In this document: positions 1 through 64,000 of the stretch, one piece after another
How the letters are laid out: each line of letters begins with the position of its first letter
Numbering within the stretch: position 1 is the first letter of the stretch
DNA from: an uncultured Litoreibacter sp.
Lineage (GTDB): Bacteria > Pseudomonadota > Alphaproteobacteria > Rhodobacterales > Rhodobacteraceae
Direction: 5' to 3'
Length of the DNA: 64,000 bases
Assembly: GCA_947494645.1 (NCBI GenBank)
Contig: CANLVO010000001.1
Coordinates: 1,612,001-1,676,000, forward strand
Translations under genes and position numbers: made by a program
The notes under the pieces: generated by a model
The model's input: the letters and a program-made list of their open reading frames with translations, nothing else
What the model was told of the DNA's origin: nothing
Databases searched by the model: none

Positions 1-1832
1 TGCGTGCCGATGAAGGCGGCGATGATCACCATGAAGAAGGCGAACATGATGGCCTGGTTGAACCCCACGGCCATCACCGGCAAGGCGAGCGGCAGTTGGA
101 CGGAGAAGAGTTTTTGCATCCGGGTTGCGCCGGACATATCGGCGGCCTCCGTCATCTCGGACGGAACCGTGCGCAGGCCCTCGATCGTATAGCGCACCAA
201 GGGCACCATAGCGAAAATGAGGATAGAGAAGATCACCGCGATGTCGGTGATGCCGAACAGCATAATCGCCGGGATCAGGTAGACGAAACTGGGGAAGGTT
301 TGCGCGGTGTCACACACCAAGAGGACCCGTTTGGACCACTTGTCGCTGCGGGCCGCGAGGATGGCGATGGGCAGACCGATCAGAGCGGCCAGTGCGACGG
401 CCGACAAGACCGAGTAAAGCGTGATGACGGAGCGGTCCCACCAACCCGAGAGCGCCACCAGCGAGAAGAACAGCGCCGCGAGAATCGCCTGTTTGCGCCC
501 ACCCAGCCAGAGCGCGAAGGCGGTGACCAGCAAGATCAGCGCAGGCGTCGGGATGGAGAGCAGGAAGTTGCGGAACGGGATCAGCACCTGCACGTTGAGG
601 AAGGCGCGCAGGAAGCCAGTCGTGGCTTTCACCGCGTCGATATTCAGGAACGCCTTGATGAGGGTGTCGATCTCCTTGCCTTGGCTGAAATTCTGCTTGC
701 GGCCAAGCTCCTGCGCCTCAGGCACGAATCTCGACAGGATCACGAAAAACACGAAGAGGCCTACGCCGATCAGCAGCATGGCATGGCGTTTCCACCAAGG
801 CGTGCCCTTCTCGAAATGCTCGGGCTGTTTGACGACCCACGCCTTGGACATGCGGTCGAGCATCACGGCGAGAAGCACAATGGTGACCCCGATCTCGAAG
901 GAGCGGCCCAGCTTGAAGCTGCCCATCATCGCGAGAAGCTTCGCGCCGAGGCCGGGCATACCGATGAAGGCCGTCAGCACCACCATGGCGAGGCAGAGCA
1001 TGATCACCTGGTTGACCCCCACCAGAATTTCGGTGCGGGCGGAGGGGATATAGACATGGCGCAGAAGCTGCCACTTGGTGCAGCCGCTCATGTTGCCGGC
1101 CTCCACCACCTCGGGGGAGACCTTTTGCAGGCCCAGCGTGGTCATCAGGATCATGGGCGGGATGGCGTAGATGGTTGTCGCCACGGCGCCCGCGGTTGGG
1201 CCCACCTTGAAGAAGATCACCGCCGGAAGAAGGTAGGTGAAGAAAGGCAGCGTTTGCAGGACTGACAGAATGGGCTTTAGCGCCCGGTCCACCCACGGTT
1301 TCTTCCATGCAAGGATGCCCAGCGTGATGCCGATGACAAAGGCGAGAGGGGCTGCGACGACGAGGACGGACATCGTCTCCATCGCGATTTTCCATTGGCC
1401 GATCAGCGCGGTCCACATGAAGGTGCCCGCGCCCAGAAGCGCCATGCGCCAGCCGCCAAGGTAATAGCCGATCACGCCTGCGACGGCGGCGATGGCGGTC
1501 CATGGGATGGGGCCGATATTGGGCCAGCGGCGCTTGCCGAACAGCAGGTTAGCGGTCACATCGAGCAGCCATTGCAAGCCTTCGGTGAGCCAGCGGGTGA
1601 CCGCGATCAGGCCAAGGTCGTCTTTGATAAAGTTGAAGATCGCATCAAGCCAGATGGCGAAGGGCGGGATCATGCTTTCGGGCAGGCGGAACAGCGCCTC
1701 GGGCAGCACACCGAGATAGCGGGCGATAGTCATCACGACGGCCACGGCCACAAAGATCAGCGCCAGCCTGCCCCGAGACAGCCCCTGCCCCAGGGTATTC
1801 TCTGCCGGCAATGTGCTTGCGATATCAGCCAT
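1..1832 (-). CDS. tmoW: TMAO/betaine-class ABC transporter permease, double-length (partial)
   Basis: Inner-membrane permease of an ABC importer for a quaternary or methylated amine. About 610 codons are visible and the C-terminal end lies beyond base 1. The protein holds two binding-protein-dependent permease domains in one chain: the first has an EAA-type loop starting EAGNMSGCTKWQLL, the second an equivalent EAADMSGATRMQKL near the window edge. Many hydrophobic segments surround both. The start ATG (1832-1830) shares one base with the stop of the ATPase gene (TGATG), so translation is coupled. Such fused ProW-like permeases occur in Roseobacter TmoXVW TMAO importers. The substrate is inferred from the linked tmm, tdm and dmm genes; glycine betaine or choline cannot be excluded from sequence alone. 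Long open frames on the opposite strand are shadows. Confidence 0.85.
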   Translation of the reverse strand, partial: MADIASTLPAENTLGQGLSRGRLALIFVAVAVVMTIARYLGVLPEALFRLPESMIPPFAIWLDAIFNFIKDDLGLIAVTRWLTEGLQWLLDVTANLLFGKRRWPNIGPIPWTAIAAVAGVIGYYLGGWRMALLGAGTFMWTALIGQWKIAMETMSVLVVAAPLAFVIGITLGILAWKKPWVDRALKPILSVLQTLPFFTYLLPAVIFFKVGPTAGAVATTIYAIPPMILMTTLGLQKVSPEVVEAGNMSGCTKWQLLRHVYIPSARTEILVGVNQVIMLCLAMVVLTAFIGMPGLGAKLLAMMGSFKLGRSFEIGVTIVLLAVMLDRMSKAWVVKQPEHFEKGTPWWKRHAMLLIGVGLFVFFVILSRFVPEAQELGRKQNFSQGKEIDTLIKAFLNIDAVKATTGFLRAFLNVQVLIPFRNFLLSIPTPALILLVTAFALWLGGRKQAILAALFFSLVALSGWWDRSVITLYSVLSAVALAALIGLPIAILAARSDKWSKRVLLVCDTAQTFPSFVYLIPAIMLFGITDIAVIFSILIFAMVPLVRYTIEGLRTVPSEMTEAADMSGATRMQKLFSVQLPLALPVMAVGFNQAIMFAFFMVIIAAFIGT

Positions 1833-2848
1833 CAGTCAGACCCCAGCAAAACTTCCAGTGCGCCTGCCCGTTCCATGCCGCCGACAAGCTTGCCGCCTGC
1901 CTCGACCGGGATGATCTTGCGTTTGTCCTGCACCAAAAGCCGCGCGAGGTCCTGCACGGAAGCGCCTGCATCCACAGCGGCACCGGAGCCTTTCAGAGAG
2001 GCGTCGGCCAGAACGCCCGCATGCACCACGCGGGCCTTGTCGATTTCCTCAGTGAACTTGCGGACATATTCGGTGGCCGGGTTCAGCACGATCTGGTCGG
2101 GGGTGTCGCATTGCTCCACCGCGCCGTCTTTCATGATGGCGATGCGGTCGGCCAGCCGGAGTGCCTCGTCAAAGTCATGGGTGATGAAGACGATGGTTTT
2201 GCCAAGCAGCTCTTGCAGGCGGAGGAACTCGTCCTGCATCTCGCGCCGGATGAGCGGGTCCAGCGCGGAGAACGGCTCGTCGAGAAACCAGATATCGGGC
2301 TCAATCGCGAGGCTCCGCGCGATGCCTACACGTTGTTGCTGCCCGCCGGACAGCTCGCGCGGGAAATACTCTTCGCGGCCTTCGAGGCCCACCAGTTTGA
2401 TCACTTCCAAAGCTCGGGCGCGGCGCTCGTGTTTGTCTTGGCCGCGCATCTCCAGAGGAAAGGCGACGTTGTCGAGAACGGTGCGGTGCGGCAACAAGCC
2501 GAAGGATTGGAACACCATGCCCATCTTGTTGCGGCGCAGCTCGATCAGTTCGCGCTCGGAGAGGGACATGATATCCTGGCCCTCAACCTCGATGGTGCCG
2601 CCAGTGATGTCGTGCAGACGGGAGAAACAGCGCACCAGCGTGGATTTGCCAGAGCCAGACAGGCCCATGATCACCAGCATCTCGCCGCGCGTCACCTCGA
2701 TGGAGACATCCTTGACCCCTGCAATATAGCCGTCTGCCCTTATCTCGTCGAAGCTGTGCCCTTTGGGCATTTGCTTGAGATAGGCTTCAGGGTTATTGCC
2801 AAATACTTTCCAGACATTCTTGCAGGAAATAACGGTGTCGGCGGTCAT
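1832..2848 (-). CDS. tmoV: TMAO/betaine-class ABC transporter ATP-binding protein
   Basis: Cytoplasmic ATPase (338 aa) that drives the importer. It shows Walker A (GLSGSGKST), a Q-loop (VFQSFGLLPH), the signature LSGGQQQRVGIARSLA, Walker B ending FLDEPFSALDP, and the switch histidine in FITHDFDEAL. After the ATPase domain (about residues 5-250) the tail has a short CBS-like stretch, as in ProV/OpuAA osmolyte transporters. The order binding protein, ATPase, permease matches the tmoXVW operon of Roseobacter bacteria. It lies about 100 bp downstream of tmoX and overlaps the permease start. ProV-type transporters for glycine betaine are the main alternative; linkage to TMAO catabolism favours TmoV. 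Confidence 0.85.
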   Translation of the reverse strand: MTADTVISCKNVWKVFGNNPEAYLKQMPKGHSFDEIRADGYIAGVKDVSIEVTRGEMLVIMGLSGSGKSTLVRCFSRLHDITGGTIEVEGQDIMSLSERELIELRRNKMGMVFQSFGLLPHRTVLDNVAFPLEMRGQDKHERRARALEVIKLVGLEGREEYFPRELSGGQQQRVGIARSLAIEPDIWFLDEPFSALDPLIRREMQDEFLRLQELLGKTIVFITHDFDEALRLADRIAIMKDGAVEQCDTPDQIVLNPATEYVRKFTEEIDKARVVHAGVLADASLKGSGAAVDAGASVQDLARLLVQDKRKIIPVEAGGKLVGGMERAGALEVLLGSD

Positions 2849-2886
2849 TATGTGGCTCTCCCCTCACCGGAAATCCGTCCCGGTGT

Positions 2887-2923
2887 TTAAAACGCCTGCC
2901 CGAAGTGTAACCCCGGACAGGCG
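2887..2923 (-). terminator. Hairpin between tmoX and tmoV, likely attenuator or mRNA-stabilising stem
   Basis: An imperfect 10-bp inverted repeat (2893-2902 with 2914-2923, one mismatch) is followed on the minus strand by TTTTAA. It sits just after the binding-protein stop. Such stems often reduce read-through or protect the upstream mRNA, giving more binding protein than ATPase and permease. The U-run is short, so full termination is unlikely. Confidence 0.45.
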
Positions 2924-2950
2924 AAATGCATTACCTAAATTTTGAAGGAT

Positions 2951-3919
<969 letters not shown>

Positions 3920-4020
3920 TCATGTCGCCGCACATTTTGGTTTGCGCCCGAAGTGGCCGCGCCAAGGGATCAACTGATTCCTGAAAATCCCCCGGTATTC
4001 CATGGAGCGCAGTGTTGCAG

Positions 4021-4039
4021 GATTTTCCTATCAATCAAG
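4021..4039 (-). promoter_or_regulatory. Putative methylamine-regulon operator upstream of tmoX
   Basis: On the plus strand this reads ATTTTCCTATCAATCAAG, a close relative of the stretches at 10322-10344 (upstream of dmmD) and 23166-23189 (upstream of folD). The shared core is TTTTCCT(G/A)TCA followed by CAA. All three copies have the same orientation relative to the gene they precede. The motif was found by eye; its function is inferred. Confidence 0.4.
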
Positions 4040-4184
4040 TTTTTTTCTTATAAGTACGTGTCACTTTTTTCTGAGAGCCGCATTTTTTGACCTCATTCCC
4101 AAGAGTTTCAACGTATTAGTGCCATACATTGAAGCACTCCGCTCAATGAATAATCATGCGGCGTGCAGCATTTGGCAGCTAGGG

Positions 4185-5198
4185 TCAGGCGAACGGAACC
4201 TCTGCCCCCTTCTCGACACGCAGCGCGTTGATCTTGCCGCGGTCTTCTTGCGGGCTAATGCCAAAGGCGCTGCGGTAATGCGTCAGCAAGGGCGTTGCCG
4301 TCGTGTAGCCGACCGCGTGGGCAATCTGGGCCATACTGTCTTTTGTATAGAGCACCAGCTGACGCGCCGCCTTCATGCGCATGTCGCGGTAGTAACGCGT
4401 GGGATTCATGCCCGTTGCTTTCTTGAAAGCGCGTTCAACCTGTCTTGGCGTGACCTGCAGGGTGCTGGCGACCTCTGCCACGGAGATCGGGTCAGAGATA
4501 CGTTCAGCAAACAAGGCGACACCGCGTGCAACGAGGTCTGGCAAGGCGCTGTCAATGCCGGTGCTGACGGGAACCCGCTGTCGCACGCCTTCGCCGCGCA
4601 TCATCGGGTGCTGGAACCAGCACGCGACCTCGTGGGCCAGTTCCGCCGAGAGCTTTTCCTCGATCAAGCGCAAAGCCAGCTCAAACCCCGCGGCGGCACC
4701 CGAGGCCGTAAAGCGGCGACGGTCTGTCACAATGACCTCATCCATCATAGGCGCGTCTGGAAACTCCGCCCGGAACGCGGCCTCGTAACACCAATGTACT
4801 GAGCATCCGTGGCCGTCCATCACCCCGGATCGCACCAAGGGGAACACGCCGCCGCTGATCCCGCCCAGCACCACGCCCATCCGGCCCAGTCGGCGCAGGG
4901 TCGCGTTAGCGCTGCGCGGGACCTCGAACTTGCTTAGGGGTTCGCTGAGCAGAAACACCATGTCGGGTTGGTTCAGATCCTCCAAAGCGGCATCAGGTTC
5001 GAACACGACATGCGCGCTGGACAGCACCTTGCGGCCGTCTTCTGACACAAGCGTCCAGGCAAAACTCTCTTTGCCGGTGATCTCATTGGCGGCGCGCAAC
5101 GGCTCGATCATCGAGGTCAGACATGACATCGGGAAGCCCGGAAAGATCAGAAAACCGATCTGTATGATTTCACTCTTATTCAACTTTATGGTTCTCAC
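4185..5198 (-). CDS. GlxA-family AraC-type transcriptional regulator
   Basis: Predicted DNA-binding regulator (337 aa) with an N-terminal DJ-1/PfpI-like amidotransferase-fold sensor (about residues 10-190, beginning IQIGFLIFPGF) and a C-terminal AraC double helix-turn-helix (about 220-315, with SVAEVASTLQVTPRQVERAF and the second-helix region MAQIAHAVGYTTATPLLTHYR). Regulators of this class commonly control choline, betaine, carnitine or methylated-amine catabolism. It sits between the importer and dmm operons and is divergent from the XRE-cupin gene. The GTG start at 5198 lacks an obvious ribosome binding site, so the true start is uncertain. The inducer is unknown. Confidence 0.82.
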   Translation of the reverse strand: MRTIKLNKSEIIQIGFLIFPGFPMSCLTSMIEPLRAANEITGKESFAWTLVSEDGRKVLSSAHVVFEPDAALEDLNQPDMVFLLSEPLSKFEVPRSANATLRRLGRMGVVLGGISGGVFPLVRSGVMDGHGCSVHWCYEAAFRAEFPDAPMMDEVIVTDRRRFTASGAAAGFELALRLIEEKLSAELAHEVACWFQHPMMRGEGVRQRVPVSTGIDSALPDLVARGVALFAERISDPISVAEVASTLQVTPRQVERAFKKATGMNPTRYYRDMRMKAARQLVLYTKDSMAQIAHAVGYTTATPLLTHYRSAFGISPQEDRGKINALRVEKGAEVPFA

Positions 5199-5283
5199 AG
5201 GAATAATTTCTGCTTATAATATTTTTGAGCGATGAGAAAAACTGAATTGTTTTGACCACTGGGCCGACATAGAAAGTGCGCGA

Positions 5284-5940
5284 ATGAACGTTGAAAAATT
5301 GAGCCCTGAGATGGTGACTGCCCTTACCCAAGACCCGCACCGGACCCGCGACGGCGAGCGCGAGAAAGTTCTTGAAATCGCCATTGGCCGCGAGGTGCGT
5401 GCGTTTCGCAGACAACAAGAGATCACCGTGGCAGAGCTGGCAAATGTAACTGGCCTCTCCATCGGGATGCTTTCGAAGATTGAAAACGGCAACACCTCGC
5501 CCTCGCTGACAACACTTCAGACGCTGGCCAACGCGCTGAGCGTGCCGATCACCGGCTTTTTCCGCCGCTTTGAAGAGACGCGCCAAGCGGTGCATACCAA
5601 GTCCGGCGAAGGCGTCGAGACTGACCGGGAGGGCACGCGGGCAAACCATCAGTACAACCTGCTGGGCCATATCGGATCGAACGCCTCGGGCGTGATCGTG
5701 GAGCCTTATTTGATCACGCTTACGGACGAGTCGGATGTGTTTCAGACCTTTCAGCATGGCGGAATCGAGACGATTTACATGTTGGAAGGCGAAGTGGACT
5801 ATCGCCACGGGGATGAGGTTTACCCGCTAAAGCCCGGCGACACCTTATTTTTTGACGCTGACGCACCGCATGGGCCAGAGAAGCTTGTGACGCTTCCCGC
5901 GCGGTATCTGTCGATCATCAGCTACCCACAGAACGCCTAA
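5284..5940 (+). CDS. XRE-family regulator with cupin sensor domain
   Basis: 218-aa regulator with an N-terminal helix-turn-helix (about residues 30-90, including TVAELANVTGLSIGMLSKIENG) and a C-terminal small-molecule-binding cupin barrel (about 135-212, with YMLEGEVDYRHGDEVYPLKPGDTL and a DAPHGPE metal-site-like segment). HTH-cupin proteins typically sense amino acids, polyamines or small amines. It is divergent from the GlxA-type regulator and convergent with the GNAT gene, whose stop overlaps its own by a few bases. It is a candidate regulator for the methylated-amine genes, by position only. Confidence 0.83.
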   Translation: MNVEKLSPEMVTALTQDPHRTRDGEREKVLEIAIGREVRAFRRQQEITVAELANVTGLSIGMLSKIENGNTSPSLTTLQTLANALSVPITGFFRRFEETRQAVHTKSGEGVETDREGTRANHQYNLLGHIGSNASGVIVEPYLITLTDESDVFQTFQHGGIETIYMLEGEVDYRHGDEVYPLKPGDTLFFDADAPHGPEKLVTLPARYLSIISYPQNA

Positions 5941-6398
5941 AGGCGCTTTTGCATGACGATGCCTGTCGGGCGGTCGTAGCCCGGATGGGCATCTTCTGCT
6001 GTTTTGACAAAGCCCAGCCGCTGGAAGGCCGCGTGGTTTTCGACCAGCTCGATCCGGGTTTGCAACTCCAGCATGGGCAGACCGCGAGCTTTGGCGCGTG
6101 CCTCTGCCAGCTCGATCAGCGCACGGGCGCGGCCTTGGCCACGGACGGATGGATCAACGGCCAGCTTGCCAAGATAGAGCCGCCCAGGTTTCTCAGTCAG
6201 AAAAACGCAGGCATCCGGCGGCGTGCCGATGGTCCAGACCTCGCTTTCCGCACAGGTCTTGGCAATGCCGTCGACCGTCAGCGCATGCAGGGAGGATGGC
6301 GGATCAATTCGCCCCTCCATATAGGCAAAGCACCGACGCAGGAGGGCCAGAATCTGGCCCAGCTCCGGGTCCGTGGGCTGGTGCCGCCGGGGCGTCAC
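5937..6398 (-). CDS. GNAT-family N-acetyltransferase
   Basis: 153-aa protein of the GCN5-related acetyltransferase fold. The acetyl-CoA-binding region is recognisable as LAVDPSVRGQGRARALIELAE (about residues 80-100), followed by a typical beta-bulge segment and a C-terminal FQRLGFVKT motif. The GTG start at 6398 overlaps the stop of the DUF3445 gene by four bases (GTGA), so it appears to be the last gene of the dmm operon. Its substrate is not predictable; an amine or an amino-acid intermediate of the pathway is a reasonable guess. Its stop overlaps that of the XRE gene on the other strand. Confidence 0.8.
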   Translation of the reverse strand: MTPRRHQPTDPELGQILALLRRCFAYMEGRIDPPSSLHALTVDGIAKTCAESEVWTIGTPPDACVFLTEKPGRLYLGKLAVDPSVRGQGRARALIELAEARAKARGLPMLELQTRIELVENHAAFQRLGFVKTAEDAHPGYDRPTGIVMQKRL

Positions 6399-7462
6399 TT
6401 TTGAAGCGGCGGCTCTGTCTCCGTATCGGGGAAGACGCCGGGCGATGTGGGCAGCCCGTCGTCAAACTGTGACAGGTAGTCCAGCATCATCGGGCGGTTG
6501 TCGATGAAGCCTTTATATGTGGCCAGCTCGACCGGCAGGTCGCGCACCACGCGGTGCAGGCGGCGACCCCATTTGGGCTTGGTCATCAGGTCCTGAAAGC
6601 TGCACAGATAGCACCGGATCGGGAAGACCAGCGCGTTGGAGCGCGGCAGGCGGAAGAAGGTCTGAAGTTCGACCCGCAAGTGCTGCTTCTCGCCGATATT
6701 TTCGGGGGTCAGCGTGGTCTTCTGGATGCCCCATTTGTGGTAGTTCTCAGGGCTCGTGTCCAAGAGCGGGTTCACCGTCATTGTCCAGTTCAGCCGCCGC
6801 GCGGGCGCGCCTTGCTGAATGTTCAAAAGGAACTTCAGGGCGCGCACAAAAATGCCCTTCTCATGGGCCAGAGGCACCGGCGCGTGCCACTCGAAGAAGT
6901 TCATGCCGATGTCGAAATCAAGCGACCAATCCGCCTGCGTGGTCACGATGCCCGCATCCATCCACAGGTTGTCTTCGCGCTGATCCAGCACGCAGAAATC
7001 GCCTTGGGTCTGGCGCGTGATGTACTCCATCGGGCCGTAGGGCAACGTGGTCTCATCAAGGAAGGTGAACTTCTGCTCAATGCCCATCGGCTTGTTGATC
7101 CAGTGCCACTGGTCGCCGTCGCGGTGCAACTCGAACAGGTCGGGATAGTCTTCCGACTTGGAGACCATGATCAGCTCCAGCAGGTCCCAGCCGGCCAGCG
7201 TCATATGCGGCAGGGACTGGCAACGCAGTGGATCGTCGGCCAACACCATGGCGCGATCACGCATCTCGGCCACGTAATGCTCATCGACATCGAAGCGTTT
7301 TTCGTAGACCGAACCCTCGGGGCCGCCGCGATGCTGCTCCATATTGACGGCATACATGTAGCTGTCTTCGTGGAACGGGAACGGGAAGCGTTCTATGGCC
7401 CAGTCGGAGTTGCGGAACGTGTAGTCGTCGCGAAATGTTTCGTCATTGAATTGAATGGTCAT
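6395..7462 (-). CDS. dmmC: Dimethylamine monooxygenase heme subunit (DUF3445)
   Basis: 355-aa DUF3445 protein, the heme-containing PAS-fold subunit of the heme-dependent oxidative N-demethylase that converts dimethylamine to methylamine and formaldehyde. The sequence has the family pattern of aromatic-rich segments such as TFRNSDWAIERFPFPFHEDSY, LYTR-like FRLPRSNALVFPIR and a conserved WNMTV-like NWTMTVNPLLDT region. Subunit letters follow the dmmDABC order known in Roseobacter bacteria. The start overlaps the reductase stop by ATGA, so the subunits are translationally coupled. The role follows from the family and the complete dmm gene set beside it. Confidence 0.87.
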   Translation of the reverse strand: MTIQFNDETFRDDYTFRNSDWAIERFPFPFHEDSYMYAVNMEQHRGGPEGSVYEKRFDVDEHYVAEMRDRAMVLADDPLRCQSLPHMTLAGWDLLELIMVSKSEDYPDLFELHRDGDQWHWINKPMGIEQKFTFLDETTLPYGPMEYITRQTQGDFCVLDQREDNLWMDAGIVTTQADWSLDFDIGMNFFEWHAPVPLAHEKGIFVRALKFLLNIQQGAPARRLNWTMTVNPLLDTSPENYHKWGIQKTTLTPENIGEKQHLRVELQTFFRLPRSNALVFPIRCYLCSFQDLMTKPKWGRRLHRVVRDLPVELATYKGFIDNRPMMLDYLSQFDDGLPTSPGVFPDTETEPPLQK

Positions 7463-8445
7463 CTATCAAGCTCCAATGAATTGCCCACAAAGCGGCTGAC
7501 GCAGGGCATTATTTTCTTTCCAGACGCGTGTTCATCAGCGTCGAGCCAATGGTCGCGGTGCACGAAGGCGCCGTCGCTGGAAACGACATCCGTTTCGCAT
7601 TGCCCGCAGGAGCCGCCGCGACACAGGAACGGGGCTTCGACCCCTGCCCGCTCGATGGCTTCCAGCAGACTTTCATGCTCGCCCACGATGATGGTCTTCT
7701 CAGATTTGCACAGCCGCACTTCGAAAGGTGCGCCCGGTTGTGGCGCCAGGAATTCCTCAGAATGTACATTCGCATCGGGCCACCCCGCAGCGGAGGCCGT
7801 GGCATGCACCCAGTCGATCATTCCCTTGGGCCCGCAGACATAGGCATTGGTGCCCAAGGGCTGGCCGTCGAGAAGGTCTTCCAGCGCAATCGATTGCTTT
7901 TGATCGTCATAGTAGATGTGGACCTTGCCCGGGTACTTATAGGTCAGCTCATCCACATATGTGCCGAGGCTTTCTGTGCGACAGGCGTAGTGAAGCTCCC
8001 AGTTGCCGTTGGATTTTTCGAGCTGGGCAATCATCGCCATGAAGGGCGTGATGCCGATGCCACCTGCGAAGAAGATGTGCTTTCTGGCCCGCAGATCGAG
8101 GGAGAACAGATTGACCGGATAGGTGATGGTCATGGCGTCGCCCGCCTTGACATTGCGGTGCATGAACAGCGAGCCGCCCCGCCCCTCGTCATCGCGCCGC
8201 ACGGAGATGGCGTAGGTGCTGAGGTCATTCGGGTCGGACATCAGAGAATAGGGGTTCAGCCGCGCGCGGCCGTTGTCGTCCATCTCCACCACGGTATGCG
8301 CGCCACCGGAAAAGGGTGGGAATTGCGCGCCGTCGCGGCGGGTGAATTCAAACCGTGTGACCAGATCATTCAAAGGCACAACGGCGCTGACGGTCACGTC
8401 GATCTTCTCGGCGCCGGGCTTGGCTTTTTGGGGTGCGGCGCTCAT
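7459..8445 (-). CDS. dmmB: Dimethylamine monooxygenase reductase subunit (flavin, NAD(P)H and 2Fe-2S)
   Basis: 328-aa phthalate-dioxygenase-reductase-type protein that passes electrons from NAD(P)H through flavin and a 2Fe-2S cluster to the heme subunit. Domains in order: FAD/FMN-binding barrel (about residues 10-110, with RLNPYSLMS), NAD(P)-binding domain (about 115-235, with FFAGGIGITPFMAMI) and a plant-type ferredoxin domain at the C-terminus with the cluster ligands in CRGGSCGQCETDV. Starts and stops overlap both neighbours by four bases. VanB-like reductases of other oxygenases share this architecture; the neighbours fix the partner. Confidence 0.9.
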   Translation of the reverse strand: MSAAPQKAKPGAEKIDVTVSAVVPLNDLVTRFEFTRRDGAQFPPFSGGAHTVVEMDDNGRARLNPYSLMSDPNDLSTYAISVRRDDEGRGGSLFMHRNVKAGDAMTITYPVNLFSLDLRARKHIFFAGGIGITPFMAMIAQLEKSNGNWELHYACRTESLGTYVDELTYKYPGKVHIYYDDQKQSIALEDLLDGQPLGTNAYVCGPKGMIDWVHATASAAGWPDANVHSEEFLAPQPGAPFEVRLCKSEKTIIVGEHESLLEAIERAGVEAPFLCRGGSCGQCETDVVSSDGAFVHRDHWLDADEHASGKKIMPCVSRFVGNSLELDR

Positions 8446-9038
8446 TCGTATATCCCCTTGGATGGTGGCACGTTGCCGGGGTCTTCGGCGTCAATGCAGA
8501 CGCCCTGATAGGCGGCAAGGCGGCGCGAATAATGATCGCGCACAAACAGGTTCAGCCCGCAATGCGAGCAGACAAACGGGTCCGTCTCGACGTCTTCGGT
8601 GATGCCTTTGCAATGCACGCATTGCATGCGCCGCGCGACGGAGCCGCGGTGTTCGGTCTGGATTGCGGTGAACGGGAAGCCCGCCTGCATCGCCTCGTTC
8701 TGCGCTTGCCCCATCAACCCTTCGGTGCCTGCGAGATAGATTTGCAGCCCCATATGGGCGTCCTGCAACACGCGCTGGATGCGTGTGACGGAGGCCGCAT
8801 AGGTTGGCCCCTCATAGAACTGCGCAGGGTTCAAAGCGCGGAGTTTTTCGGCGTAATCGGTGCCGCGTGGGATGTAGATGATATGGGTGTTCGCCATCAG
8901 CTCTGGCGTCGCAATCGCGAGGATCGCCTCGGCCCCTTCGGCATCAGCGATCATCAGATGATGCTTGCCTTGGCGGGCCTCCAGCGTGCCGTAGACGGGA
9001 CGGCTTTTGATCGCGGGCGGGAATTCAAACTTCGACAT
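8442..9038 (-). CDS. dmmA: Dimethylamine monooxygenase subunit, DmmA family
   Basis: 198-aa protein of the DmmA family, a subunit needed for dimethylamine monooxygenase activity. It has an alpha/beta N-terminal part with an NAD-binding-like pattern (IYLAGTEGLMGQAQNEA) and a C-terminal zinc-ribbon-like tail with two pairs of cysteines (CVHC and CSHC). I chose the ATG at 9038 because AGAGGA lies about six bases upstream; a longer frame reaching 9071 has no such site. It follows dmmD after a gap with a strong hairpin and overlaps dmmB by ATGA. Confidence 0.85.
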   Translation of the reverse strand: MSKFEFPPAIKSRPVYGTLEARQGKHHLMIADAEGAEAILAIATPELMANTHIIYIPRGTDYAEKLRALNPAQFYEGPTYAASVTRIQRVLQDAHMGLQIYLAGTEGLMGQAQNEAMQAGFPFTAIQTEHRGSVARRMQCVHCKGITEDVETDPFVCSHCGLNLFVRDHYSRRLAAYQGVCIDAEDPGNVPPSKGIYE

Positions 9039-9061
9039 GGATGTCCTCTTGCAGACAGTGA

Positions 9062-9091
9062 GGGCGCGCATCTGAGTGCGCGCCCTTTTTT
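9062..9091 (+). terminator. Strong hairpin with U-run facing plus strand, inside the dmm operon
   Basis: A perfect 9-bp stem (GGGCGCGCA, 9062-9070, with 9077-9085) is followed on the plus strand by six T. This is textbook intrinsic-terminator form for plus-strand transcription, yet the surrounding genes are all on the minus strand. In the sense direction the stem is preceded by As and not followed by Us, so it may act as an mRNA processing or stability stem between dmmD and dmmA, or stop antisense transcripts. Confidence 0.6.
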
Positions 9092-9092
9092 A

Positions 9093-10244
9093 CTAGCCTT
9101 TGGCGGTGCGGATTTGCTTGTCCTTGTCGTAGAACGGCATTTCCTCGGCGGTCGCGGCCAGCTCTGTGCCATCAGGTTGGACCACGGTCAGCTTGGTGCC
9201 TGCCTTGGCCACGCTCGGGTGCAGACGCGCAATGGCCACGGAGTAGTTGTTCAGCTCAGACGACAGACCGTAGGTGATCACGCCTACATCTTTGCCATCT
9301 GCGTGGACACGCGCAAACATCTCCATCTGGTCCATGCTGTCGCTGAGCTTGACGCCGTAGATCTTGAAGCGCTCTTTTCCTTCCATAGCGTAGTGGTTCT
9401 CTGCCCCGATGAAGCCTTCCTTGCCGGGGGAGACCACGAAGTCGAGACCGAGCTCCCAAAGGCTGTCGCCCGCGGGGGTGCCATCCTCGAACGGGAAGGT
9501 TTCCGAATTGTCGCCGGGGTAGAACAGCAGGTAGCTTTCAATGCGCAGCATATCGAGCGTGCTGAACTGCGTGGGCCGGATGCCCATGCTTTCGCCCTCG
9601 GACAGGATGTTATCCCAGACATGCACCGCGTCCTTGCGGCCCACGAAAATCTCATAGCCACGCTCCCCGGTGTAACCGGTGCGGCTGATCATGACGTTCT
9701 TGCCGAACAGCTTGGTGTGCATGATCCCGAAATAGGCCAGATCGCGAATGCCATCGATGTGCTTGGCGAGGAAGTCCACCGCGACAGGGCCTTGCAACGA
9801 CATGTCATGCAGGTCGTCATCCATGATGACTGAGCAGTTTTTGGCCGCCGCAACTTTGGTCAGCTGCTCCATGCCGGTGCCAGTGCCGTGCACGACCATC
9901 CACGAGTTCACCGCCAGATGGTAGATCACACAGTCATCCACAAAGAGCCCGCGCTCGTCGAGCATCGCGGCATAGGTCGAACGGCCCACGCCGATCTTTT
10001 CGACATTCCGGGTGGTCACGCGGTCAATGACATAGGCCGCATCTTCGCCCACGACATGCACTTTCTTCAGGCCGGACACATCCATGAGGCCCGCCTTCGT
10101 GCGGATCGCCTCATAGTCCGCTTTCGCGCGCTCCGGGGTGTTGTCGTAGAACCAAGCGGTCCCCATCCCGTTCCAGTCTTCCAATTCGCCGCCGATCTCG
10201 GCATGGCGGCCAGCAAGCGCGGAATGTCTCCAAAGAATGGCCAT
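9093..10244 (-). CDS. dmmD: Aminomethyltransferase (GcvT)-family protein of the dimethylamine operon
   Basis: 383-aa T-protein family member with the GcvT folate-binding domain followed by the GcvT C-terminal barrel (about residues 285-370). Typical segments are GLMDVSGLKKVHV, MSLQGPVAVDFLA and SRTGYTGERGYEIFV. In Roseobacter bacteria the first gene of dmmDABC is a GcvT-like protein required for growth on methylated amines though not for monooxygenase activity itself. It probably hands the released formaldehyde to tetrahydrofolate. It is the first gene of the operon and a shared motif lies about 80-100 bp upstream. Confidence 0.87.
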   Translation of the reverse strand: MAILWRHSALAGRHAEIGGELEDWNGMGTAWFYDNTPERAKADYEAIRTKAGLMDVSGLKKVHVVGEDAAYVIDRVTTRNVEKIGVGRSTYAAMLDERGLFVDDCVIYHLAVNSWMVVHGTGTGMEQLTKVAAAKNCSVIMDDDLHDMSLQGPVAVDFLAKHIDGIRDLAYFGIMHTKLFGKNVMISRTGYTGERGYEIFVGRKDAVHVWDNILSEGESMGIRPTQFSTLDMLRIESYLLFYPGDNSETFPFEDGTPAGDSLWELGLDFVVSPGKEGFIGAENHYAMEGKERFKIYGVKLSDSMDQMEMFARVHADGKDVGVITYGLSSELNNYSVAIARLHPSVAKAGTKLTVVQPDGTELAATAEEMPFYDKDKQIRTAKG

Positions 10245-10321
10245 GATGTCTCCCCTGTTTTTTGAGTCTTTTGTTGACAGTATTCAGCCCCAGCCCAATT
10301 CAAAAAGCAAGAACGTGAGGC

Positions 10322-10344
10322 AAATTATTTTCCTGTCAGGCAAG
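10322..10344 (-). promoter_or_regulatory. Putative methylamine-regulon operator upstream of dmmD
   Basis: The plus strand contains AAATTATTTTCCTGTCAGG followed by CAAG. It matches the folD upstream site (23166-23189) almost base for base except for one extra T there, and the tmoX site more loosely. The central CCTGTCAGG is a perfect palindrome around its middle base. The function as operator or promoter element is inferred. Confidence 0.5.
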
Positions 10345-10356
10345 TTCTGAGATGCG

Positions 10357-10386
10357 AAAAGGCCGCCCTCCAGGAGCGGCCTTTCC
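10357..10386 (-). terminator. Intrinsic terminator of the amt operon
   Basis: A 9-bp stem AAAGGCCGC/GCGGCCTTT (10358-10366 with 10376-10384) with a short loop is followed on the minus strand by TTTTCGC. It lies about 15 bp after the stop of the small membrane protein gene behind amt and before the dmmD promoter region. Confidence 0.75.
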
Positions 10387-10400
10387 AGTTTCGTTTTGGC

Positions 10401-10574
10401 TTACTTCTCGAAGCGTGACGCTTTCTTTTTCTCAGAGGCGTTGCCGATCACCAGCACAGCTGCGCAGATCACGGCTGCGATCAGGGTGTAGAGACCCGGC
10501 GCTGCCGACCCCCATCCCATGAACATCGCACCATCCACGACCGACCAGCTTGCTTCATCATATGGAAAACCCAT
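10401..10574 (-). CDS. Small single-pass membrane protein downstream of amt
   Basis: A 57-aa frame begins ATG at 10574 with GGAGAGAACC just upstream and ends TAA. The protein starts MGFPYDEASWSVVDGAM, has one strong membrane segment (about residues 26-44, LYTLIAAVICAAVLVIG) and a lysine-rich cytoplasmic tail (SEKKKASRFEK). It lies 22 bp after amt and before a terminator, so it is very likely cotranscribed. I do not recognise a family. A role as a small accessory of the ammonium transporter is only a guess from position. Confidence 0.7.
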   Translation of the reverse strand: MGFPYDEASWSVVDGAMFMGWGSAAPGLYTLIAAVICAAVLVIGNASEKKKASRFEK

Positions 10575-10596
10575 GGTTCTCTCCTTTTCTCAACGG

Positions 10597-12000
10597 TTAT
10601 TCAGCTGGGGCTGCCGAGGCAGGAATGCCTTCGGGGTAGCCCTGAGCTGGAACTTTGACGGTATCCATACCGGCGATCTCTGCACCTTCCGGTACACGCA
10701 GCATCCCCATGCCTTTGAGCACAAGCGAGACCACGTAGCCCGGCACGAAGCCCAGCAGGAAGAAGACGACAGCGCCTACGATCTGGCCAATGAGGCTGAT
10801 CGTAGGAGTCTCGCCCGCAGCGCCCTGCAGCGCAGGGAAGCCGGAAGCAAAGACGCCCAGCATGATCACGCCATAGAGGCCGATCGTGCCGTGCACCGTC
10901 ACCGCGCCAACCGCATCGTCGATGCCGCGCTTCTCAAGCCAGCTCGCGCAAGGCTTGAGAATGACACCTGCCGAGAAGGCAATGATGAAGGTCAGTGCTG
11001 GATAGTAGATATCCAGACCAGAGGCCGCCGAGATGATCCCGGCCAGCGCGCCAGACATCATCCAGAACGGGTCCTTCGTCATGATCCAAGCGCCGATGAT
11101 GCCACCAGCAATCGCCATCAGGATGTTGAAGGACAGCGCCGACAGCGTAATCGGTGTGCCGTAAATGGTGGATGGTTTGTCCGCAAACCAGCTCCATGCC
11201 TCGCCCGGTACGATCACACAGGCCATCAGGAAGCCCCAGAAGCCGACGATGATGAACATCAGGCCAACAACCGTCATTGGCATGTTGTGGCCCGCTATCT
11301 CATTGGCCGAGCCATCAGCGTTGAACTTTCCGATCCGTGGCCCGAGGTTAATGAGCACACCCAGGGCGAAGAAGCCGGCAACAGCGTGCACAAGGCCAGC
11401 GGCGCCGAAGTCATGCACACCGAATTTTGTGACCAGCCAGCCATCTGCGTGCCAGCCCCATGCGGCTGCCACAACCCAGGCAAACGAGCCCAAAACGATG
11501 GCGAGGATCACGAAGCCCACGGTTTGAATGCGCTCGATCACAGCACCGGACATGATGGACGCGGTGGTTGCGGCAAACAGCGCAAAGGCCCCGAAGAACA
11601 CTCCCGACGCTTGGTCGGCGATGTTTGGCCCCATATATTGCGCGCTTTCACCCCAGCCCCATGCGATGGCGTTGGCATATTCAATGCCCGAGATGCCAGC
11701 AGGCCCCGGCTCGCCGGGAATGCCTGTTGGGAAGCCCCAATAGACCCACCATCCGAAGAAGTAAAAGGTCGGGATCATAAACGCGAAGGCAAGAATGTTT
11801 TTGACGCCTGAAGACAGGACGTTCTTCATTCTTGATGCGCCCATCTCATAGGCCAAGAAACCCGCATGGATGATGATCATCAGCGGGATTGTTAGATAAT
11901 AAAATGTTTCGGCGAACATGGTGTTGGTGACTTTGGCACCGCCCCCTGCCGCCTCTAACTCGGCCACTTTGGCGACGAGTTCCGCAATTTGTTGTTCCAC
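10597..12000 (-). CDS. amt: Amt-family ammonium transporter
   Basis: Ammonium channel protein (467 aa) of the AmtB/Mep/Rh family with about eleven membrane segments. Recognisable parts are AGFLAYEMGASRMKNVL, the conserved DFAG-like GVHDFGAAGLVHAVAGFFAL, and DDAVGAVTVHGTIGLYG near the end. I chose the GTG at 12000, which gives an N-terminus of MEQQIAELVAKVAELE; a longer frame to 12132 extends into the divergent promoter region. No glnK lies beside it. Placed among amine-degrading genes, it probably handles ammonium released from methylated amines. It is divergent from mgsA. Confidence 0.88.
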   Translation of the reverse strand: MEQQIAELVAKVAELEAAGGGAKVTNTMFAETFYYLTIPLMIIIHAGFLAYEMGASRMKNVLSSGVKNILAFAFMIPTFYFFGWWVYWGFPTGIPGEPGPAGISGIEYANAIAWGWGESAQYMGPNIADQASGVFFGAFALFAATTASIMSGAVIERIQTVGFVILAIVLGSFAWVVAAAWGWHADGWLVTKFGVHDFGAAGLVHAVAGFFALGVLINLGPRIGKFNADGSANEIAGHNMPMTVVGLMFIIVGFWGFLMACVIVPGEAWSWFADKPSTIYGTPITLSALSFNILMAIAGGIIGAWIMTKDPFWMMSGALAGIISAASGLDIYYPALTFIIAFSAGVILKPCASWLEKRGIDDAVGAVTVHGTIGLYGVIMLGVFASGFPALQGAAGETPTISLIGQIVGAVVFFLLGFVPGYVVSLVLKGMGMLRVPEGAEIAGMDTVKVPAQGYPEGIPASAAPAE

Positions 12001-12204
12001 GATAGACCCCCGTGTCTTTCTGTTGGCATTCAGTGCACCGTCATATGCAATCGCGCGGTGCTGCGAGGAATGAAGCACGACTTCGCGATTCAAGCGACTC
12101 CTTTTTGCCTTAGGTGAAAAAAAGTTTCCCACGGGTTGAGCGGCCCAATTTTCGGTGTTAGCGTTTGAGTCGAAGTATTCATCACCTGTGGGAGGGCCCC
12201 GGCC

Positions 12205-13134
12205 ATGTGCGGGATCGTCGGACTTTTTCTAAAAGACAAATCTCTGGAGCCCGAGTTGGGCAACATGCTGACGGACATGCTCGTCACAATGACCGACCGC
12301 GGACCTGACAGTGCAGGCATCGCAATTTATGGCGGTGAAACAAAGAGTAACGCCAAACTGACAATTCAGTCTGACACCCCGGATACCGATTTCGACAAGC
12401 TCGACACAGAGCTCGGGAAGCTGATCAAGGGCAAGGTAAAGATGTCTGTGAAAGACACCCATGCCGTGCTCAATATTCAGGCTGATCAAGTCGCGGAGGC
12501 CCGCGCCGCTTTGGCCGAAATTCGGCCTGCAATCCGGATCATGAGCCACGGCGAAACGCTCGAGATTTATAAAGAAGTCGGCCTGCCAAAAGACGTCGCA
12601 GAGCGCTTCGACGTCCGCAAGATGAGCGGAACACATGGAATCGGTCACACCCGCATGGCCACCGAGTCGGCGGTCACGACCATGGGCGCCCACCCGTTCA
12701 ACACAGGGTCTGATCAATGCCTCGTCCATAACGGCTCGCTGTCCAACCATAATTCCCTGCGCCGCAAGCTGCGCCGCTTGGGCGTTCACATAGAGACCGA
12801 GAATGACACCGAAGTTGGCGCGGCTTATTTGACGTGGAAGATGCAAACCGGCTCCACCCTTGGTGAGGCGCTGGAGAGCTCCCTTGATGACCTTGATGGG
12901 TTCTTCACCTTCCTCGTGGGCACCAAAGACGGCTTTGGCGTGGTGCGTGACCCGATTGCGTGCAAACCTGCGGTGATGGCCGAGACTGATCAGTATGTGG
13001 CCTTCGGGTCTGAATACCGTGCGCTGGTAAACCTACCGGGTATCGAGGATGCCCGCGTCTGGGAGCCGGAGCCTGCCACTGTCTATTTCTGGTCGCATAA
13101 CGCGGCCCCAACCGCGCAAGAGAAAGCGGCCTGA
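12205..13134 (+). CDS. mgsA: N-methylglutamate synthase subunit A (class II glutamine amidotransferase)
   Basis: 309-aa amidotransferase-like protein. Cys2 after the initiator Met (MCGIVGLF) is the N-terminal nucleophile of class II amidotransferases, and TDRGPDSAG, HGIGHTRMATESAV and the LVHNGSLSNHNSLR segment are the rest of the pocket. Together with the next two genes it forms a three-gene split glutamate synthase, the N-methylglutamate synthase that turns gamma-glutamylmethylamide (or methylamine plus glutamate) into N-methylglutamate. First gene of the mgsABC-gmaS-tmm operon, divergent from amt. Confidence 0.88.
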   Translation: MCGIVGLFLKDKSLEPELGNMLTDMLVTMTDRGPDSAGIAIYGGETKSNAKLTIQSDTPDTDFDKLDTELGKLIKGKVKMSVKDTHAVLNIQADQVAEARAALAEIRPAIRIMSHGETLEIYKEVGLPKDVAERFDVRKMSGTHGIGHTRMATESAVTTMGAHPFNTGSDQCLVHNGSLSNHNSLRRKLRRLGVHIETENDTEVGAAYLTWKMQTGSTLGEALESSLDDLDGFFTFLVGTKDGFGVVRDPIACKPAVMAETDQYVAFGSEYRALVNLPGIEDARVWEPEPATVYFWSHNAAPTAQEKAA

Positions 13135-13135
13135 G

Positions 13136-13819
13136 ATGCAAACATTCGATCTGGAAGCGCAGGGTCTGCGCGCGCTGAACGCCACGCTGCATGCGCAGGC
13201 GGACAACACCAACCAAACCAAATGGGAAATCATCAACCCCAAGGGCAGCCACGCGATTGCCGTGGGTCTGGACGCGCCGATTGAGGTAAATGTCAAAGGC
13301 TCCACCGGCTATTACTGCGCAGGCATGAACAAGCAGGCGACCGTGCATGTGCATGGCTCTGCGGGTCCGGGAACAGCGGAAAACATGATGTCCGGCACCG
13401 TGATCGTCGAAGGTGATGCGTCGCAATATGCCGGGGCCACCGGACATGGCGGCACGCTCATTATCAAGGGCAATGCGTCGTCGCGCTGTGGCATTTCGAT
13501 GAAGGGCATCGACATCATCGTGCATGGCAATATCGGCCATATGTCCGCCTTCATGGCGCAGTCCGGCAATATCGTGGTGTGCGGCGACGCAGGCGATGCG
13601 CTGGGCGACAGCTGCTACGAGGCCCGGTTTTTTGTGCGCGGGTCGGTTAAATCACTGGGGGCAGACTGCATCGAGAAAGAGATGCGGCCTGAACATATTG
13701 AGCTGCTGGAAGAGCTACTGGAACGCGGCGGCTGCGACGCCAAGGCGTCCGAGTTCAAACGCTACGGCTCTGCCCGCACATTGTACAATTTCGACGTCGA
13801 CAACGCTGCGGCATATTGA
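13136..13819 (+). CDS. mgsB: N-methylglutamate synthase subunit B (GXGXG domain)
   Basis: 227-aa protein matching the C-terminal GXGXG beta-helix domain of glutamate synthase large subunit. Successive right-handed helix turns are visible as repeated Gly-rich segments (VKGSTGYYCAGMNKQ, GSAGPGTAENMMSG, GATGHGGTLIIKGNA, GNIGHMSAFMAQSG). The ATG at 13136 begins one base after the mgsA stop. A longer frame that starts within mgsA is not credible. In N-methylglutamate synthase this chain is the structural subunit that links amidotransferase and synthase parts. Confidence 0.87.
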   Translation: MQTFDLEAQGLRALNATLHAQADNTNQTKWEIINPKGSHAIAVGLDAPIEVNVKGSTGYYCAGMNKQATVHVHGSAGPGTAENMMSGTVIVEGDASQYAGATGHGGTLIIKGNASSRCGISMKGIDIIVHGNIGHMSAFMAQSGNIVVCGDAGDALGDSCYEARFFVRGSVKSLGADCIEKEMRPEHIELLEELLERGGCDAKASEFKRYGSARTLYNFDVDNAAAY

Positions 13820-13830
13820 GGATAAACCCG

Positions 13831-15177
13831 ATGAAAGACCACGACGCACGGGGCATCCCGCACACCACGCCGCGCCAATCCGCGACGTTCACCCAGGACG
13901 CCAACAGCGACATTCGCCGCGCGGCGGCGACCGGTATCTACGATATTCGCGGCGGCGGGGCGAAGCGGAAAGTGCCGCATTTCGACGACCTGCTCTTCCT
14001 TGGCGCATCGATTTCGCGCTACCCGCTAGAGGGTTACCGCGAGAAATGCGGGACAGACGTCACGCTGGGCACACGCCATGCCTCCAATCCGATCAAGTTG
14101 GATATTCCGATCACCATCGCTGGTATGAGCTTTGGCGCATTGTCCGGCCCTGCTAAGGAGGCGTTAGGGCGTGGCGCATCCGCCGCCGGGACATCGACGA
14201 CCACTGGCGACGGCGGTATGACGCCAGAGGAGCGCGGTCATTCCTCCAAACTGGTCTATCAATATCTGCCTTCGCGTTATGGGATGAACCCTGACGATCT
14301 GCGCAAGGCCGACGCGATCGAGATTGTCGTGGGCCAAGGCGCAAAACCTGGCGGCGGCGGTATGCTGCTGGGGCAGAAGATCAGCGACCGCGTGGCGGAG
14401 ATGCGTAACCTGCCCAAAGGCATCGACCAACGCTCGTCTTGCCGCCACCCGGACTGGACCGGCCCCGACGATCTGGAGATCAAAATTCTGGAGCTGCGCG
14501 AGATCACCGGCTGGAAGGTCCCGATCTACGTCAAGGTCGCCGGCGCTCGGCCCTATTTCGACACGACCCTCGCGGTCAAGGCCGGTGCAGACGTCGTCGT
14601 TTTGGACGGCATGCAAGGCGGAACCGCTGCCACTCAGGATGTGTTCATCGAACATGTGGGCCAGCCGACATTGGCCTGTATCCGCCCTGCCGTAAGGGCC
14701 CTGCAAGATCTCGGGATGCACCGCGAGGTGCAGCTCATCGTCTCGGGCGGCATTCGCAATGGGGCAGATGTGGCCAAGGCCATGGCGCTTGGGGCCGACG
14801 CGGTCGCTATCGGCACGGCGGCGCTGATCGCGCTCGGCGACAATGACCCGAAGTGGGAAAGCGAATACAACAAACTGGGAACCACGGCGGGCGCTTACGA
14901 TGACTGGCACGAGGGACAAGACCCTGCCGGCATCACCACGCAGGACCCCGAACTGATGAAGCGGTTTGACCCTGTGGAAGGCGGTCGCCGTCTGCGAAAC
15001 TACCTCAAGGTTCTGACGCTGGAGGCGCAAACCATCGCGCGGGCTTGCGGCAAGAACCACATGCACAATCTGGAGCCAGAGGACCTCGTGGCCCTGACCA
15101 TGGAGGCCGCCGCCATGGCACAGGTCCCGCTGGCAGGCACCGACTGGTACCCCGGAAAACCAAACACCTCATACTGA
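13831..15177 (+). CDS. mgsC: N-methylglutamate synthase subunit C (FMN-binding glutamate synthase domain)
   Basis: 448-aa protein with the FMN-binding (beta/alpha)8 synthase domain of glutamate synthase. Key stretches are ITIAGMSFGALSGPAKEALG, the KVAGARPYFDTTLAVKAGAD phosphate region, DGMQGGTAATQ and the flavin-phosphate motif SGGIRNGADVAKAMALGADAVAIGTAAL. The ATG at 13831 has GAGG ten bases upstream; a TTG at 13816 overlapping the mgsB stop is less likely. It is the catalytic core that forms N-methylglutamate. Confidence 0.88.
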   Translation: MKDHDARGIPHTTPRQSATFTQDANSDIRRAAATGIYDIRGGGAKRKVPHFDDLLFLGASISRYPLEGYREKCGTDVTLGTRHASNPIKLDIPITIAGMSFGALSGPAKEALGRGASAAGTSTTTGDGGMTPEERGHSSKLVYQYLPSRYGMNPDDLRKADAIEIVVGQGAKPGGGGMLLGQKISDRVAEMRNLPKGIDQRSSCRHPDWTGPDDLEIKILELREITGWKVPIYVKVAGARPYFDTTLAVKAGADVVVLDGMQGGTAATQDVFIEHVGQPTLACIRPAVRALQDLGMHREVQLIVSGGIRNGADVAKAMALGADAVAIGTAALIALGDNDPKWESEYNKLGTTAGAYDDWHEGQDPAGITTQDPELMKRFDPVEGGRRLRNYLKVLTLEAQTIARACGKNHMHNLEPEDLVALTMEAAAMAQVPLAGTDWYPGKPNTSY

Positions 15178-15240
15178 CAACGAAGGGCGCGGCCATCACG
15201 GCACGCGCCTCACTACGAAGACCAATAGGGATCAACGAAA

Positions 15241-16575
15241 ATGGCAACTGACCTCGCGAAATTCGCCAAAGACAATGGCATCAAATACTTCATGATCTCC
15301 TTCACCGATCTGTTCGGCGGACAACGCGCCAAGCTGGTCCCTGCCCGCGCCATTGCGGATATGCAGGAAGAAGGCGCGGGCTTCGCGGGTTTCGCGACGT
15401 GGCTGGACCTGACCCCTGCCCACCCCGATATGTTGGCAGTGCCAGACCCTGAGGCCGTGATCATCCTGCCCTGGAACAAGGAAATCGCATGGGTCCCCGG
15501 CAATTGCGTCATGGAAGGCGAAGATGTCGCCCAGGCCCCGCGCAACGTGTTGCGCCGTCTGATCGCCGAGGCCGCCGACGAAGGCATGCATGTCAAAACC
15601 GGCATCGAGGCAGAGTTCTTCTTGCTGACCCCCGCCGGTGACCAGATCAGCGACGAGTACGACACCGCCGCTAAGCCTTGCTATGACCAACAGGCCTTCA
15701 TGCGCCGTTTGGACGTAATCCGCGAGATCTCCGACCACATGCTGGAACTGGGTTGGAACCCCTACCAGAACGACCACGAGGACGCGAACGGCCAGTGGGA
15801 AATGAACTGGGATTTCGATGATGCGCTGACCACGGCGGACAAGCACTCCTTCTTCAAGTTCATGACGAAATGCGTCGCGGAAAAGCACGGCTACCGCGCG
15901 ACCTTCATGCCAAAGCCTGTTGAAGGTCTAACGGGTAACGGCTGCCACGCGCATATCTCCGTCTGGGATGCCCCCGGTGATGCGTCGAAGACCAACGTCT
16001 TCGCGATGGAGCCGAATGACAGCTCACAAACGGCTGAACTGGGCCTGTCCGAAAAAGGCCGCCATTTCCTGGGCGGCATCATGAAGCACGCGTCCGCCTT
16101 GGCCGCGATCACCAACCCGACGGTGAACAGCTACAAACGCATCAACGCGCCGCGCACCATGTCAGGGGCCACCTGGGCGCCCAACACCGTCACATGGACC
16201 GGCAACAACCGCACACATATGGTCCGCGTCCCCGGCCCCGGTCGGTTTGAGCTGCGCCTGCCCGATGGCGCGGTGAACCCTTACTTGTTGCAGGCTGTGA
16301 TCATTGCCGCGGGCCTGTCTGGCGTGCGGTCGCAGGCTGATCCCGGCAAGCGGCATGACATCGACATGTATGCCGACGGCCATAAGGTCCGTGGCGCGCC
16401 GAAGCTGCCGCTGAACATGCTCGACGCGATGCGCGCATATGACAAGGACAAGGAGCTGAAAGCCGCCATGGGCGAAGAGTTCTCCGCTGCCTATCTGAAA
16501 ATGAAGCAGCAGGAATGGAACGACTTCACCTCCTATTTCTCGCAATGGGAAAGAGACAACACACTGGATATCTAA
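15241..16575 (+). CDS. gmaS: Gamma-glutamylmethylamide synthetase (GS-like)
   Basis: 444-aa glutamine-synthetase-fold enzyme that joins glutamate and methylamine with ATP to give gamma-glutamylmethylamide. It shows the beta-grasp N-terminus (KYFMISFTDLFGGQRAKLVPA), the metal-binding GIEAEFFLL segment, GNGCHAHISVWD and the NPTVNSYKRINAP region of the GS ATP site, and the RVPGPGRFELRLPDG substrate region. Position between mgsABC and tmm, with short gaps, makes GmaS far more likely than a housekeeping glutamine synthetase. Such GmaS proteins belong to the GlnA-type III branch. Confidence 0.92.
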   Translation: MATDLAKFAKDNGIKYFMISFTDLFGGQRAKLVPARAIADMQEEGAGFAGFATWLDLTPAHPDMLAVPDPEAVIILPWNKEIAWVPGNCVMEGEDVAQAPRNVLRRLIAEAADEGMHVKTGIEAEFFLLTPAGDQISDEYDTAAKPCYDQQAFMRRLDVIREISDHMLELGWNPYQNDHEDANGQWEMNWDFDDALTTADKHSFFKFMTKCVAEKHGYRATFMPKPVEGLTGNGCHAHISVWDAPGDASKTNVFAMEPNDSSQTAELGLSEKGRHFLGGIMKHASALAAITNPTVNSYKRINAPRTMSGATWAPNTVTWTGNNRTHMVRVPGPGRFELRLPDGAVNPYLLQAVIIAAGLSGVRSQADPGKRHDIDMYADGHKVRGAPKLPLNMLDAMRAYDKDKELKAAMGEEFSAAYLKMKQQEWNDFTSYFSQWERDNTLDI

Positions 16576-16590
16576 GGAGATAATCGCGGA

Positions 16591-17925
16591 ATGACCAAAC
16601 GTGTCGCAATCATTGGCGCCGGCCCCTCTGGCCTCGCGCAACTTCGTGCATTCCAATCCGCCAAGCAAAATGGCGAGGACATTCCTGAGATCGTCTGCTT
16701 TGAAAAGCAGTCCAACTGGGGCGGCCTTTGGAACTACACCTGGCGCACCGGAGTGGACCAATATGGCGAGCCCGTGCACGGGTCGATGTACCGCTACTTG
16801 TGGTCCAATGGCCCAAAGGAGGGTCTGGAGTTTGCGGATTATTCCTTCGAGGAACATTTCGGCAAACAGATCGCGTCTTACCCGCCCCGAGCCGTGCTTT
16901 TTGACTACATTCAGGGCCGGGTCGAGAAGGCCGGGGTGCGCGACTGGATCCGGTTTGAAACCGTGGTGCGCCGTGTTGAGCATGAGGGCGGCAAGTTTTC
17001 CGTCACAGTGAAGGACTTGCCGAAAGATACTGAATACACGGAAGAATTCGACCATGTGATCTGCGCCTCGGGGCATTTCTCTACGCCAAACGTTCCTGAG
17101 TTCGACGGCTTCGACACGTTCAAAGGCCGGGTGCTACACGCCCATGATTTCCGCGACGCATTGGAGTTCAAGGATCAGGATATTCTGATCGTGGGGACGT
17201 CTTATTCTGCCGAAGACATTGGCTCGCAGTGCTGGAAATACGGGGCCAAGTCGATCACCGTGTCGCACCGGACCGCGGCGATGGGTTATGACTGGCCAGA
17301 GAATTGGGCGGAAGTGCCGTTGTTGACCAAGGTCGACGGCAACACCGCGCATTTCAAGGACGGCACCAGCCGTCACGTAGACGCGGTTTTGCTCTGTACC
17401 GGCTACCAGCACCACTTCCCCTTCATGGCGGAAGACCTGCGTTTGAAGACCGCGAACCGGCTGGCGACGGCTGATTTGTACAAAGGTGTGGCCTGGGTGG
17501 GTAATCCCGACCTGTTCTATCTCGGCATGCAGGATCAGTGGTTCACCTTCAACATGTTCGATGCACAAGCATGGTGGGTGCGCGACGCCATCATGGGCAA
17601 GATCACCATGCCCTCAAAGGCCGAGATGAACGCCGACGTGGTCGACCGCGTGGCGCGCGAAGACGCGGGCGAAGATGACTACGACGCCATTTGGTATCAG
17701 GGCGACTACATCAAGGAGCTGATTGCTGAGACCGACTATCCCAGCTTCGATGTCGAAGGCGCTTGCATGGCCTTCAAGGAGTGGAAAGGCCACAAGAAGA
17801 AGGGGATCATGACCTTCCGCGACAATTGCTACAAATCCGTCATGACAGGCACGATGGCACCTGTGCATCACACACCCTGGAAGGACGCGATGGATGACAG
17901 CCTTGAGGTCTACTTACAGAACTAG
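16591..17925 (+). CDS. tmm: Trimethylamine monooxygenase (flavin-containing)
   Basis: 444-aa bacterial flavin-containing monooxygenase that oxidises trimethylamine to TMAO with NADPH and O2. The FAD motif GAGPSG is at residues 9-14. The FMO signature appears as [11 protein letters not shown], and the NADPH motif as [11 protein letters not shown]. The stretch [13 protein letters not shown] is the typical C-terminal ATG-like motif. A ribosome binding site (AAGGAGA) precedes the ATG by about ten bases. Last gene of the mgsABC-gmaS-tmm operon; its stop overlaps the stop of the convergent small gene behind tdm. Confidence 0.95.
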
Positions 17926-18344
17926 AACGGCTTACGCGCAGGGGTCACGCGGAGAAAGACGTATGTCTGCTGCAAACCGCCCTTGTCTTTGAGGGAGACC
18001 CCGACTTCGCCTTGTGGGGCGTTGAAGATGCGCAGGTCGTAAAAGTCGGGATGATTTACGTCTTGGTCATCTTCTACTTCGAGCGCGGTGAGAAGGCAGG
18101 TTGGAACGGCCTCTATCACGGCTTCAAATGCTTGGGTGGCCTCTGACGCGCGGTAGTCAAAAGGCCATGCACAATGTGTGGACGTTTCACCTGAAAGTGC
18201 CAGCGACGTCGTGCATTTTGCATCATGATTGAAAGGGGGCGGCAGGACCATTGTTGACCCGCCTTGGAACAGGGCATTCAGCTGCGGGCAAAATGCCTGC
18301 GCGGGTGTTGTGGTCAAGACCAGGGCCGCAATCAGCGCCCTCAC
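17922..18344 (-). CDS. Exported protein of unknown function, third gene of the tdm operon
   Basis: 140-aa protein. The GTG at 18344 overlaps the stop of the upstream gene by four bases, giving an N-terminal signal-like sequence ([19 protein letters not shown]) with probable cleavage before FC. A longer frame that extends upstream would run through the neighbouring gene. The mature part has four or more cysteines (CPQL, CTTS, CAWPF, TCLL), consistent with periplasmic disulfides. I recognise no family. Translation is coupled to tdm through the intervening gene, so it may serve the TMAO pathway in the periplasm. Confidence 0.7.
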
Positions 18345-18724
18345 TTCGGCACCAATTGTTCGCCTTCCACCACTCGGAAAGGCGTAGGCGGGGTCTTCTT
18401 CGAGACCCAATAATAGGTCCCAGCAAACTCCATGACGAACCAACCTTCCCAATCAGCGTCACGTGGCCAAATGGACTGGTACTCGTCTCGGTCTTCGTCC
18501 AGTCGCCACTCTCCCAGTGTGGAGCGCGCATTTTCCTGAGCATAGATCGTCGAGCCGTCGGACGCGAAGTACTGGCGGTAGTTGACCCCCTCCCATTTGC
18601 CGATGGCGGTGTTGCCGGACAATAGCGCTTCGATCTCGTAAGCTTTGAGTTTGACGGATTGCGCCTGTACCGGATGCGCGACGGTCATTGCCAGAATACT
18701 CAGTAGGACAGCACGGCGGTTCAT
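18341..18724 (-). CDS. Exported protein of unknown function, second gene of the tdm operon
   Basis: 127-aa protein with a clear signal peptide (MNRRAVLLSILAMTVAHPVQAQ, cleavage after AQA). The mature part begins with an acidic helix (LKAYEIEALLSGNTAIGKWEG) followed by a Trp- and Tyr-rich region that resembles small lipocalin-like or DUF-type periplasmic domains; I cannot name the family. Its ATG overlaps the tdm stop (ATGA) and its stop overlaps the next gene, so the three genes are coupled. Confidence 0.75.
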   Translation of the reverse strand: MNRRAVLLSILAMTVAHPVQAQSVKLKAYEIEALLSGNTAIGKWEGVNYRQYFASDGSTIYAQENARSTLGEWRLDEDRDEYQSIWPRDADWEGWFVMEFAGTYYWVSKKTPPTPFRVVEGEQLVPK

Positions 18725-21093
18725 GATCTGGGACGTTCCTTTTTGGGGTCAAAGGCGGCGAGGTCTTCGCGAATGGTTGCCGGAAGGCGCTTTTGATGTC
18801 CGTCCAGCTTGCCAATCTCGATCTGCGTGCCGGGCTCCGCATGTGCCACGTCAATCCGCGCCATTGCTATGTTTTTGCCCAGAAGTGGCGAGCGCATTGA
18901 GGAAGTGACCTCCCCTATCTGCGCACGACCGATATGGATGCAATCGCCGTGATCCACCTGCACCTGACTGTCGACATCAAGCCCCACGAGCTTGCGCTGC
19001 GGATGCTCTTTGCGGCGGATCAGTGCGTCGCGGCCGATGAAGTCGTCCGGCTTGGACTTGAGCGGCACAGTGAAGCCGATGCCCGCCTCGAACGGGTCGG
19101 TCTGGTCGGAGAAGTCGTAGCCTGCGAAGATGAGGCCCGCTTCGATGCGGACAAGATCGAGCGCTTCGAGCCCCATAGGTGTGAGGCCATGATCTTGGCC
19201 CGCCTCCCAAATCGCATCGAAGATTTCGGCGCAGTGTTTGGGGTGGCACATGACTTCGTATCCTAACTCGCCCGTGTAGCCCGTTCTTGAAAGAACGAAG
19301 GGCGTGCCGGATTCGTTGCGCAGTCGTGCGGGGGTGTGGCGGAACCAGGCAAGCTGGTCAAACTCGGGATTGTGCGGCGCGGTCCATGTTATTTTACGCA
19401 GCAGATCACGGCTTTCTGGGCCTTGCACGGCAACGTTGTGCAACTGGTCGGTGGAGGAGCGGACGAGGACTTTCAGGCCTAGCTTTTCGGCCTGCTCGCG
19501 GATCCACTCGCCGCCATAGTCATTGCCACCGATCCAGCGGAAATTGTCCTTGTCGAGCCGGAACACGGTGCCGTCATCGATCATGCCGCCATGCTCGTAG
19601 CACATCGCGGTGTAGACGACGCCGCCCACGGGCAGCGTTTTCATGTTTCGGGTGAAGACATATTGGCAAAGCGCTTCGGCGTCGGGGCCTGTGATCTCGA
19701 ACTTCCGTAGCGGGCTAAGGTCCATGATGACCGCCTTCTGGCGGCAGGCATGGTATTCCTCAATCGGTCCGGCCTCGGCGAAACAGTTGGCCAGCCAGTA
19801 GCCGTTATATTCGATGAAATTGCGGGTGTGCTTGGCAAAGCTGTCGTGGAAGCCGGTTTGCTTGGTCATCTTGGGTTCCGCATCTGGTGTGGGCCGGTAC
19901 GCGACCGAGCGTTGGAAAGTTTCTTTGCCCGAATAGGTGCGGACGTGAATGTCGGTGGGATTCCAGCCATTGGCCGCCGTAGTGTCATCGGGACAGGCGG
20001 AGGAAACGCAGACGATGTCGGTGAGCGCACGCAAGAGCACGTAGTCGCCGGGGCGTGACCACGGCTCGTCGGCATACATGACGCCGTGCTCGTCGAGGAA
20101 GGTGTTGAAGAAGAAGTTGATCGCCATCCAGCCGGGGCGGGCTGTGACGTTGAATTTCGACAGGGCGGTGTTGAAGTTTTCCGAACAGTTAGCGTGGCCG
20201 GGGTAGCCGATATCGTCGTAATACTTGGCCGAGCACGCCAGCGCGAAGGCGTCGTGGCGGCCGCACGTGTCTTGTACGACTTCGACCAGCGGCAGCATTT
20301 CCTGATCGTAATATTTCGCGTGCAGGCCGGGCATCGGGTAGGCGTGGCCCATCAGCGTGCGGGTGGTGGTGACGTCGAGCGCGTGTTCGATCCCCTTGTC
20401 CAGCTTACGGGCGGAGAAGCATTCGAAATCCGTACATTGGCGACCGTCGACGTCGATGATCTGGATGTAGTCGCCAGCTTTGACGAAAAAGGCTTCGGCG
20501 GTTTGGGTGTGCACGCGAATGTCATCCTGAATGTCCGCCAAAGGGTCGGGCAACTCGAATTTCACGCGGCTCTTGATTGTGGCGCGTTTGACCATAACCA
20601 CCAGCGGGGTCGTGGTGTTCTGCTTCTCGATATCCATCGCGTCGCCCGGGGCTGCGATGATGACGACGCCATCGCGCGTGGCGCGCAGCGTTTCCTCTGC
20701 TTTGGCAACGGTATTCGCGTCAAAAATGCGCAACGCATCTGCATCGGCAAGGTCGATTTTGCGGGCGTCGAGCCCCATACGGAAGCCGCGGAGCGACTGA
20801 TCGGAACTGGTGAGCAATGCTTGCAAACCCGTGGGTTTTGCATTGGGCTTCGCCCCGAGAATGCCAAGATCAACCCGCCCCTTGGCATCGGCAGAGACCA
20901 CTTCAGCCACCTGCCCGCCCTCGTCATTGATAACGGTCACCTGATCGCCAGCCCCAACAGGGATCAACACTGCGCCGGAGCCTTCGACGACGTAGCGCTC
21001 CGTACCCGGCGGCATGGAAAAGACCTTCGGCTGAATAATCTCGCTGGGGCGCGGCGGACCGGGCTGGACCTTGGGGTAAAGATCGTCAAGCAT
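18721..21093 (-). CDS. tdm: Trimethylamine N-oxide demethylase
   Basis: 790-aa two-domain enzyme that cleaves TMAO to dimethylamine and formaldehyde. The N-terminal half (to about residue 390) is a DUF1989-type metal domain with conserved cysteines (QCTDFECFSARKLD, DTCGRHDAFALAC, SSACPDDTTAANGWNP), which hold the zinc site in characterised Tdm proteins. The C-terminal half (about 400-785) is a GcvT-type folate domain (YHACRQKAVIMDLSPLRKFEI, LSRTGYTGELGYEV) thought to trap the formaldehyde on tetrahydrofolate. Two inverted repeats lie upstream. It is convergent with tmm. Confidence 0.94.
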   Translation of the reverse strand: MLDDLYPKVQPGPPRPSEIIQPKVFSMPPGTERYVVEGSGAVLIPVGAGDQVTVINDEGGQVAEVVSADAKGRVDLGILGAKPNAKPTGLQALLTSSDQSLRGFRMGLDARKIDLADADALRIFDANTVAKAEETLRATRDGVVIIAAPGDAMDIEKQNTTTPLVVMVKRATIKSRVKFELPDPLADIQDDIRVHTQTAEAFFVKAGDYIQIIDVDGRQCTDFECFSARKLDKGIEHALDVTTTRTLMGHAYPMPGLHAKYYDQEMLPLVEVVQDTCGRHDAFALACSAKYYDDIGYPGHANCSENFNTALSKFNVTARPGWMAINFFFNTFLDEHGVMYADEPWSRPGDYVLLRALTDIVCVSSACPDDTTAANGWNPTDIHVRTYSGKETFQRSVAYRPTPDAEPKMTKQTGFHDSFAKHTRNFIEYNGYWLANCFAEAGPIEEYHACRQKAVIMDLSPLRKFEITGPDAEALCQYVFTRNMKTLPVGGVVYTAMCYEHGGMIDDGTVFRLDKDNFRWIGGNDYGGEWIREQAEKLGLKVLVRSSTDQLHNVAVQGPESRDLLRKITWTAPHNPEFDQLAWFRHTPARLRNESGTPFVLSRTGYTGELGYEVMCHPKHCAEIFDAIWEAGQDHGLTPMGLEALDLVRIEAGLIFAGYDFSDQTDPFEAGIGFTVPLKSKPDDFIGRDALIRRKEHPQRKLVGLDVDSQVQVDHGDCIHIGRAQIGEVTSSMRSPLLGKNIAMARIDVAHAEPGTQIEIGKLDGHQKRLPATIREDLAAFDPKKERPRS

Positions 21094-21110
21094 GTGCTAT
21101 CCCCTCCCAT

Positions 21111-21127
21111 GCTCATGTTGCATGAGC
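21111..21127. promoter_or_regulatory. Perfect inverted repeat just upstream of tdm
   Basis: GCTCATG and CATGAGC face each other around TTG, 18-34 bases before the tdm ATG. The symmetry and position fit a repressor operator or a leader hairpin. It does not resemble the TTTTCCT(G/A)TCA motif of the other operons. Confidence 0.4.
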
Positions 21128-21154
21128 GGAATAAAACTTTAACAATAAGAATAA

Positions 21155-21173
21155 CGAGACGTTTTGAGTCTCG
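21155..21173. promoter_or_regulatory. Second inverted repeat upstream of tdm
   Basis: CGAGAC and GTCTCG are separated by seven bases, about 62-80 bases before the tdm start. The spacing (centres 13 bases apart) is plausible for a dimeric regulator. Function is inferred only from position. Confidence 0.35.
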
Positions 21174-21229
21174 CAAGCTTACAGGTAGCCTAGCATGACT
21201 TTTCCAGCACCCTCGGCTCGGACCGCGCA

Positions 21230-22075
21230 ATGGGTGCGCTGACCCTCGGGCTGATCGCCGCCTTTGCCTGGGGCCTGCATGACATTCTGGTGCGCCGGGT
21301 GAGCCAGAACACACCATTGATGGCCTCGCTTCTATCGGTTTTGATTGCGGGCACAGTCTTTCAGGCAATCATCATGGGCGCGACAGGCGCGTTCACCGCC
21401 GTCTCGGGTGCTGCGGCAGGGTATGCGGCCTTGTCAGGGTTGTTCTTCCTTGTTGCAAGCCTCGGCCTCTATGGCGCATTTCAGCGCGGGCCGGTGCGGC
21501 TGGTCTCACCGATCATTGCCAGCTACCCCATCCTCTCTGTTGGATGGGCGGCGTTCAGCGGGGTCTCCGTCTCGGTGCTGGAGTGGCTCGCGGTGCTGGC
21601 GATCATCACGGGCGTATCGATTGTGGCGGCCCTGTCCGATGACAGCGACGGGGAGGTGCCACCGAAAGGCCGAACTATTCTCTACGCTGTGGTCGCAGCC
21701 ATTGGTTTCGCGGGAACATTCGCAATGGGGCAGCTGGCGGCAGGGATGTCGCACGACTTGCCGGTTGTGATGATCACGCGGGTGGTGGCGATCATCTTGT
21801 TGTTGGGTGTCATAGCCGCAAGGTCCCTGCCCTATTGGCCCGGCAAAATGGCCCTGCCCGTGCTGGCACTTATGGGGGTTATGGACGGCATTGCGTTGAT
21901 CTGTGTGCTGTCCGCCGGAGGCCTGCCGGACGCGCAATATGCATCTGTGGCCTCATCCGTATTTGGGCTGCTGACCATCGTGATGGCCTGGGCTTTCCTG
22001 AAGGAGCGCATGACCCTGCCGCAATGGGGCGGTTGCCTGCTGACCTTTGCGGCAATCGGGTATCTGGCGACCTAG
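21230..22075 (+). CDS. EamA/DMT-family transporter
   Basis: 281-aa membrane protein with about ten hydrophobic segments arranged as two EamA repeats (residues about 2-135 and 148-280). The N-terminus GALTLGLIAAFAWGLHDILVRR and the FGLLTIVMAWAFLKERMTL segment before the last helix are typical of drug/metabolite transporters. It is divergent from tdm and convergent with folD. Substrate unknown; export of an amine or pathway by-product is only a possibility from context. Confidence 0.82.
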   Translation: MGALTLGLIAAFAWGLHDILVRRVSQNTPLMASLLSVLIAGTVFQAIIMGATGAFTAVSGAAAGYAALSGLFFLVASLGLYGAFQRGPVRLVSPIIASYPILSVGWAAFSGVSVSVLEWLAVLAIITGVSIVAALSDDSDGEVPPKGRTILYAVVAAIGFAGTFAMGQLAAGMSHDLPVVMITRVVAIILLLGVIAARSLPYWPGKMALPVLALMGVMDGIALICVLSAGGLPDAQYASVASSVFGLLTIVMAWAFLKERMTLPQWGGCLLTFAAIGYLAT

Positions 22076-22220
22076 CTCTCGCCCTTGATCTGCAGAGGCT
22101 CGCAAAAAGATCGTCTCGCGTCGCCGCGTCCCAGATGGAGATCTGGGCGCCTTTCGGTTTTCTGCAAGGTTTCGATATCTGCCCTTTGGGTGGTCACATA
22201 GTCTGTGGCCGCATTCGCAT

Positions 22221-23108
22221 TTAGGCGCCGACCCACCCTGCTGCGACCTGCCGCTTATAGGCGACGGTTGCATTGCGCATGAGCAGCGCAACCGTCACCG
22301 GGCCGACCCCGCCAGGCACTGGGGTGATCCAGCCCGCAACCTCTTTGACCGCATCAGTATCAACGTCGCCGACGATTTTCGTGGCGCCTTCATCATCGGT
22401 GATCTGGTTGATACCGATATCGATCACCGCAGCCCCTGGCTTAACCATATCCGGGCCGATGAAGTTGGCCTTGCCCACGGCTACCACCACCACATCGGCG
22501 CGCCGCGAATGCATCGCAACAGACCGGGTCATGTGATGGCACACGGTGACCGTGGCGCCTTCCGCCATCAGCATCATCGCCGCTGGTTTGCCGACAATTT
22601 CGGAATGGCCGATCATGACGACCTCGAGCCCTTCAAGATCGAGCCCGGTTTCTTTGATTAGTTCTACGCTAGCGGCGGCAGTACAAGGTGCCAGCGCCAC
22701 ATCTGAATAGACGATATTGCCGATGGACGCCGGGTTCATGCCCTCGACATCCTTCAGAGGATGAATGGCAGATTGCAGGGAGCGGACATTGATATGTTCG
22801 GGCACCGGGCGCTGCAAGATGATGCCCAGCACCGCTGGGTCGTCATTCATTGCCTGTATCTTGTCCTTGGCCGCCTCTTGGCTGATCTCTGCCGGCCAAG
22901 TCTGTAACTCAAACCCAAGCCCAGCCCGTTCTGCCCCGCGGGCTTGATTGCGCATATATACTGCAACTTCGGGGACATCCCCGATACAGATCGACACCAG
23001 AGACGGCATCGCTTCGATCTCGGAGGTATAGGCGCGGCACTCGTCAAATATACGTTGAGCCACGGCTTTGCCGTCAATCAGGCGGTGATCCTGCTTAAGG
23101 TCCTTCAA
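22221..23108 (-). CDS. folD: FolD-type methylenetetrahydrofolate dehydrogenase lacking the cyclohydrolase lysine
   Basis: 295-aa member of the FolD family, which interconverts methylene-, methenyl- and formyl-tetrahydrofolate. The NADP-binding domain has VVMIGHSEIVGKPAAMML and the C-terminal PVPGGVGPVTVALL signature; PLKDVEGMNPASIG is the usual substrate-site loop. At the position of the catalytic lysine of the YxxxK motif (Tyr51-Met-Arg-Asn-55) this protein has Gln55, coded CAA. In characterised FolD enzymes this lysine is needed for the cyclohydrolase step, so this copy may be a dehydrogenase only. It is likely a pathway-dedicated copy that oxidises C1 units from amine demethylation. Confidence 0.88.
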   Translation of the reverse strand: MKDLKQDHRLIDGKAVAQRIFDECRAYTSEIEAMPSLVSICIGDVPEVAVYMRNQARGAERAGLGFELQTWPAEISQEAAKDKIQAMNDDPAVLGIILQRPVPEHINVRSLQSAIHPLKDVEGMNPASIGNIVYSDVALAPCTAAASVELIKETGLDLEGLEVVMIGHSEIVGKPAAMMLMAEGATVTVCHHMTRSVAMHSRRADVVVVAVGKANFIGPDMVKPGAAVIDIGINQITDDEGATKIVGDVDTDAVKEVAGWITPVPGGVGPVTVALLMRNATVAYKRQVAAGWVGA

Positions 23109-23165
23109 TCCTATTCCCTCCTATGTGGGCAACCAACTGCGTCCGCCAAAATTCATTCCCAGTGG

Positions 23166-23189
23166 TAAATTATTTTTCCTGTCAGTCAA
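23166..23189 (-). promoter_or_regulatory. Putative methylamine-regulon operator upstream of folD
   Basis: The plus strand reads TAAATTATTTTTCCTGTCAG followed by TCAA, 58-81 bases before the folD start. It is the best match to the dmmD upstream site (one base inserted in the T-run, then two substitutions). The two promoters otherwise share no sequence. Confidence 0.5.
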
Positions 23190-23237
23190 TGCACATCGTG
23201 TGGGGAGATATCTACTGAATTTGCCTTGAAAGGTCAG

Positions 23238-23252
23238 ATGGCGGAGGAGGTG
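23238..23252 (+). repeat. Left attachment site of the island (attL-type repeat)
   Basis: ATGGCGGAGGAGGTG is identical to 45279-45293, the reverse complement of the tRNA-Ser 3' acceptor end including CCA. No other tRNA sequence accompanies it here, so it is a solitary copy of the crossover core left by integration. Confidence 0.85.
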
Positions 23253-23382
23253 TCTGTATAACTCTTGTGCTATGCTGTTCACCGGCATACGCCTGCATTC
23301 TTTTTTTAACATAAAAACTGGGTACTTAATTTCATCCACATCCATTGCTGTTCATCCGAGTTCTTGTTAAGTCGAAGAAAAG

Positions 23383-23404
23383 TGTGGGAACAAATGTGGG
23401 AACA
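23383..23404 (+). promoter_or_regulatory. Integrase arm-type repeat pair, left end
   Basis: Two direct copies of a TGTGGGAAC-type word separated by four bases (at 23383-23391 and 23395-23403), immediately before the integrase start. A pair differing at only two of 22 bases lies at 45205-45226, near the other end and in the same orientation. Position near both ends suggests arm-type binding sites for the integrase. Confidence 0.6.
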
Positions 23405-23406
23405 TC

Positions 23407-24591
23407 GTGAGCTTGAGTGTGCAAAAAGTGAAGAGTGCGGGCCCCGGACGCCACGGGGACGGGCGTGGGCTTTTCCTCTATGTCAAGCAATCCGGGGCGC
23501 GATCATGGGTGCTACGGTATCAGGTGCAAGGGCGGCGGCGTGATCTGGGTCTTGGCTCCTTTCCAGATGTGACACTTGCAATGGCCCGCGACCGTGCTGG
23601 CGAAGCCCGCAGGATGATCGCAGAAGGCGAGGACCCTATTTCGAAAAAACATCAGACCAGGCCGAAAACCTTTGAGGAAGCAGCACGGGAACTGATCGAA
23701 AGCAAGAGACCAGGTTGGAAGAGCGCCAAACACGCCGCGCAATGGACATCGACGCTTAAAACCTATGCTTTTCCCAAGCTGGGCCGCATACAGGTTGCAA
23801 AGATACAAACCTCTGACGTGATTGCAGCCCTATCGCCAATTTGGTCAGAAAAACCCGAAACAGCGAACCGTGTGCGTCAACGTATAGAATCTGTTATGGA
23901 CTTCGCGAGCGCAATGGGCATCAGGACGGGAGACAATCCCGCGAGATGGCGTGGGCACCTGGAAAACCTATTGCCAAGACCAAACAAGGTCCGTGCAGTA
24001 AGGCACCACCCTGCCCTGCCACACGCAGATATTGACCACTTCATGGAAGCACTGTCACAGCGCAAAGGCGTGGCAACACGCGCTCTGGCCTTTACCATAC
24101 TGACCGCCGCGCGTTCTGGCGAAACGCGGCTTGCGACGTGGGCAGAAATTGACCTTGATACCCGATCTTGGACTGTCCCGGCTCACCGAATGAAAGCGGC
24201 AAAAGAACACCGCGTCCCCCTCACTCTTGCCGCCATTGCTCTACTCGGCAAGCAACGTGGCGGTGACGCACTGCTATTTGAAAGCGAAACAAAACTCGAA
24301 AAACCGATCTCAAATATGTCCATGACCTCTGTCCTTCGACGAATGGGGCAAAACGACGTCACGGTGCATGGCTTTCGGTCGACGTTTCGTGATTGGGCTG
24401 GTGAAACCACCGGTTTCCCGCGCGAGGTGATTGAAGCGGCACTAGCGCATGGAATTAAGGACAAAGCTGAAGCGGCTTATGCGCGGTCTGACCTGTACGA
24501 CAAACGACGAAAACTGATGGAGGCATGGTCAGATAGAGTATTTGCGCGACTGACGAACAAAAATGAGGTTCCCTTCACTCGACCAAACTAA
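23407..24591 (+). CDS. int: P4-type tyrosine integrase of the island
   Basis: 394-aa integrase with an N-terminal DUF4102 arm-binding domain (about residues 10-85, with GRGLFLYVKQSGARSWVLRY and DLGLGSFPDVTLAMARDRA), a core-binding domain (about 90-190) and the catalytic domain. Catalytic residues are visible: the first Arg in ILTAARSGETRLATW, the HxxR box HGFRSTFRDW and the C-terminal Tyr near AEAAYARSDLYDKRRKLMEAW. It starts with GTG 154 bases inside the left boundary. It should catalyse integration at tRNA-Ser. No frameshift is visible, so it may be active. Confidence 0.9.
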   Translation: MSLSVQKVKSAGPGRHGDGRGLFLYVKQSGARSWVLRYQVQGRRRDLGLGSFPDVTLAMARDRAGEARRMIAEGEDPISKKHQTRPKTFEEAARELIESKRPGWKSAKHAAQWTSTLKTYAFPKLGRIQVAKIQTSDVIAALSPIWSEKPETANRVRQRIESVMDFASAMGIRTGDNPARWRGHLENLLPRPNKVRAVRHHPALPHADIDHFMEALSQRKGVATRALAFTILTAARSGETRLATWAEIDLDTRSWTVPAHRMKAAKEHRVPLTLAAIALLGKQRGGDALLFESETKLEKPISNMSMTSVLRRMGQNDVTVHGFRSTFRDWAGETTGFPREVIEAALAHGIKDKAEAAYARSDLYDKRRKLMEAWSDRVFARLTNKNEVPFTRPN

Positions 24592-24856
24592 ATCCGTCTT
24601 TGGTCCGTAGTTTGTTCGAAACCAACTTCGCTTGCATGCATGGCCCGCTTTTCGATTGAGGCCACGCTGTGATCATGAAGCCCCGTCGCTGCAGCAAACA
24701 CTCTAGGGCCAGAATTGGCAGCTGGATCGGCGGCAGAAGGCCGAAAAAGCTACAGGTGGGTCCATTTTCTCTGTCGGAATTGTCGCGCGTACAAGTTGCA
24801 AAGTGCCCACTTCAACACCATATGATGTCAAATTTGATGAATAGGGCACAGCATTT

Positions 24857-26077
24857 ATGGCATCCTACAGTGGCTTTCTCCGCAAATCCCCGAGCGCGCG
24901 CTTGCAGGCATGGTTCGAACAACGGAGGGTGGAGTTCCCAGAAGACTTCAACTGGCAAAGCGCCGGACGCGGAACGGACTTTGTCACGGATACCAATGCG
25001 CTGATTGATGCTCTCCCCGCGCTCAAACAGGATGCTCTGAAAGCCGAGTTGGACCATCTCGCCAGCCTGTCCGACGATAAGGGATTGTTAGCCGCTGAAC
25101 AGATTTGTTCACCGCTAGACATTGATCTGGAAGGCCTGGAAGGCGTGCAGGATGTGATCCTTATGCTTGCCACCCACCATCCCCAAACGCTGGAACGGGT
25201 TGGAGTTCTTGCATCTCTAAGCCAACGATATGGCGGCAAGAGCTGGTCCACCTTCCAATTCGAAGATGATGGCAATTCCTGGGTCTTGGATAACGAAGAG
25301 ACACGAGCAGCTTTTGTCCAAGATGCCGTTGCGATTTTGGAGCTACCGGACCATCGCAAGAGAGAGGCGGATTGGTACAAGTCTTGTCGTGTGCATCCAA
25401 TCACCGGCGAAGAAACGGAGATGATCCACGCAACCATTTATGTCGAGGATCGCGCATCTATCGAGCTGACTTTTGGTTCATCGGCGGGATTGGAGCGGCA
25501 GGTCTTTCAGCGCGTTGTCGAAGTAGGCATCGCCTGTGACCCCAAAGAACGAATTGTCGAAATCTGCGCGAGTGGCGGGAAGAAGGTGCGTGACCAGTAC
25601 GCGACCGCGTTCTCCAAACATTTTGCGCCGGAGGCACCGCCACCAATTGAGGCTCCAAGACGGGAAGTGCTGCTGGAAACCCTACGCATACAGCCTAGCT
25701 TCCTGATTGAGCCATCCGACGGGATCGACCGTGTAGAGGTATCGTCACTTGATCTGTTCGCATCAGGTGGTGGTATTGCCCGGTTCGAACGGCGCGGAGA
25801 TGACGAAACAGTTCATCAGTTTCTCGCGCGACAGTTTGGTAACTCATCGCCTCTTATGCGTCGGGGCTGGACTATCGTTGCTACAACCCTGCGCATTTAC
25901 ATGACTGCGCAAGAAGGGAAACGAGCGCGCACCCTGACTGTCACCCTGCGGGCTCCGAATACAACGACGATCCCAAACAAGACCGATATGGACCGGCAAT
26001 TCGTCTTGCGCTTGCTGGAACGCTGGAAACTAGTCGCTCCGTCGCCGGAAGATGTCGATGTGATCGAGGCAGCATAG
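24857..26077 (+). CDS. Unknown 406-aa protein, first gene of an abutting pair
   Basis: I do not recognise the family. The protein is soluble, acidic and without signal peptide or membrane segment. The N-terminus (MASYSGFLRKSPSARLQAWF) is basic; a central region holds several Trp (WSTFQFEDDGNSWVLD, READWYKSC); the C-terminal third carries regular beta-rich stretches (FLIEPSDGIDRVEVSSLDLF, LRIYMTAQEGKRARTLTVTLR). The stop is directly followed by the ATG of the next gene without any gap, so the two are almost certainly coexpressed. The position right after the island integrase is where cargo such as defence modules is often found, but no known defence domain is visible. Confidence 0.75.
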   Translation: MASYSGFLRKSPSARLQAWFEQRRVEFPEDFNWQSAGRGTDFVTDTNALIDALPALKQDALKAELDHLASLSDDKGLLAAEQICSPLDIDLEGLEGVQDVILMLATHHPQTLERVGVLASLSQRYGGKSWSTFQFEDDGNSWVLDNEETRAAFVQDAVAILELPDHRKREADWYKSCRVHPITGEETEMIHATIYVEDRASIELTFGSSAGLERQVFQRVVEVGIACDPKERIVEICASGGKKVRDQYATAFSKHFAPEAPPPIEAPRREVLLETLRIQPSFLIEPSDGIDRVEVSSLDLFASGGGIARFERRGDDETVHQFLARQFGNSSPLMRRGWTIVATTLRIYMTAQEGKRARTLTVTLRAPNTTTIPNKTDMDRQFVLRLLERWKLVAPSPEDVDVIEAA

Positions 26078-26884
26078 ATGGACGCGGCCCGCTTTCTTGG
26101 CGGCATCATATCCCAAAGTGCCCCTGCCTCTGCCGCGCAGTTAAAGTCTGTTGGGGCGTATCATGCTTTGATTGACGGTGGATACATCGAAGAGATAGGC
26201 GTGGCGCAATCCGTTCTTTGCGACGATTGCGACCGGCCTCATGACGCGGCGGTCGTGTTTGAAGCGGACCAATACGGTATTCATTGCCCGGACCTTGGAT
26301 TCATTCCGAAAAAGCGTTCCGAGTTGGTGATAGTTAGACCAAATTTGGAACGACTTGTCCAAAACCTCGCTGACCGCATGGGATGCAGGCGTATCAAATC
26401 GACACCAATTCACTGTCAGACTTGGCGGGTTGGCATTGTGTCTTTTCCCTCTGCAGACGTAGCGGTCTATTTCCAACCAACCTTGCACGATGCCCTTGAT
26501 CTTCGATGCCTTGAGACTGCTTTGTCCAACGAAGCGCGGGTGCAATATGGCGTCATCCTTACTGCATCTGGGGAATTAGAACGTCCACCGTTCAAGACCG
26601 TGCGCATGGAAGACTGCCTCAAATTTGATAAGGTAGCGATGGCATTTGAATTCGACGCTGACCTCGTCGTGATTGCGGGCGCGCCGATAAAGAAAAAGGG
26701 CGGGCGGCCCAGCGCTTATAGCGTCAAGCTTTCAAAAATTATTTCAGCCCGTGCCGATTCTGGCAAAGCCTTGTCTGGTTTGAATGAGGAAGCCCGTGCT
26801 ATTCGTGCTATCTATCTTGCCCAATGCTCAACCGATACTGTGCCATCCATATCTACGATAAAGCGCATACTGACAAAGACTTAG
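26078..26884 (+). CDS. Unknown 268-aa protein with zinc-site-like cysteines, second gene of the pair
   Basis: Unrecognised protein. It has a probable zinc site near residues 48-70 (Cys48-x2-Cys51, then His69-Cys70) after a short helical N-terminus that resembles a winged-helix-like segment (ASAAQLKSVGAYHALIDGGYI). The C-terminal 65 residues are basic and open with KKKGGRPSAYSVKLSKI, a pattern often found at the edge of DNA-binding helices, ending PSISTIKRIL. It begins on the base after the stop of the preceding gene. A DNA-binding partner of that gene is the most cautious reading. Confidence 0.72.
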   Translation: MDAARFLGGIISQSAPASAAQLKSVGAYHALIDGGYIEEIGVAQSVLCDDCDRPHDAAVVFEADQYGIHCPDLGFIPKKRSELVIVRPNLERLVQNLADRMGCRRIKSTPIHCQTWRVGIVSFPSADVAVYFQPTLHDALDLRCLETALSNEARVQYGVILTASGELERPPFKTVRMEDCLKFDKVAMAFEFDADLVVIAGAPIKKKGGRPSAYSVKLSKIISARADSGKALSGLNEEARAIRAIYLAQCSTDTVPSISTIKRILTKT

Positions 26885-26978
26885 CGCTGGCTTGAAACTG
26901 GTTCAATACCTCGCTTATATTTTGAACCGCTCCCCGTCCGTCAAGGTTCGCCCAGCAACCAACGACGGAGCTTGAACC

Positions 26979-27182
26979 ATGACAAACGCAAACGAAGCAA
27001 GACAGCACAGGCCCATTGCGGTCTCACCAGATGAAGCCGCGCGGCTGGCGGGGATTGGGCGTACCACTCTTTATGCCGCACTGGCAAAAGGCGACTTACC
27101 CAGCATCAAGATTGGCACGCGGCGGCTTATCAGGGTCGACGCCATTCGTGATTGGCTGGCGCGGAATGAGGGTGAGACCTGA
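26979..27182 (+). CDS. Excisionase-like helix-turn-helix protein
   Basis: 67-aa protein of the MerR-type HTH_17 excisionase class: VSPDEAARLAGIGRTTLYAALAKGDL followed by IKIGTRRLIRVDAIRDWLARN. Such proteins bind DNA as recombination directionality factors or small regulators. GGAG lies about nine bases before the ATG. Its stop overlaps the start of the next gene (TGATG). Three tyrosine recombinases of this island could be its partner. Confidence 0.85.
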   Translation: MTNANEARQHRPIAVSPDEAARLAGIGRTTLYAALAKGDLPSIKIGTRRLIRVDAIRDWLARNEGET

Positions 27183-27634
27183 TGCCGAAATCAGCCAGCT
27201 TAATCGGCATCAAATCGGTGTATTGCTACACGATCCAAGAAGCGGCGGAAGCGACCGGCGTTGCGGACCGGACTATTCGTGCGTGGATCAAAGCTGGTCT
27301 TCCGTCAATGACAAAGGAACGCCCTACCTTGCTACGCGGCGACGCATTAATCGCCTTCATCAAAGCTCAGCGAAAAGCACGTAAAAGAAAGATCGGGCAA
27401 GACGAATTCTACTGCCTAAAATGTCGGGCCGCGCGCAAACCGGCAGGAAGAATGGTCGAATGCGAAACGAATGGTGTACGTGTCAGACTTATTGCGATTT
27501 GCGACACCTGCGAGACGATAATGCACAAACCTGTCGCCATTGCAGAGATTCAGAAACTTGCAGAGGTCTTTGATTTGGCGATTAGGGACCGCTCCGAACC
27601 CATGAAGCCCCTCGCAGCAAAACAGCCACTCTGA
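27182..27634 (+). CDS. HTH plus zinc-ribbon protein next to recombinase
   Basis: 150-aa protein. Residues about 15-65 form an HTH_17-like domain (YTIQEAAEATGVADRTIRAWIKAGL), followed by a basic linker (AQRKARKRKIG) and a four-cysteine zinc ribbon (CLKC about 20 residues after the linker, CDTC about 35 residues later). It overlaps the upstream HTH gene by one base and precedes a tyrosine recombinase by 120 bp. The pairing of HTH with zinc ribbon suggests a DNA-binding accessory of that recombinase; not proven. Confidence 0.75.
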   Translation: MPKSASLIGIKSVYCYTIQEAAEATGVADRTIRAWIKAGLPSMTKERPTLLRGDALIAFIKAQRKARKRKIGQDEFYCLKCRAARKPAGRMVECETNGVRVRLIAICDTCETIMHKPVAIAEIQKLAEVFDLAIRDRSEPMKPLAAKQPL

Positions 27635-27754
27635 ATCGACATTAAGGTGGTGGACATACGCCCCCCTGAACTTCCGCTTCCACGCCCACGCGAGTGGCAG
27701 GCTTTTTTGCACGCCGCACTACACTCGGCACCAATAACCAGACGAGGTACTTAC

Positions 27755-28774
27755 ATGACCAGTAAACCTAACGAAAACAACGAACGCACGAAACGTGACT
27801 TCCTGACCTATCGCAAACACTCCAAACAGGTCTCAGAGAAGACACTGGACCGAGAAATAGCCGCTCTCGAACGCTTCGATATCTGGAACGCGCGCAAAGA
27901 CTTTGTAAAGTTTCACATTGATTGGGCAGTAGGTTTCCGTGCGTATCTGGAGAAAGCCAAAGCCCAAACTGGCAAACCGTTGGCCAAATCCACGACACGA
28001 GCAATTATGGCAACGCTGCGCGAGTTTTTCCTTTGGTTATCTCAGCAAGACGGCTTCCGCCGTCGTATCAAGGCCCGTGATGCCAACTACTTCAGACTCT
28101 CTCTACGAGACGAAGCCGAAGCGCGCGCAGCACCTGAACGCCCAGCGCCCAGCACCCACCAAGCCAGACGCGCTTTGGAGATGATGCCCAGCACAACGCC
28201 TCGTGAAATGCGTGACAAGGCGATTTTTGCGCTTCTGTGTCTCACGGGCATTCGTGTCGCCGCGCTCACCTCCCTGAAGATCAAGCACGTAGACTTAAGC
28301 GAAAAGTCTGTCAGCCAAAACCCACGCGAGGTAGCAACCAAGTTTGGTAAGAAAATCGACACCTTCTTTGCCAAGGGTTTCGATGAAGCCGAGACCACAT
28401 TGACCAACTGGCTGGCCTGTCTTGACGAAGTGGTTCTCTACAGCCCGGATGATCCGTTGTTTCCCGCTACAGCACTTATAGCAGACGCAAGTGCGGGATT
28501 CACTGCGGTTGGCTTTACCCGCACCCATTGGAAAACTACAGAGCCCGTCCGCAAGATCGTCAACAGCGCCTTTGACAATGCTGGACTGCCTGCATTTGGC
28601 CCACACGCATTTAGGCACATGCTAGCCCGTCACGCTGCAAAGACGTGTACTTCGGTCGCGGAATTGGTGGCAACGTCGCAGAACCTCGGCCATACAGACG
28701 TTCTCACTACGTTGCGAAGCTACGGACAAATCAATCGCGAAGATCAACGACGCTTGATTACTGGACGGGATTAA
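27755..28774 (+). CDS. Tyrosine recombinase, second of the island
   Basis: 339-aa site-specific recombinase with an N-terminal SAM-like core-binding domain (about residues 20-125) and a catalytic domain (about 145-335). The active-site residues appear as Arg in LCLTGIRVAALTSLKI, HAFRHMLARH and GHTDVLTTLRSYGQI with its Tyr. I chose the ATG at 27755 because GAGG lies eight bases upstream; the frame is open from 27647. It lacks the arm-binding DUF4102 domain of the first integrase, so it probably acts on a different site. It follows the two HTH genes. Confidence 0.87.
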   Translation: MTSKPNENNERTKRDFLTYRKHSKQVSEKTLDREIAALERFDIWNARKDFVKFHIDWAVGFRAYLEKAKAQTGKPLAKSTTRAIMATLREFFLWLSQQDGFRRRIKARDANYFRLSLRDEAEARAAPERPAPSTHQARRALEMMPSTTPREMRDKAIFALLCLTGIRVAALTSLKIKHVDLSEKSVSQNPREVATKFGKKIDTFFAKGFDEAETTLTNWLACLDEVVLYSPDDPLFPATALIADASAGFTAVGFTRTHWKTTEPVRKIVNSAFDNAGLPAFGPHAFRHMLARHAAKTCTSVAELVATSQNLGHTDVLTTLRSYGQINREDQRRLITGRD

Positions 28775-28792
28775 GGGTCAATTTTCTTCAAG

Positions 28793-28845
28793 CGCAGCGA
28801 AAGTCTGTTTTGAGCCCATTGCGGAAGTGCCAAATTTTCGCTGCG
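28793..28845. repeat. Long-armed inverted repeat between two recombinase genes
   Basis: CGCAGCGAAA (28793-28802) and its exact reverse complement TTTCGCTGCG (28836-28845) are 33 bases apart. It lies in a 277-bp gap after the second recombinase that holds no gene. It may be an extragenic repeat, a recombinase site or a transcript end. The local wording resembles the palindromic region at 41391-41410 (both hold forms of CGAAAG or CAAAGCGG around GAGCCCA-like words). Confidence 0.35.
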
Positions 28846-29051
28846 TGCGCTCGCCGCGAAAGAATTTCTGCGCATGCAAGGTCTTCAGCGCAGTTACGCG
28901 GCGGTGAATCCGGCCATTCATTCGGCCTGCTATTAGGTTTGGAGCAAAAACTCACGGGTGGCAGGTCGGATGCAATCAGGTTTGCGAGTAGCATTCCTAC
29001 GTCAGCGCGGTGCTGATGCTTGGGTTTGGAGGGCGGCAAGGAGGGCAAATT

Positions 29052-29684
29052 ATGCCTAGAGTCCAACTTCCTGCCGTAACCCCGAAACGTAAAGCCTGGA
29101 ACAAGGGGCGGATTATCGGCCAGAAACGACCGTTGCTGCCAAAACAGGTTTGGGCAATCCGAGCGCGACTCGAGTTGGCCAACAACCTTCGTGATCTAGC
29201 GCTATTTAACGTTGCCATCGACAGCAAACTACGTGGTTGTGATCTGGTCAGGCTCTCAGTGGTCGATCTGGTCAAAGAGGATCGCGTCCGAGAACGGGTT
29301 TCGGTGATTCAGTGCAAAACCAAGCGGCCTGTTCAGTTTGAACTGACAGAAAACACAAGGGAAACTGTCCTGGCTTGGGTCAAATCGCCCGAGATGTTGG
29401 CTTGCTCGTTTGTGTTTCCCAGCCGCTTCCACGACCGCCCGCACATTTCAACCCGTCAGTATGGCCGGTTGGTGCACGATTGGGTGTCGGCGATTGGTTT
29501 GGAACCGAGTGGATACGGAACGCATTCGCTGCGCCGGACAAAAGCTGCTGAGATTTACCGGAAAACAGGCAACCTGCGTGCGGTTCAACTGTTGCTCGGC
29601 CATACGAAGGTCGATAGCACAGTGCGCTACCTGGGAGTTGAACTTGAAGATGCACTTAGTATCGCCGAGAATATTGACCTCTAG
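29052..29684 (+). CDS. Short tyrosine recombinase, third of the island
   Basis: 210-aa tyrosine recombinase comprising little more than the catalytic domain, about the size of FimB/FimE invertases. Catalytic positions are visible: Arg in IDSKLRGCDLVRLSV, HSLRRTKAAEIYRK and LLLGHTKVDSTVRYLGVE with Tyr. The ATG at 29052 has GGAGGG about eight bases upstream; the frame extends to 29010. Isolated short recombinases of this kind are common in proteobacterial islands and plasmids, and their target sites are usually unknown. Confidence 0.85.
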   Translation: MPRVQLPAVTPKRKAWNKGRIIGQKRPLLPKQVWAIRARLELANNLRDLALFNVAIDSKLRGCDLVRLSVVDLVKEDRVRERVSVIQCKTKRPVQFELTENTRETVLAWVKSPEMLACSFVFPSRFHDRPHISTRQYGRLVHDWVSAIGLEPSGYGTHSLRRTKAAEIYRKTGNLRAVQLLLGHTKVDSTVRYLGVELEDALSIAENIDL

Positions 29685-29880
29685 GCAATGGGCGTGCGGC
29701 TGGTGCCGCCTGCGTTTGCGGGCAAACCTGCCGCACGCAGCGCAATTGATCCAGAGTTAAAAGCGCCGCCAAACGTCCTCTTGATGTCCGATCATATCGG
29801 TATTTCTGGACAAACTCTGGTTCGACTGGATTGGCAGTCAACCCACAATGGCCAATCACTTGGACGGCTTACCCTTTGAA

Positions 29881-30561
29881 TTACATAACCTTACGGACGG
29901 CGGCGCAAAGCTCGGGGTGCATTATCCAGTTCTCAGCCTTCTCGTCATGTTCGGAGACATCTCGATACCCAATGAGCGTGCTTCCATCCGGGCCCGTTGA
30001 AGGCCCCGTGGATGCCGTTCCCGAAGACAGATAGCCCGCAATCATACGACCCGCGCTGGCGAGCGCTCTGTTGGCCGAGGTCATGGACTTGTAGCTGCCA
30101 GCATCTGCAACCTTAACCTGTGCCAACCCGTCCGCTTCCTTCAGCGACAACGCCATCAACATGGCACGCTGCGAACCCGTCAGGTTTACAGAATGGAGCG
30201 CTTCCACGTATTCGTCGGATGTTGGTACCTGCGTCCCTTTGTGAGGGTCTGTTCTGCGGTCTTCGGCCCTACGGACTTCGCGCTGATCAATGGCGGAATG
30301 CAATGCGATGATCGCAGCTTCTTCGGTCTCACCCGTCGCCTCGGCAATCAAGCCGCGCGCCTTCGTGGGTGGCTTGGGAAAGGCGCGAGCGCCGTATGCG
30401 CCGGCGAGACGACCGGACTTGATCTGATATCTGCCATACTCGCCCACGCGGATCGACATAGCGGCTTCTTTCCTGGTCTCCTTGGCCTTCGATTTCTTCG
30501 ACATACCCTTGAAGACGTCACGTCCCGCATCTGATCTGTTTGGAGCTGTGTAATCTGGCAT
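29881..30561 (-). CDS. Unknown 226-aa protein
   Basis: Unrecognised soluble protein with a good ribosome binding site (AGGAG). The N-terminus is strongly basic (KGMSKKSKAKETRKEAAMSIR), followed by a GEYGRYQIKSGRLAGAYGARAFP segment that looks like a small beta hairpin, and a C-terminal alpha-helical part (YVEALHSVNLTGSQRAMLMAL, TSANRALASAGRMIAGYL). The C-terminal portion could be a winged-helix DNA-binding unit (SQRAMLMALSLKEADGLAQ), though weakly. It lies beyond a cold-shock gene in the same direction. Confidence 0.65.
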   Translation of the reverse strand: MPDYTAPNRSDAGRDVFKGMSKKSKAKETRKEAAMSIRVGEYGRYQIKSGRLAGAYGARAFPKPPTKARGLIAEATGETEEAAIIALHSAIDQREVRRAEDRRTDPHKGTQVPTSDEYVEALHSVNLTGSQRAMLMALSLKEADGLAQVKVADAGSYKSMTSANRALASAGRMIAGYLSSGTASTGPSTGPDGSTLIGYRDVSEHDEKAENWIMHPELCAAVRKVM

Positions 30562-30681
30562 CGGGCTGGTCTCCTGGGATGAACAATTCGTAGTGCCGGT
30601 TCGGCGGATACCAATCAGGGCAAAGGAACTGCTGCGTTAGGCAGCGGAAGAAGATTCAAAAACAAATGGCCGTCTGTCGAA

Positions 30682-30702
30682 GGGCGCTCCTTAAGAGCGC
30701 CC
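30682..30702 (-). terminator. Hairpin after the cold-shock gene
   Basis: GGGCGCTC (30682-30689) pairs perfectly with GAGCGCCC (30695-30702) around a five-base loop, 12 bases after the csp stop on the minus strand. The following bases (TTCGACAG) hold only a weak U-run, so termination may be partial. Confidence 0.55.
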
Positions 30703-30713
30703 ATTTGCAAAGA

Positions 30714-30920
30714 TCAGGCGAGCGCGATGTTGGTTGCGCTTTCACGGCCGTCGCGGCCGGCCTCCACATCGAAGGTCACCTTCTGATCGTCGTTCAGGGT
30801 GGTCATCCCCGACTTCTCGAGTGCGGAGATGTGCAGAAACACATCCTTTCCACCAGTCTCTGGTGCGATGAAGCCGAAGCCTTTTGCGCCGTTGAACCAT
30901 TTCACCGTGCCGTTGGCCAT
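30714..30920 (-). CDS. Cold-shock-domain protein
   Basis: 68-aa CspA-family RNA chaperone. It has RNP1 (KGFGFIAPE) and RNP2 (DVFLHISAL) and the usual MANGTVKWFN start. The ATG at 30920 gives the standard length; a longer frame adds an unlikely leader. A long leader without a gene (to about 31060) precedes it, as is usual for cold-shock mRNAs. This is an accessory copy carried on the island, likely an RNA-melting protein used at low temperature or other stress. Confidence 0.93.
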   Translation of the reverse strand: MANGTVKWFNGAKGFGFIAPETGGKDVFLHISALEKSGMTTLNDDQKVTFDVEAGRDGRESATNIALA

Positions 30921-31363
30921 GTGAATTTTCCTTGTTTGATCGCTGCCCACAATATGCGGCAACCTGGCTTCTCACGACAGTGTCGAGCGCTGCGAGCCGG
31001 TAAAGGAAAACAGGAGTTCGAATGTAGGTCAGTAGCATAACAAACGTGGTATCTCCTCAAGAGTGTTACAAGGTGCACGCGGTGCTTCGGCTGATGTTTC
31101 CTTTCCAAGAGAGCATCGATCCCCTATAGTTCACAAGCTGCTGGATACCCTGGCAGCCAGAAATGGAAAGCCAGACTGTCGTTCAACGACTTGGCGAAGA
31201 AAGTGGCCACCGACAAAAAGGCCTCGCAAGAAGAAGATACGAAATCGCAGATGTCTACCGACCCCCTCCGGACTCAAAGATCGAAGCGACTGATCCGTAG
31301 ATGGGTTGAAAGGTGCGACTAAGCAAATAGGCTTCGCTGATGTTCAGCGATTGAGGGTTGATG
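30921..31363. other. Gene-poor stretch between csp and a small unknown gene
   Basis: The part next to the cold-shock gene is probably its 5' leader and promoter. Beyond that several short frames are open (for example 31063-31293 on the plus strand) but none has a convincing ribosome binding site, conserved motif or typical composition. I see no RNA gene. It may hold the remnant of a lost gene. Confidence 0.5.
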
Positions 31364-31600
31364 CTACAAGCGTCGCGAAAGGTTGCCGCCAACGATGATC
31401 TCATTGATCAGTTTGGCGGTTGCCATATGCATTTCTTGTTCGGTTTCTGGACCTCTGGCATTCTCGTGGGTCGCTGCCGCATCCCGAAGAATTCCCAGTA
31501 TCTCGCCTTCCGGCAGCAGCTTGCGATCTTGCAGGGCAAGTAGGAGGGCCTCGCAAATGGAGAAGGCGGCCATCCCTGAAGGGTCTCGTTGATCTGACAT
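31364..31600 (-). CDS. Small conserved-type hypothetical protein
   Basis: 78-aa protein beginning MSDQRDPSGMAAFSICEALL from the ATG at 31600. It is helical, with DRKLLPEGEILGILRDAA in the middle and a tail ending GGNLSRRL. Proteins of this general look occur in alphaproteobacterial stress regions, but I cannot name a family or function. A longer frame to 31633 has a poorer start context. It is divergent from the Crp/Fnr gene, so the two may share a control region. Confidence 0.65.
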   Translation of the reverse strand: MSDQRDPSGMAAFSICEALLLALQDRKLLPEGEILGILRDAAATHENARGPETEQEMHMATAKLINEIIVGGNLSRRL

Positions 31601-31753
31601 TGGGGACAATCTTCTTCCTTTCTTGCAACGCAACCGGGCGAGGTCGTGATAGTATTGACCAACATCTCAATAATTTAGGTAGTCCGTACTGATCGAAAGC
31701 AGTCTCAGTGCCGATTTCTTACGGGAGTATGCGCGGTTCGGGAGGGACCGGTA

Positions 31754-32485
31754 ATGAAAATCAAAGCCAGCCCACTTACCCAAAAGCTCTCTGCGTTTGT
31801 TGCTCTTTCGGAGACGGAACTGGTCGTTCTGGAGCGCCTGCATCAGCGGAGGAAGTCTTTCTCTTCGGGGCGAGACTTGGTTCACCAGGGTCAATTGGAA
31901 CAGGCTGCTTACATCCTGGCGGCAGGTTGGGTCGTTTCTTACAAGATCCAGGCTGACGGGTCGCGGCAGATCGTTGATTTCCAGATACCGGGGGACTTTT
32001 TGGGGCTGCGCAGCGTCCTGTTGCACACATCCGATCATGGGATCGAAACAATCGTCGATATCGAGGCGGCGGAGGTTCTGGTGAGAGATCTTCTGCAAGC
32101 CTTCGCAGAGACACCACGGCTGGCTACGGCTATTCTCTGGGCCGTGTCGCGCGACGAAGCGATGGTTGTCGAGCATCTTGTTGGGCTAGGGCGGCGCGAT
32201 GCGGATGCGCGCATGGCGCATTTTCTGCTGGAGCTTGGCGTGAGACTGTCACTCGTCGGATTAGGGAGCAGGGAAGGCTATGCCTGTCCGCTCACACAGT
32301 ATCATCTGGCAGATGCGTTGGGGTTAAGTGCCATCCACGTCAACCGCGTCCTTCGTAAGCTCCGCGAACGCGGACTTGTCACGTTTCAGGGCGGGTTGGT
32401 AACCTTCGATGACTACGAGGGGCTGGTTGCATTGGCGGATTTCGATCCGGCCTATCTCGATCAGTCACGGCCTTTGTTGCCGTGA
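31754..32485 (+). CDS. Crp/Fnr-family transcriptional regulator
   Basis: 243-aa regulator with an N-terminal cyclic-nucleotide-binding-type beta-roll (about residues 30-130, with FSSGRDLVHQGQLEQAAYIL and IVDFQIPGDFLGL) and a C-terminal Crp winged helix (about 160-225, LTQYHLADALGLSAIHVNRVLRKLRERGLV). The N-terminal cysteines of FNR are absent, so oxygen sensing through an iron-sulfur cluster is not expected. This subgroup is frequent next to stress genes in alphaproteobacteria. It may control the surrounding small genes. Confidence 0.88.
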   Translation: MKIKASPLTQKLSAFVALSETELVVLERLHQRRKSFSSGRDLVHQGQLEQAAYILAAGWVVSYKIQADGSRQIVDFQIPGDFLGLRSVLLHTSDHGIETIVDIEAAEVLVRDLLQAFAETPRLATAILWAVSRDEAMVVEHLVGLGRRDADARMAHFLLELGVRLSLVGLGSREGYACPLTQYHLADALGLSAIHVNRVLRKLRERGLVTFQGGLVTFDDYEGLVALADFDPAYLDQSRPLLP

Positions 32486-32491
32486 AACGGC

Positions 32492-32514
32492 CGCCCAAAG
32501 TCAGGCTTTGGGCG
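32492..32514. terminator. Hairpin between Crp/Fnr gene and the convergent small gene
   Basis: CGCCCAAAG (32492-32500) and CTTTGGGCG (32506-32514) form a perfect 9-bp stem with a five-base loop, between two convergent genes. A run of five T follows ten bases later on the plus strand. It can serve both genes as a weak bidirectional terminator. Confidence 0.55.
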
Positions 32515-32545
32515 ACCCTGCAGTCTTTTTACAGGTTTGCTGATA

Positions 32546-32746
32546 TTACACCAATGCGCGGCTTGCCTGCTTGAGTTCGTTGTGTGCCTCTTCGTCGTTG
32601 TCGGCTTCATGCGCCTTCTCGGCCGCTTGATAATGCTTGAGAGCAGTCGCTTTCTTGGGGCCTTCGGGTGCATTGTCCCAGGCAGCCTTGACGGAGGCCA
32701 TGTGTTTCACCGTCTGGTTTTCCTCGGTTTGGTCTTCTTCATTCAT
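32546..32746 (-). CDS. Small acidic helical protein
   Basis: 66-aa protein starting MNEEDQTEENQTVKHMASVK at the ATG 32746, with AAAGGA in front. It is a charged alpha-helical protein (KKATALKHYQAAEKAHEADN, EEAHNELKQASRAL), similar in look to small stress proteins of alphaproteobacteria. A longer frame to 32875 adds an unlikely leader. Function unknown. Confidence 0.65.
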   Translation of the reverse strand: MNEEDQTEENQTVKHMASVKAAWDNAPEGPKKATALKHYQAAEKAHEADNDEEAHNELKQASRALV

Positions 32747-32918
32747 GGGAATGTCCTTTCCTGGACGGTCCGAGAAATAAGAGGCGCAGACCCCATGCAA
32801 ACTCTTGGGGGACTGCATGCGTCCCACGCCCCTCAGATACTCGCAAAAAATGCCAACCCAATAAGCGGTAGACATGAATCACCAAACCGGTTCGATCGCG
32901 TCTTTGCACTGACGCAGG

Positions 32919-33335
32919 TTAGCCCGTTTGAGCCAAATAGAGGAGCCACGCCAGAACCACGACTCCAACGAGGGCCATCGTTGTCCAAGACATCGATAGC
33001 TTTGGAAAATTGTTGGTTCCTGCTTCGAGTGATTTGGGAACGCGAAGCGGGGCACGCTTCGGCAGCAATGAAACCAGCTTTGCCGCTCTGTCTTCGCTTG
33101 CCAGAGCCAGCGCCGGAATGTCGGTAATCGCTCCAAAATGCGTAGTCAGTCGTACTTTCGCGTCCTCCCGACCCAGACCAGAAAGCTCACGCGCTTCGGT
33201 CCATGGCTCGAGGTTAAGGCGCGCAAGCGCTGACAAGACCGTAACGGCTGCACCGGTTCTGTCCTCACCCACTTCTGCAAAGAGGAAGGCATCGTAGTCG
33301 CTGCCATCCGGATGAAGGACGTCTGAGGCGGACAT
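32919..33335 (-). CDS. Tail-anchored protein of unknown function
   Basis: 138-aa protein with AAAGGA before the ATG. The first 60 residues (DAFLFAEVGEDRTGAAVTVLSALARLNLEPWTEAR) look like a small alpha/beta domain, and a single hydrophobic segment (MALVGVVVLAWLLYLAQ) sits at the extreme C-terminus, so it is probably tail-anchored in the inner membrane with the domain in the cytoplasm. No family recognised. It is divergent from the next pair of genes. Confidence 0.7.
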   Translation of the reverse strand: MSASDVLHPDGSDYDAFLFAEVGEDRTGAAVTVLSALARLNLEPWTEARELSGLGREDAKVRLTTHFGAITDIPALALASEDRAAKLVSLLPKRAPLRVPKSLEAGTNNFPKLSMSWTTMALVGVVVLAWLLYLAQTG

Positions 33336-33564
33336 GGGTTTTCCTTTCGGCGCGAGACTGAGGCGAAGACTTGCACGCAGTTGTCTGGAGCCGCGCGACG
33401 GCTTTGCATCTCACCTTGACAGCCAAGAAACCGACTGGGGCTAACCTCGATCAGCATCACACACCGAAAGTTCGGATAGTGTCTATTCAACCGCCTTGCT
33501 GCGACGACGCTGGCCATAATGGCGGCTGCGGAAAGTTTAACATTCTGTTCAATGGAGGCCTGGG

Positions 33565-33879
33565 ATGCTCACGCGTTCTACCAGATCAATGGTGACGTTT
33601 TCCAACGACTTCATGATTGGCGACAGCCGGCGAGAGCTTGCGGCCGGCACGTATGAAATCGTTGTCGAGGAAGAGCTTATGCAAAGCCTCAGCTTCGAAG
33701 CTTACCGGCGCACTGCGACATACCTGATGGTCCGGGGGCGAGGGAGCAACACGGATCAAACGACGATGCAATTGACCACAAAGGAGGATCTGGAGCACGC
33801 AATTGCATGTGATCAGGCCCTCTCGGAAACTATCAATGACAGCGAAGCGGCGCTTTCCCCACAGGAGGACAAGACATGA
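33565..33879 (+). CDS. Unknown 104-aa protein
   Basis: Small soluble protein with GGAGG six bases before the ATG. The chain contains RELAAGTYEIVVEEELMQSLSFEAYRR, a beta-rich stretch that recurs in the 173-aa protein at 37467 (LPAGEYDIETE, then ADGVSEAQL), so the two may share a domain. Function unknown. Its last bases overlap the next start (ATGA). Confidence 0.7.
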   Translation: MLTRSTRSMVTFSNDFMIGDSRRELAAGTYEIVVEEELMQSLSFEAYRRTATYLMVRGRGSNTDQTTMQLTTKEDLEHAIACDQALSETINDSEAALSPQEDKT

Positions 33880-34229
33880 CGACACCCGAATGGCTGAAAC
33901 CCGGTATTTACGGCGCGCTCCTTGGCGCGGCGTTCGTCGGCATTGTTGGATTTTCCTGGGGCGGCTGGATGACCGGAGGCGGCGCTGAGGAGATGGCAAG
34001 CGAGATGGCGGAGGACCGAGTTATCGCGGCGCTCGTGCCCTTCTGCCTCGACATGTCCCGAACCGACAATGAACGCATTGCAAAGCTCGCCACAATCCGT
34101 GAGGCATCATCGTTCAAGCGGCGCGACGTTGTCATGGAAACAGGCTGGGCGACGATGCCAGGGTCTGAGGGTCCGAACCGCGAACTGGCGCAGGCTTGTA
34201 TCGAAGGTCTCGAGCTTGATGCATTGTAG
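33876..34229 (+). CDS. Small membrane protein of unknown function
   Basis: 117-aa protein with one N-terminal membrane segment (YGALLGAAFVGIVGFSWGGWMTGG) followed by a soluble alpha-helical part with two cysteines (FCLDMSRTDNERIAKLATIREASSFKRRDVVMETGWATMPG). Proteins of this form are seen in alphaproteobacteria, but no function is known to me. It overlaps the previous gene by ATGA and the next start lies within its last codons, so this is a coupled three-gene unit. Confidence 0.7.
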   Translation: MTTPEWLKPGIYGALLGAAFVGIVGFSWGGWMTGGGAEEMASEMAEDRVIAALVPFCLDMSRTDNERIAKLATIREASSFKRRDVVMETGWATMPGSEGPNRELAQACIEGLELDAL

Positions 34230-34677
34230 TGACCTCAAACTGTCGCCTGTTTCGTCTAAGGGCATCGCAGGCGCGCTTGCAATGGTGTCGTCCCGCTCTG
34301 CAATAGCCTCCGCGGAATTCCTGGCGCTCGCATTCGTCGCGCTCATTGCAATCGGATCGCCGTCTTTCGCCCAATCTCAGGCTGCCCCGATGCCGGCGAA
34401 TGCGCAGCCCAAAAGCTATGGCGAGGGATGGGAGTTTGATCGTGGGTACCGGCGTGACGGCGATGCCTGCCTTGCCATCATCGTTCCGGAGAATGCCTAT
34501 TTCGACGATGCAAGCTATGGCCCGGGCTGGAAGTGCAATCGCGGCTTTGCAGAGTCTGACGTCGGCTGTACAGAGATCGACCTCCTCGCCAATGCGCATC
34601 TCGACAGATCGGGAAACCGGTGGGCGTGCCACAGGAACTTCCAGCGATCGCAGGGGCGTTGCGTCCTGAACGACTAG
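34219..34677 (+). CDS. Exported protein with three Cys-containing repeats
   Basis: 152-aa protein from the ATG at 34219 (a start at 34282 is also possible and places the membrane segment nearer the N-terminus). A hydrophobic segment (FLALAFVALIAIGSPSFAQ) ends in a likely signal-peptidase site. The mature part consists of repeats of the pattern GW-x-x-x-RG(F/Y)-x-x-x-x-x-x-C with NAYFDDASYGPGWKCNRGF and NAHLDRSGNRWACHRNF as the clearest copies. Six regularly spaced cysteines suggest disulfides in the periplasm. Similar repeats occur in other alphaproteobacterial exported proteins; function unknown. Confidence 0.72.
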   Translation: MHCSDLKLSPVSSKGIAGALAMVSSRSAIASAEFLALAFVALIAIGSPSFAQSQAAPMPANAQPKSYGEGWEFDRGYRRDGDACLAIIVPENAYFDDASYGPGWKCNRGFAESDVGCTEIDLLANAHLDRSGNRWACHRNFQRSQGRCVLND

Positions 34678-34766
34678 CGCTCGCAATTAGAACCGAAACG
34701 CGGCTCACCCGCCCGAACGCTTCATGTAATCGTACCCGGGTAAACCCGCTTGGCAAAGGAATAATC

Positions 34767-35966
34767 GTGAAATCTGACAATCCAGAAAGACCGACGACAA
34801 GGCTGTCAACGATGGGGCCGCAAGCCCCGCCTGACGTATACGCGTCCCGTCGATCTCATACCAAAAAGGCTGTGACATACGGGGTGCCCACAGCGGTTGT
34901 CTATTGTGAGCGGAACTGCGGACAGATCGACGGCAAGACCGCAAACGGGCTTGTCCGTCACAGCCAAGCCTACCGCATTCTTTCGGTCATAGACAGCAAA
35001 CTTGATGGGCGCGACAGCGGGCAGGTGCTGGACAATGTGCGCAACGGCATCCCGGTCGTCGAAGACCTCGAAGCTGCGGTTACGCGAGAGGTAAATATCC
35101 CCGACACTTTGATCTATGGGATGGCCCCCTCCACTGGCAAGATGTCACCGGCAGATCGAGAGGTCGTGCTGGATGCTATCGCGCTTGGCATGAACATCGT
35201 CAGTGGCCTGCACGAATATCTCGGTGACGATCCCGAGATCAGAGGTGCTGCCGACGCGGCCAACGTGACGATCCGGGATATCCGCAAGCCCCGACCAAGC
35301 AAGGACATGCGCCTGTTTGACGGAAGCGTGTCCGAGGTGAAGGCCATCCGCATCGCCGTGCTGGGAACAGATTGTGCGATTGGCAAGCGGACGACAGCGA
35401 CCATTCTGGCCAGGGAACTGAACGAGCGTGGAATCAAGACCGTCCTCGTCGGCACCGGCCAGACGGGACTTATGCAGGGCGCAAAATACGGCATCGCCAT
35501 GGACGCCGTGCCACCGCAGTTTTGCTGCGGGGAACTTGAACGCGTGATTGTCGCGGCGTCTCACGGCGAAGACCCGGATGTCATCCTAATCGAAGGACAA
35601 GGTGCGCTCAGCCACCCGGCTTTTTGCACGTCGGCATTCATTCTGCGCGGCAGCCAGCCGCACGGTGTTGTTCTTCAACATGCGCCGAAACGCACTCATC
35701 GCTGCGACTTTCCCGCCATGCCGATGCCCGGGCCGAAAAGCGAAATCGCCCTGATCGAAGCTTTTGCTGACACACGGGTGATTGGAATCACACTCAATCA
35801 CGAAGCGATGACGCGCACCGAGGTCATTGGTGCAATTGACAGTCTTTCGCGCGACCTCGGCATTCCGGTGACGGACGCGCTGACTCGGCCAGAAGTGCAC
35901 CTCAGCGACATGGTACTGTCCGCCTTTCCGCAGTTGCGGCCCGTGCCTCTCGCGGCCGCAGAATGA
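34767..35966 (+). CDS. DUF1611-family P-loop protein (DgcN-like)
   Basis: 399-aa protein of the DUF1611 family. A P-loop GTDCAIGKRTT is at residues 200-210, with the later LIEGQGALSHPAF and VGTGQTGLMQGAKYG motifs. A marine relative, DgcN, N-acetylates D-glutamate before racemisation. The GTG at 34767 has AAAGGA six bases upstream; ATG 34812 is the alternative and the frame is open from 34620. It overlaps the PLP racemase gene by ATGA, so both should act in one pathway on a D- or L-amino acid. The exact substrate is unknown. Confidence 0.8.
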   Translation: MKSDNPERPTTRLSTMGPQAPPDVYASRRSHTKKAVTYGVPTAVVYCERNCGQIDGKTANGLVRHSQAYRILSVIDSKLDGRDSGQVLDNVRNGIPVVEDLEAAVTREVNIPDTLIYGMAPSTGKMSPADREVVLDAIALGMNIVSGLHEYLGDDPEIRGAADAANVTIRDIRKPRPSKDMRLFDGSVSEVKAIRIAVLGTDCAIGKRTTATILARELNERGIKTVLVGTGQTGLMQGAKYGIAMDAVPPQFCCGELERVIVAASHGEDPDVILIEGQGALSHPAFCTSAFILRGSQPHGVVLQHAPKRTHRCDFPAMPMPGPKSEIALIEAFADTRVIGITLNHEAMTRTEVIGAIDSLSRDLGIPVTDALTRPEVHLSDMVLSAFPQLRPVPLAAAE

Positions 35967-37084
35967 CCTCGCCGCGAGTGGAAGTTAGTCTGGGCAAGAT
36001 CCAGGCCAACGCGCGATATCTCGTCCGACGTCTTGGCGCTCGTCGAATCTCGGTCACCGGTGTGACCAAAGCAGTGTGTGGGCATCCTGACGTAGCCGAG
36101 GCAATGCTGGACGGTGGCGTTGCCAGTCTGGCCGACGCACGCATCAAAAACGTCGTTCGGATGCGGACCGCGGGGATCACGTGCCCAATTTCGCTGATCC
36201 GCGCGCCGCTACTGAGCGAGATGGAAGACGTCATCCAGTATTGCGACGCGAGCTATAACACAGAGATGGACACGATCCTGAAGCTTGGCGCAGCCGCAAA
36301 GGAACAGGGTGCCTCGCACGATGTCATCCTGATGGTCGAAATGGGCGATATGCGCGAAGGCATTTTACAAGAGAACCTCAATGACTTCGCCGCTCAGGTA
36401 ATCGCAACACCCGGTGTCGCTCTCAAAGGCATCGCTGCAAATTTTGCCTGCCTGGGCGACGTTGCACCGACGGCCGGTGACACGGCCATGCTCTCGAGAC
36501 TGGCCGACCAAGTCGAAGGCGCCTGCGGACCTGTTGTAGATCTTGTGTCAGGAGGAGGCTCGGCCAATTTGCCATGGGCGCTTGGCGACGTTTCAACTGG
36601 GCGGGTCGACAACCTGCGTCTGGGTGAGGCGATCCTTCTCGGCACCGACCCCGTGACTGGGCATCCAATCACTGGCCTTCATACGGATGCCTTTACCCTT
36701 TTTGCCGAAGTGATCGAAACAAGCCGCAAACCAAGCCCAGCGTCGACCATGTCAATTGCTCCGGAGCTTGGGATGCTCAATTTGGTTCGAAGTGATGACC
36801 TCCGAGCCCGAACCACCCTTGCTGTCGGGCAGCAAGACACCGACGCAAGCGGTCTTATATTTTCCCCGGGAACGGCGTTTATTGGCGCGACCAGCGACCA
36901 CACCGTTGTCGACTCAGCCAAAGCCGCTGTGCCCGTTGGCTCCGAGATGAAAATGGGCATGAACTACAGCGCCCTCATGCGGGCGATGAGCGCCCCAGAT
37001 GTCGCCAAGGTTGTTCATGGCAAGCAAAAGATGAACGGAAGTGCAAAGGACCGCGAGGCCCACCCCTTCCTGACCTTGGTATGA
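35963..37084 (+). CDS. PLP-dependent alanine/ornithine-type racemase
   Basis: 373-aa fold-type III PLP enzyme (alanine racemase N-terminal barrel). Lys36 in VTGVTKAVCGHP is the expected PLP-binding lysine; VEMGDMREGI, SGGGSANLPWAL and the NLRLGEAILLG phosphate region are typical of the amino-acid racemase group that includes ornithine racemase. The C-terminal part (MSIAPELGMLNLV) is shorter than in alanine racemases. It is coupled to the DUF1611 gene by a four-base overlap. In known DgcN systems the partner racemase belongs to the enolase superfamily, so this pairing is different. Confidence 0.82.
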   Translation: MTSPRVEVSLGKIQANARYLVRRLGARRISVTGVTKAVCGHPDVAEAMLDGGVASLADARIKNVVRMRTAGITCPISLIRAPLLSEMEDVIQYCDASYNTEMDTILKLGAAAKEQGASHDVILMVEMGDMREGILQENLNDFAAQVIATPGVALKGIAANFACLGDVAPTAGDTAMLSRLADQVEGACGPVVDLVSGGGSANLPWALGDVSTGRVDNLRLGEAILLGTDPVTGHPITGLHTDAFTLFAEVIETSRKPSPASTMSIAPELGMLNLVRSDDLRARTTLAVGQQDTDASGLIFSPGTAFIGATSDHTVVDSAKAAVPVGSEMKMGMNYSALMRAMSAPDVAKVVHGKQKMNGSAKDREAHPFLTLV

Positions 37085-37098
37085 CACCCACAATGGTC

Positions 37099-37133
37099 GT
37101 CGGCGGGGCCTACGAAGATCATACCCCGCCGAC
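37099..37133 (+). terminator. Strong hairpin after the racemase gene
   Basis: A perfect 10-bp stem, GTCGGCGGGG with CCCCGCCGAC (37099-37108 and 37124-37133), lies 15 bases after the stop codon around a 15-base loop. No U-run follows, so it may be a Rho-linked or RNA-stabilising end. Confidence 0.5.
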
Positions 37134-37258
37134 TAGTCCCACACCGCGCCATGGTAAAAGGGCCGGTCAATACACATATACCAATAAGCCGCACTCGAGA
37201 ATTCGTGCCTGATCGAGGCCCGGAAATTCCAGCGGAAAACCCAAAAAGGATGAAGAGC

Positions 37259-37396
37259 ATGTCTTTCAAAGACCTGACCACCAAAGCTGCCGCCATACTG
37301 AAAGCCAAACCTGCGGAACCGTCGAAAAAAGAACCGGCACTCAAGGCGCCGGACGCTGCTGCGAAACCGGGTTCTCCGGGTCCGAAGAAAACCTGA
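37259..37396 (+). CDS. Tiny Lys/Ala/Pro-rich protein
   Basis: 45-aa frame from the ATG at 37259 with AAGGA eight bases upstream. The product starts MSFKDLTTKAAAILKAKPAEP and is a basic, low-complexity, disordered tail. The frame could extend to 37151 but that start lacks support. Similar Lys-Pro-Ala small proteins occur in alphaproteobacteria next to stress genes; real expression is uncertain. Confidence 0.5.
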   Translation: MSFKDLTTKAAAILKAKPAEPSKKEPALKAPDAAAKPGSPGPKKT

Positions 37397-37466
37397 CGCA
37401 TGCACCGGAAAGGGCTGGTTTTGCTCGATGTCATGGAAAACTGTTCAATTGAAAGGATCAAACGCA

Positions 37467-37988
37467 ATGGACGAACAAAGAGCGAAAACCATCGCGGTTT
37501 TTGACCGGCCTTTCAATCTTCCTGGCTTCGACGAAACGCTTCCCGCCGGAGAGTATGATATCGAGACTGAATTCGCCTCACCACCTGATCACAAGGACCC
37601 TCAGGTCTGGAAGGCCTCCGTCGTGGTCCATTTGCATCCACGCCTGTCCCATCCGGGATTAACACGGAGCCTGACTGTGTCGCTTCTCGATCTTGACCGC
37701 GCCCGTGCGAGAGACAAACTGTCCGGCAAGGACCTGTCACAGGTCTTTCTCGAAGAAATGCTGGCCGATCCGATGGTGCAACTCGTCATGCAGGCCGACG
37801 GGGTGTCCGAGGCTCAATTGCGCCATCTCTACTCGGGATCGGGGACGACACAGACTGACAGGGGTGACGCGGATACTGAGGCCGAAAACGCAACAGCGCG
37901 GGGGGCTTCGCGGGACGCTTCGGACATTCATGACGCCGAGAATGAAGGGATGCCGTGCCGATCGCGCACGTCATCCGTTTCCGTATGA
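37467..37988 (+). CDS. Unknown 173-aa protein with acidic disordered tail
   Basis: From the ATG at 37467 with GAAAGGA about ten bases upstream. The N-terminal 60 residues (TIAVFDRPFNLPGFDETLPAGEYDIETE) resemble the beta-rich segment of the 104-aa protein at 33565. A helical centre (LSQVFLEEMLADPMVQLVMQADGVSEAQLRHL) and a low-complexity C-terminal tail (DRGDADTEAENATARGASR) follow. No family recognised. Its stop overlaps the ATG of the next gene. Confidence 0.65.
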   Translation: MDEQRAKTIAVFDRPFNLPGFDETLPAGEYDIETEFASPPDHKDPQVWKASVVVHLHPRLSHPGLTRSLTVSLLDLDRARARDKLSGKDLSQVFLEEMLADPMVQLVMQADGVSEAQLRHLYSGSGTTQTDRGDADTEAENATARGASRDASDIHDAENEGMPCRSRTSSVSV

Positions 37989-38251
37989 TGCCCACAACGC
38001 AATTTCAGGGACCAAATGAACGCGAGGATCTGATGCAAGCAAAAGTCGACGATATCCTGATGGATCAACCCAGCCGCGCGCTCGGCGATGTGCCGAAGCT
38101 GCGGTTCTGCTTGGCTTGTAGTGCTTCGTTTTGGAGCGAAGGGTTCGGCCAGCGCATTTGTGTAAGATGCAAAAGAACGACAGCATGGCGCGCGGCAATG
38201 CTCGAAGGGGTCAGCACAGGTCGGTCTCGCTCCGGCGGTAGGTCGACTTAG
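37985..38251 (+). CDS. Small protein with CxxC zinc-finger motif
   Basis: 88-aa protein beginning MMPTTQFQGPNEREDLMQAK. Two CxxC pairs (CLAC and CVRC, about 18 residues apart) define a likely zinc ribbon, followed by a basic Arg-rich C-terminus (GRSRSGGRST). It overlaps the upstream gene by ATGA. A shorter form starting at 38033 is possible. It may bind nucleic acid. Confidence 0.6.
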   Translation: MMPTTQFQGPNEREDLMQAKVDDILMDQPSRALGDVPKLRFCLACSASFWSEGFGQRICVRCKRTTAWRAAMLEGVSTGRSRSGGRST

Positions 38252-38260
38252 ATCTGCTGC

Positions 38261-39127
38261 ATGCCAACGATTACGATCACACATACGACCATCTATCGCT
38301 ATCGCGTCGCCGTGGTCCTTGGACCGCACAGGCTGATGTTGCGTCCTCGCGAAACGCGGGACCTCACATTGACGGCTTTCGATTTTGATATCACGCCGAC
38401 GGCTCGCATGGACTGGTCCCACGATGTCGCTGGAAACGCCATCGCCATCGCCAATTTCGATGCCTCAACGGAAACGCTATCGATCCGGTCGCATACGACC
38501 GCCGTCCTCACTGGACCTGACTGGCCTGTCTTCCCGATCGCGGCCTCTGCGACGTCATACCCATTCCTTTACTCCGCCGAAGACTGGAAAGATCTCGGGG
38601 CGCTTTCTGCACCACAATACCAAGACGACGCAGGGCGCCTGTCAAACTGGGTCGAGCAATTCGTGATGCGCAGGCCAACGGATACGTTGTCGCTCTTGAA
38701 GGACGTCAGCAATGGCATCACAGCGCAGATCGCGTATCAGAGCCGCGAGCGCGAAGGCACGCAAGGACCACTTGAGACCCTCGACCGTGGCTACGGGACG
38801 TGTCGCGATTTTGCGGTCCTATTTGCCGAGGCTATGCGAACACTGGGTTTTGGGGCGCGCCTGGTGTCCGGATACGTCTACGCCCCCAATGATATCCGAC
38901 GAGGATCTGCTGGCTCGGGCTCTACGCATGCATGGGTCGAAGTCTTTGTTCCCGGGGCAGGCTGGATCCCGTTCGACCCAACGAACATGTCGGTGGGGTC
39001 GGCCAATCTGATTCCGGTGGCCGTTGCGCGGAACATATCACAGGTCGCTCCGGTTGCCGGAAGCTACCATGGAGAAGGTACCGATCTTCTCGCTATGGAG
39101 GTAGTTGTCCGTGTTGAAGACCAATGA
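38261..39127 (+). CDS. Transglutaminase-like cysteine protease-fold protein
   Basis: 288-aa protein with an N-terminal bacterial transglutaminase-like beta domain (about residues 5-85, TITHTTIYRYRVAVVLGPHRL) and a catalytic transglutaminase-like core. The triad is visible as Cys181 (GYGTCRDFA), His223 (STHAWVEV) and Asp239 (FDPTN). Family members are proteases or crosslinking enzymes, often found in gene sets with alpha-E/DUF403 and circularly permuted ATP-grasp proteins; those are absent here. It lies at the end of the small-gene run. Substrate unknown. Confidence 0.86.
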   Translation: MPTITITHTTIYRYRVAVVLGPHRLMLRPRETRDLTLTAFDFDITPTARMDWSHDVAGNAIAIANFDASTETLSIRSHTTAVLTGPDWPVFPIAASATSYPFLYSAEDWKDLGALSAPQYQDDAGRLSNWVEQFVMRRPTDTLSLLKDVSNGITAQIAYQSREREGTQGPLETLDRGYGTCRDFAVLFAEAMRTLGFGARLVSGYVYAPNDIRRGSAGSGSTHAWVEVFVPGAGWIPFDPTNMSVGSANLIPVAVARNISQVAPVAGSYHGEGTDLLAMEVVVRVEDQ

Positions 39128-39626
39128 CTTCACCGATGTAGGCGGAATCCACAAATCTCCGCGCAGTCCAGTTGGAGGTTCACAATGTGTTTCGCTGTAT
39201 GTCGTGCAACTCCTCGGACTAATCTGGGACAGTACGGGCACAGAGCGCATCCGCGGATATCTACTGGCGACACACGCAGGTGTAGTCGTCGGTCGAAACT
39301 CTGTTTGAGCGTGCCGACTAGCCTTACTCAGCTTTCGTCCTGGCTACCGTATCACGCGGCGTTCGGGCGGTTTTTCTGGGTGTCTCAATTGGCAAGCCAA
39401 AGGACCGCTTCGGCGAAATTGGCTGCAATGCAGCGAAACGCATGTCGCAGATGCGAATGGTTTCTGCGTCAGCGAAAACTGCACCTGCAAAAGTCTGCTT
39501 TGTCCGCCTAGCTGCCTTTAGAAGGCCTCAAGTGGGTAAGAAAGTTCGACCGAGAGCGTAAGATGTCCCCTTTAGTCCCTCACTGCCTTAGGCAAATCAT
39601 GCGATTACGACATCTTCGGAACGCCT
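39128..39626. other. 499-bp gene-free stretch on the island
   Basis: No convincing gene, RNA or repeat. Short plus-strand frames (such as 39185-39511) show no ribosome binding site and no motif. Words such as GCAGCGAAA (near 39430) and TCAGCGAAAAC (39470s) resemble the arms of the inverted repeat at 28793-28845, so it may hold decayed copies of an extragenic repeat. It also separates two unrelated gene sets. Confidence 0.5.
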
Positions 39627-41051
39627 TTAACTCAGGTATTCTGCGTATCTCTGCCAGGCGTGTAGTGAATTCGTATGGATAGGCTGTCGCACTTCGCTGG
39701 CGCTCAATGTCATGACGGCTCTGGAATTTTTGTCTGGCGACAAACATGCGTCGTCCCAGGGCAGCCCCACGTCTGCAATCAGTCTTCGCGTCTCATGCTC
39801 CGGGTTCTGAACCAGATCCTCGTATCGTACGGTAACGATCGCGTCGGAGCATCGATCCATCCAGAAATCCAACATCTCGTCAAATGCCGACTGGTAAACC
39901 GCTACGTCGCTCAGATCGTAGCTAAAGAGTTGTTTTCCCGGTCGGAATATATGTCGGTAATTCGACAGCGCAGTCGGTTCTGGTCGCCGTTGCAAGACGA
40001 CAAAACGTGCCTTCGGCATCGCGGCGGCCGCAAGCCCGAGATACATCCAGGTTTGCAAAGACTTATCCGTCAGATGTGGGGCGTCCTGTGCGACCAGCTT
40101 CCGCATTGTTTCGGCGTAGTCTAACCCCGTTTTTCCGAAAGCCTCAGGCGTCAGTTCCAACTTTCGTCGCGCATCCACCATTGGGTCACCGATAAAGCGC
40201 TTCGCAACTTTGAAAAACGCACCCGTTTCACCGGCCGCGTCAACTTGGCCGTGCGAGGAGATGATCTGCTCGACCAAGGTCGTCCCAGAACGCGGCATGC
40301 CGGTCACGAAGATCGGCGCAAAATCAGTGCTGGTATCGTTCCAGAAATCTGATGGATCGAACTTTTCAAAAACCCGCTGATAGCGCCGCACTGTCGCGTG
40401 GCGTTGTGCGATGTCGAAGGGATACGCCGTCCGCATGGCAACATTTGCTGTCTCAAGATGCCGAAAGCTCTTCCTGGGATCGTCCATCTGATCCCAGGCC
40501 TTTGCCAGCGCAAAATCCAGATGGAACGCGGCGGAACTACCCTTTTTTGCCGTTCTGCGGGCTTTCTGAAGGCGTGCCAAAAGCGGCGTATCAGATTTGA
40601 AATATGTTATTGCAGCAAGATGAAAGAGAAGCTCGCCATTGTCAGGATCAATGCTGATCGCACGTTCCAAATCGGAGTGCGCCTTCTCCATATCGCCAAG
40701 GCTCTGAAGCAATAAGGCTCGTCGCGCCAGAAAACGTGGATTATTAGGCTCGAGTGCAATTGAGCGCGTCAGCGTTTCAACGGCGTCCGGCAGAAGGCGG
40801 GCACTTTCCTCCAATTCAGCGCGATAGGCCAATATCCGAACGGACACCACCCCCGAATCAATACTCCGAATATCTTCAAGCGCGTCATGGAGGTGACCCA
40901 ACGTTTGCAGTATCCGGGCACGAAAGATCAGCGCATTCGGATCGGGGCCATTGCGCGTGATTTCAAGGTTGATGGCGTCAAGCGATCCCAACATATCCCC
41001 AGAGGCGGCGCGGGCGCGCGCTTGAACAACATAGTCGGTTACCATTCCCAT
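39627..41051 (-). CDS. TPR-sulfotransferase fusion protein
   Basis: 474-aa protein with tetratricopeptide-type helices in the N-terminal 180 residues (for example NALIFRARILQTLGHLHDALE, NNPRFLARRALLLQSLGDMEKAHSDLERAI) and a sulfotransferase domain (about 235-465) whose PAPS-binding loop is TGMPRSGTTLVEQIISSHG. Such TPR-sulfotransferases sulfate surface or secreted glycans or proteins. There is no signal peptide, so it is cytoplasmic. It stands alone in this part of the island. The acceptor is unknown. Confidence 0.87.
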   Translation of the reverse strand: MGMVTDYVVQARARAASGDMLGSLDAINLEITRNGPDPNALIFRARILQTLGHLHDALEDIRSIDSGVVSVRILAYRAELEESARLLPDAVETLTRSIALEPNNPRFLARRALLLQSLGDMEKAHSDLERAISIDPDNGELLFHLAAITYFKSDTPLLARLQKARRTAKKGSSAAFHLDFALAKAWDQMDDPRKSFRHLETANVAMRTAYPFDIAQRHATVRRYQRVFEKFDPSDFWNDTSTDFAPIFVTGMPRSGTTLVEQIISSHGQVDAAGETGAFFKVAKRFIGDPMVDARRKLELTPEAFGKTGLDYAETMRKLVAQDAPHLTDKSLQTWMYLGLAAAAMPKARFVVLQRRPEPTALSNYRHIFRPGKQLFSYDLSDVAVYQSAFDEMLDFWMDRCSDAIVTVRYEDLVQNPEHETRRLIADVGLPWDDACLSPDKNSRAVMTLSASEVRQPIHTNSLHAWQRYAEYLS

Positions 41052-41692
41052 GGAGGGGTTCCTACGCTTGGCCCGTTACCGGGGCTTATCTGGAAGCAGA
41101 GATTGAGTTGCGCAAAATTGAGCGGTTTGAACCAATGGGCTGTCTGCAAATTTCGTGGTGGCTCGGCTCGACGTCATCTGCTTCTCCCGTAAACTATAAC
41201 GTTTAGTTTTGGTGTTGGTACCGTCTGTTTTCGCAAAAGGATCGTGCGTAAACGCACCGGCGAGAATTCGCCGGATATGACAGCAGAACGCCAAAAAAAT
41301 AGACGAAAATGGAAGTAGGTCGTTTGTCCCGCAGAGCCGCCATCGAATTGCCCTTTGCGGCCTGAAGGCCCTACCGAAAGCGGCGGACGACCGCTTTGTG
41401 CGCAAAGCGGACATTGGGCTCGATCAATCGAATGGCAGCTTCGTCCCGCTTTCAGGACACTGGAACCTTGATCAATTCCAATCTCTTAATGATATCAGTT
41501 CGTCTCGGACATAGCTCAGGTTAGCTCTTGCGATATTTTGTGCGACAGAAACTGATCGGGCACTTTTTGTTGACCTTCGCGCCTCGCCCGGTGCGTTGTG
41601 AGACACCATGTTCACTTGTCAGACTGTTGGCGCGCTTGAAGCTTGTCCAAAGCGTTTGCATCGGACCATAGTCGGAAGCCAACGGTACTTCG
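41052..41692. other. 641-bp gene-free stretch with a palindromic extragenic sequence
   Basis: No protein-coding evidence. A frame on the minus strand (41076-41414) begins MSALRTKRSSAAFGRAF but is a reading through an extragenic repeat. The promoter of the sulfotransferase gene (minus) and of the histidine kinase gene (plus) must lie here. A short palindrome occurs at 41391-41410. Confidence 0.5.
41391..41410. repeat. Extragenic palindrome CCGCTTTG-TGCG-CAAAGCGG
   Basis: CCGCTTTG and CAAAGCGG are perfect arms around TGCG, in a gene-free region. The flanking word GCGGACATTGGG is of the type that recurs between genes in Rhodobacteraceae genomes. Copies elsewhere in this genome cannot be seen here. 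Confidence 0.4.
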
Positions 41693-43093
41693 ATGCGGCA
41701 CAAACAGGTGATGAAGGAAAACCGGCGATTGTTTAGACATCCAGTTACAAGGCGCTTTGTGCTTGTCGGAAGCATCGTCATGGCCTTGGCCGCCTTGGTT
41801 CTCGGGAATTGGGTGACCCACCGGATTGAACGCGGGGTGGTCAACAATTCTGCAACGTCTGCGGCTGTATTTATGGAGAGTTTCATATCGCCCGTCAGCC
41901 ATGAATTCTCAGACCCGGCTGGCCTTACCGACCCATCCCGCTCCGCCTTGCGAGAAATCTTTCTGCAATCGGCTTTGGGGGACCGCATCGTTTCATACAA
42001 AATCTGGGGAGACGGCGGCGAAATCATCGAAGCGTCAAATGCAGAACTAGTTGGGCAAATATTTGAGCTTTCTGAGGATCAAAATATCGCGTGGACAGGA
42101 AAGATCGCTGCATCATTTGAAGACCTCTCTGATGCAGAGGATGCCGCAGAGTCGGCTTTGGGAATTCCACTTTTGGAAGTTTACAGCCCTGTCTTCGACG
42201 CATGGACTGGCGAAGTTGTTGCAGTCGCAGAGTTCTATGAAAATGGGACTTCCCTTGCGGCTGAGATCGGAAGCGCCCGGCGGAATACATGGCTGGTCGT
42301 CGCAGTGGTCTTTTTGTTAAGCGCTGCTTGTCTTGTCGGCTTGGTGGAGGCTGCCGGTCGGCAAATCGAACGTCAACGCATAGAATTGAAGGAACGCCTG
42401 AGAGATGCGGAGTGCCTTTCCAGGCAGAATGCAACCCTGACACAGCGGGTCCGGTTAGCTGCAGCCCGATCAACGGCTCAGTCCGACCGGGTCATGCAAA
42501 GGATCGGACAAGAGCTTCACGACGGCGTGGCCCAACATCTTTCACTTGCTGGGCTGCGGTTGACAGACGGCGACACGAAGAGTGCAAAAGACGAGGTCAC
42601 TGTAAGAACCTCTCTAGATGCCGCGATGCGAGAACTTCGCGCGATTTCGCGGGGGCTGTCATTGCCTGATATCGAAAACCTGAACCTGGCAAATACAATC
42701 TCTCGTGCAATCCAGGATCACAAACAGGCATTCGCACAGCAAGTTCACGAGAATTTTGAAGACAGCCTTAAAATTCCTGCGCCTTCATCCATTAAATTGT
42801 GCTGCTATCGGTTTGTCCAGGAAGCGCTCTTCAATACCTACAAGCACGCTGAGGCTTCGAAAGTCACAGTTGATGCGATGGTTGATAGCACGGGCATACG
42901 CGTCAGCGTTAGGGACAATGGAAGAGGTTTTGATGCTGAGGCTCGTGATCTCGTTCGCGAAGATGGCGGGCAAGGACTTATGGGCCTAAGAGACCGGGTC
43001 GAGGCGCTTGGCGGCAGAATGGATATCGAATCCAATCAAGACTTCGGAACCAGGATTTCCCTTACACTTCCGACAACGGAGACAGGCTTATGA
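41693..43093 (+). CDS. NarX-type sensor histidine kinase
   Basis: 466-aa membrane kinase. One membrane segment near residues 20-36 (RFVLVGSIVMALAALVLGNW), a periplasmic or cytoplasm-external sensory part (about 40-195), a second membrane segment near 200-222 (TWLVVAVVFLLSAACLVGLVEA), a coiled-coil linker, then a HisKA_3 dimerisation domain with phospho-accepting His276 in QELHDGVAQHLSLAGL and an HATPase domain (N box FVQEALFNTYKHAEA, G1 box DNGRGFD). It overlaps its response regulator by ATGA. The signal is unknown. A start at 41711 is also possible. Confidence 0.88.
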   Translation: MRHKQVMKENRRLFRHPVTRRFVLVGSIVMALAALVLGNWVTHRIERGVVNNSATSAAVFMESFISPVSHEFSDPAGLTDPSRSALREIFLQSALGDRIVSYKIWGDGGEIIEASNAELVGQIFELSEDQNIAWTGKIAASFEDLSDAEDAAESALGIPLLEVYSPVFDAWTGEVVAVAEFYENGTSLAAEIGSARRNTWLVVAVVFLLSAACLVGLVEAAGRQIERQRIELKERLRDAECLSRQNATLTQRVRLAAARSTAQSDRVMQRIGQELHDGVAQHLSLAGLRLTDGDTKSAKDEVTVRTSLDAAMRELRAISRGLSLPDIENLNLANTISRAIQDHKQAFAQQVHENFEDSLKIPAPSSIKLCCYRFVQEALFNTYKHAEASKVTVDAMVDSTGIRVSVRDNGRGFDAEARDLVREDGGQGLMGLRDRVEALGGRMDIESNQDFGTRISLTLPTTETGL

Positions 43094-43734
43094 CCATTCG
43101 CATTCTCGTAGCGGACGACCATCCAATCTTTAGGGATGGATTGGTAAAGAGCCTTGAGGAGACGGGAGAATTTCGAGTCGTGGCCGTTGCATCGTCAGCC
43201 GGAGAAGCTGCAAAGCTAGCTGAAAACAAGCGTCCTGACTTAGCGTTGCTTGATCTCTCAATGCCCGGCGGCGGCCTTAAGGCGCTTGCTGACATTATTG
43301 CCGCTGAAACCGCCAAACAAGTTGCCATGCTTACAGTCTCAGAGGAGGACGAGGATGTCGGAAGAGCATTGCAAGAAGGTGCGTCCGCCTACATCCTGAA
43401 GGGAGTGTCTGCATCCGAGCTCAGAAAAATCCTCAAAGATTTAACAAACGGGGAATCTTATGTCTCTCCGGGATTGGCAGCGAGGGTTCTGACCGTGCTT
43501 TCTCAACCGAGGCCAAATGAAGCCCCAACCGTATTCGATGACCTTACGGCCAGAGAGCTGGATATCCTCAAGCTCGTGGCAAAAGGACTAAGCAACAAAG
43601 AGGTCGCGATTGACTTGGATATTCAGGAGAAAACGGTCAAACACCATATGACTGCGATCATGAGCAAACTGCAGGCGAGAAACAGGGTAGAGGCAGCGCT
43701 CATGGCTCATGATCGCTGGAGCAGTGAGGCCTAG
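43090..43734 (+). CDS. NarL/LuxR-family response regulator
   Basis: 214-aa response regulator partner of the preceding kinase. The receiver domain has Asp9-Asp10 (LVADDHPIFRDG) and the phospho-acceptor Asp55 (LALLDLSMPG), the conserved Thr in AMLTVSEED and Lys in YILKGVSA. The LuxR helix-turn-helix (about 148-212) reads LTARELDILKLVAKGLSNKEVAIDLDIQEKTVKHH. Target genes are unknown; the oxygenase and EF-hand genes downstream are candidates from position. Confidence 0.9.
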   Translation: MTIRILVADDHPIFRDGLVKSLEETGEFRVVAVASSAGEAAKLAENKRPDLALLDLSMPGGGLKALADIIAAETAKQVAMLTVSEEDEDVGRALQEGASAYILKGVSASELRKILKDLTNGESYVSPGLAARVLTVLSQPRPNEAPTVFDDLTARELDILKLVAKGLSNKEVAIDLDIQEKTVKHHMTAIMSKLQARNRVEAALMAHDRWSSEA

Positions 43735-43756
43735 GTCGACAGAAAAGTTCGTCGAT

Positions 43757-44386
43757 CTACTTTGATGATTTTGTTTTTGAAAACGTCGCGTTGAACGCGA
43801 CTGTAACCCGCTCGCCATTGGCCTCATTCGGATAAACCCAATGCATCAAATAAGATGGAAATAGGATTAGGTCACCTGGCTTGGGTCTTATCTTTCTCTT
43901 TATTCTGAACGGTGGCGCATCGAGCAATCTCCAGTTGGGAAGGTCTGATCGAGGATCGAGAAACTCGATCATGCCAGAGTCCCCTTTCTCGATTTCAGGT
44001 TGTGACACGTAATACACTCCGGACCAATGCGCCCCAGGGTGGGTATGCGGGGCATTGAATCCTCCGGTCGGATTTACGTTCATCCAGCCGAAGAGTTTTA
44101 GCTTCAAGGTGCTCATGTCAACTTTCGCCCCAACGCGCGAAGTCGCGTTCAATACGGCTTCAGAAGCCAGTGCGTCCAACACTTTTATAGGTGCAGATTT
44201 GCCCTTGAATAGATTTCCTTTCGAGTGCCAGCCGCCCTTATTGGATTTGGAAACCCCATCTTCTTCCGACATTATTGCTTGGCCTTCAGCCAGCAAGTTC
44301 TCATTCAGCGGCCCGTGTTCCGGAAAGTGAAACTGAAAGAAGGGGGTAGCGAAGAGCTTCTGATATTTGTCTGACTGCAAGAGCAT
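43757..44386 (-). CDS. Putative 2-oxoglutarate/Fe(II) oxygenase (TIGR02466 type)
   Basis: 209-aa protein of the putative 2OG-Fe(II) oxygenase family. Iron ligands are suggested by the His-rich segment NAPHTHPGAHWSGVYYV (His114, His116) and His182 in SYLMHWVYPN; Arg193 in GERVTVAFNA would bind 2-oxoglutarate. N-terminal LFATPFFQFHFP and the GWHSKGNLFKG segment are family features. Such proteins hydroxylate unknown substrates and are common in marine bacteria and cyanophages. It is convergent with the response regulator. Confidence 0.83.
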   Translation of the reverse strand: MLLQSDKYQKLFATPFFQFHFPEHGPLNENLLAEGQAIMSEEDGVSKSNKGGWHSKGNLFKGKSAPIKVLDALASEAVLNATSRVGAKVDMSTLKLKLFGWMNVNPTGGFNAPHTHPGAHWSGVYYVSQPEIEKGDSGMIEFLDPRSDLPNWRLLDAPPFRIKRKIRPKPGDLILFPSYLMHWVYPNEANGERVTVAFNATFSKTKSSK

Positions 44387-44469
44387 TGTTGATCCCGATA
44401 ATTGATATCTGCCCTCAGGGTAAACCTGAGGGCAAAAACTGACGCTAAGCCATGATCATCAATGAGCGA

Positions 44470-44928
44470 CTAGTCTTCATCGTCTTCGCTATCGTCTGAC
44501 TCGTCGCCACCTTCGTCGTCATCCGAGCCGTCGCTGTCTTCTTCATCATCCGAACCACTGCTGTCTTCTTCATCATCGGATTCGTTGTCGTCTTCCTCAT
44601 CATTTGACTCGTTGTCATCTTCTTCGTCGTTAGACGCGCTACCATCCTCTTCATCATCGGATTCTTCGTCATCTTCCTCGTCATCTTCTTCGTCGTCGGA
44701 AAACGATGCCTTCACCTCCACACGAGTAAGATCGCCGTTTCCGTTCCGGTCTGCACGACGCAGTATCTTTTCTGCAGTTTCTGCACCAAAGACTTCGACT
44801 AATTCCTCAAGAGTCAGCAGGCCATTCCGGTCTGTATCGATATCAGAAAATGCACGGCCTTCCGCCGAGGCTGGTGAGGTAGCCGCCACACAAAGTGAGG
44901 TTGTCAAAAGTAGGTGTGATAGTTTCAT
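44470..44928 (-). CDS. Exported EF-hand protein with long Asp/Glu/Ser tail
   Basis: 152-aa protein with AGGAGAAGAGAA before the ATG and a signal peptide (cleavage near SPASAEG). Two calcium-binding EF-hand loops are complete: residues 31-42 (Asp31, Asp33, Asn35, Glu42) and 60-71 (Asp60, Asn62, Asn64, Glu71). The last 75 residues are a low-complexity run of Asp, Glu and Ser in units like ESDDEED, from tandem GA(T/A)-rich DNA repeats. It may bind many calcium ions in the periplasm or at the cell surface. Function unknown. Confidence 0.82.
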   Translation of the reverse strand: MKLSHLLLTTSLCVAATSPASAEGRAFSDIDTDRNGLLTLEELVEVFGAETAEKILRRADRNGNGDLTRVEVKASFSDDEEDDEEDDEESDDEEDGSASNDEEDDNESNDEEDDNESDDEEDSSGSDDEEDSDGSDDDEGGDESDDSEDDED

Positions 44929-45204
44929 TTCTCTTCTCCTAGCATGCAGATGTTCCCAAAAACGCTTGGGAGCTCGTGTTGAAAACCTGCAGAATCAAAT
45001 GCGCTTCGTCATCGGAAGCTGGTCTGTCTAGGATGCCGATTAGGTCCAGCGTTTCATCGGACCAAGGTCTGGGACTTCATGAGTTCTGTCTGGGACGTGG
45101 ATACCGGTATCGAGAAAGCCACATGTAAGGCGTCATTTACGGCCCCGCGTTGGCTCCGTTGTCGTGCATCGCCACCAGGATCATTCGGCGACACTCGAAC
45201 AAAA
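44929..45204. other. Gene-free right end of the island
   Basis: No gene or RNA feature found between the EF-hand gene and the arm-type repeats. The base composition is lower in G+C than the flanking core genes. A short frame at 45079-45273 runs across the arm repeats and is not credible. Confidence 0.5.
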
Positions 45205-45226
45205 TGTGGGAATAAACGTGGGAACA
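45205..45226 (+). promoter_or_regulatory. Integrase arm-type repeat pair, right end
   Basis: Two direct copies of a GTGGGAA word, spaced exactly as the left pair at 23383-23404 and matching it at 20 of 22 positions. The site lies 53 bases inside the right attachment core. Confidence 0.6.
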
Positions 45227-45278
45227 ACTCGAATCCCTTGACAATTTTCGTTTATTTTCAATTGAATAGTTAGCCGTC

Positions 45279-45293
45279 ATGGCGGAGGAGGTG
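45279..45293 (+). repeat. Right attachment site of the island (attR-type repeat)
   Basis: ATGGCGGAGGAGGTG, identical to 23238-23252. Here it is the 3' end of an intact tRNA-Ser gene on the minus strand, so the integration event restored the tRNA with the incoming copy. Confidence 0.85.
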
Positions 45294-45369
45294 GGATTCG
45301 AACCCACGGTAGACTTTCACCTACGTCGGTTTTCAAGACCGGTGCATTCGACCACTCTGCCACTCCTCC
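45280..45369 (-). tRNA. tRNA-Ser (anticodon UGA)
   Basis: A 90-nt class II tRNA read on the minus strand. It begins GGAGGAGTGGCAGAGTGGTC, has a five-base anticodon stem around CTTGAAA (anticodon TGA), a long variable arm, the T-loop GGTTCGAATCC, the acceptor strand CTCCTCC, discriminator G and an encoded CCA. It is the integration site of the island; the gene is intact. Confidence 0.95.
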
Positions 45370-45624
45370 GACAAGATGTCCCTAGTGACCTATGTTCGAT
45401 TCTGGAAGCCTGAATGCGCGGCAGAGGGAGCAAAATCTCCAAAATGCGAAGGTGAAAATTCCGGGCCAAAACCCGCCGAATTCAGGCCGCGGGCTTTGCA
45501 AATCGCCCCCAGTTGCATAAGGTGCCCTTAAGAAAATTGGTGGTACCGGTCCGTCGTGTCAGAAAACTGAGCGATGAGCGGCAAAAAGATGCGCAAAGAA
45601 CGCACGTGAAGAGGGGCAAATAAT

Positions 45625-46563
45625 ATGACATTGGCATTCGGAAAAACCCGTGCGGGTCTGGTTCTGACCATGGTCTTGGGCCTGGCAGGTTGCGAGGATT
45701 TCGAAGGGTTGGACTTCCTGAATGGGCAGTCGGCCAATGAAGAGGTCTCCGCTGTGACGCCTGTTGCTGGCGACGTGACCGAGCGCGATGTAGAGGCGCC
45801 AGAGATTTTCTCGGCCAATGAGCCCGGGCTTTGGGATGGACGCCCCTCGCTGGGCGGTGTCTGGGTCGCTTATCCCGGCGTGAAAGACCCCGAGCGTGTA
45901 ATCATACGCAACACGGAGAATGGCCAATTCGTGATTGGCGCTTTGTTCCGCCGCGAGCGTGAGAACCCCGGTCCCAAATTGCAGATGAGCTCGGATGCGG
46001 CTGAAGCGCTGGGTATGTTGGCGGGGCAGCCAGCCGAGATTTCGGTCGTTGCCCTGCGCAAGGAAGAGGTAGCGCCCGTGCTGCCAACCGACACTGAGGC
46101 GCTGGATGCCGCCGCCGAAGAGGGTTTGGACGCAGATGCCGTTCTGGCAGGCGTCCCAGCAGCCGAGAGCATTGACGCCACAACCTTGGGAACGGTGGAA
46201 GCGGCAACGGCGGCCATTGACCGCGCGGATGACACCAGTGTTGACGTGGCCACTGCCGAACCCGTGCCTACAGCAGCAGCGCCAGTTGCGACACCTGTCG
46301 CCGCGGCCCCCGCCCCAAGCGCCGCTGGCCTTGAGAAAGCTTTCATCCAGATCGGTATCTTCTCGGTCAAAGGCAATGCCGACAACACCGCAACCAGCCT
46401 GCGCGGCGCGGGTGTGCTGCCAATCGTCAAAGAACAGGAGAACCAGGGCAAGCCGTTCTACCGTGTTCTGGTTGGCCCTGCTACGAGCAAAAGCGAGCGA
46501 GCAGCATTGCTCAAGACCGTCAAAGGACTAGGTTTCTCTGACGCCTATTTCGTTACGAATTGA
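45625..46563 (+). CDS. SPOR-domain lipoprotein
   Basis: 312-aa envelope protein. The N-terminus ends in a lipobox (VLGLAGC, residues near 18-24), so it is probably an outer-membrane or inner-membrane lipoprotein. After a short globular part comes an Ala/Pro/Val-rich linker (ATPVAAAPAPSAAG) and a C-terminal SPOR domain (about 232-312, FIQIGIFSVKGNADNTATSL and PFYRVLVGPATSKSERAALL) that binds denuded peptidoglycan glycan strands. It overlaps the D-Ala-D-Ala carboxypeptidase frame, consistent with a joint role in wall remodelling. Confidence 0.85.
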   Translation: MTLAFGKTRAGLVLTMVLGLAGCEDFEGLDFLNGQSANEEVSAVTPVAGDVTERDVEAPEIFSANEPGLWDGRPSLGGVWVAYPGVKDPERVIIRNTENGQFVIGALFRRERENPGPKLQMSSDAAEALGMLAGQPAEISVVALRKEEVAPVLPTDTEALDAAAEEGLDADAVLAGVPAAESIDATTLGTVEAATAAIDRADDTSVDVATAEPVPTAAAPVATPVAAAPAPSAAGLEKAFIQIGIFSVKGNADNTATSLRGAGVLPIVKEQENQGKPFYRVLVGPATSKSERAALLKTVKGLGFSDAYFVTN

Positions 46564-46583
46564 TCACCACAGGAGCTGGACCC

Positions 46584-47747
46584 GTGACACGTGTTGCCTC
46601 GTTTCTCTTTGCGCTGCTGCTCACCACTCTGCCCGGCTGGGCATTTGACACAGCCGCCAAATCGGCCATCGTGCTGGATGTTCGAACCGACCAGACACTG
46701 ATGGAAAAGAACGCGGATATGGCCTTGCCGCCTGCGTCGATGTCCAAGCTGATGACGCTGAATATGGTGTTTGAGGCGTTGGATGACGGACGGCTGACAC
46801 TGGACAAGCCGCTCCCCGTCTCTGCGGAAGCGGCGGCCTATGGCGGCTCCACGATGTTCTTGCAGGAAGGCGACCGCCCCACGGTGGAAGATCTGATCCG
46901 GGGTGTCATCGTGCTGTCTGGCAATGACGCAAGTACCGCACTCGGAGAGGCTCTTGCCGGATCAGAATCCACTTTCGCGCAGCAGATGACGATCCGTGCT
47001 CAAGAGTTGGGTATGACCAGCTCGACCTTCGCCAACGCCAATGGCTGGCCTGCCGCAGGCCATCGTATGTCGATGCGCGATCTGGCGATCCTGGCTAAGC
47101 GGTTGATTACGGTTTTCCCGCAATATTACGGCTATTTTGCAGAAACCGAATTCCAATATGAAGACAGCCCACCGGCCAACAGGTTCAACCGCAACCCGCT
47201 GCTGAAGCTGAATATTGGCGCAGATGGTTTGAAAACCGGCCATACGCAAGAGGCAGGCTACGGGCTCGTTGGCTCCGCAGAACAAAACGGGCGGCGGATC
47301 GTCTTTGTTTTCTCCGGCCTCGACACGGAGCCCCAGCGTGCGCAAGAGGCAGAGCGGATCACCAACTGGGCCTTCAACCAGTTTGTCGAGCGTCAGCTTG
47401 CTGAAGAGGGTGTGATCTTGACCCAAGCCGAGGTCTGGATGGGTGAAGCCGCCAATGTTGGCATGGCCACGACCCAAGACGTGACCGCGTTGATCCCGGT
47501 GCTGGGCCGCGACGGGGTAAAAGCCAAGATCAACTATGTGGGACCACTGACTGCGCCAATTGAAGCAGGCGACGAAGTTGCCCAGTTGATCGTCACCGTA
47601 CCGGGTTTCCCGGACGTGTCGCACCCGCTGGTGGCAACCGAAACCGTGCCTGCGGGCGGCTTTGTTGTGCGGGTTCGTACCGCTGCGACGGTGCTGTTTC
47701 GCCAGTTGACCGGGCAGCTGCAAACCCAAGCAGAAACCCTGTTCTAA
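46584..47747 (+). CDS. D-alanyl-D-alanine carboxypeptidase (penicillin-binding, S11 family)
   Basis: 387-aa periplasmic serine peptidase that trims peptidoglycan stem peptides. The three motifs are present: Ser52-x-x-Lys55 (PASMSK), Ser112-Gly-Asn114 and Lys217-Thr-Gly. A signal peptide precedes FDTAAKSAIV, and a PBP5-type C-terminal domain (about 290-370) ends in an amphipathic helix (RTAATVLFRQLTGQLQT) for membrane attachment. I chose the GTG at 46584, which has AGGAG eight bases upstream, over a TTG at 46560 overlapping the previous stop. Confidence 0.9.
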   Translation: MTRVASFLFALLLTTLPGWAFDTAAKSAIVLDVRTDQTLMEKNADMALPPASMSKLMTLNMVFEALDDGRLTLDKPLPVSAEAAAYGGSTMFLQEGDRPTVEDLIRGVIVLSGNDASTALGEALAGSESTFAQQMTIRAQELGMTSSTFANANGWPAAGHRMSMRDLAILAKRLITVFPQYYGYFAETEFQYEDSPPANRFNRNPLLKLNIGADGLKTGHTQEAGYGLVGSAEQNGRRIVFVFSGLDTEPQRAQEAERITNWAFNQFVERQLAEEGVILTQAEVWMGEAANVGMATTQDVTALIPVLGRDGVKAKINYVGPLTAPIEAGDEVAQLIVTVPGFPDVSHPLVATETVPAGGFVVRVRTAATVLFRQLTGQLQTQAETLF

Positions 47748-48359
47748 GTGTTCATAACATTCGAAGGCATTGACGGGTCGGGCAAGTCCACCCAAGCCCG
47801 ACTGTTGGCGGGTGTGTTGGAAAATGCAGGGCGCGATGTCGTGCTGACGCGCGAGCCCGGTGGCTCCCCCGGAGCCGAAGAAATCCGCCGCTTGCTGGTA
47901 GAAGGCGATCCGGACCGCTGGTCGGCAGAAACCGAGATCTTGCTTTTCACCGCCGCACGGCGAGATCATCTGGAACGGCGTATTCTGCCCGCTCTGGAGG
48001 CAGGCTCTGTCGTCATCTCGGACAGATTTGCGGATTCAACGCGCGTGTACCAAGGCGCCACGAGAGGTGATTTGAGGGCCATGGTTGATGCGTTGCACGC
48101 GCAAATGATCGGCCGAGAGCCGGACCTGACGCTCGTCATCGACATGAACCCTGACGCAGCTTTGGAACGCGGCTTGGCCCGTGGTTCAGGCGAGGACCGG
48201 TTTGAAGAGTTTGGCGCCGACTTCCAGCACAAGTTGCGCGCAGGCTTTCTGGCGCTGGCCAAAGAATACGCCGACCGCTGCGTCATCATCGATGGCACGC
48301 GCGGGGCAGATGATGTGGGTGCAGACATCGCAAAGGCTGTGCTAGACCGCCTGTCATGA
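47748..48359 (+). CDS. tmk: Thymidylate kinase
   Basis: 203-aa dTMP kinase of nucleotide synthesis. The P-loop FEGIDGSGKST is at residues 5-15, the DR(Y/F)xxS segment appears as SDRFADSTRVYQG, and LTLVIDMNPDAALERGLAR precedes the LID region. The GTG start follows the dac stop directly. It forms an operon with holB, as in many bacteria. Confidence 0.95.
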   Translation: MFITFEGIDGSGKSTQARLLAGVLENAGRDVVLTREPGGSPGAEEIRRLLVEGDPDRWSAETEILLFTAARRDHLERRILPALEAGSVVISDRFADSTRVYQGATRGDLRAMVDALHAQMIGREPDLTLVIDMNPDAALERGLARGSGEDRFEEFGADFQHKLRAGFLALAKEYADRCVIIDGTRGADDVGADIAKAVLDRLS

Positions 48360-49474
48360 GCGATGACGACCTGCCACAACCCGACCAGATTGACGGCGCC
48401 CCGCACCCACGCGAGACGGCGCTGCTTGTCGGGCAGGCCGAGGCTGAGGCAGCGTTTCTGGACGCCTTCAACACGGACCGCCTGCATCATGGATGGTTGC
48501 TTACGGGGGCCAAAGGCGTGGGCAAGGCCACTCTGGCATGGCGCATCGCACGCTTTCTGCTGGCCACGCCGAAGGAGGATGGCGGCATGTTTGCAGCCCC
48601 TGCCCCTGAAAGCCTCGACATCGCCAAAGAGCATCCGGTCAACGCCCGACTACAAGCGCTATCCGAGCCGGGGTTGTTCCTGTTGCGGCGCGGCTGGGAC
48701 GAGAAGACCAAGAAGCTGAAAACCGTGATCACCGTCGAGGAAGTCCGCAAGCTGCGCGGCTTTTTCGCCATGTCGAACCCCGATGGCGGGCGGCGGGTGG
48801 TGATCGTGGATGCAGCCGATGAAATGAATGTCTCCGCCGCCAATGCTTTGCTGAAAGTACTCGAGGAACCGCCTGCGGATTGTACTTTGCTGCTTGTGGC
48901 CCACCAGCCCTCCAAGCTGCTGCCCACAATCCGCTCGCGTTGCCGGGAGCTGCGTTGCCGCACGCTGGCCCCTGAAGAAATGGCTGAGGCCTTAAGCGCG
49001 GCGGGCACCGATGGCGGCGCACATGCCGTGGCTTTGTCGGAATTGTCCGGCGGTTCCCTCGGCGAGGCGATGCGGCTGCTGACACTCGACGGCCTGACCT
49101 TGTACAAAGAGGTTATGGCAGTGCTCGAAACCCTGCCCCGGCTCGACCGGTCTGCCGGATTGAAACTGGCTGAGAAAGCCGCCGCACGCGGCGTTGAAGG
49201 GCGGCTCGATCTGATGCTGCGGCTGTTTGACGTGGCATTGTCACGACTGTCGCGTGCCGGGCTTGGCGCGGTGGACGCGCAAGCGACCTCTGGCGAATTG
49301 CTGACACTGGCGCGGCTCTCGCCGGACGCAGATGCCGCCCGCGCTTGGGCCGAACTGGCCGCTGTTAGTTCAGCGCGGGTGCGCCATGGGCAGGCAGTGA
49401 ACCTTGACCCCTCCTCGCTGATCCTAGATATGCTTTTGAGCATGAATGACGTGGCGCGTCGCACCGCCGCTTGA
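48356..49474 (+). CDS. holB: DNA polymerase III delta prime subunit
   Basis: 372-aa clamp-loader subunit of the replicase. It has the AAA+ fold with HGWLLTGAKGVGKATLAWRIARFLL (P-loop residues near 45-60), the VVIVDAADEMNVSAANALLKVLEEPP box and the SRCRELRCRTL sensor region. It lacks some cysteine zinc ligands of E. coli delta prime in this stretch, as in other alphaproteobacteria. ATGA overlap with tmk and near-contact with tatD show an operon. Confidence 0.92.
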   Translation: MSDDDLPQPDQIDGAPHPRETALLVGQAEAEAAFLDAFNTDRLHHGWLLTGAKGVGKATLAWRIARFLLATPKEDGGMFAAPAPESLDIAKEHPVNARLQALSEPGLFLLRRGWDEKTKKLKTVITVEEVRKLRGFFAMSNPDGGRRVVIVDAADEMNVSAANALLKVLEEPPADCTLLLVAHQPSKLLPTIRSRCRELRCRTLAPEEMAEALSAAGTDGGAHAVALSELSGGSLGEAMRLLTLDGLTLYKEVMAVLETLPRLDRSAGLKLAEKAAARGVEGRLDLMLRLFDVALSRLSRAGLGAVDAQATSGELLTLARLSPDADAARAWAELAAVSSARVRHGQAVNLDPSSLILDMLLSMNDVARRTAA

Positions 49475-49482
49475 GAGGCGCC

Positions 49483-50283
49483 ATGACCACCCCCGACAGA
49501 GCTCCGCAGATCACAGACAGCCACTGTCATCTCGACTTTTCTGACTTTGACGAGGATCGCGATGCGCTCGTCACGCGCGCGCATGAGGCTGGTGTGACGC
49601 GGATGGTGACGATCTGCACCAAGCTGCGGCTGGAGCCAGAAATTCGTGCCTTGGCAGAGCGCTATGACAGCGTGTTTTATGCCGCCGGCACACATCCAAT
49701 GAGCGCTGCCGACGAGCCGATGGCGACGGTAGAAGAATTGGTTGCCCTGGCGCAGCACCCGAAATTCGTGGGTATCGGGGAGACGGGGTTGGACTACCAC
49801 TATACCGCCGACAGTAAGGACGTGCAGAAGGAAAGCCTGCGCATTCATATCGAGGCTGCACGCCAGACCGGCCTGCCGCTGATCATACATGCCCGCGCGG
49901 CCGACGAGGATATGGCTCGGATCTTGCAAGACGAGCACCGCGAGGGCGCATTTTCCTGCGTGATGCATTGCTTTTCCTCCGGCGCCGCGCTGGCTGAGGC
50001 GGCGCTGGAGCTTGGCTTTTATTTGTCGATGTCCGGCATTGCCGCTTTCCCCAAATCGCAAGAGCTGCGCGACATTTTCGCCGCCGCCCCGGTGGACCGT
50101 ATTCTGGTGGAAACTGACGCGCCCTATCTGGCGCCGCCGCCCCATCGCGGCAAGCGCAACGAGCCCGCCTACACTGCACATACCGCCCGCGTTGGCGCGG
50201 ACGTTTTTGGTATGAATTACGCGGATTTTGCCGCGCAGACACAGGCCAATTTCGAGCGGCTCTTTTCCAAGGTTTTGGCGTGA
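49483..50283 (+). CDS. TatD-family metal-dependent hydrolase
   Basis: 266-aa TIM-barrel deoxyribonuclease/hydrolase. Metal ligands appear as DSHCHLDF (His14, His16), a Glu in GIGETGLDY, His in LIIHARAAD and in VMHCFSSG, and the late Asp in LVETDAPYLAPPPHRG. The ATG at 49483 has GAGAGG six bases upstream; the TTG at 49471 is rejected. It follows holB, a common arrangement (tmk-holB-tatD). Confidence 0.92.
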   Translation: MTTPDRAPQITDSHCHLDFSDFDEDRDALVTRAHEAGVTRMVTICTKLRLEPEIRALAERYDSVFYAAGTHPMSAADEPMATVEELVALAQHPKFVGIGETGLDYHYTADSKDVQKESLRIHIEAARQTGLPLIIHARAADEDMARILQDEHREGAFSCVMHCFSSGAALAEAALELGFYLSMSGIAAFPKSQELRDIFAAAPVDRILVETDAPYLAPPPHRGKRNEPAYTAHTARVGADVFGMNYADFAAQTQANFERLFSKVLA

Positions 50284-51074
50284 CACGGCGATTTACCATA
50301 CTGGGCTGCGGCTCCTCAGGTGGCGTGCCGCGCATTGGGGGGCATTGGGGCGACTGCGACCCAAGCAACCCGAAGAACCGGCGGCGCAGATGCTCTTTGC
50401 TGGTGGAACAGGACGGCCTTGACGGCACCACCAGCGTGTTGATCGACACCTCGCCCGATATGCGCGAGCAGCTTATTGACGCGAGCGTCACACGGCTGGA
50501 CGGGGTGGTGTATACCCATCCTCATGCCGACCATGTGCACGGCATTGATGATCTGCGAATGGTGGCAATCAACATGCGCGACCGGGTGAAGGTCTGGGCG
50601 GACACGCCCACTTCTGACGCGCTGATGAGCCGGTTTGGCTATGTGTTTCGCACCCCGCCAGGCTCGGGCTACCCGCCTATTTTGGAGATGAATGCCATTG
50701 ACGGTGACGTTGTAATTGACGGCCCCGGTGGCAAAGTCACTTTGAGCCCGTTTGAGGTACAGCACGGCACGATCCGGGCCTTGGGCTTTCGGATGGATGA
50801 TGTGGCTTATCTGCCGGATGTCTCTGACCTCGACACCGGTCGGCTGGCGCTGCACGGGTTGGACCTTCTGATCATCGACGCGCTGCGCCGCACAGAGCAT
50901 CCCAGCCACTCGCATCTGGACAACACCCTGAAATGGATCGCTGAGCTGGAGCCAAAGCGGGCCGTGCTGACAAACATGCATATAGACCTCGACTATGAGA
51001 CCGTCGCGGCGGAAACGCCGGATCATGTGACCCCTGCCTATGACGGGATGGTGCTTGAGGTGCCCACCGCGTGA
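50280..51074 (+). CDS. Metallo-beta-lactamase-fold hydrolase (PhnP-like)
   Basis: 264-aa metal-dependent phosphohydrolase-like protein. The HxHxDH signature is His80-Pro-His82-Ala-Asp84-His85. A cysteine-rich loop (GGHWGDCDPSNPKNRRRRC) and the late HPSHSHLDNTL stretch match PhnP/carbon-phosphorus-lyase-type cyclic phosphodiesterases and their uncharacterised relatives, which typically follow tatD. GTG start overlaps the tatD stop. Substrate not known; no phn genes nearby. Confidence 0.85.
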   Translation: MTRRFTILGCGSSGGVPRIGGHWGDCDPSNPKNRRRRCSLLVEQDGLDGTTSVLIDTSPDMREQLIDASVTRLDGVVYTHPHADHVHGIDDLRMVAINMRDRVKVWADTPTSDALMSRFGYVFRTPPGSGYPPILEMNAIDGDVVIDGPGGKVTLSPFEVQHGTIRALGFRMDDVAYLPDVSDLDTGRLALHGLDLLIIDALRRTEHPSHSHLDNTLKWIAELEPKRAVLTNMHIDLDYETVAAETPDHVTPAYDGMVLEVPTA

Positions 51075-52000
51075 GCGCTTTGCTGGAGATCATCCTGCCC
51101 GTCTTTCTGGTGATCGGCGCAGGGTATCTGGCGGTCAAATTCAAGCTTTTCCCCGAAAGCGGGGTCGACGGCTTGATGAAGTTTACCCAGCAATTCGCCA
51201 TACCCTGTCTGCTGTTCAAAGCCATCGCGGAACTGGAGCTGGGCGTGTATTTTACCCCCGCCTTGTTGACCTCTTACTATGGCCCGGCAGTGCTGATGTT
51301 CGGCCTAGGCAGCTTTGGCGCAAGACTGATCTTTGGCAGGCCTTGGGAGGACAGCATCGCTATTGGCTTTGCCTGCATGTTCGCCAATTCCGTGCTGCTG
51401 GGCCTGCCAATCACGGAGCGGGCTTATGGTGCCTCAGCTCTTGACCCCAACTACGCGCTGGTCGCGGTGAACGCGCCAATTTGCTACGGGTTGGGTATCA
51501 CGGTGATGGAATTGGTAAAGCACCGCGGCGAGGCTCCGATGGCCACAGTTCGTGCCGTGATCCGCGCCATCTTCCACAATGCGCTGATCCTTGGGTTGGC
51601 CTTGGGCTTTGCCGTAAACCTGAGCGGAACCGCGATACCGGCTGTGGCCAGCGACGCGTTAGACCTGATGATCCGCGCAGCCCTGCCTGCCGCAATTTTC
51701 GGGCTGGGCGGGGTATTGGCACAGTACAAGTTCGAGGGCGATCTTGGCCCGGTGCTGATGATCTGCGCGCTGTGTCTTTTGGTCCGCCCAGCCCTGTCTT
51801 ACGGATTTGCGGGGCCACTTGGCTTGGAGCAAGACGCCCTGCGTTCCAGCGTGCTGACGGCGTCCATGGCACCGGGTGTGAATGCCTACATCTTTGCCAA
51901 TATGTATGGCGTAGCCAAACGCGTTACCGCCTCCGCCGTGCTGGCGGCGACGGCACTCTCGGTGCTGACCGTGACCGGCTGGTTGTTGATCTTGCCCTAG
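51071..52000 (+). CDS. AEC-family transporter
   Basis: 309-aa membrane protein with about ten hydrophobic segments in the AEC (auxin efflux carrier) pattern, with the first helix LLEIILPVFLVIGAGYLAVK and GLPITERAYG and FANSVLLGLP in the middle. Such proteins export or import small anions such as malonate. GTG start overlaps the previous stop. Last gene of the dac operon. Its stop overlaps that of the convergent ABC permease gene. Substrate not predictable. Confidence 0.8.
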   Translation: MSALLEIILPVFLVIGAGYLAVKFKLFPESGVDGLMKFTQQFAIPCLLFKAIAELELGVYFTPALLTSYYGPAVLMFGLGSFGARLIFGRPWEDSIAIGFACMFANSVLLGLPITERAYGASALDPNYALVAVNAPICYGLGITVMELVKHRGEAPMATVRAVIRAIFHNALILGLALGFAVNLSGTAIPAVASDALDLMIRAALPAAIFGLGGVLAQYKFEGDLGPVLMICALCLLVRPALSYGFAGPLGLEQDALRSSVLTASMAPGVNAYIFANMYGVAKRVTASAVLAATALSVLTVTGWLLILP

Positions 52001-52908
52001 CCGGGTGAAATCCCGCGCAGCCGCTCCGAGCGGCGGCGAAGCAGCTCTACCGTGGTGAGAAGCAGGATCGAGATGATCACCAGAATGGTCGCCACCGACA
52101 AGATTGCGGGGCTGATTTGCTCGCGTATACCGTTCCACATCTGACGGGGGATGGTCTGCTGATCATGGGCTGCGACGAAGAGGACGACGACCACTTCGTC
52201 AAAACTTGTGACAAAGGCAAAGAGCGCACCTGAGATCACGCCCGGCAGGATCAACGGCATGGTGATCTTGAAAAATGTGGTGGTCGGGTTGGCTCCAAGA
52301 TTGGCTGCCGCCCGTGTCAGCGAGTGATCAAATCCGACCAGCGTAGCCGTCACCGTGATGATCACAAACGGAATGCCCAACGTTGCGTGGGCCATGATGA
52401 TGCCGACATAGCTATTGGCGAGCCCCGTGGCGGAGTAGAAGAAGAACAAACCCGTAGCGGTGATAATGATCGGCACGATCATCGGCGAGATCAGGATGGC
52501 CATGATTGCCCGGCGATAGGGCATCTCGGGGCGGGACAGACCAAGCGCGGCGATGGTGCCGAGGACCGTGGCCAGAAGCGTCGAAAAGAACCCGATGATC
52601 ACAGAGTTCTTGGCTGCCCCAATCCAGGCCGCGTTGGACCAGGCATCCGCCCACCAGCTGCCATCGCGCGGCGCGTCAGGCGCGTTCATCCCGAAGGTCA
52701 GCAAAAGATCATACCATCTGCTGGAGTAACCCGTCGGGTCGAGCTTCAGCATCTTTTCTGTGAAGGTGAAGTAAGGCTCGGCGTTAAAGCTGAGCGGGAT
52801 CACGATCAGGATTGGTGCGATCAGAAAGAGAAAGATCAAGCCGCATATCACCAGATAGGTGTAATGCCAGACGCGTTCGAGTGTGGAGGCGTGGGTCGGC
52901 AAAGCCAT
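51997..52908 (-). CDS. Spermidine/putrescine-class ABC permease, PotC type
   Basis: 303-aa inner-membrane permease with six or so helices and the binding-protein-dependent-transport EAA region (RAAANLGANPTTTFFKITMPLI). AGGAGC precedes the ATG. It is the last gene of the ABC operon, 105 bp after the first permease. Its stop overlaps that of the AEC gene. The class imports polyamines or similar compounds; the substrate of this copy is unknown. Confidence 0.88.
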   Translation of the reverse strand: MALPTHASTLERVWHYTYLVICGLIFLFLIAPILIVIPLSFNAEPYFTFTEKMLKLDPTGYSSRWYDLLLTFGMNAPDAPRDGSWWADAWSNAAWIGAAKNSVIIGFFSTLLATVLGTIAALGLSRPEMPYRRAIMAILISPMIVPIIITATGLFFFYSATGLANSYVGIIMAHATLGIPFVIITVTATLVGFDHSLTRAAANLGANPTTTFFKITMPLILPGVISGALFAFVTSFDEVVVVLFVAAHDQQTIPRQMWNGIREQISPAILSVATILVIISILLLTTVELLRRRSERLRGISPG

Positions 52909-53013
52909 CAGAAAGCTCCTCTGGCTGAAGTCGGAATTGAGTATTTGGAACCAAATGGAGACAAGGTGCTGTGCCTCTTGTTCTGTGTGGGGCGCGTTAA
53001 CCTTAACATAGCG

Positions 53014-54330
53014 TTATCCGAGCTTCAGGTTGTCGATGCCCACCAGCCGATCATAGAGCCAGTAGAGAATGAGAACGCCGCCCAACAGGATGGAGGCGAG
53101 CGCGGCAGCGAGGCTCCAGTTGAGCGACTTTTGCATATGGAAGGCGATGAGGTTCGAGATCAGTTGACCATCGGCGCCACCGACCAGCGCCGGCGTGATA
53201 TAGTAACCGACCGCCAAGATGAACACGAGCAGCGCCCCTGCCCCGATTCCGGGCACGGTTTGGGGAAAGTAAATGCGTCGGAAAGCGGTCCAGCTGGTCG
53301 CCCCGAGAGAGCGCGCGGCGCGCACATAACTTGGATTGATGGGCCGCATGACGGAATAGAGCGGTAGCACCATGAAGGGCAGCAGGATGTGCACCATCGC
53401 CACGATTGTGCCGGTCTGGTTATACATCATCTGGATGCGGTTCTCATCGGCAAGAACGCCAGTGCCGACCAGCGCGTCATTCACCACCCCCTGACTTTGC
53501 AGCAGCACCATCCAACTGGTGGTTCGCACCAAGAGCGACGTCCAGAAGGGCAAGAGCACAAAGATCATCAAGAGGTTGGAATAGCGCAGCGGCAGCGTCG
53601 CCAGAAGATGGGCGATTGGGTAAGCCAGCACAAAGCAGAGGAAGGTGATCAAGAGCGACAAAAACAACGTGCGCTGGAACAGGGTCACGTAAACCTGTCG
53701 CTTTGCATCCACCTGCGTTACGCTGCCATCGATGCCCACCGTTCGGTCTACCGCAGCATAATAGAAATTCAACGTATAGGCCGACGAGGCTCCGCGCATG
53801 GCGGACCATAACTCAGGGTCAGCCCAGTCTTCATCGAGATCCAGCATCGCCTCTTTGAAGGGGGGCTCCAGCTTTTCCGCCCGCCTCGCGGCTTTGGTGA
53901 ACATCGACCGGGCGCCAGAACGCTCATAGTTGATACGTGTGCCAACGGAGCCGGGTGCTTTCAGTTCACGAAGGACCACCAGATCAGAGGCGAGTGCAGC
54001 GTAGGCCGCTTCGTCAGGCTCCGTACCGCGCGGGTTGGCGTCGAACCAAGCGCGAAGGTCTACCATAATCGGGGTCTGCACCTTCGTGCTGAGATCGGTA
54101 TGCGTTGTGAAGCCGGGATTGTGCACTGAGCGGTACAAGAGCTGCCCGATGGGGGCCACGAAGGTGAACAGCACAAAAAGAAACAGCGGCGCGACCAGAA
54201 AGAAGGCCCGCCAGCGCGCTTTGGATTGTGCCGCATTGAGTGCGGCCTTTAGTGGCTTGCCATCAGCTGTCGTTAATTTACCTGCTGGCGCGTCTGCCCC
54301 AAGAGGGCCGGTATAGGTCGCATCTGCCAT
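53014..54330 (-). CDS. Spermidine/putrescine-class ABC permease, PotB type
   Basis: 438-aa permease, longer than the usual 290-320 aa because of a loop of about 130 residues (about 60-200) between the first helix and the rest. The EAA segment is RAARSLGATSWTAFRRIYFPQ. The ATG at 54330 overlaps the DUF1330 stop by one base (TGATG); a frame extension to 54417 runs into that gene. Long-loop PotB variants occur in Rhodobacteraceae. Confidence 0.88.
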   Translation of the reverse strand: MADATYTGPLGADAPAGKLTTADGKPLKAALNAAQSKARWRAFFLVAPLFLFVLFTFVAPIGQLLYRSVHNPGFTTHTDLSTKVQTPIMVDLRAWFDANPRGTEPDEAAYAALASDLVVLRELKAPGSVGTRINYERSGARSMFTKAARRAEKLEPPFKEAMLDLDEDWADPELWSAMRGASSAYTLNFYYAAVDRTVGIDGSVTQVDAKRQVYVTLFQRTLFLSLLITFLCFVLAYPIAHLLATLPLRYSNLLMIFVLLPFWTSLLVRTTSWMVLLQSQGVVNDALVGTGVLADENRIQMMYNQTGTIVAMVHILLPFMVLPLYSVMRPINPSYVRAARSLGATSWTAFRRIYFPQTVPGIGAGALLVFILAVGYYITPALVGGADGQLISNLIAFHMQKSLNWSLAAALASILLGGVLILYWLYDRLVGIDNLKLG

Positions 54331-54617
54331 CAGACCCCCTCTACCACGACGATGTCGCTTTCGGAATTCGCGATACGGATTTTGGCCGCCGCTAGATAAT
54401 CTTCCGAGTGGTAGCAATCGAGCGCGGCCTGATAGCTGGGGAACTCCACGACGACGTGGCGGTCTTTTTGTGGTGCCTCGGGAGCCTCCGATGTGCCGCC
54501 GCGTACCAGAAACTTGCCGCCGTACCGCTCGACGATGGGGGTGTCGAGACGCACGTATTCCGCGTAGTTATCCGGGTCGGTTACGGTGACATGCACCATC
54601 CAGTAGCCTTTGGCCAT
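54330..54617 (-). CDS. DUF1330-family protein
   Basis: 95-aa protein of the dimeric alpha+beta barrel fold (MAKGYWMVHVTVTDPDNYAEYV, then YGGKFLVRGGTSE and VVVEFPSYQAALDCYHSEDYLAA). Function of the family is unknown; members bind small ligands or act as minor enzymes. It is coupled to the permease gene by TGATG and follows the DUF2314 gene closely, so it belongs to the ABC operon. Confidence 0.88.
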   Translation of the reverse strand: MAKGYWMVHVTVTDPDNYAEYVRLDTPIVERYGGKFLVRGGTSEAPEAPQKDRHVVVEFPSYQAALDCYHSEDYLAAAKIRIANSESDIVVVEGV

Positions 54618-54629
54618 CTTGCGTCTTCC

Positions 54630-55118
54630 TTACGGCAGCGGAGCGAGAATGGCGCGCATCTGTGCCGCTTCCGCCGCTGACAAATGCGGCAACATCACCC
54701 GCGTTGTGTAATTTCCATGCAGCTTGCCATTGGCGTCCCAATAGGACCAATCCGACAGGCTGCTTTCGGTGAAACTCACCTTTTGGTTTATCTTGTAGGG
54801 CACGTTGACCGGATTGTTCTGCAACCGGCCTTCCATGGTCTTGCCCGACCGCGCCAAGAGCGAGACCCAAATATGCTCGTTCCCGCCACCCTTGACCGGA
54901 AACGCCACTTTGACGGAGAAGTTGCCCGAAGCCAGCTTACCTTCGGCCTGACTGTAGAAATGCGGCAACGACCGATGGGCGTTCTTGATGGCGGCGGACA
55001 TTTGCGGGTCGGAGTCTTCAAACCCAATGATCGGATCGCCTGCCAGCGCGGGCCCGACTGCAAGAACCAAGGGGAAAACCCCCAGCCCAACGCAGAGTGC
55101 AAGCGCGCGTAACTTCAT
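54630..55118 (-). CDS. Exported DUF2314-like protein
   Basis: 162-aa protein with a signal peptide (MKLRALALCVGLGVFPLVLA, cleavage near ALAGD). The C-terminal part matches DUF2314: EHIWVSLLARSGKTMEGRLQN, NNPVNVPYKINQKVSF, SDWSYWDANGKLHGNYTTRV. DUF2314 proteins have no known role. It sits between the binding protein and the first permease, behind a terminator-like hairpin. A periplasmic helper of the importer is possible. Confidence 0.78.
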   Translation of the reverse strand: MKLRALALCVGLGVFPLVLAVGPALAGDPIIGFEDSDPQMSAAIKNAHRSLPHFYSQAEGKLASGNFSVKVAFPVKGGGNEHIWVSLLARSGKTMEGRLQNNPVNVPYKINQKVSFTESSLSDWSYWDANGKLHGNYTTRVMLPHLSAAEAAQMRAILAPLP

Positions 55119-55153
55119 GTGACCATCCCCGACGGCCCGGTTGGGCCCAAAGC

Positions 55154-55187
55154 AAAAATGCGGCGCCCCCCTCCCAAAGGGCGCCGC
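55154..55187 (-). terminator. Intrinsic terminator after the binding-protein gene
   Basis: GCGGCGCCC (55160-55168) pairs with GGGCGCCGC (55179-55187); on the minus strand the stem is followed by ATTTTTG. It lies 11 bases after the binding-protein stop. It probably makes the binding protein more abundant than the genes behind it. Confidence 0.8.
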
Positions 55188-55197
55188 GATGGTTGGC

Positions 55198-56268
55198 TTA
55201 TTGAGCCAACCAAGCGTTGAAGCGCTCGTTCAACTCAGCGTCCCGGTCGACCCAGAACTCAAAGTTGTTGACCAGGGCGTTGCCCAAGTTGGCTTCAGCT
55301 GTTGGCATGTGAGGTGCCATTTCGGTCTTGCCGTCGTTGAACATGCCAACCAGCGCACCAGAGGATTTACGGGCGGGCCCGTAAGAAATCCAGGACGCCT
55401 GATCTGCCAGACGCTGCGTGTCGGTGGAGAACTTGATGAAGTCCAACGCCGCTTCTTTGTTTGGAGCGCCTTTCGGGATCACGAACAGATCGAAGTCGAG
55501 GATTTGCCCGTCCCAAACGACTTCCAGAGGCTGACCTTCGGCGACAGCCGCGTTGAAGATACGGCCGTTATACGCTGTCGACATGGTGACTTCGCCGTCA
55601 GCCAGCAGCTGTGGAGGCTGTGCACCAGCTTCCCACCACACGATGTCGTCCTTGATGGTGTCCAGCTTGGCAAATGCACGGTCCACGCCTTCGTCAGTTT
55701 CCAGCAGGTCATAGACCTCAGCCGCAGGAACGCCGTCCGCCATCAATGCCATTTCAAGCGTGGCTTTGGCAGATTTGCGCAGGCCGCGCTTGCCGGGGAA
55801 GTCAGCCGTGTTGAAGAAGTCGTCGATGCTGTCAGGCGCGGTAGGGTTGTTGTCTTTGTTGTAAGCAAAAACAGTGGACCATACGATGTTGGCCACGGCG
55901 CAATCCTGCAGCGCACCTTCAATGAAGTCGTCAGCCGCAGGTGTCCCGTCCGGTGCCGCTGGCAGGGCAGAAGTGTCAATCTCTTCCAGCAAGCCTTCGT
56001 CACACAGACGCACGGCATCGGAGAATTCGACGTCAGCCACGTCCACGGTCACGTTGCCAGCTTCAACTTGAGCTTTGATTGGCGTTGCCGGGTTGTCGCT
56101 GTCGACAGAGTTCACCTGAATGCCAGTCTCAGCGGTGAAAGGCTTGTGATAGGCCTCCACTTGCGACTTGGTATAAGCGCCGCCCCAGCTCATCACGGTG
56201 ACCTCTTGGGCGTTTGCCGCAAAAGCCGTGCCGACGAGGGCCGTCGTCAGAATAAGTGTCTTTTTCAT
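55198..56268 (-). CDS. Polyamine-class periplasmic binding protein
   Basis: 356-aa PotD/PotF-type binding protein. Signal peptide MKKTLILTTALVGTAFAANAQ. Typical segments are EVTVMSWGGAYTKSQVEAY, SFNYLFGT-like YNKDNNPTAPDSIDDFFN and STDTQRLADQA near the C-terminus. It is separated from the ATPase gene by 61 bp and followed by a terminator. Ligand: a polyamine or other cation; opine-type ligands also occur in this family. Confidence 0.88.
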   Translation of the reverse strand: MKKTLILTTALVGTAFAANAQEVTVMSWGGAYTKSQVEAYHKPFTAETGIQVNSVDSDNPATPIKAQVEAGNVTVDVADVEFSDAVRLCDEGLLEEIDTSALPAAPDGTPAADDFIEGALQDCAVANIVWSTVFAYNKDNNPTAPDSIDDFFNTADFPGKRGLRKSAKATLEMALMADGVPAAEVYDLLETDEGVDRAFAKLDTIKDDIVWWEAGAQPPQLLADGEVTMSTAYNGRIFNAAVAEGQPLEVVWDGQILDFDLFVIPKGAPNKEAALDFIKFSTDTQRLADQASWISYGPARKSSGALVGMFNDGKTEMAPHMPTAEANLGNALVNNFEFWVDRDAELNERFNAWLAQ

Positions 56269-56329
56269 TTGTAGTCTCCCTGTTGGTCTTCTTGGTGCCG
56301 CACACCATAGCGCGGCGATCTTTTACTGT

Positions 56330-57433
56330 TCAGAGGGCATCAAGCGCGCGGGCGTCTTCAGCCGCCCACGAGATCTTGGTGGTTTCCCCCACTGACAGGT
56401 GTTCGTGGCCGGCCGAGTTTGGCACTTTGACCACAAATTCGTCATTTCCATGCACATCAAGGCGGCAGCGGATGTGGTCGCCAAGATAGATAAGTTCTTT
56501 CACATGCGCCTCGGTCACATTCGCGCCCTTGCCGCTGATATTGACCCGCTCAGGCCGGATCGAGATCAGCGTGTCGCTACCCGCGGGCCCACAATTGACG
56601 GCCAGCGCCTTGGTGGTCTTGCCATTGGCCAATTCAACGGTGGCAATACCCTTTGCCACAGACTTAACTTTGCCTGACAACTTGTTGTTTTCGCCGATGA
56701 ACTGCGCCACAAAACTGTTGTCAGGCCGCTCATAGAGGTCCTCTGGCGGGGCCAGTTGTTGGATGCGTCCGTCCTCAAAAACAGCAACGCGGTCCGACAT
56801 AGTCAACGCCTCGGTCTGGTCATGCGTTACGTAGACGACAGTGACGCCCAGTTGGTGCGAAATATTGGTGATTTCAAATTGCATCTGCTCGCGCAGCTGT
56901 TTGTCCAATGCGCCCAACGGCTCGTCCATCAGCACCAATTCCGGCTCAAACACCAGCGCACGCGCCAAGGCCACGCGTTGCTGCTGGCCGCCTGACAATT
57001 GCGCGGGGCGGCGGGCGGCGAAATCGCCAAGCTCCACCATCTCTAGAGCACGACGTACCTTTTGCTCGCGCTCATCTTTGCTGAGGCCGCGAACCTCCAG
57101 AGGGAAGGCCAGATTTTCGCCAACCGTCATATGCGGGAACAGCGCGTAATTCTGAAACACCATACCAATGCCGCGCTTATGTGGTGGGATGTTGTTGATC
57201 TCCCGCCCGTTGAGGCGAATTTCGCCGTGCGTCGCGGTCTCGAAACCCGCCAGCATCATCAGGCACGTGGTTTTACCAGAGCCCGATGGCCCGAGCATTG
57301 TCAAAAACTCGCCTTTCGGCATTGCCAGGTTCAGGTCTTTGACGACAAGCGTTTCGCCATCATAGCTTTTTTGCACGCGGTCAAACGCGACAAAGGCGTC
57401 ATCAGAACTCGTATCCAGCAAGTCATACCCCAT
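56330..57433 (-). CDS. Polyamine-class ABC transporter ATPase
   Basis: 367-aa ATPase of the PotA type, first gene of the ABC operon. Walker A GPSGSGKT is near residue 48, Q-loop VFQNYALFPH, signature LSGGQQQRVALARALVFEP, Walker B VLMDEPLGALD and VTHDQTEAL. A TOBE domain follows (about 290-365, ISIRPERVNIS). The ATG at 57433 gives MGYDLLDTSS; a longer frame up to 57835 covers an uncredible leader. The start context is weak, so a start some residues upstream (57529) remains possible. Confidence 0.88.
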   Translation of the reverse strand: MGYDLLDTSSDDAFVAFDRVQKSYDGETLVVKDLNLAMPKGEFLTMLGPSGSGKTTCLMMLAGFETATHGEIRLNGREINNIPPHKRGIGMVFQNYALFPHMTVGENLAFPLEVRGLSKDEREQKVRRALEMVELGDFAARRPAQLSGGQQQRVALARALVFEPELVLMDEPLGALDKQLREQMQFEITNISHQLGVTVVYVTHDQTEALTMSDRVAVFEDGRIQQLAPPEDLYERPDNSFVAQFIGENNKLSGKVKSVAKGIATVELANGKTTKALAVNCGPAGSDTLISIRPERVNISGKGANVTEAHVKELIYLGDHIRCRLDVHGNDEFVVKVPNSAGHEHLSVGETTKISWAAEDARALDAL

Positions 57434-57658
57434 AGGTTTCGGCAGCCCCCGTAGCGGTTTTCCCGGCACGGCCTCCGGAGCGTAAGCGGGGATGCCAGTA
57501 TGTTTCAACCAACTTTTACACGCGTACATCAGTTTACGTAAGGAAAGCCCGTTTTGCCTATGCGATCGGCACGCTTGTCCAAAATCCCGACAGGACACGG
57601 AATGTGACCTATGGCCCCGCTTTACATCCGACCAGCGCGGCGCATTTATTGTGTTGCA

Positions 57659-58552
57659 ATGACAGACCATATCACAGCACTGGCCCATATCCCTGACGAC
57701 ACGATGGCCCAGCTGACCCGCAAATCCACACGCGCTGGGTTGTGGCACCTGTTGGGGCATTTCGGGCTTATTGCGTTTTGCTCTGCTTTGATCGTGGCAC
57801 AAGTTCCGTTCTGGGGGCTTCTCCTTCCGCTGCAAGGCGTGCTGCTGGCATTCCTTTTTTCACTGGAGCACGAAACGACCCACCAGACCCCCTTCGCCAA
57901 CCGGAGGCTGAATGAAGCGGTCGGCCGCCTCTGTGGGCTAATCCTTGGCGTGCCCTTTACGTGGTTTCGCTATTTCCATCTTGCCCATCACCGCCACACA
58001 AATGATCCCGATCATGACCCTGAGCTTGCAGCAGGCCTCAAACCGCAAACGTGGCGCGGCTACCTGATCCATATTTCGGGCATCCCCTACTGGATCGCTC
58101 TCTCCAAGCAAGTCTTCCGCAACGCGTCTGGCAAAGCGGATGACGCGTACCTGCCGAAATCCGCCCTGCCCCGTGTGACGTCAGAGGCCCGCTGGATGCT
58201 TGCACTCTACGCAGCTGCTTTGGCCACGTTGCTCTTCTCACCGATCGTGCTCTGGCTTTGGCTTGTTCCTCTGGTGCTGGGCCAGCCCTTTTTACGCCTC
58301 TACCTCCTGGCTGAACATAGCCGCTGCGCCCTTGTGGCCAACATGCTGGAGAACACACGCACCACCTATACCAACCGATTGATCCGCTTCCTGGCGTGGA
58401 ACATGCCGTACCATGCCGAACACCACGCGGCCCCACAGGTGCCATTTCACAAGCTGCCCATGCTAAACGCGCATCTCAAAGACGCGCTGCAGGAAACCTC
58501 CGACGGCTATGTCAGCTTCACCCGCGACAGCGTTCGCCGGCTTACACACTAA
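57659..58552 (+). CDS. Fatty-acid desaturase-family membrane protein
   Basis: 297-aa di-iron membrane enzyme with four or more membrane segments and the three His boxes (HETTHQ, HLAHHRHTND, EHHAAPQVPFH). These bind two irons and introduce a double bond or hydroxyl into a lipid chain. Divergent from the ABC operon. ATG at 57659 is the chosen start; 57611 is open too. Substrate unknown (fatty acid, sphingolipid or other). Confidence 0.85.
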   Translation: MTDHITALAHIPDDTMAQLTRKSTRAGLWHLLGHFGLIAFCSALIVAQVPFWGLLLPLQGVLLAFLFSLEHETTHQTPFANRRLNEAVGRLCGLILGVPFTWFRYFHLAHHRHTNDPDHDPELAAGLKPQTWRGYLIHISGIPYWIALSKQVFRNASGKADDAYLPKSALPRVTSEARWMLALYAAALATLLFSPIVLWLWLVPLVLGQPFLRLYLLAEHSRCALVANMLENTRTTYTNRLIRFLAWNMPYHAEHHAAPQVPFHKLPMLNAHLKDALQETSDGYVSFTRDSVRRLTH

Positions 58553-58716
58553 CTTTCCAAATTCAGATTATCCCGGGAAGTTGGTGGCTGGCTCCTAAGA
58601 AGGCGCACGTAGGGCGAGAGCCCTCGGCAAACCGCAGCTGATCTATCGCAGGACAGTATGATCTGTGGGAGCAAAGAGAAGGTTCGCGGGCACGATCCAA
58701 GAATGATGCTGGAAAA

Positions 58717-58803
58717 TGGTGCGGTCGGAGGGACTCGAACCCTCACTCTTGTTACAGAACAGCGACCTCAACGCTGCGCGTCTACCAATTCCGCCACGAC
58801 CGC
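58717..58803 (-). tRNA. tRNA-Leu (anticodon GAG)
   Basis: Minus-strand class II tRNA: acceptor GCGGTCG, D-arm GGCGGAATTGGTAGACGC, anticodon stem CAGCG/CGCTG around TTGAGGT (anticodon GAG), long variable arm, T-loop GGTTCGAGTCC, acceptor 3' strand CGACCGC, discriminator A and encoded CCA. No integrase or att-type repeat is visible beside it. Confidence 0.95.
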
Positions 58804-58872
58804 AAGCCTAGGCTGGTGGCGGGGGTTTAGCCGAGCTCCCTGCCCTTGTGAAGGGCAAAAAGGCAGCAGCCA

Positions 58873-58907
58873 AGAAAGAGGCCGGGCGCAACAATGCACC
58901 CGGCCTC
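58873..58907 (-). terminator. Intrinsic terminator after the peptidoglycan-binding protein gene
   Basis: GAGGCCGGG (58878-58886) and CCCGGCCTC (58899-58907) form a 9-bp stem with a 12-base loop; on the minus strand TTTCTT follows. It lies about 20 bases after the stop. Confidence 0.75.
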
Positions 58908-58927
58908 TTTCTGGAAGTTCAGCCGTT

Positions 58928-60319
58928 TCAGTTCTCGATATTGAACGTCGGCAAAGCGCCCGCGGGCTGTGACACGGGCTGCGTGCTGAGCTGCGTCTGC
59001 GAATTATTCGCCGAAGCGAAGACCGCCTTGCGCAACAGGGCGTTGCGTTGGGTGTCACCCGGATTGAAGACTGGCGTCGCGCCTTGGTCAACGGCGTTCA
59101 AACCCATCTCGTACCAAGCGGTCGACAGATCAGCGCGCTTTGTAACGCCAAAGCCCTGCGCCAGGTGGTGGCCCATCAACTCGCCGTAAACCGGCGCACC
59201 GAGCGTGCTGAGCAGCAAGGCCGAACCAATCGCCACATCCATATTGTCAGTGCGGTACCCAACTGAGAGGCAAATCTTGGCCGTGCCGGCCAGCTGTGCA
59301 GGCGCCATGCCCGAGCCCAGCACGAATTGAGACACATCTGTCGAGGCCTCACTCGCAGGTTTCAGCGACAAGGCCGCAACGTGCGGTGCCAGCGCGGGCC
59401 CGAAGGCCGCGCATTGCGCCTCAATCTGCTGTGGTGTGAAGCCTTGCACGGCGGAGATCAGCTTCTCCCCTTCGGCAATCGCATAGGTGCGGGCCAGACA
59501 AAACTGCTCGTTCAATGCAAAGGACGCATCTACCAAGTTGGCCTCTGTCGTGAAGCCGCCATTGGTCGAGGTGATCAGCGAGACCTGATTACAGTGTGAT
59601 GCCAGCGAAACGGCCTCAGTTGTACCCAGAAAGTTTGGTAGCGCAGGTGCGGTGGTCGTAGAGCCGTCCGCCGCCGACACTGTCGTAGTCGTGGTGGTTG
59701 TCGTGCCCTCCTGCTGAAGCGGCAAGACTTGCGGTTGCAGCGCCACCACCGTGGTCGTGGCAGATGGCGCGAGGGCCACGGCAGGGGCTTGGGTCGGCGC
59801 GGTAGCCGTCACGATCCCAGCTGCTTGATTGCGGTAAGTCGTGAGCAACCCGCGCGGCCCTTGTGGGTTCGCGGCAATCGCTTGCGTCGTTGCCGCACCA
59901 CCGGAAATCGCACGGTGGTAGGATTGCAGCAGGAAGTCCTTTTCATATTGCGTCAGCTGACCGGTGGCCGGGTATCCCATATGCACCTGATAGCCGGATA
60001 CAGCTGCCCGTGTGCGGCGGCCAAACACCCCGTCCGGGCTGCCTGCTGGGAAGCCAAAATAATTCAGCGACGTTTGCACTTCGCGGTTTTCGGCGCGTTG
60101 GGCAGAGGAAATTGACGGCCTTGGCGCGGTCTGGCGCACGGTCCGAGTGGTGGAGCGGCGCACGGTGCGGCGAGGTTGGGCGTTGCGCACGACGGCGCTG
60201 CCGATGACACCTGCCACGATACCTGCTGCAAAGTCGCCCGAGTCGGCGGTGGCGCGTGAGGCCGGAACGGCCATCAGCGCAGCAGCAGCGCAAGCCATTG
60301 TAAAGTTTTTGAAAAACAT
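58928..60319 (-). CDS. Exported peptidoglycan-binding-domain protein
   Basis: 463-aa protein with GGAGG before the ATG at 60319 and a signal peptide (MFFKNFTMACAAAALMAVPA, cleavage near SRATA). A peptidoglycan-binding type 1 domain (about residues 70-130: EVQTSLNYFGFPAGSPDGVFGRR, TRAAVSGYQVHMGYPATGQLT) is followed by an Ala/Thr/Gln-rich linker with a Thr run and a C-terminal helical domain (about 235-440) without recognised family. It probably acts in the periplasm on the wall. Confidence 0.83.
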   Translation of the reverse strand: MFFKNFTMACAAAALMAVPASRATADSGDFAAGIVAGVIGSAVVRNAQPRRTVRRSTTRTVRQTAPRPSISSAQRAENREVQTSLNYFGFPAGSPDGVFGRRTRAAVSGYQVHMGYPATGQLTQYEKDFLLQSYHRAISGGAATTQAIAANPQGPRGLLTTYRNQAAGIVTATAPTQAPAVALAPSATTTVVALQPQVLPLQQEGTTTTTTTTVSAADGSTTTAPALPNFLGTTEAVSLASHCNQVSLITSTNGGFTTEANLVDASFALNEQFCLARTYAIAEGEKLISAVQGFTPQQIEAQCAAFGPALAPHVAALSLKPASEASTDVSQFVLGSGMAPAQLAGTAKICLSVGYRTDNMDVAIGSALLLSTLGAPVYGELMGHHLAQGFGVTKRADLSTAWYEMGLNAVDQGATPVFNPGDTQRNALLRKAVFASANNSQTQLSTQPVSQPAGALPTFNIEN

Positions 60320-60391
60320 GCAGATCCTCCAGGAACAATAAACCAATTGCCCTAGCGTAACATGGCTTTTTTGGAATCAGGAAGGGAAATC

Positions 60392-61057
60392 ATGTCCGAC
60401 ACCGCGCCCGAGTGGATCACGTCAGACGCGCCCGTTGACTATGTCGAGGCCGTGGCATGGATGGAAGCACGGGCCAACGCGATCTCAGCTGGTACCGCGT
60501 CAGAGGCCATTTGGCTGTTGGAGCACCCCCCGCTTTACACTGCCGGGACGTCAGCCAAACCGCAGGATCTGACCGACCCTGACCGTTTCCCTGTCCACCA
60601 GTCACGACGCGGCGGTCAGTACACCTATCATGGGCCTGGCCAACGGGTGGCCTACGTTATGCTCGACCTCAACATCCGCGGCAAAGACGTCCGAGCTTTC
60701 GTACAGAAGCTGGAAGCGTGGGTCATTGCCACGCTCGCAGAGTTCAACGTCACCGGCGAAATCCGCCCGGGCCGGGTGGGTGTCTGGGTGCCGCGTCCTG
60801 AAAAACCTCCCCTGCCTGACGGCACGCCGCGCGAGGACAAGGTTGCAGCGATTGGAGTTCGTTTGCGCAAATGGGTGAGCTTCCACGGGTTGTCGATCAA
60901 TGTGGAGCCAGACCTCAACCATTTCGACGGCATCGTTCCTTGCGGAATTTCAGATCAAGGGGTCACCTCACTGGTCGATCTGGGGCTTCCTGTCACGATG
61001 GGTGACGTCGATGACGCCCTAAAACGGTGTTTCGCAACTGCATTTGAAGCAAGTTAA
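60392..61057 (+). CDS. lipB: Octanoyltransferase (lipoate biosynthesis)
   Basis: 221-aa LipB, which transfers octanoyl from acyl carrier protein to lipoyl domains. The catalytic pair is Cys184 (GIVPCGI) and Lys150 (DKVAAIGVR); [16 protein letters not shown] is the family signature. ATG at 60392 with GGAAGG upstream chosen over an open frame from 60362. Confidence 0.95.
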
Positions 61058-61071
61058 CTCGGGCCCCGCCG

Positions 61072-61722
61072 TTAGGGCCAGTTTTTGGGCAGCCCCTGTG
61101 CGCTCACATGTTCTTTGAGCGCACCAATGTAGTGGTCCATCGAATGATCCATTCCTGGGTTCGTGTTCTTTGACACCAGCCGGACCGTTTTGCCCAAACG
61201 ACGAAACCCGGCCTCGCTGGGCGGCACCCGTGTCACCAGATCATCTGCGCGGCATATGTTGAGCACAAGGTGCTCATTCTTGAGTTTGCCCGCCCCAAAC
61301 TTGACGCGCGGGGAGGCAAATCCGATTGCCGGGATAGCCAGCGATGTGCCAACAATTTGCGCCGTCGCGGCCCCAAGCGAATGCCCGATGAGAAACCGCG
61401 CATTGTTGTCCTTGGCAAATCGCTGCAACCGGGATGCGTGACGCAGAAAACCTGCGTGAAAGACGGCGCCAGTGCTGCCCCGGCCTTTGTCCCCGCTCCG
61501 AAACCTTTTGCCTAGAATGCGGTAGACATCGAAGTTGTTGAACCAATCCAGCAGATCGTTGGAGCCCGGTATCACCATCACACCCTGCTTCATCATGTGG
61601 GCCTGCGCGCCCGATAGGTCGACATGCGCCTTCACCTCGGCGGGCACCCGGCCCATTCGTATCATCTTGGTAATGTCGTAGCTCTGGGCCGCAATTTCGG
61701 CCGCGTTCATCACCGAAAGCAT
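61072..61722 (-). CDS. Class 3 lipase-fold protein
   Basis: 216-aa alpha/beta-hydrolase of the lipase class 3 type. Nucleophile Ser115 sits in GHSLG; the acid is likely Asp160 or Asp161 (CRADDLVTRVPP) and the histidine His197 (MDHYIG). ATG 61722 has AGGAG eight bases upstream; a TTG at 61752 is rejected. It starts soon after an N-terminal Met without a clear signal peptide, so its location is uncertain. Substrate not known. Convergent with lipB. Confidence 0.82.
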   Translation of the reverse strand: MLSVMNAAEIAAQSYDITKMIRMGRVPAEVKAHVDLSGAQAHMMKQGVMVIPGSNDLLDWFNNFDVYRILGKRFRSGDKGRGSTGAVFHAGFLRHASRLQRFAKDNNARFLIGHSLGAATAQIVGTSLAIPAIGFASPRVKFGAGKLKNEHLVLNICRADDLVTRVPPSEAGFRRLGKTVRLVSKNTNPGMDHSMDHYIGALKEHVSAQGLPKNWP

Positions 61723-61940
61723 CGCAATAACTCCTAATAAAAACCAATCCAAAGGAGGGTATTTTAGCCCAACAAAGCCTGCGCACCAAATTTACGCACC
61801 CGCGACACTTTTTCCCGTTTTCAAGGCAGTTGAAACATTGCCCTCACTCCTTTGACGCACTAAACCGTGAGGCGACGCCCGGATTCCCTTTTGGACTGGG
61901 CCAATGTCGAGACCGAATTACAAAGAAATGGGAGACACCC

Positions 61941-63608
61941 ATGGCGGACGCAGCCATCGAGGGACACGATCACGACGAGCGGGGCTTCTTCACCCGTTGG
62001 TTTATGTCCACAAACCACAAAGACATCGGTATCCTGTACCTGTTCACCGCCGCGCTGATGGGCTTCATCTCCGTTGCTTTCACCGTTTACATGCGGCTCG
62101 AGCTGATGAACCCCGGCGTTCAGTACATGTGTCTTGAAGGTGCACGGTTCGTTGCACAGGATGTGGCAAACTGTACCCCGAACGGCCATCTGTGGAACGT
62201 TCTGATCACCGGACACGGCATCTTGATGATGTTCCTTGTGGTCATTCCGGCGCTGTTTGGCGGCTTCGGCAACTACTTCATGCCGCTTCAGATCGGCGCG
62301 CCGGACATGGCGTTCCCGCGGATGAACAACCTGTCCTACTGGATGTATGTGGTGGCCTGTTCGCTGGCCGTCGCATCGCTGCTGACACCGGGCGGCAACG
62401 ATCAGCTTGGCTCAGGCGTGGGCTGGGTGCTCTATGCGCCTCTGTCGACCTCCGAGGCCGGTATGTCGATGGATTTCGCGATCTTCGCGGTTCACATGTC
62501 TGGGGCATCGTCCATTCTTGGCGCGATCAACATGATCACAACCTTCCTGAACATGCGTACGCCAGGCATGACGCTGCACAAAGTGCCGCTGTTCTCATGG
62601 TCGATTTTCGTGACCGCCTGGCTGATCTTGCTGTCCCTGCCGGTTCTTGCGGGCGCCATCACCATGCTGCTGACCGACCGTAACTTTGGCACAACCTTCT
62701 TCGACGCCGCTGGCGGCGGTGACCCGATCCTCTACCAGCACTTGCTGTGGTTCTTCGGTCACCCCGAGGTGTATATCGTGGTTGTTCCGGGCTTCGGCAT
62801 CATCTCACACGTCATCGCCACCTTCTCGCGGAAGCCGGTCTTTGGCTACCTGCCGATGGTTTACGCGATGGTCGCTATTGGCGCGCTGGGCTTCGTTGTC
62901 TGGGCGCACCACATGTATACTGTGGGCATGTCGCTGACACAGCAGTCCTACTTTATGCTGGCCACGATGGTGATCGCGGTGCCGACAGGCATCAAGATCT
63001 TCTCATGGATCGCCACGATGTGGGGCGGCTCGATCGAGTTCAAAACACCGATGCTGTGGGCGATGGGCTTCCTGTTCCTGTTCACTGCGGGCGGCGTGAC
63101 CGGCATCGTTCTGAGCCAAGCGGGCATCGACCGCGCTTACCACGACACCTACTATGTGGTGGCACACTTCCATTACGTGATGAGCCTCGGGGCCGTGTTC
63201 TCGATCTTCGCGGGTATCTACTTCTACCTGCCGAAAATGTCGGGCCGCATGTACCCTGAATGGGCAGGCAAACTGCACTTCTGGACCATGTTCATCGGCG
63301 CAAACATCACCTTCTTCCCACAGCACTTCCTGGGTCGCCAAGGTATGCCGCGCCGCTACATCGACTACCCGGAGGCGTTTGCTTACTGGAACTACGTTTC
63401 TTCCTGGGGTGCTTTCCTCAGCTTCGCGTCGTTCCTCTTCTTCATCGGCGTCATCGTTTACACGCTGGGTTGGGGCCGTCGCGTCTCGGAGCCAAACCCG
63501 TGGAACGAGTATGCGGATACGCTGGAATGGACCCTGCCATCCCCTCCACCGGAGCACACATTCGAAATCCTGCCGAAGCAGGAAGAGTGGGATAAGGCGC
63601 ATCACTAA
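61941..63608 (+). CDS. ctaD: Cytochrome c oxidase subunit I (aa3 type)
   Basis: 555-aa subunit with twelve membrane helices. Heme a and copper ligands are visible in [12 protein letters not shown], the [13 protein letters not shown] Cu-B and Tyr cross-link segment, the HHMYTVGM region and [12 protein letters not shown]. It oxidises cytochrome c and pumps protons. The ATG at 61941 has GGGAGA in front. ctaC and ctaB are not in the window; a DUF2244 gene follows, typical for alphaproteobacterial cox loci. Confidence 0.96.
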
Positions 63609-64000
63609 GTGCCCATTGAACACATAGACCTCAACGGAAGGGCCTCGGATTATCCCGAGGCCCTTTCTACTTACGACGACAAGCCACCGATCTGGCGGGT
63701 GCTTCTGTACCCGCACCGCTCCCTTCCCGCGACAGGCTTCGTTTGGACGATTGGCTTGCTGTCTGCTGGGCTTGCCCTGCCTCTGCTGGGTGTGTTTGGA
63801 ACCAACGTTTTGTGGGGCGTATTGCCCTTCCTGGTCCTGACCGTGGCGGGCACGTGGTACTTCATCATGCGCAGCTACCGCGACGGCCAGATCGTTGAGG
63901 AGCTGTCCTTGTGGAGCGACCAGCTGACCCTTGTCCGCGTGGACCCGAAAGGCGCTCGCAAAGACTGGCAGGCCAATCCCTATTGGGTGCAGATCACAGA
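63609..64000 (+). CDS. DUF2244 membrane protein (partial, 3' end beyond window)
   Basis: The frame runs to the window end (about 130 codons). It starts at GTG 63609, directly after the ctaD stop, and encodes two membrane helices (about residues 42-85, FVWTIGLLSAGLALPLLGVF and LWGVLPFLVLTVAGTWYFIM) followed by LTLVRVDPKGARKDWQANPYW, the DUF2244 pattern. DUF2244 genes often follow ctaD in alphaproteobacteria and may aid oxidase assembly. A stem GGGCCTCGG/CCGAGGCCC then TTTCT (63640-63668) lies within the first codons, so an alternative downstream start cannot be excluded, but no ATG or GTG with a good site is seen there. Confidence 0.75.
   Translation, partial: MPIEHIDLNGRASDYPEALSTYDDKPPIWRVLLYPHRSLPATGFVWTIGLLSAGLALPLLGVFGTNVLWGVLPFLVLTVAGTWYFIMRSYRDGQIVEELSLWSDQLTLVRVDPKGARKDWQANPYWVQIT

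Follow-up and report, generated by a model that had tools for sequence, protein, structure and literature searches.

Several described systems resemble the genomic island analysed here and its relatives. Islander-type tRNA islands, in the excerpts of PMC4383910 available, encode a tyrosine integrase, have an intact tRNA gene at one end and a displaced 3′ fragment at the other, and can form tandem arrays. P4-like satellites carry a P4-type integrase with interchangeable defence cargo adjoining the integrase gene (PMC9122126 and PMC10803314, in part). PICMI satellites are small integrative elements with an integrase, an HTH_17/AlpA-type gene and a defence hotspot; the PICMI model represents AlpA by two Pfam models, of which HTH_17 is one (excerpts of PMC10803314). 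Tycheposons, in the section of PMC10872708 that describes them, have a tRNA gene at one end, a tyrosine recombinase and metabolic cargo. GInts combine several recombinases with a small helper gene, variable cargo and flanking direct repeats (passages of PMC5385486).

The island was found in a 64,000-nucleotide stretch of DNA from an uncultured Litoreibacter sp. (the window), where it occupies 22,041 bp, counted from repeat to repeat, at the 3′ end of a tRNA-Ser(UGA) gene (Table 1). It belongs, as a variant, to a family of elements at serine tRNAs in Alphaproteobacteria that can be recognised as such and often carry defence genes. In the family backbone the integrase gene, int, occupies the tRNA-distal end, and the genes u406, u268, an HTH gene and rec375 follow towards the tRNA end. 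Within the part of the literature covered by a search of open-licence PMC papers, no earlier description of the family was recognised.

The family differs from each of the systems above, as far as the excerpts cited describe them. Unlike Islander-type islands (PMC4383910), it has a fixed arm geometry, with int far from the tRNA and a second recombinase on the tRNA side. The window island has the integrase and AlpA-type HTH_17 gene of a PICMI and no primase among the ORFs scanned; it also differs from PICMIs (PMC10803314) in its location at a serine tRNA and not at fis, and in its two recombinases. The Tycheposon example in PMC10872708 has a tRNA-Met and xerD. In GInts (PMC5385486) three consecutive integrases, ginABC, are accompanied by ginD, whereas the three recombinase genes of the island do not form one operon (by gene order only, since u406, u268 and the HTH gene separate int from rec375), the target is a tRNA and the arm-type integrase is at the far end. 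No P4 structural, replication or capsid-hijacking gene was matched by Pfam or PHROG among the ORFs scanned, ten of which were given to PHROGs.

Table 1 Site, ends, arm geometry, backbone and cargo position of the island as observed in the window.
Feature	Coordinates	Strand	Basis or remark
Left 15-bp direct repeat, left end of island	23238..23252	+	Exact repeat; core-to-left-arm distance the same in 8/8 related loci with int
Left arm pair GTGGGAA-N5-GTGGGAA (predicted arm site)	23383..23404	+	145 nt from core, 2 nt before int start codon
int, P4-type tyrosine integrase, 394 aa	23407..24591	+	Pfam PF13356 (Arm-DNA-bind_3), PF22022 (Phage_int_M), PF00589 (Phage_integrase)
Usual cargo slot of the family (int-u406)	24592..24856		265 bp here; ~5.8 to 13.5 kb in six relatives
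u406	24857..26077	+	No Pfam/NCBIfam family; PHROG 37634; weak CENP-N/Chl4/RdgC-like fold match
u268, partner of u406	26078..26884	+	Cys and His residues invariant in close relatives
HTH_17/MerR-like small DNA-binding protein, 150 aa, excisionase-like candidate	27182..27634	+	Pfam PF12728; PHROG excisionase among matches
rec375, XerC-like tyrosine recombinase, last backbone gene	27647..28774	+	Pfam PF00589
16.4-kb cargo, rec375 to right arm pair, unusual position	28775..45202		Regulatory and metabolic genes
rec224, tyrosine recombinase, catalytic domain only	29010..29684	+	Pfam; matches at many places in the genus
Cold-shock protein, 68 aa	30714..30920	-	Pfam CSD
Crp/Fnr-type regulator	31754..32485	+	Pfam
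DUF1611 protein, DgcN-like	34620..35966	+	Below DgcN cut-off
Ala_racemase_N protein, ornithine-racemase-like	35963..37084	+	Below ornithine-racemase cut-off
Transglutaminase-like protein	38261..39127	+	Pfam
TPR-sulfotransferase	39627..41051	-	Pfam
Sensor histidine kinase	41693..43093	+	Pfam
LuxR-type response regulator	43090..43734	+	Pfam
2OG-Fe(II) oxygenase	43757..44386	-	Pfam
EF-hand protein, repeated acidic stretch	44470..44928	-	Pfam
Right arm pair GTGGGAA-N5-GTGGGAA (predicted arm site)	45205..45226	+	74 nt from core
Right 15-bp direct repeat, at tRNA 3′ end	45279..45293	+	Exact repeat
tRNA-Ser(UGA), intact target gene	45280..45369	-	ARAGORN (anticodon TGA); Rfam tRNA 45283-45369

Both copies of the 15-bp repeat read ATGGCGGAGGAGGTG and are identical to the 3′ end of tRNA-Ser(UGA), and a tyrosine integrase gene lies between them, as in tRNA-integrated islands generally. 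When the left 45 kb was shuffled 200 times with base composition alone preserved, the longest part of the 15-mer recovered was 13 bp, once. The left and right arm pairs, TGTGGGAACAAATGTGGGAACA and TGTGGGAATAAACGTGGGAACA, are identical at 20 of 22 bases; the pattern GTGGGAA-N5-GTGGGAA occurs twice in the window and not once in 200 windows shuffled in the same way (both strands). The G+C content is 0.535 in the backbone and 0.553 in the cargo, lower than in the flanks (0.590 and 0.592).

The search for int covered 394 genomes (393 genera) of the host's taxonomic family. Among the matches listed, int was found at 60% identity or more in 11 genomes, the island's own included (in G414 over part of the query), with the closest relatives at 62–81%, and u406 at 50% or more in 13 of the 394 (a partial match in G307 and G293). 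The 82 plasmid records that matched at E 1e-60 all have less than 60% identity to int. In six relatives (G428, G021, G407, G409, G414 and G232) int and the four-gene module flank about 5.8–13.5 kb of other DNA. Within the stretches fetched, ARAGORN found a serine tRNA close after the module in G428, G021, G409 and G414, about 10 kb beyond it in G407, and none in G232 (five of six).

A scan for u406 loci, with one genome per species and the best 80 of 88 loci kept, gave 18 close loci (L127–L144), of which at least five (L129, L130, L137, L138 and L140), judging by length, duplicate contigs with a G handle. The module order u406-u268-HTH150-rec375, which defines the family and is present in the window, was detected with all four genes in 16 of the 18 (rec375 of L127 is broken by a contig end); L139 is broken by a contig end and L144 lacks an HTH match. 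Direct abutment of the module on the right end is usual and not defining, and in the window 16.4 kb lies between the two. A serine tRNA follows the module in 13 of the 18 (GCU in seven, UGA in three, CGA in two, GGA in one), and no tRNA was found at the right core of L130 and L137. The hosts of family loci are Rhodobacteraceae, Kordiimonas, Pseudovibrio and a Rhizobiaceae MAG.

The geometry of the ends is constant, and arm pairs about 75 and 145 nt from the core are a mark of the family (74 and 145 nt in the window). Right ends were examined in 16 of the 18 loci, L127 and L139 being excluded for their contig ends; the right arm pair was present in 14, always 74–76 nt before the core TGGCGGA, and was not found by the pattern used in L141 and L143. 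The left arm pair lies 144–145 nt after the core in all eight loci with int, the nearest core being taken where two are present (L131 and L138). These eight relatives are 10.4–13.6 kb long, and seven have exact end repeats of 14–18 bp (8 bp in L137). The variable part of the core matches whichever serine tRNA is targeted (UGA, CGA, GCU or GGA), so that a single integrase lineage uses four serine tRNAs and brings, for each tRNA, the matching core of about 14 bp. One island thus becomes a recognisable family, the ends of which can be placed with single-base precision in other genomes. The first-pass annotation had named tRNA-Ser(UGA) as the target and the two 15-bp repeats as the element ends; the identity of the repeat with the tRNA 3′ end and the conservation of repeat and end geometry in relatives bear this out. 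It had also taken the repeat pairs for arm-type sites, and they are very probably the arm sites of the island integrase, as the arm-to-core spacings are fixed across relatives whose target serine tRNAs differ.

In int, rec375 and rec224 an HxxR motif is kept together with a later H motif, both typical of tyrosine recombinases. Relatives of rec375 with 70–82% identity adjoin serine tRNAs; its true start is perhaps the ATG at 27752.

The u406-u268 pair is shared with loci of another kind. PHROG 37634, which u406 matches, is of unknown function, and a literature search found no mention of it. The other 62 of the best 80 of 88 loci hold distant u406 homologues (21–26% identity), and IMG/VR gave one match at 64% and 79 at 22–27% (best 80 of 143 stretches). 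A u268-cluster gene is present in 47 of the 62 distant loci and a cluster c7 gene in 26, and the u268 profiles of the close and the distant group align with 97.8% probability over 180 columns. In the one locus annotated, L173, the neighbours are a CcrB-like serine recombinase (c7), an HTH repressor and Sak4-like, helicase, primase-helicase and RuvC-like genes, and because of these the distant loci are called prophage-like. A conserved gene pair of unknown function, common to the islands and to prophage-like operons, can thus now be named.

The predicted model of u406 (mean pLDDT 79.9) gave CENP-N/Chl4-type, RdgC and Iml3-Chl4 chains as nine of its first ten Foldseek matches in PDB, several being copies of the same protein. 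Their probabilities are 0.75–1.00, yet the TM-scores are low (0.18–0.37). Chain N among these matches is presumably CENP-N. In a viral structure library a phage RdgC was at rank 3, with a probability of 0.51. According to the excerpts of PMC11077077 available, RexA, RdgC, Iml3 and Chl4 share one DNA-binding fold and rex genes also lie near a prophage repressor. The weak match of the u406 model makes an RdgC/CENP-N-like fold a lead. By sequence u406 was rejected as an RdgC (hhalign probability 0.5; no match to u406 from a 12-protein RdgC profile), and PF04381 had no match in the island's own genome. RexB is a small membrane protein; u268, with 268 residues and conserved Cys and His, is unlike it. 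The u268 model (pLDDT 88.3) found nothing better than E 0.09 in the PDB fold search, and searches of Pfam, NCBIfam and PDB found neither a known family nor a solved fold for u268. Against PDB sequences the u406 and u268 profiles gave zero and three weak matches, respectively, none convincing.

In the relatives the cargo sits between int and u406. Restriction-modification or Cas9/Cas1 genes were found in seven of 11 bounded elements (L130–L133, L137, L138, L140, L142, G414, G428 and the window island; some scanned as their G-handle copies): type I restriction-modification in L132, L133, L137 and L140, type III in L138 and L142, and Cas9 with Cas1 in L130. No defence gene was seen in L131, the window island, or the parts of G414 and G428 scanned by Pfam only (one of two large ORFs and four of five picked ORFs, respectively); the best PADLOC match of the window island, from ten ORFs, had an E of 0.03. 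In G410, where the module is divergent (u406 and u268 both 24%) and the int-u406 slot is about 0.1 kb, a type IIG enzyme lies between u268 and the right end. The family offers a simple means of searching for defence cargo in Alphaproteobacteria, including a Cas9/Cas1 locus.

The window island carries its cargo on the other side of the module. The first-pass annotation had called the content largely unannotated, which is about half right: 13 of 27 distinct ORFs have no match above a curated Pfam cut-off and 14 do. Some of the 13 may be non-genes. Apart from the window island, cargo after rec375 is clear only in G005, a member of the same genus whose element is itself partial. There a fragment of int precedes HTH150 and a rec375 that occupies two frames, and no u406 or u268 was found. 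Next come 6.5 kb that include genes for a sensor kinase and a TctA transporter, then the right arms and the core, after which a second element begins with its left end and int. In G410 the cargo follows u268, with no HTH or rec375 match. Parts of the window cargo (28792-29118, 31355-34282 and 36685-38043) are present at 90–93% identity on an 88-kb contig of G020, beside coupling-protein and relaxase genes, whereas the island's chromosomal flanks are only 67–76% identical to G020. The order of rec224 and the DUF1611-racemase pair recurs on a 78-kb contig of G018, near a coupling-protein gene. The remaining cargo genes have relatives scattered across the genus.

The island is not conserved across the genus: a close integrase (74–75% identity) was found in two of 20 other genomes of the genus, G005 and G010, which are also the two with a close rec375, and G006 has a broken int piece (68%). 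The tRNA site was compared in six genomes (G016, G018, G006, G013, G020 and G008). On the far side of the tRNA one gene is common to all six and its neighbour to five, while on the island side the gene nearest the tRNA differs in every one. Among the genomes compared, the left neighbours of the island, of which folD is the nearest, were found only in G019 (57% complete). There the left flank reaches to 268 nt from a tRNA-Ser without the island, and the contig ends 57 nt into the tRNA. The 268 nt are unlike the window, and blastn leaves the window's own 48 nt before the repeat unaligned, so the junction in G019 is not placed to the base.

Taken together, the island is very probably one integrative element of the serine-tRNA family, with its own P4-type integrase at the tRNA-Ser(UGA) 3′ end, that has acquired an extra 16.4 kb. 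The integrase would insert the 22,041-bp element by binding both arm pairs and exchanging strands within the core common to the tRNA 3′ end and the element, as the conserved geometry suggests, and would also mediate excision at the core. With 2 nt between the left arm pair and the int start codon, Int probably also represses its own gene; tight control of an integrase gene is the subject of PMC2951348. The HTH protein would probably serve as directionality factor. For rec375, a part in excision or in the resolution of dimers is possible. With the usual slot nearly empty, the 16.4 kb of accessory genes would have been acquired between rec375 and the right arm pair. The ORFs scanned include no transfer genes, so movement of the element is probably passive, with a helper phage or by some other route.

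That the repeats arose by chance in ordinary chromosomal DNA has a negligible probability; the short repeat length is all that favours it, and the shuffle controls and the fixed end geometry in relatives contradict it. A composite of two tandem elements, in which a short one spans int to rec375 and another, the source of the 16.4 kb, supplies the right end, would fit the tandem arrays within the family (G005 and L231, where the core is followed by a second left end) and the presence of the recombinase gene rec224 at the left of the cargo. However, the interior has no third exact copy of the core GGCGGAGGAGG and no GTGGGAA between 23396 and 45206, the cargo ORFs scanned include no second arm-domain integrase, and G005 has cargo at this position too, followed by a single right end. 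The composite is thus improbable and was rejected. Less probable still is a remnant of an integrative conjugative or mobilizable element: the cargo parts 90–93% identical to DNA beside relaxase and coupling-protein genes point that way, but no relaxase or T4SS gene was found among the island ORFs scanned (relatives were scanned in part).

More serious, if doubtful, is the proposal that the family is a phage satellite, excised and packaged on helper infection, with u406-u268 serving this cycle. The lengths of the eight relatives measured, the resemblance of int and HTH_17 to the int-AlpA pair of PICMIs, the defence cargo hotspot and the u406-u268 homologues in prophage-like loci are consistent with it. 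Against it, the island ORFs scanned include no primase, terminase or capsid gene, no helper is known, and u406 and one distant homologue had no match in 50,697 phage records. The statement in the first-pass annotation that the island is not a phage holds for structural genes, none of which was found among the ORFs scanned, and needs qualifying for u406 and u268, with their homologues in prophage-like operons. We tentatively raise the possibility that these are undescribed small, satellite-like serine-tRNA elements with a DNA-enclosing u406 of the RdgC/RexA/CENP-N type, an excisionase-like HTH protein and a second recombinase, and that the window copy has swapped defence for metabolic cargo. 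If so, satellite-like elements would shuttle restriction-modification and CRISPR-Cas9 cargo between orders. The preferred reading remains a single integrative element with its own integrase.

The first-pass annotation had missed the backbone, the second recombinase, the atypical location of the 16.4-kb block and the links of u406-u268 to phages. A stretch that follows rec375 (TTTGAGCCCATW) was considered as a repeat family and rejected; it occurs at three exact places in the island's own genome, and its longer form once in the window.

Locus L113 (genome G232; apparently the same as L130, from Litorivita pollutaquae) is a family member of 11.2 kb whose cargo includes Cas9 and Cas1 genes (7239-11470). 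Family members are also found in tandem. In L231 (contig C22 of G005, a genome of the same genus as the window), two members lie one behind the other at 216-10442, the rec375 gene of the first being split over two frames. In the IMG/VR contig L237 (4599-9869), a closely related member has its right end there, and at its core a left-end-like TCCGT comes next; beyond this lie genes that look, on inspection by eye, primase-like and terminase-like, an arrangement resembling a phage-type element in tandem. In the relative G407, the right core of the family member and a tRNA-Ser(GCU) gene are some 10 kb apart (C10, 183489-193400); the DNA between them contains large genes and may be another element inserted at this site.

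The window's own cargo includes an EF-hand protein gene and the recombinase gene rec224. Matches to rec224 were found at numerous sites across the genus, and several genomes have one close to the DUF1611-racemase pair. In another genome of the genus (locus L228, G020:C4, 10553-15154) pieces of the window's cargo are present at 90-93% identity, with coupling-protein and relaxase genes adjoining; two stretches are absent relative to the window, cutting rec224 and the racemase gene.

Features of the window and of its own genome (G000)
Feature	Location	Remark
rec224	window 29010-29684	tyrosine recombinase without N-terminal domain
EF-hand protein gene	window 44470-44928	24-27-nt repeats encode an acidic stretch
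P4-type integrase	G000:C1:1451306-1452439	47%
P4-type integrase	G000:C1:1928103-1929236	36%

Given the two further P4-type integrases in the table, the window's genome probably holds further islands. HTH-rec pairs 30-39% like that of the window were identified in five further genomes of the genus (L050, L320-L324 and L326); in G006 the pair comes after a P4-type integrase and adjoins a homologue of folD, the gene flanking the window's island. Many of the distant u406 homologues (L145-L206) have close by both a gene like u268 and a cluster of CcrB-like serine recombinases, and a tRNA gene lies within the fetched stretch at 23 of the 62 loci (serine, 14; methionine, 9).
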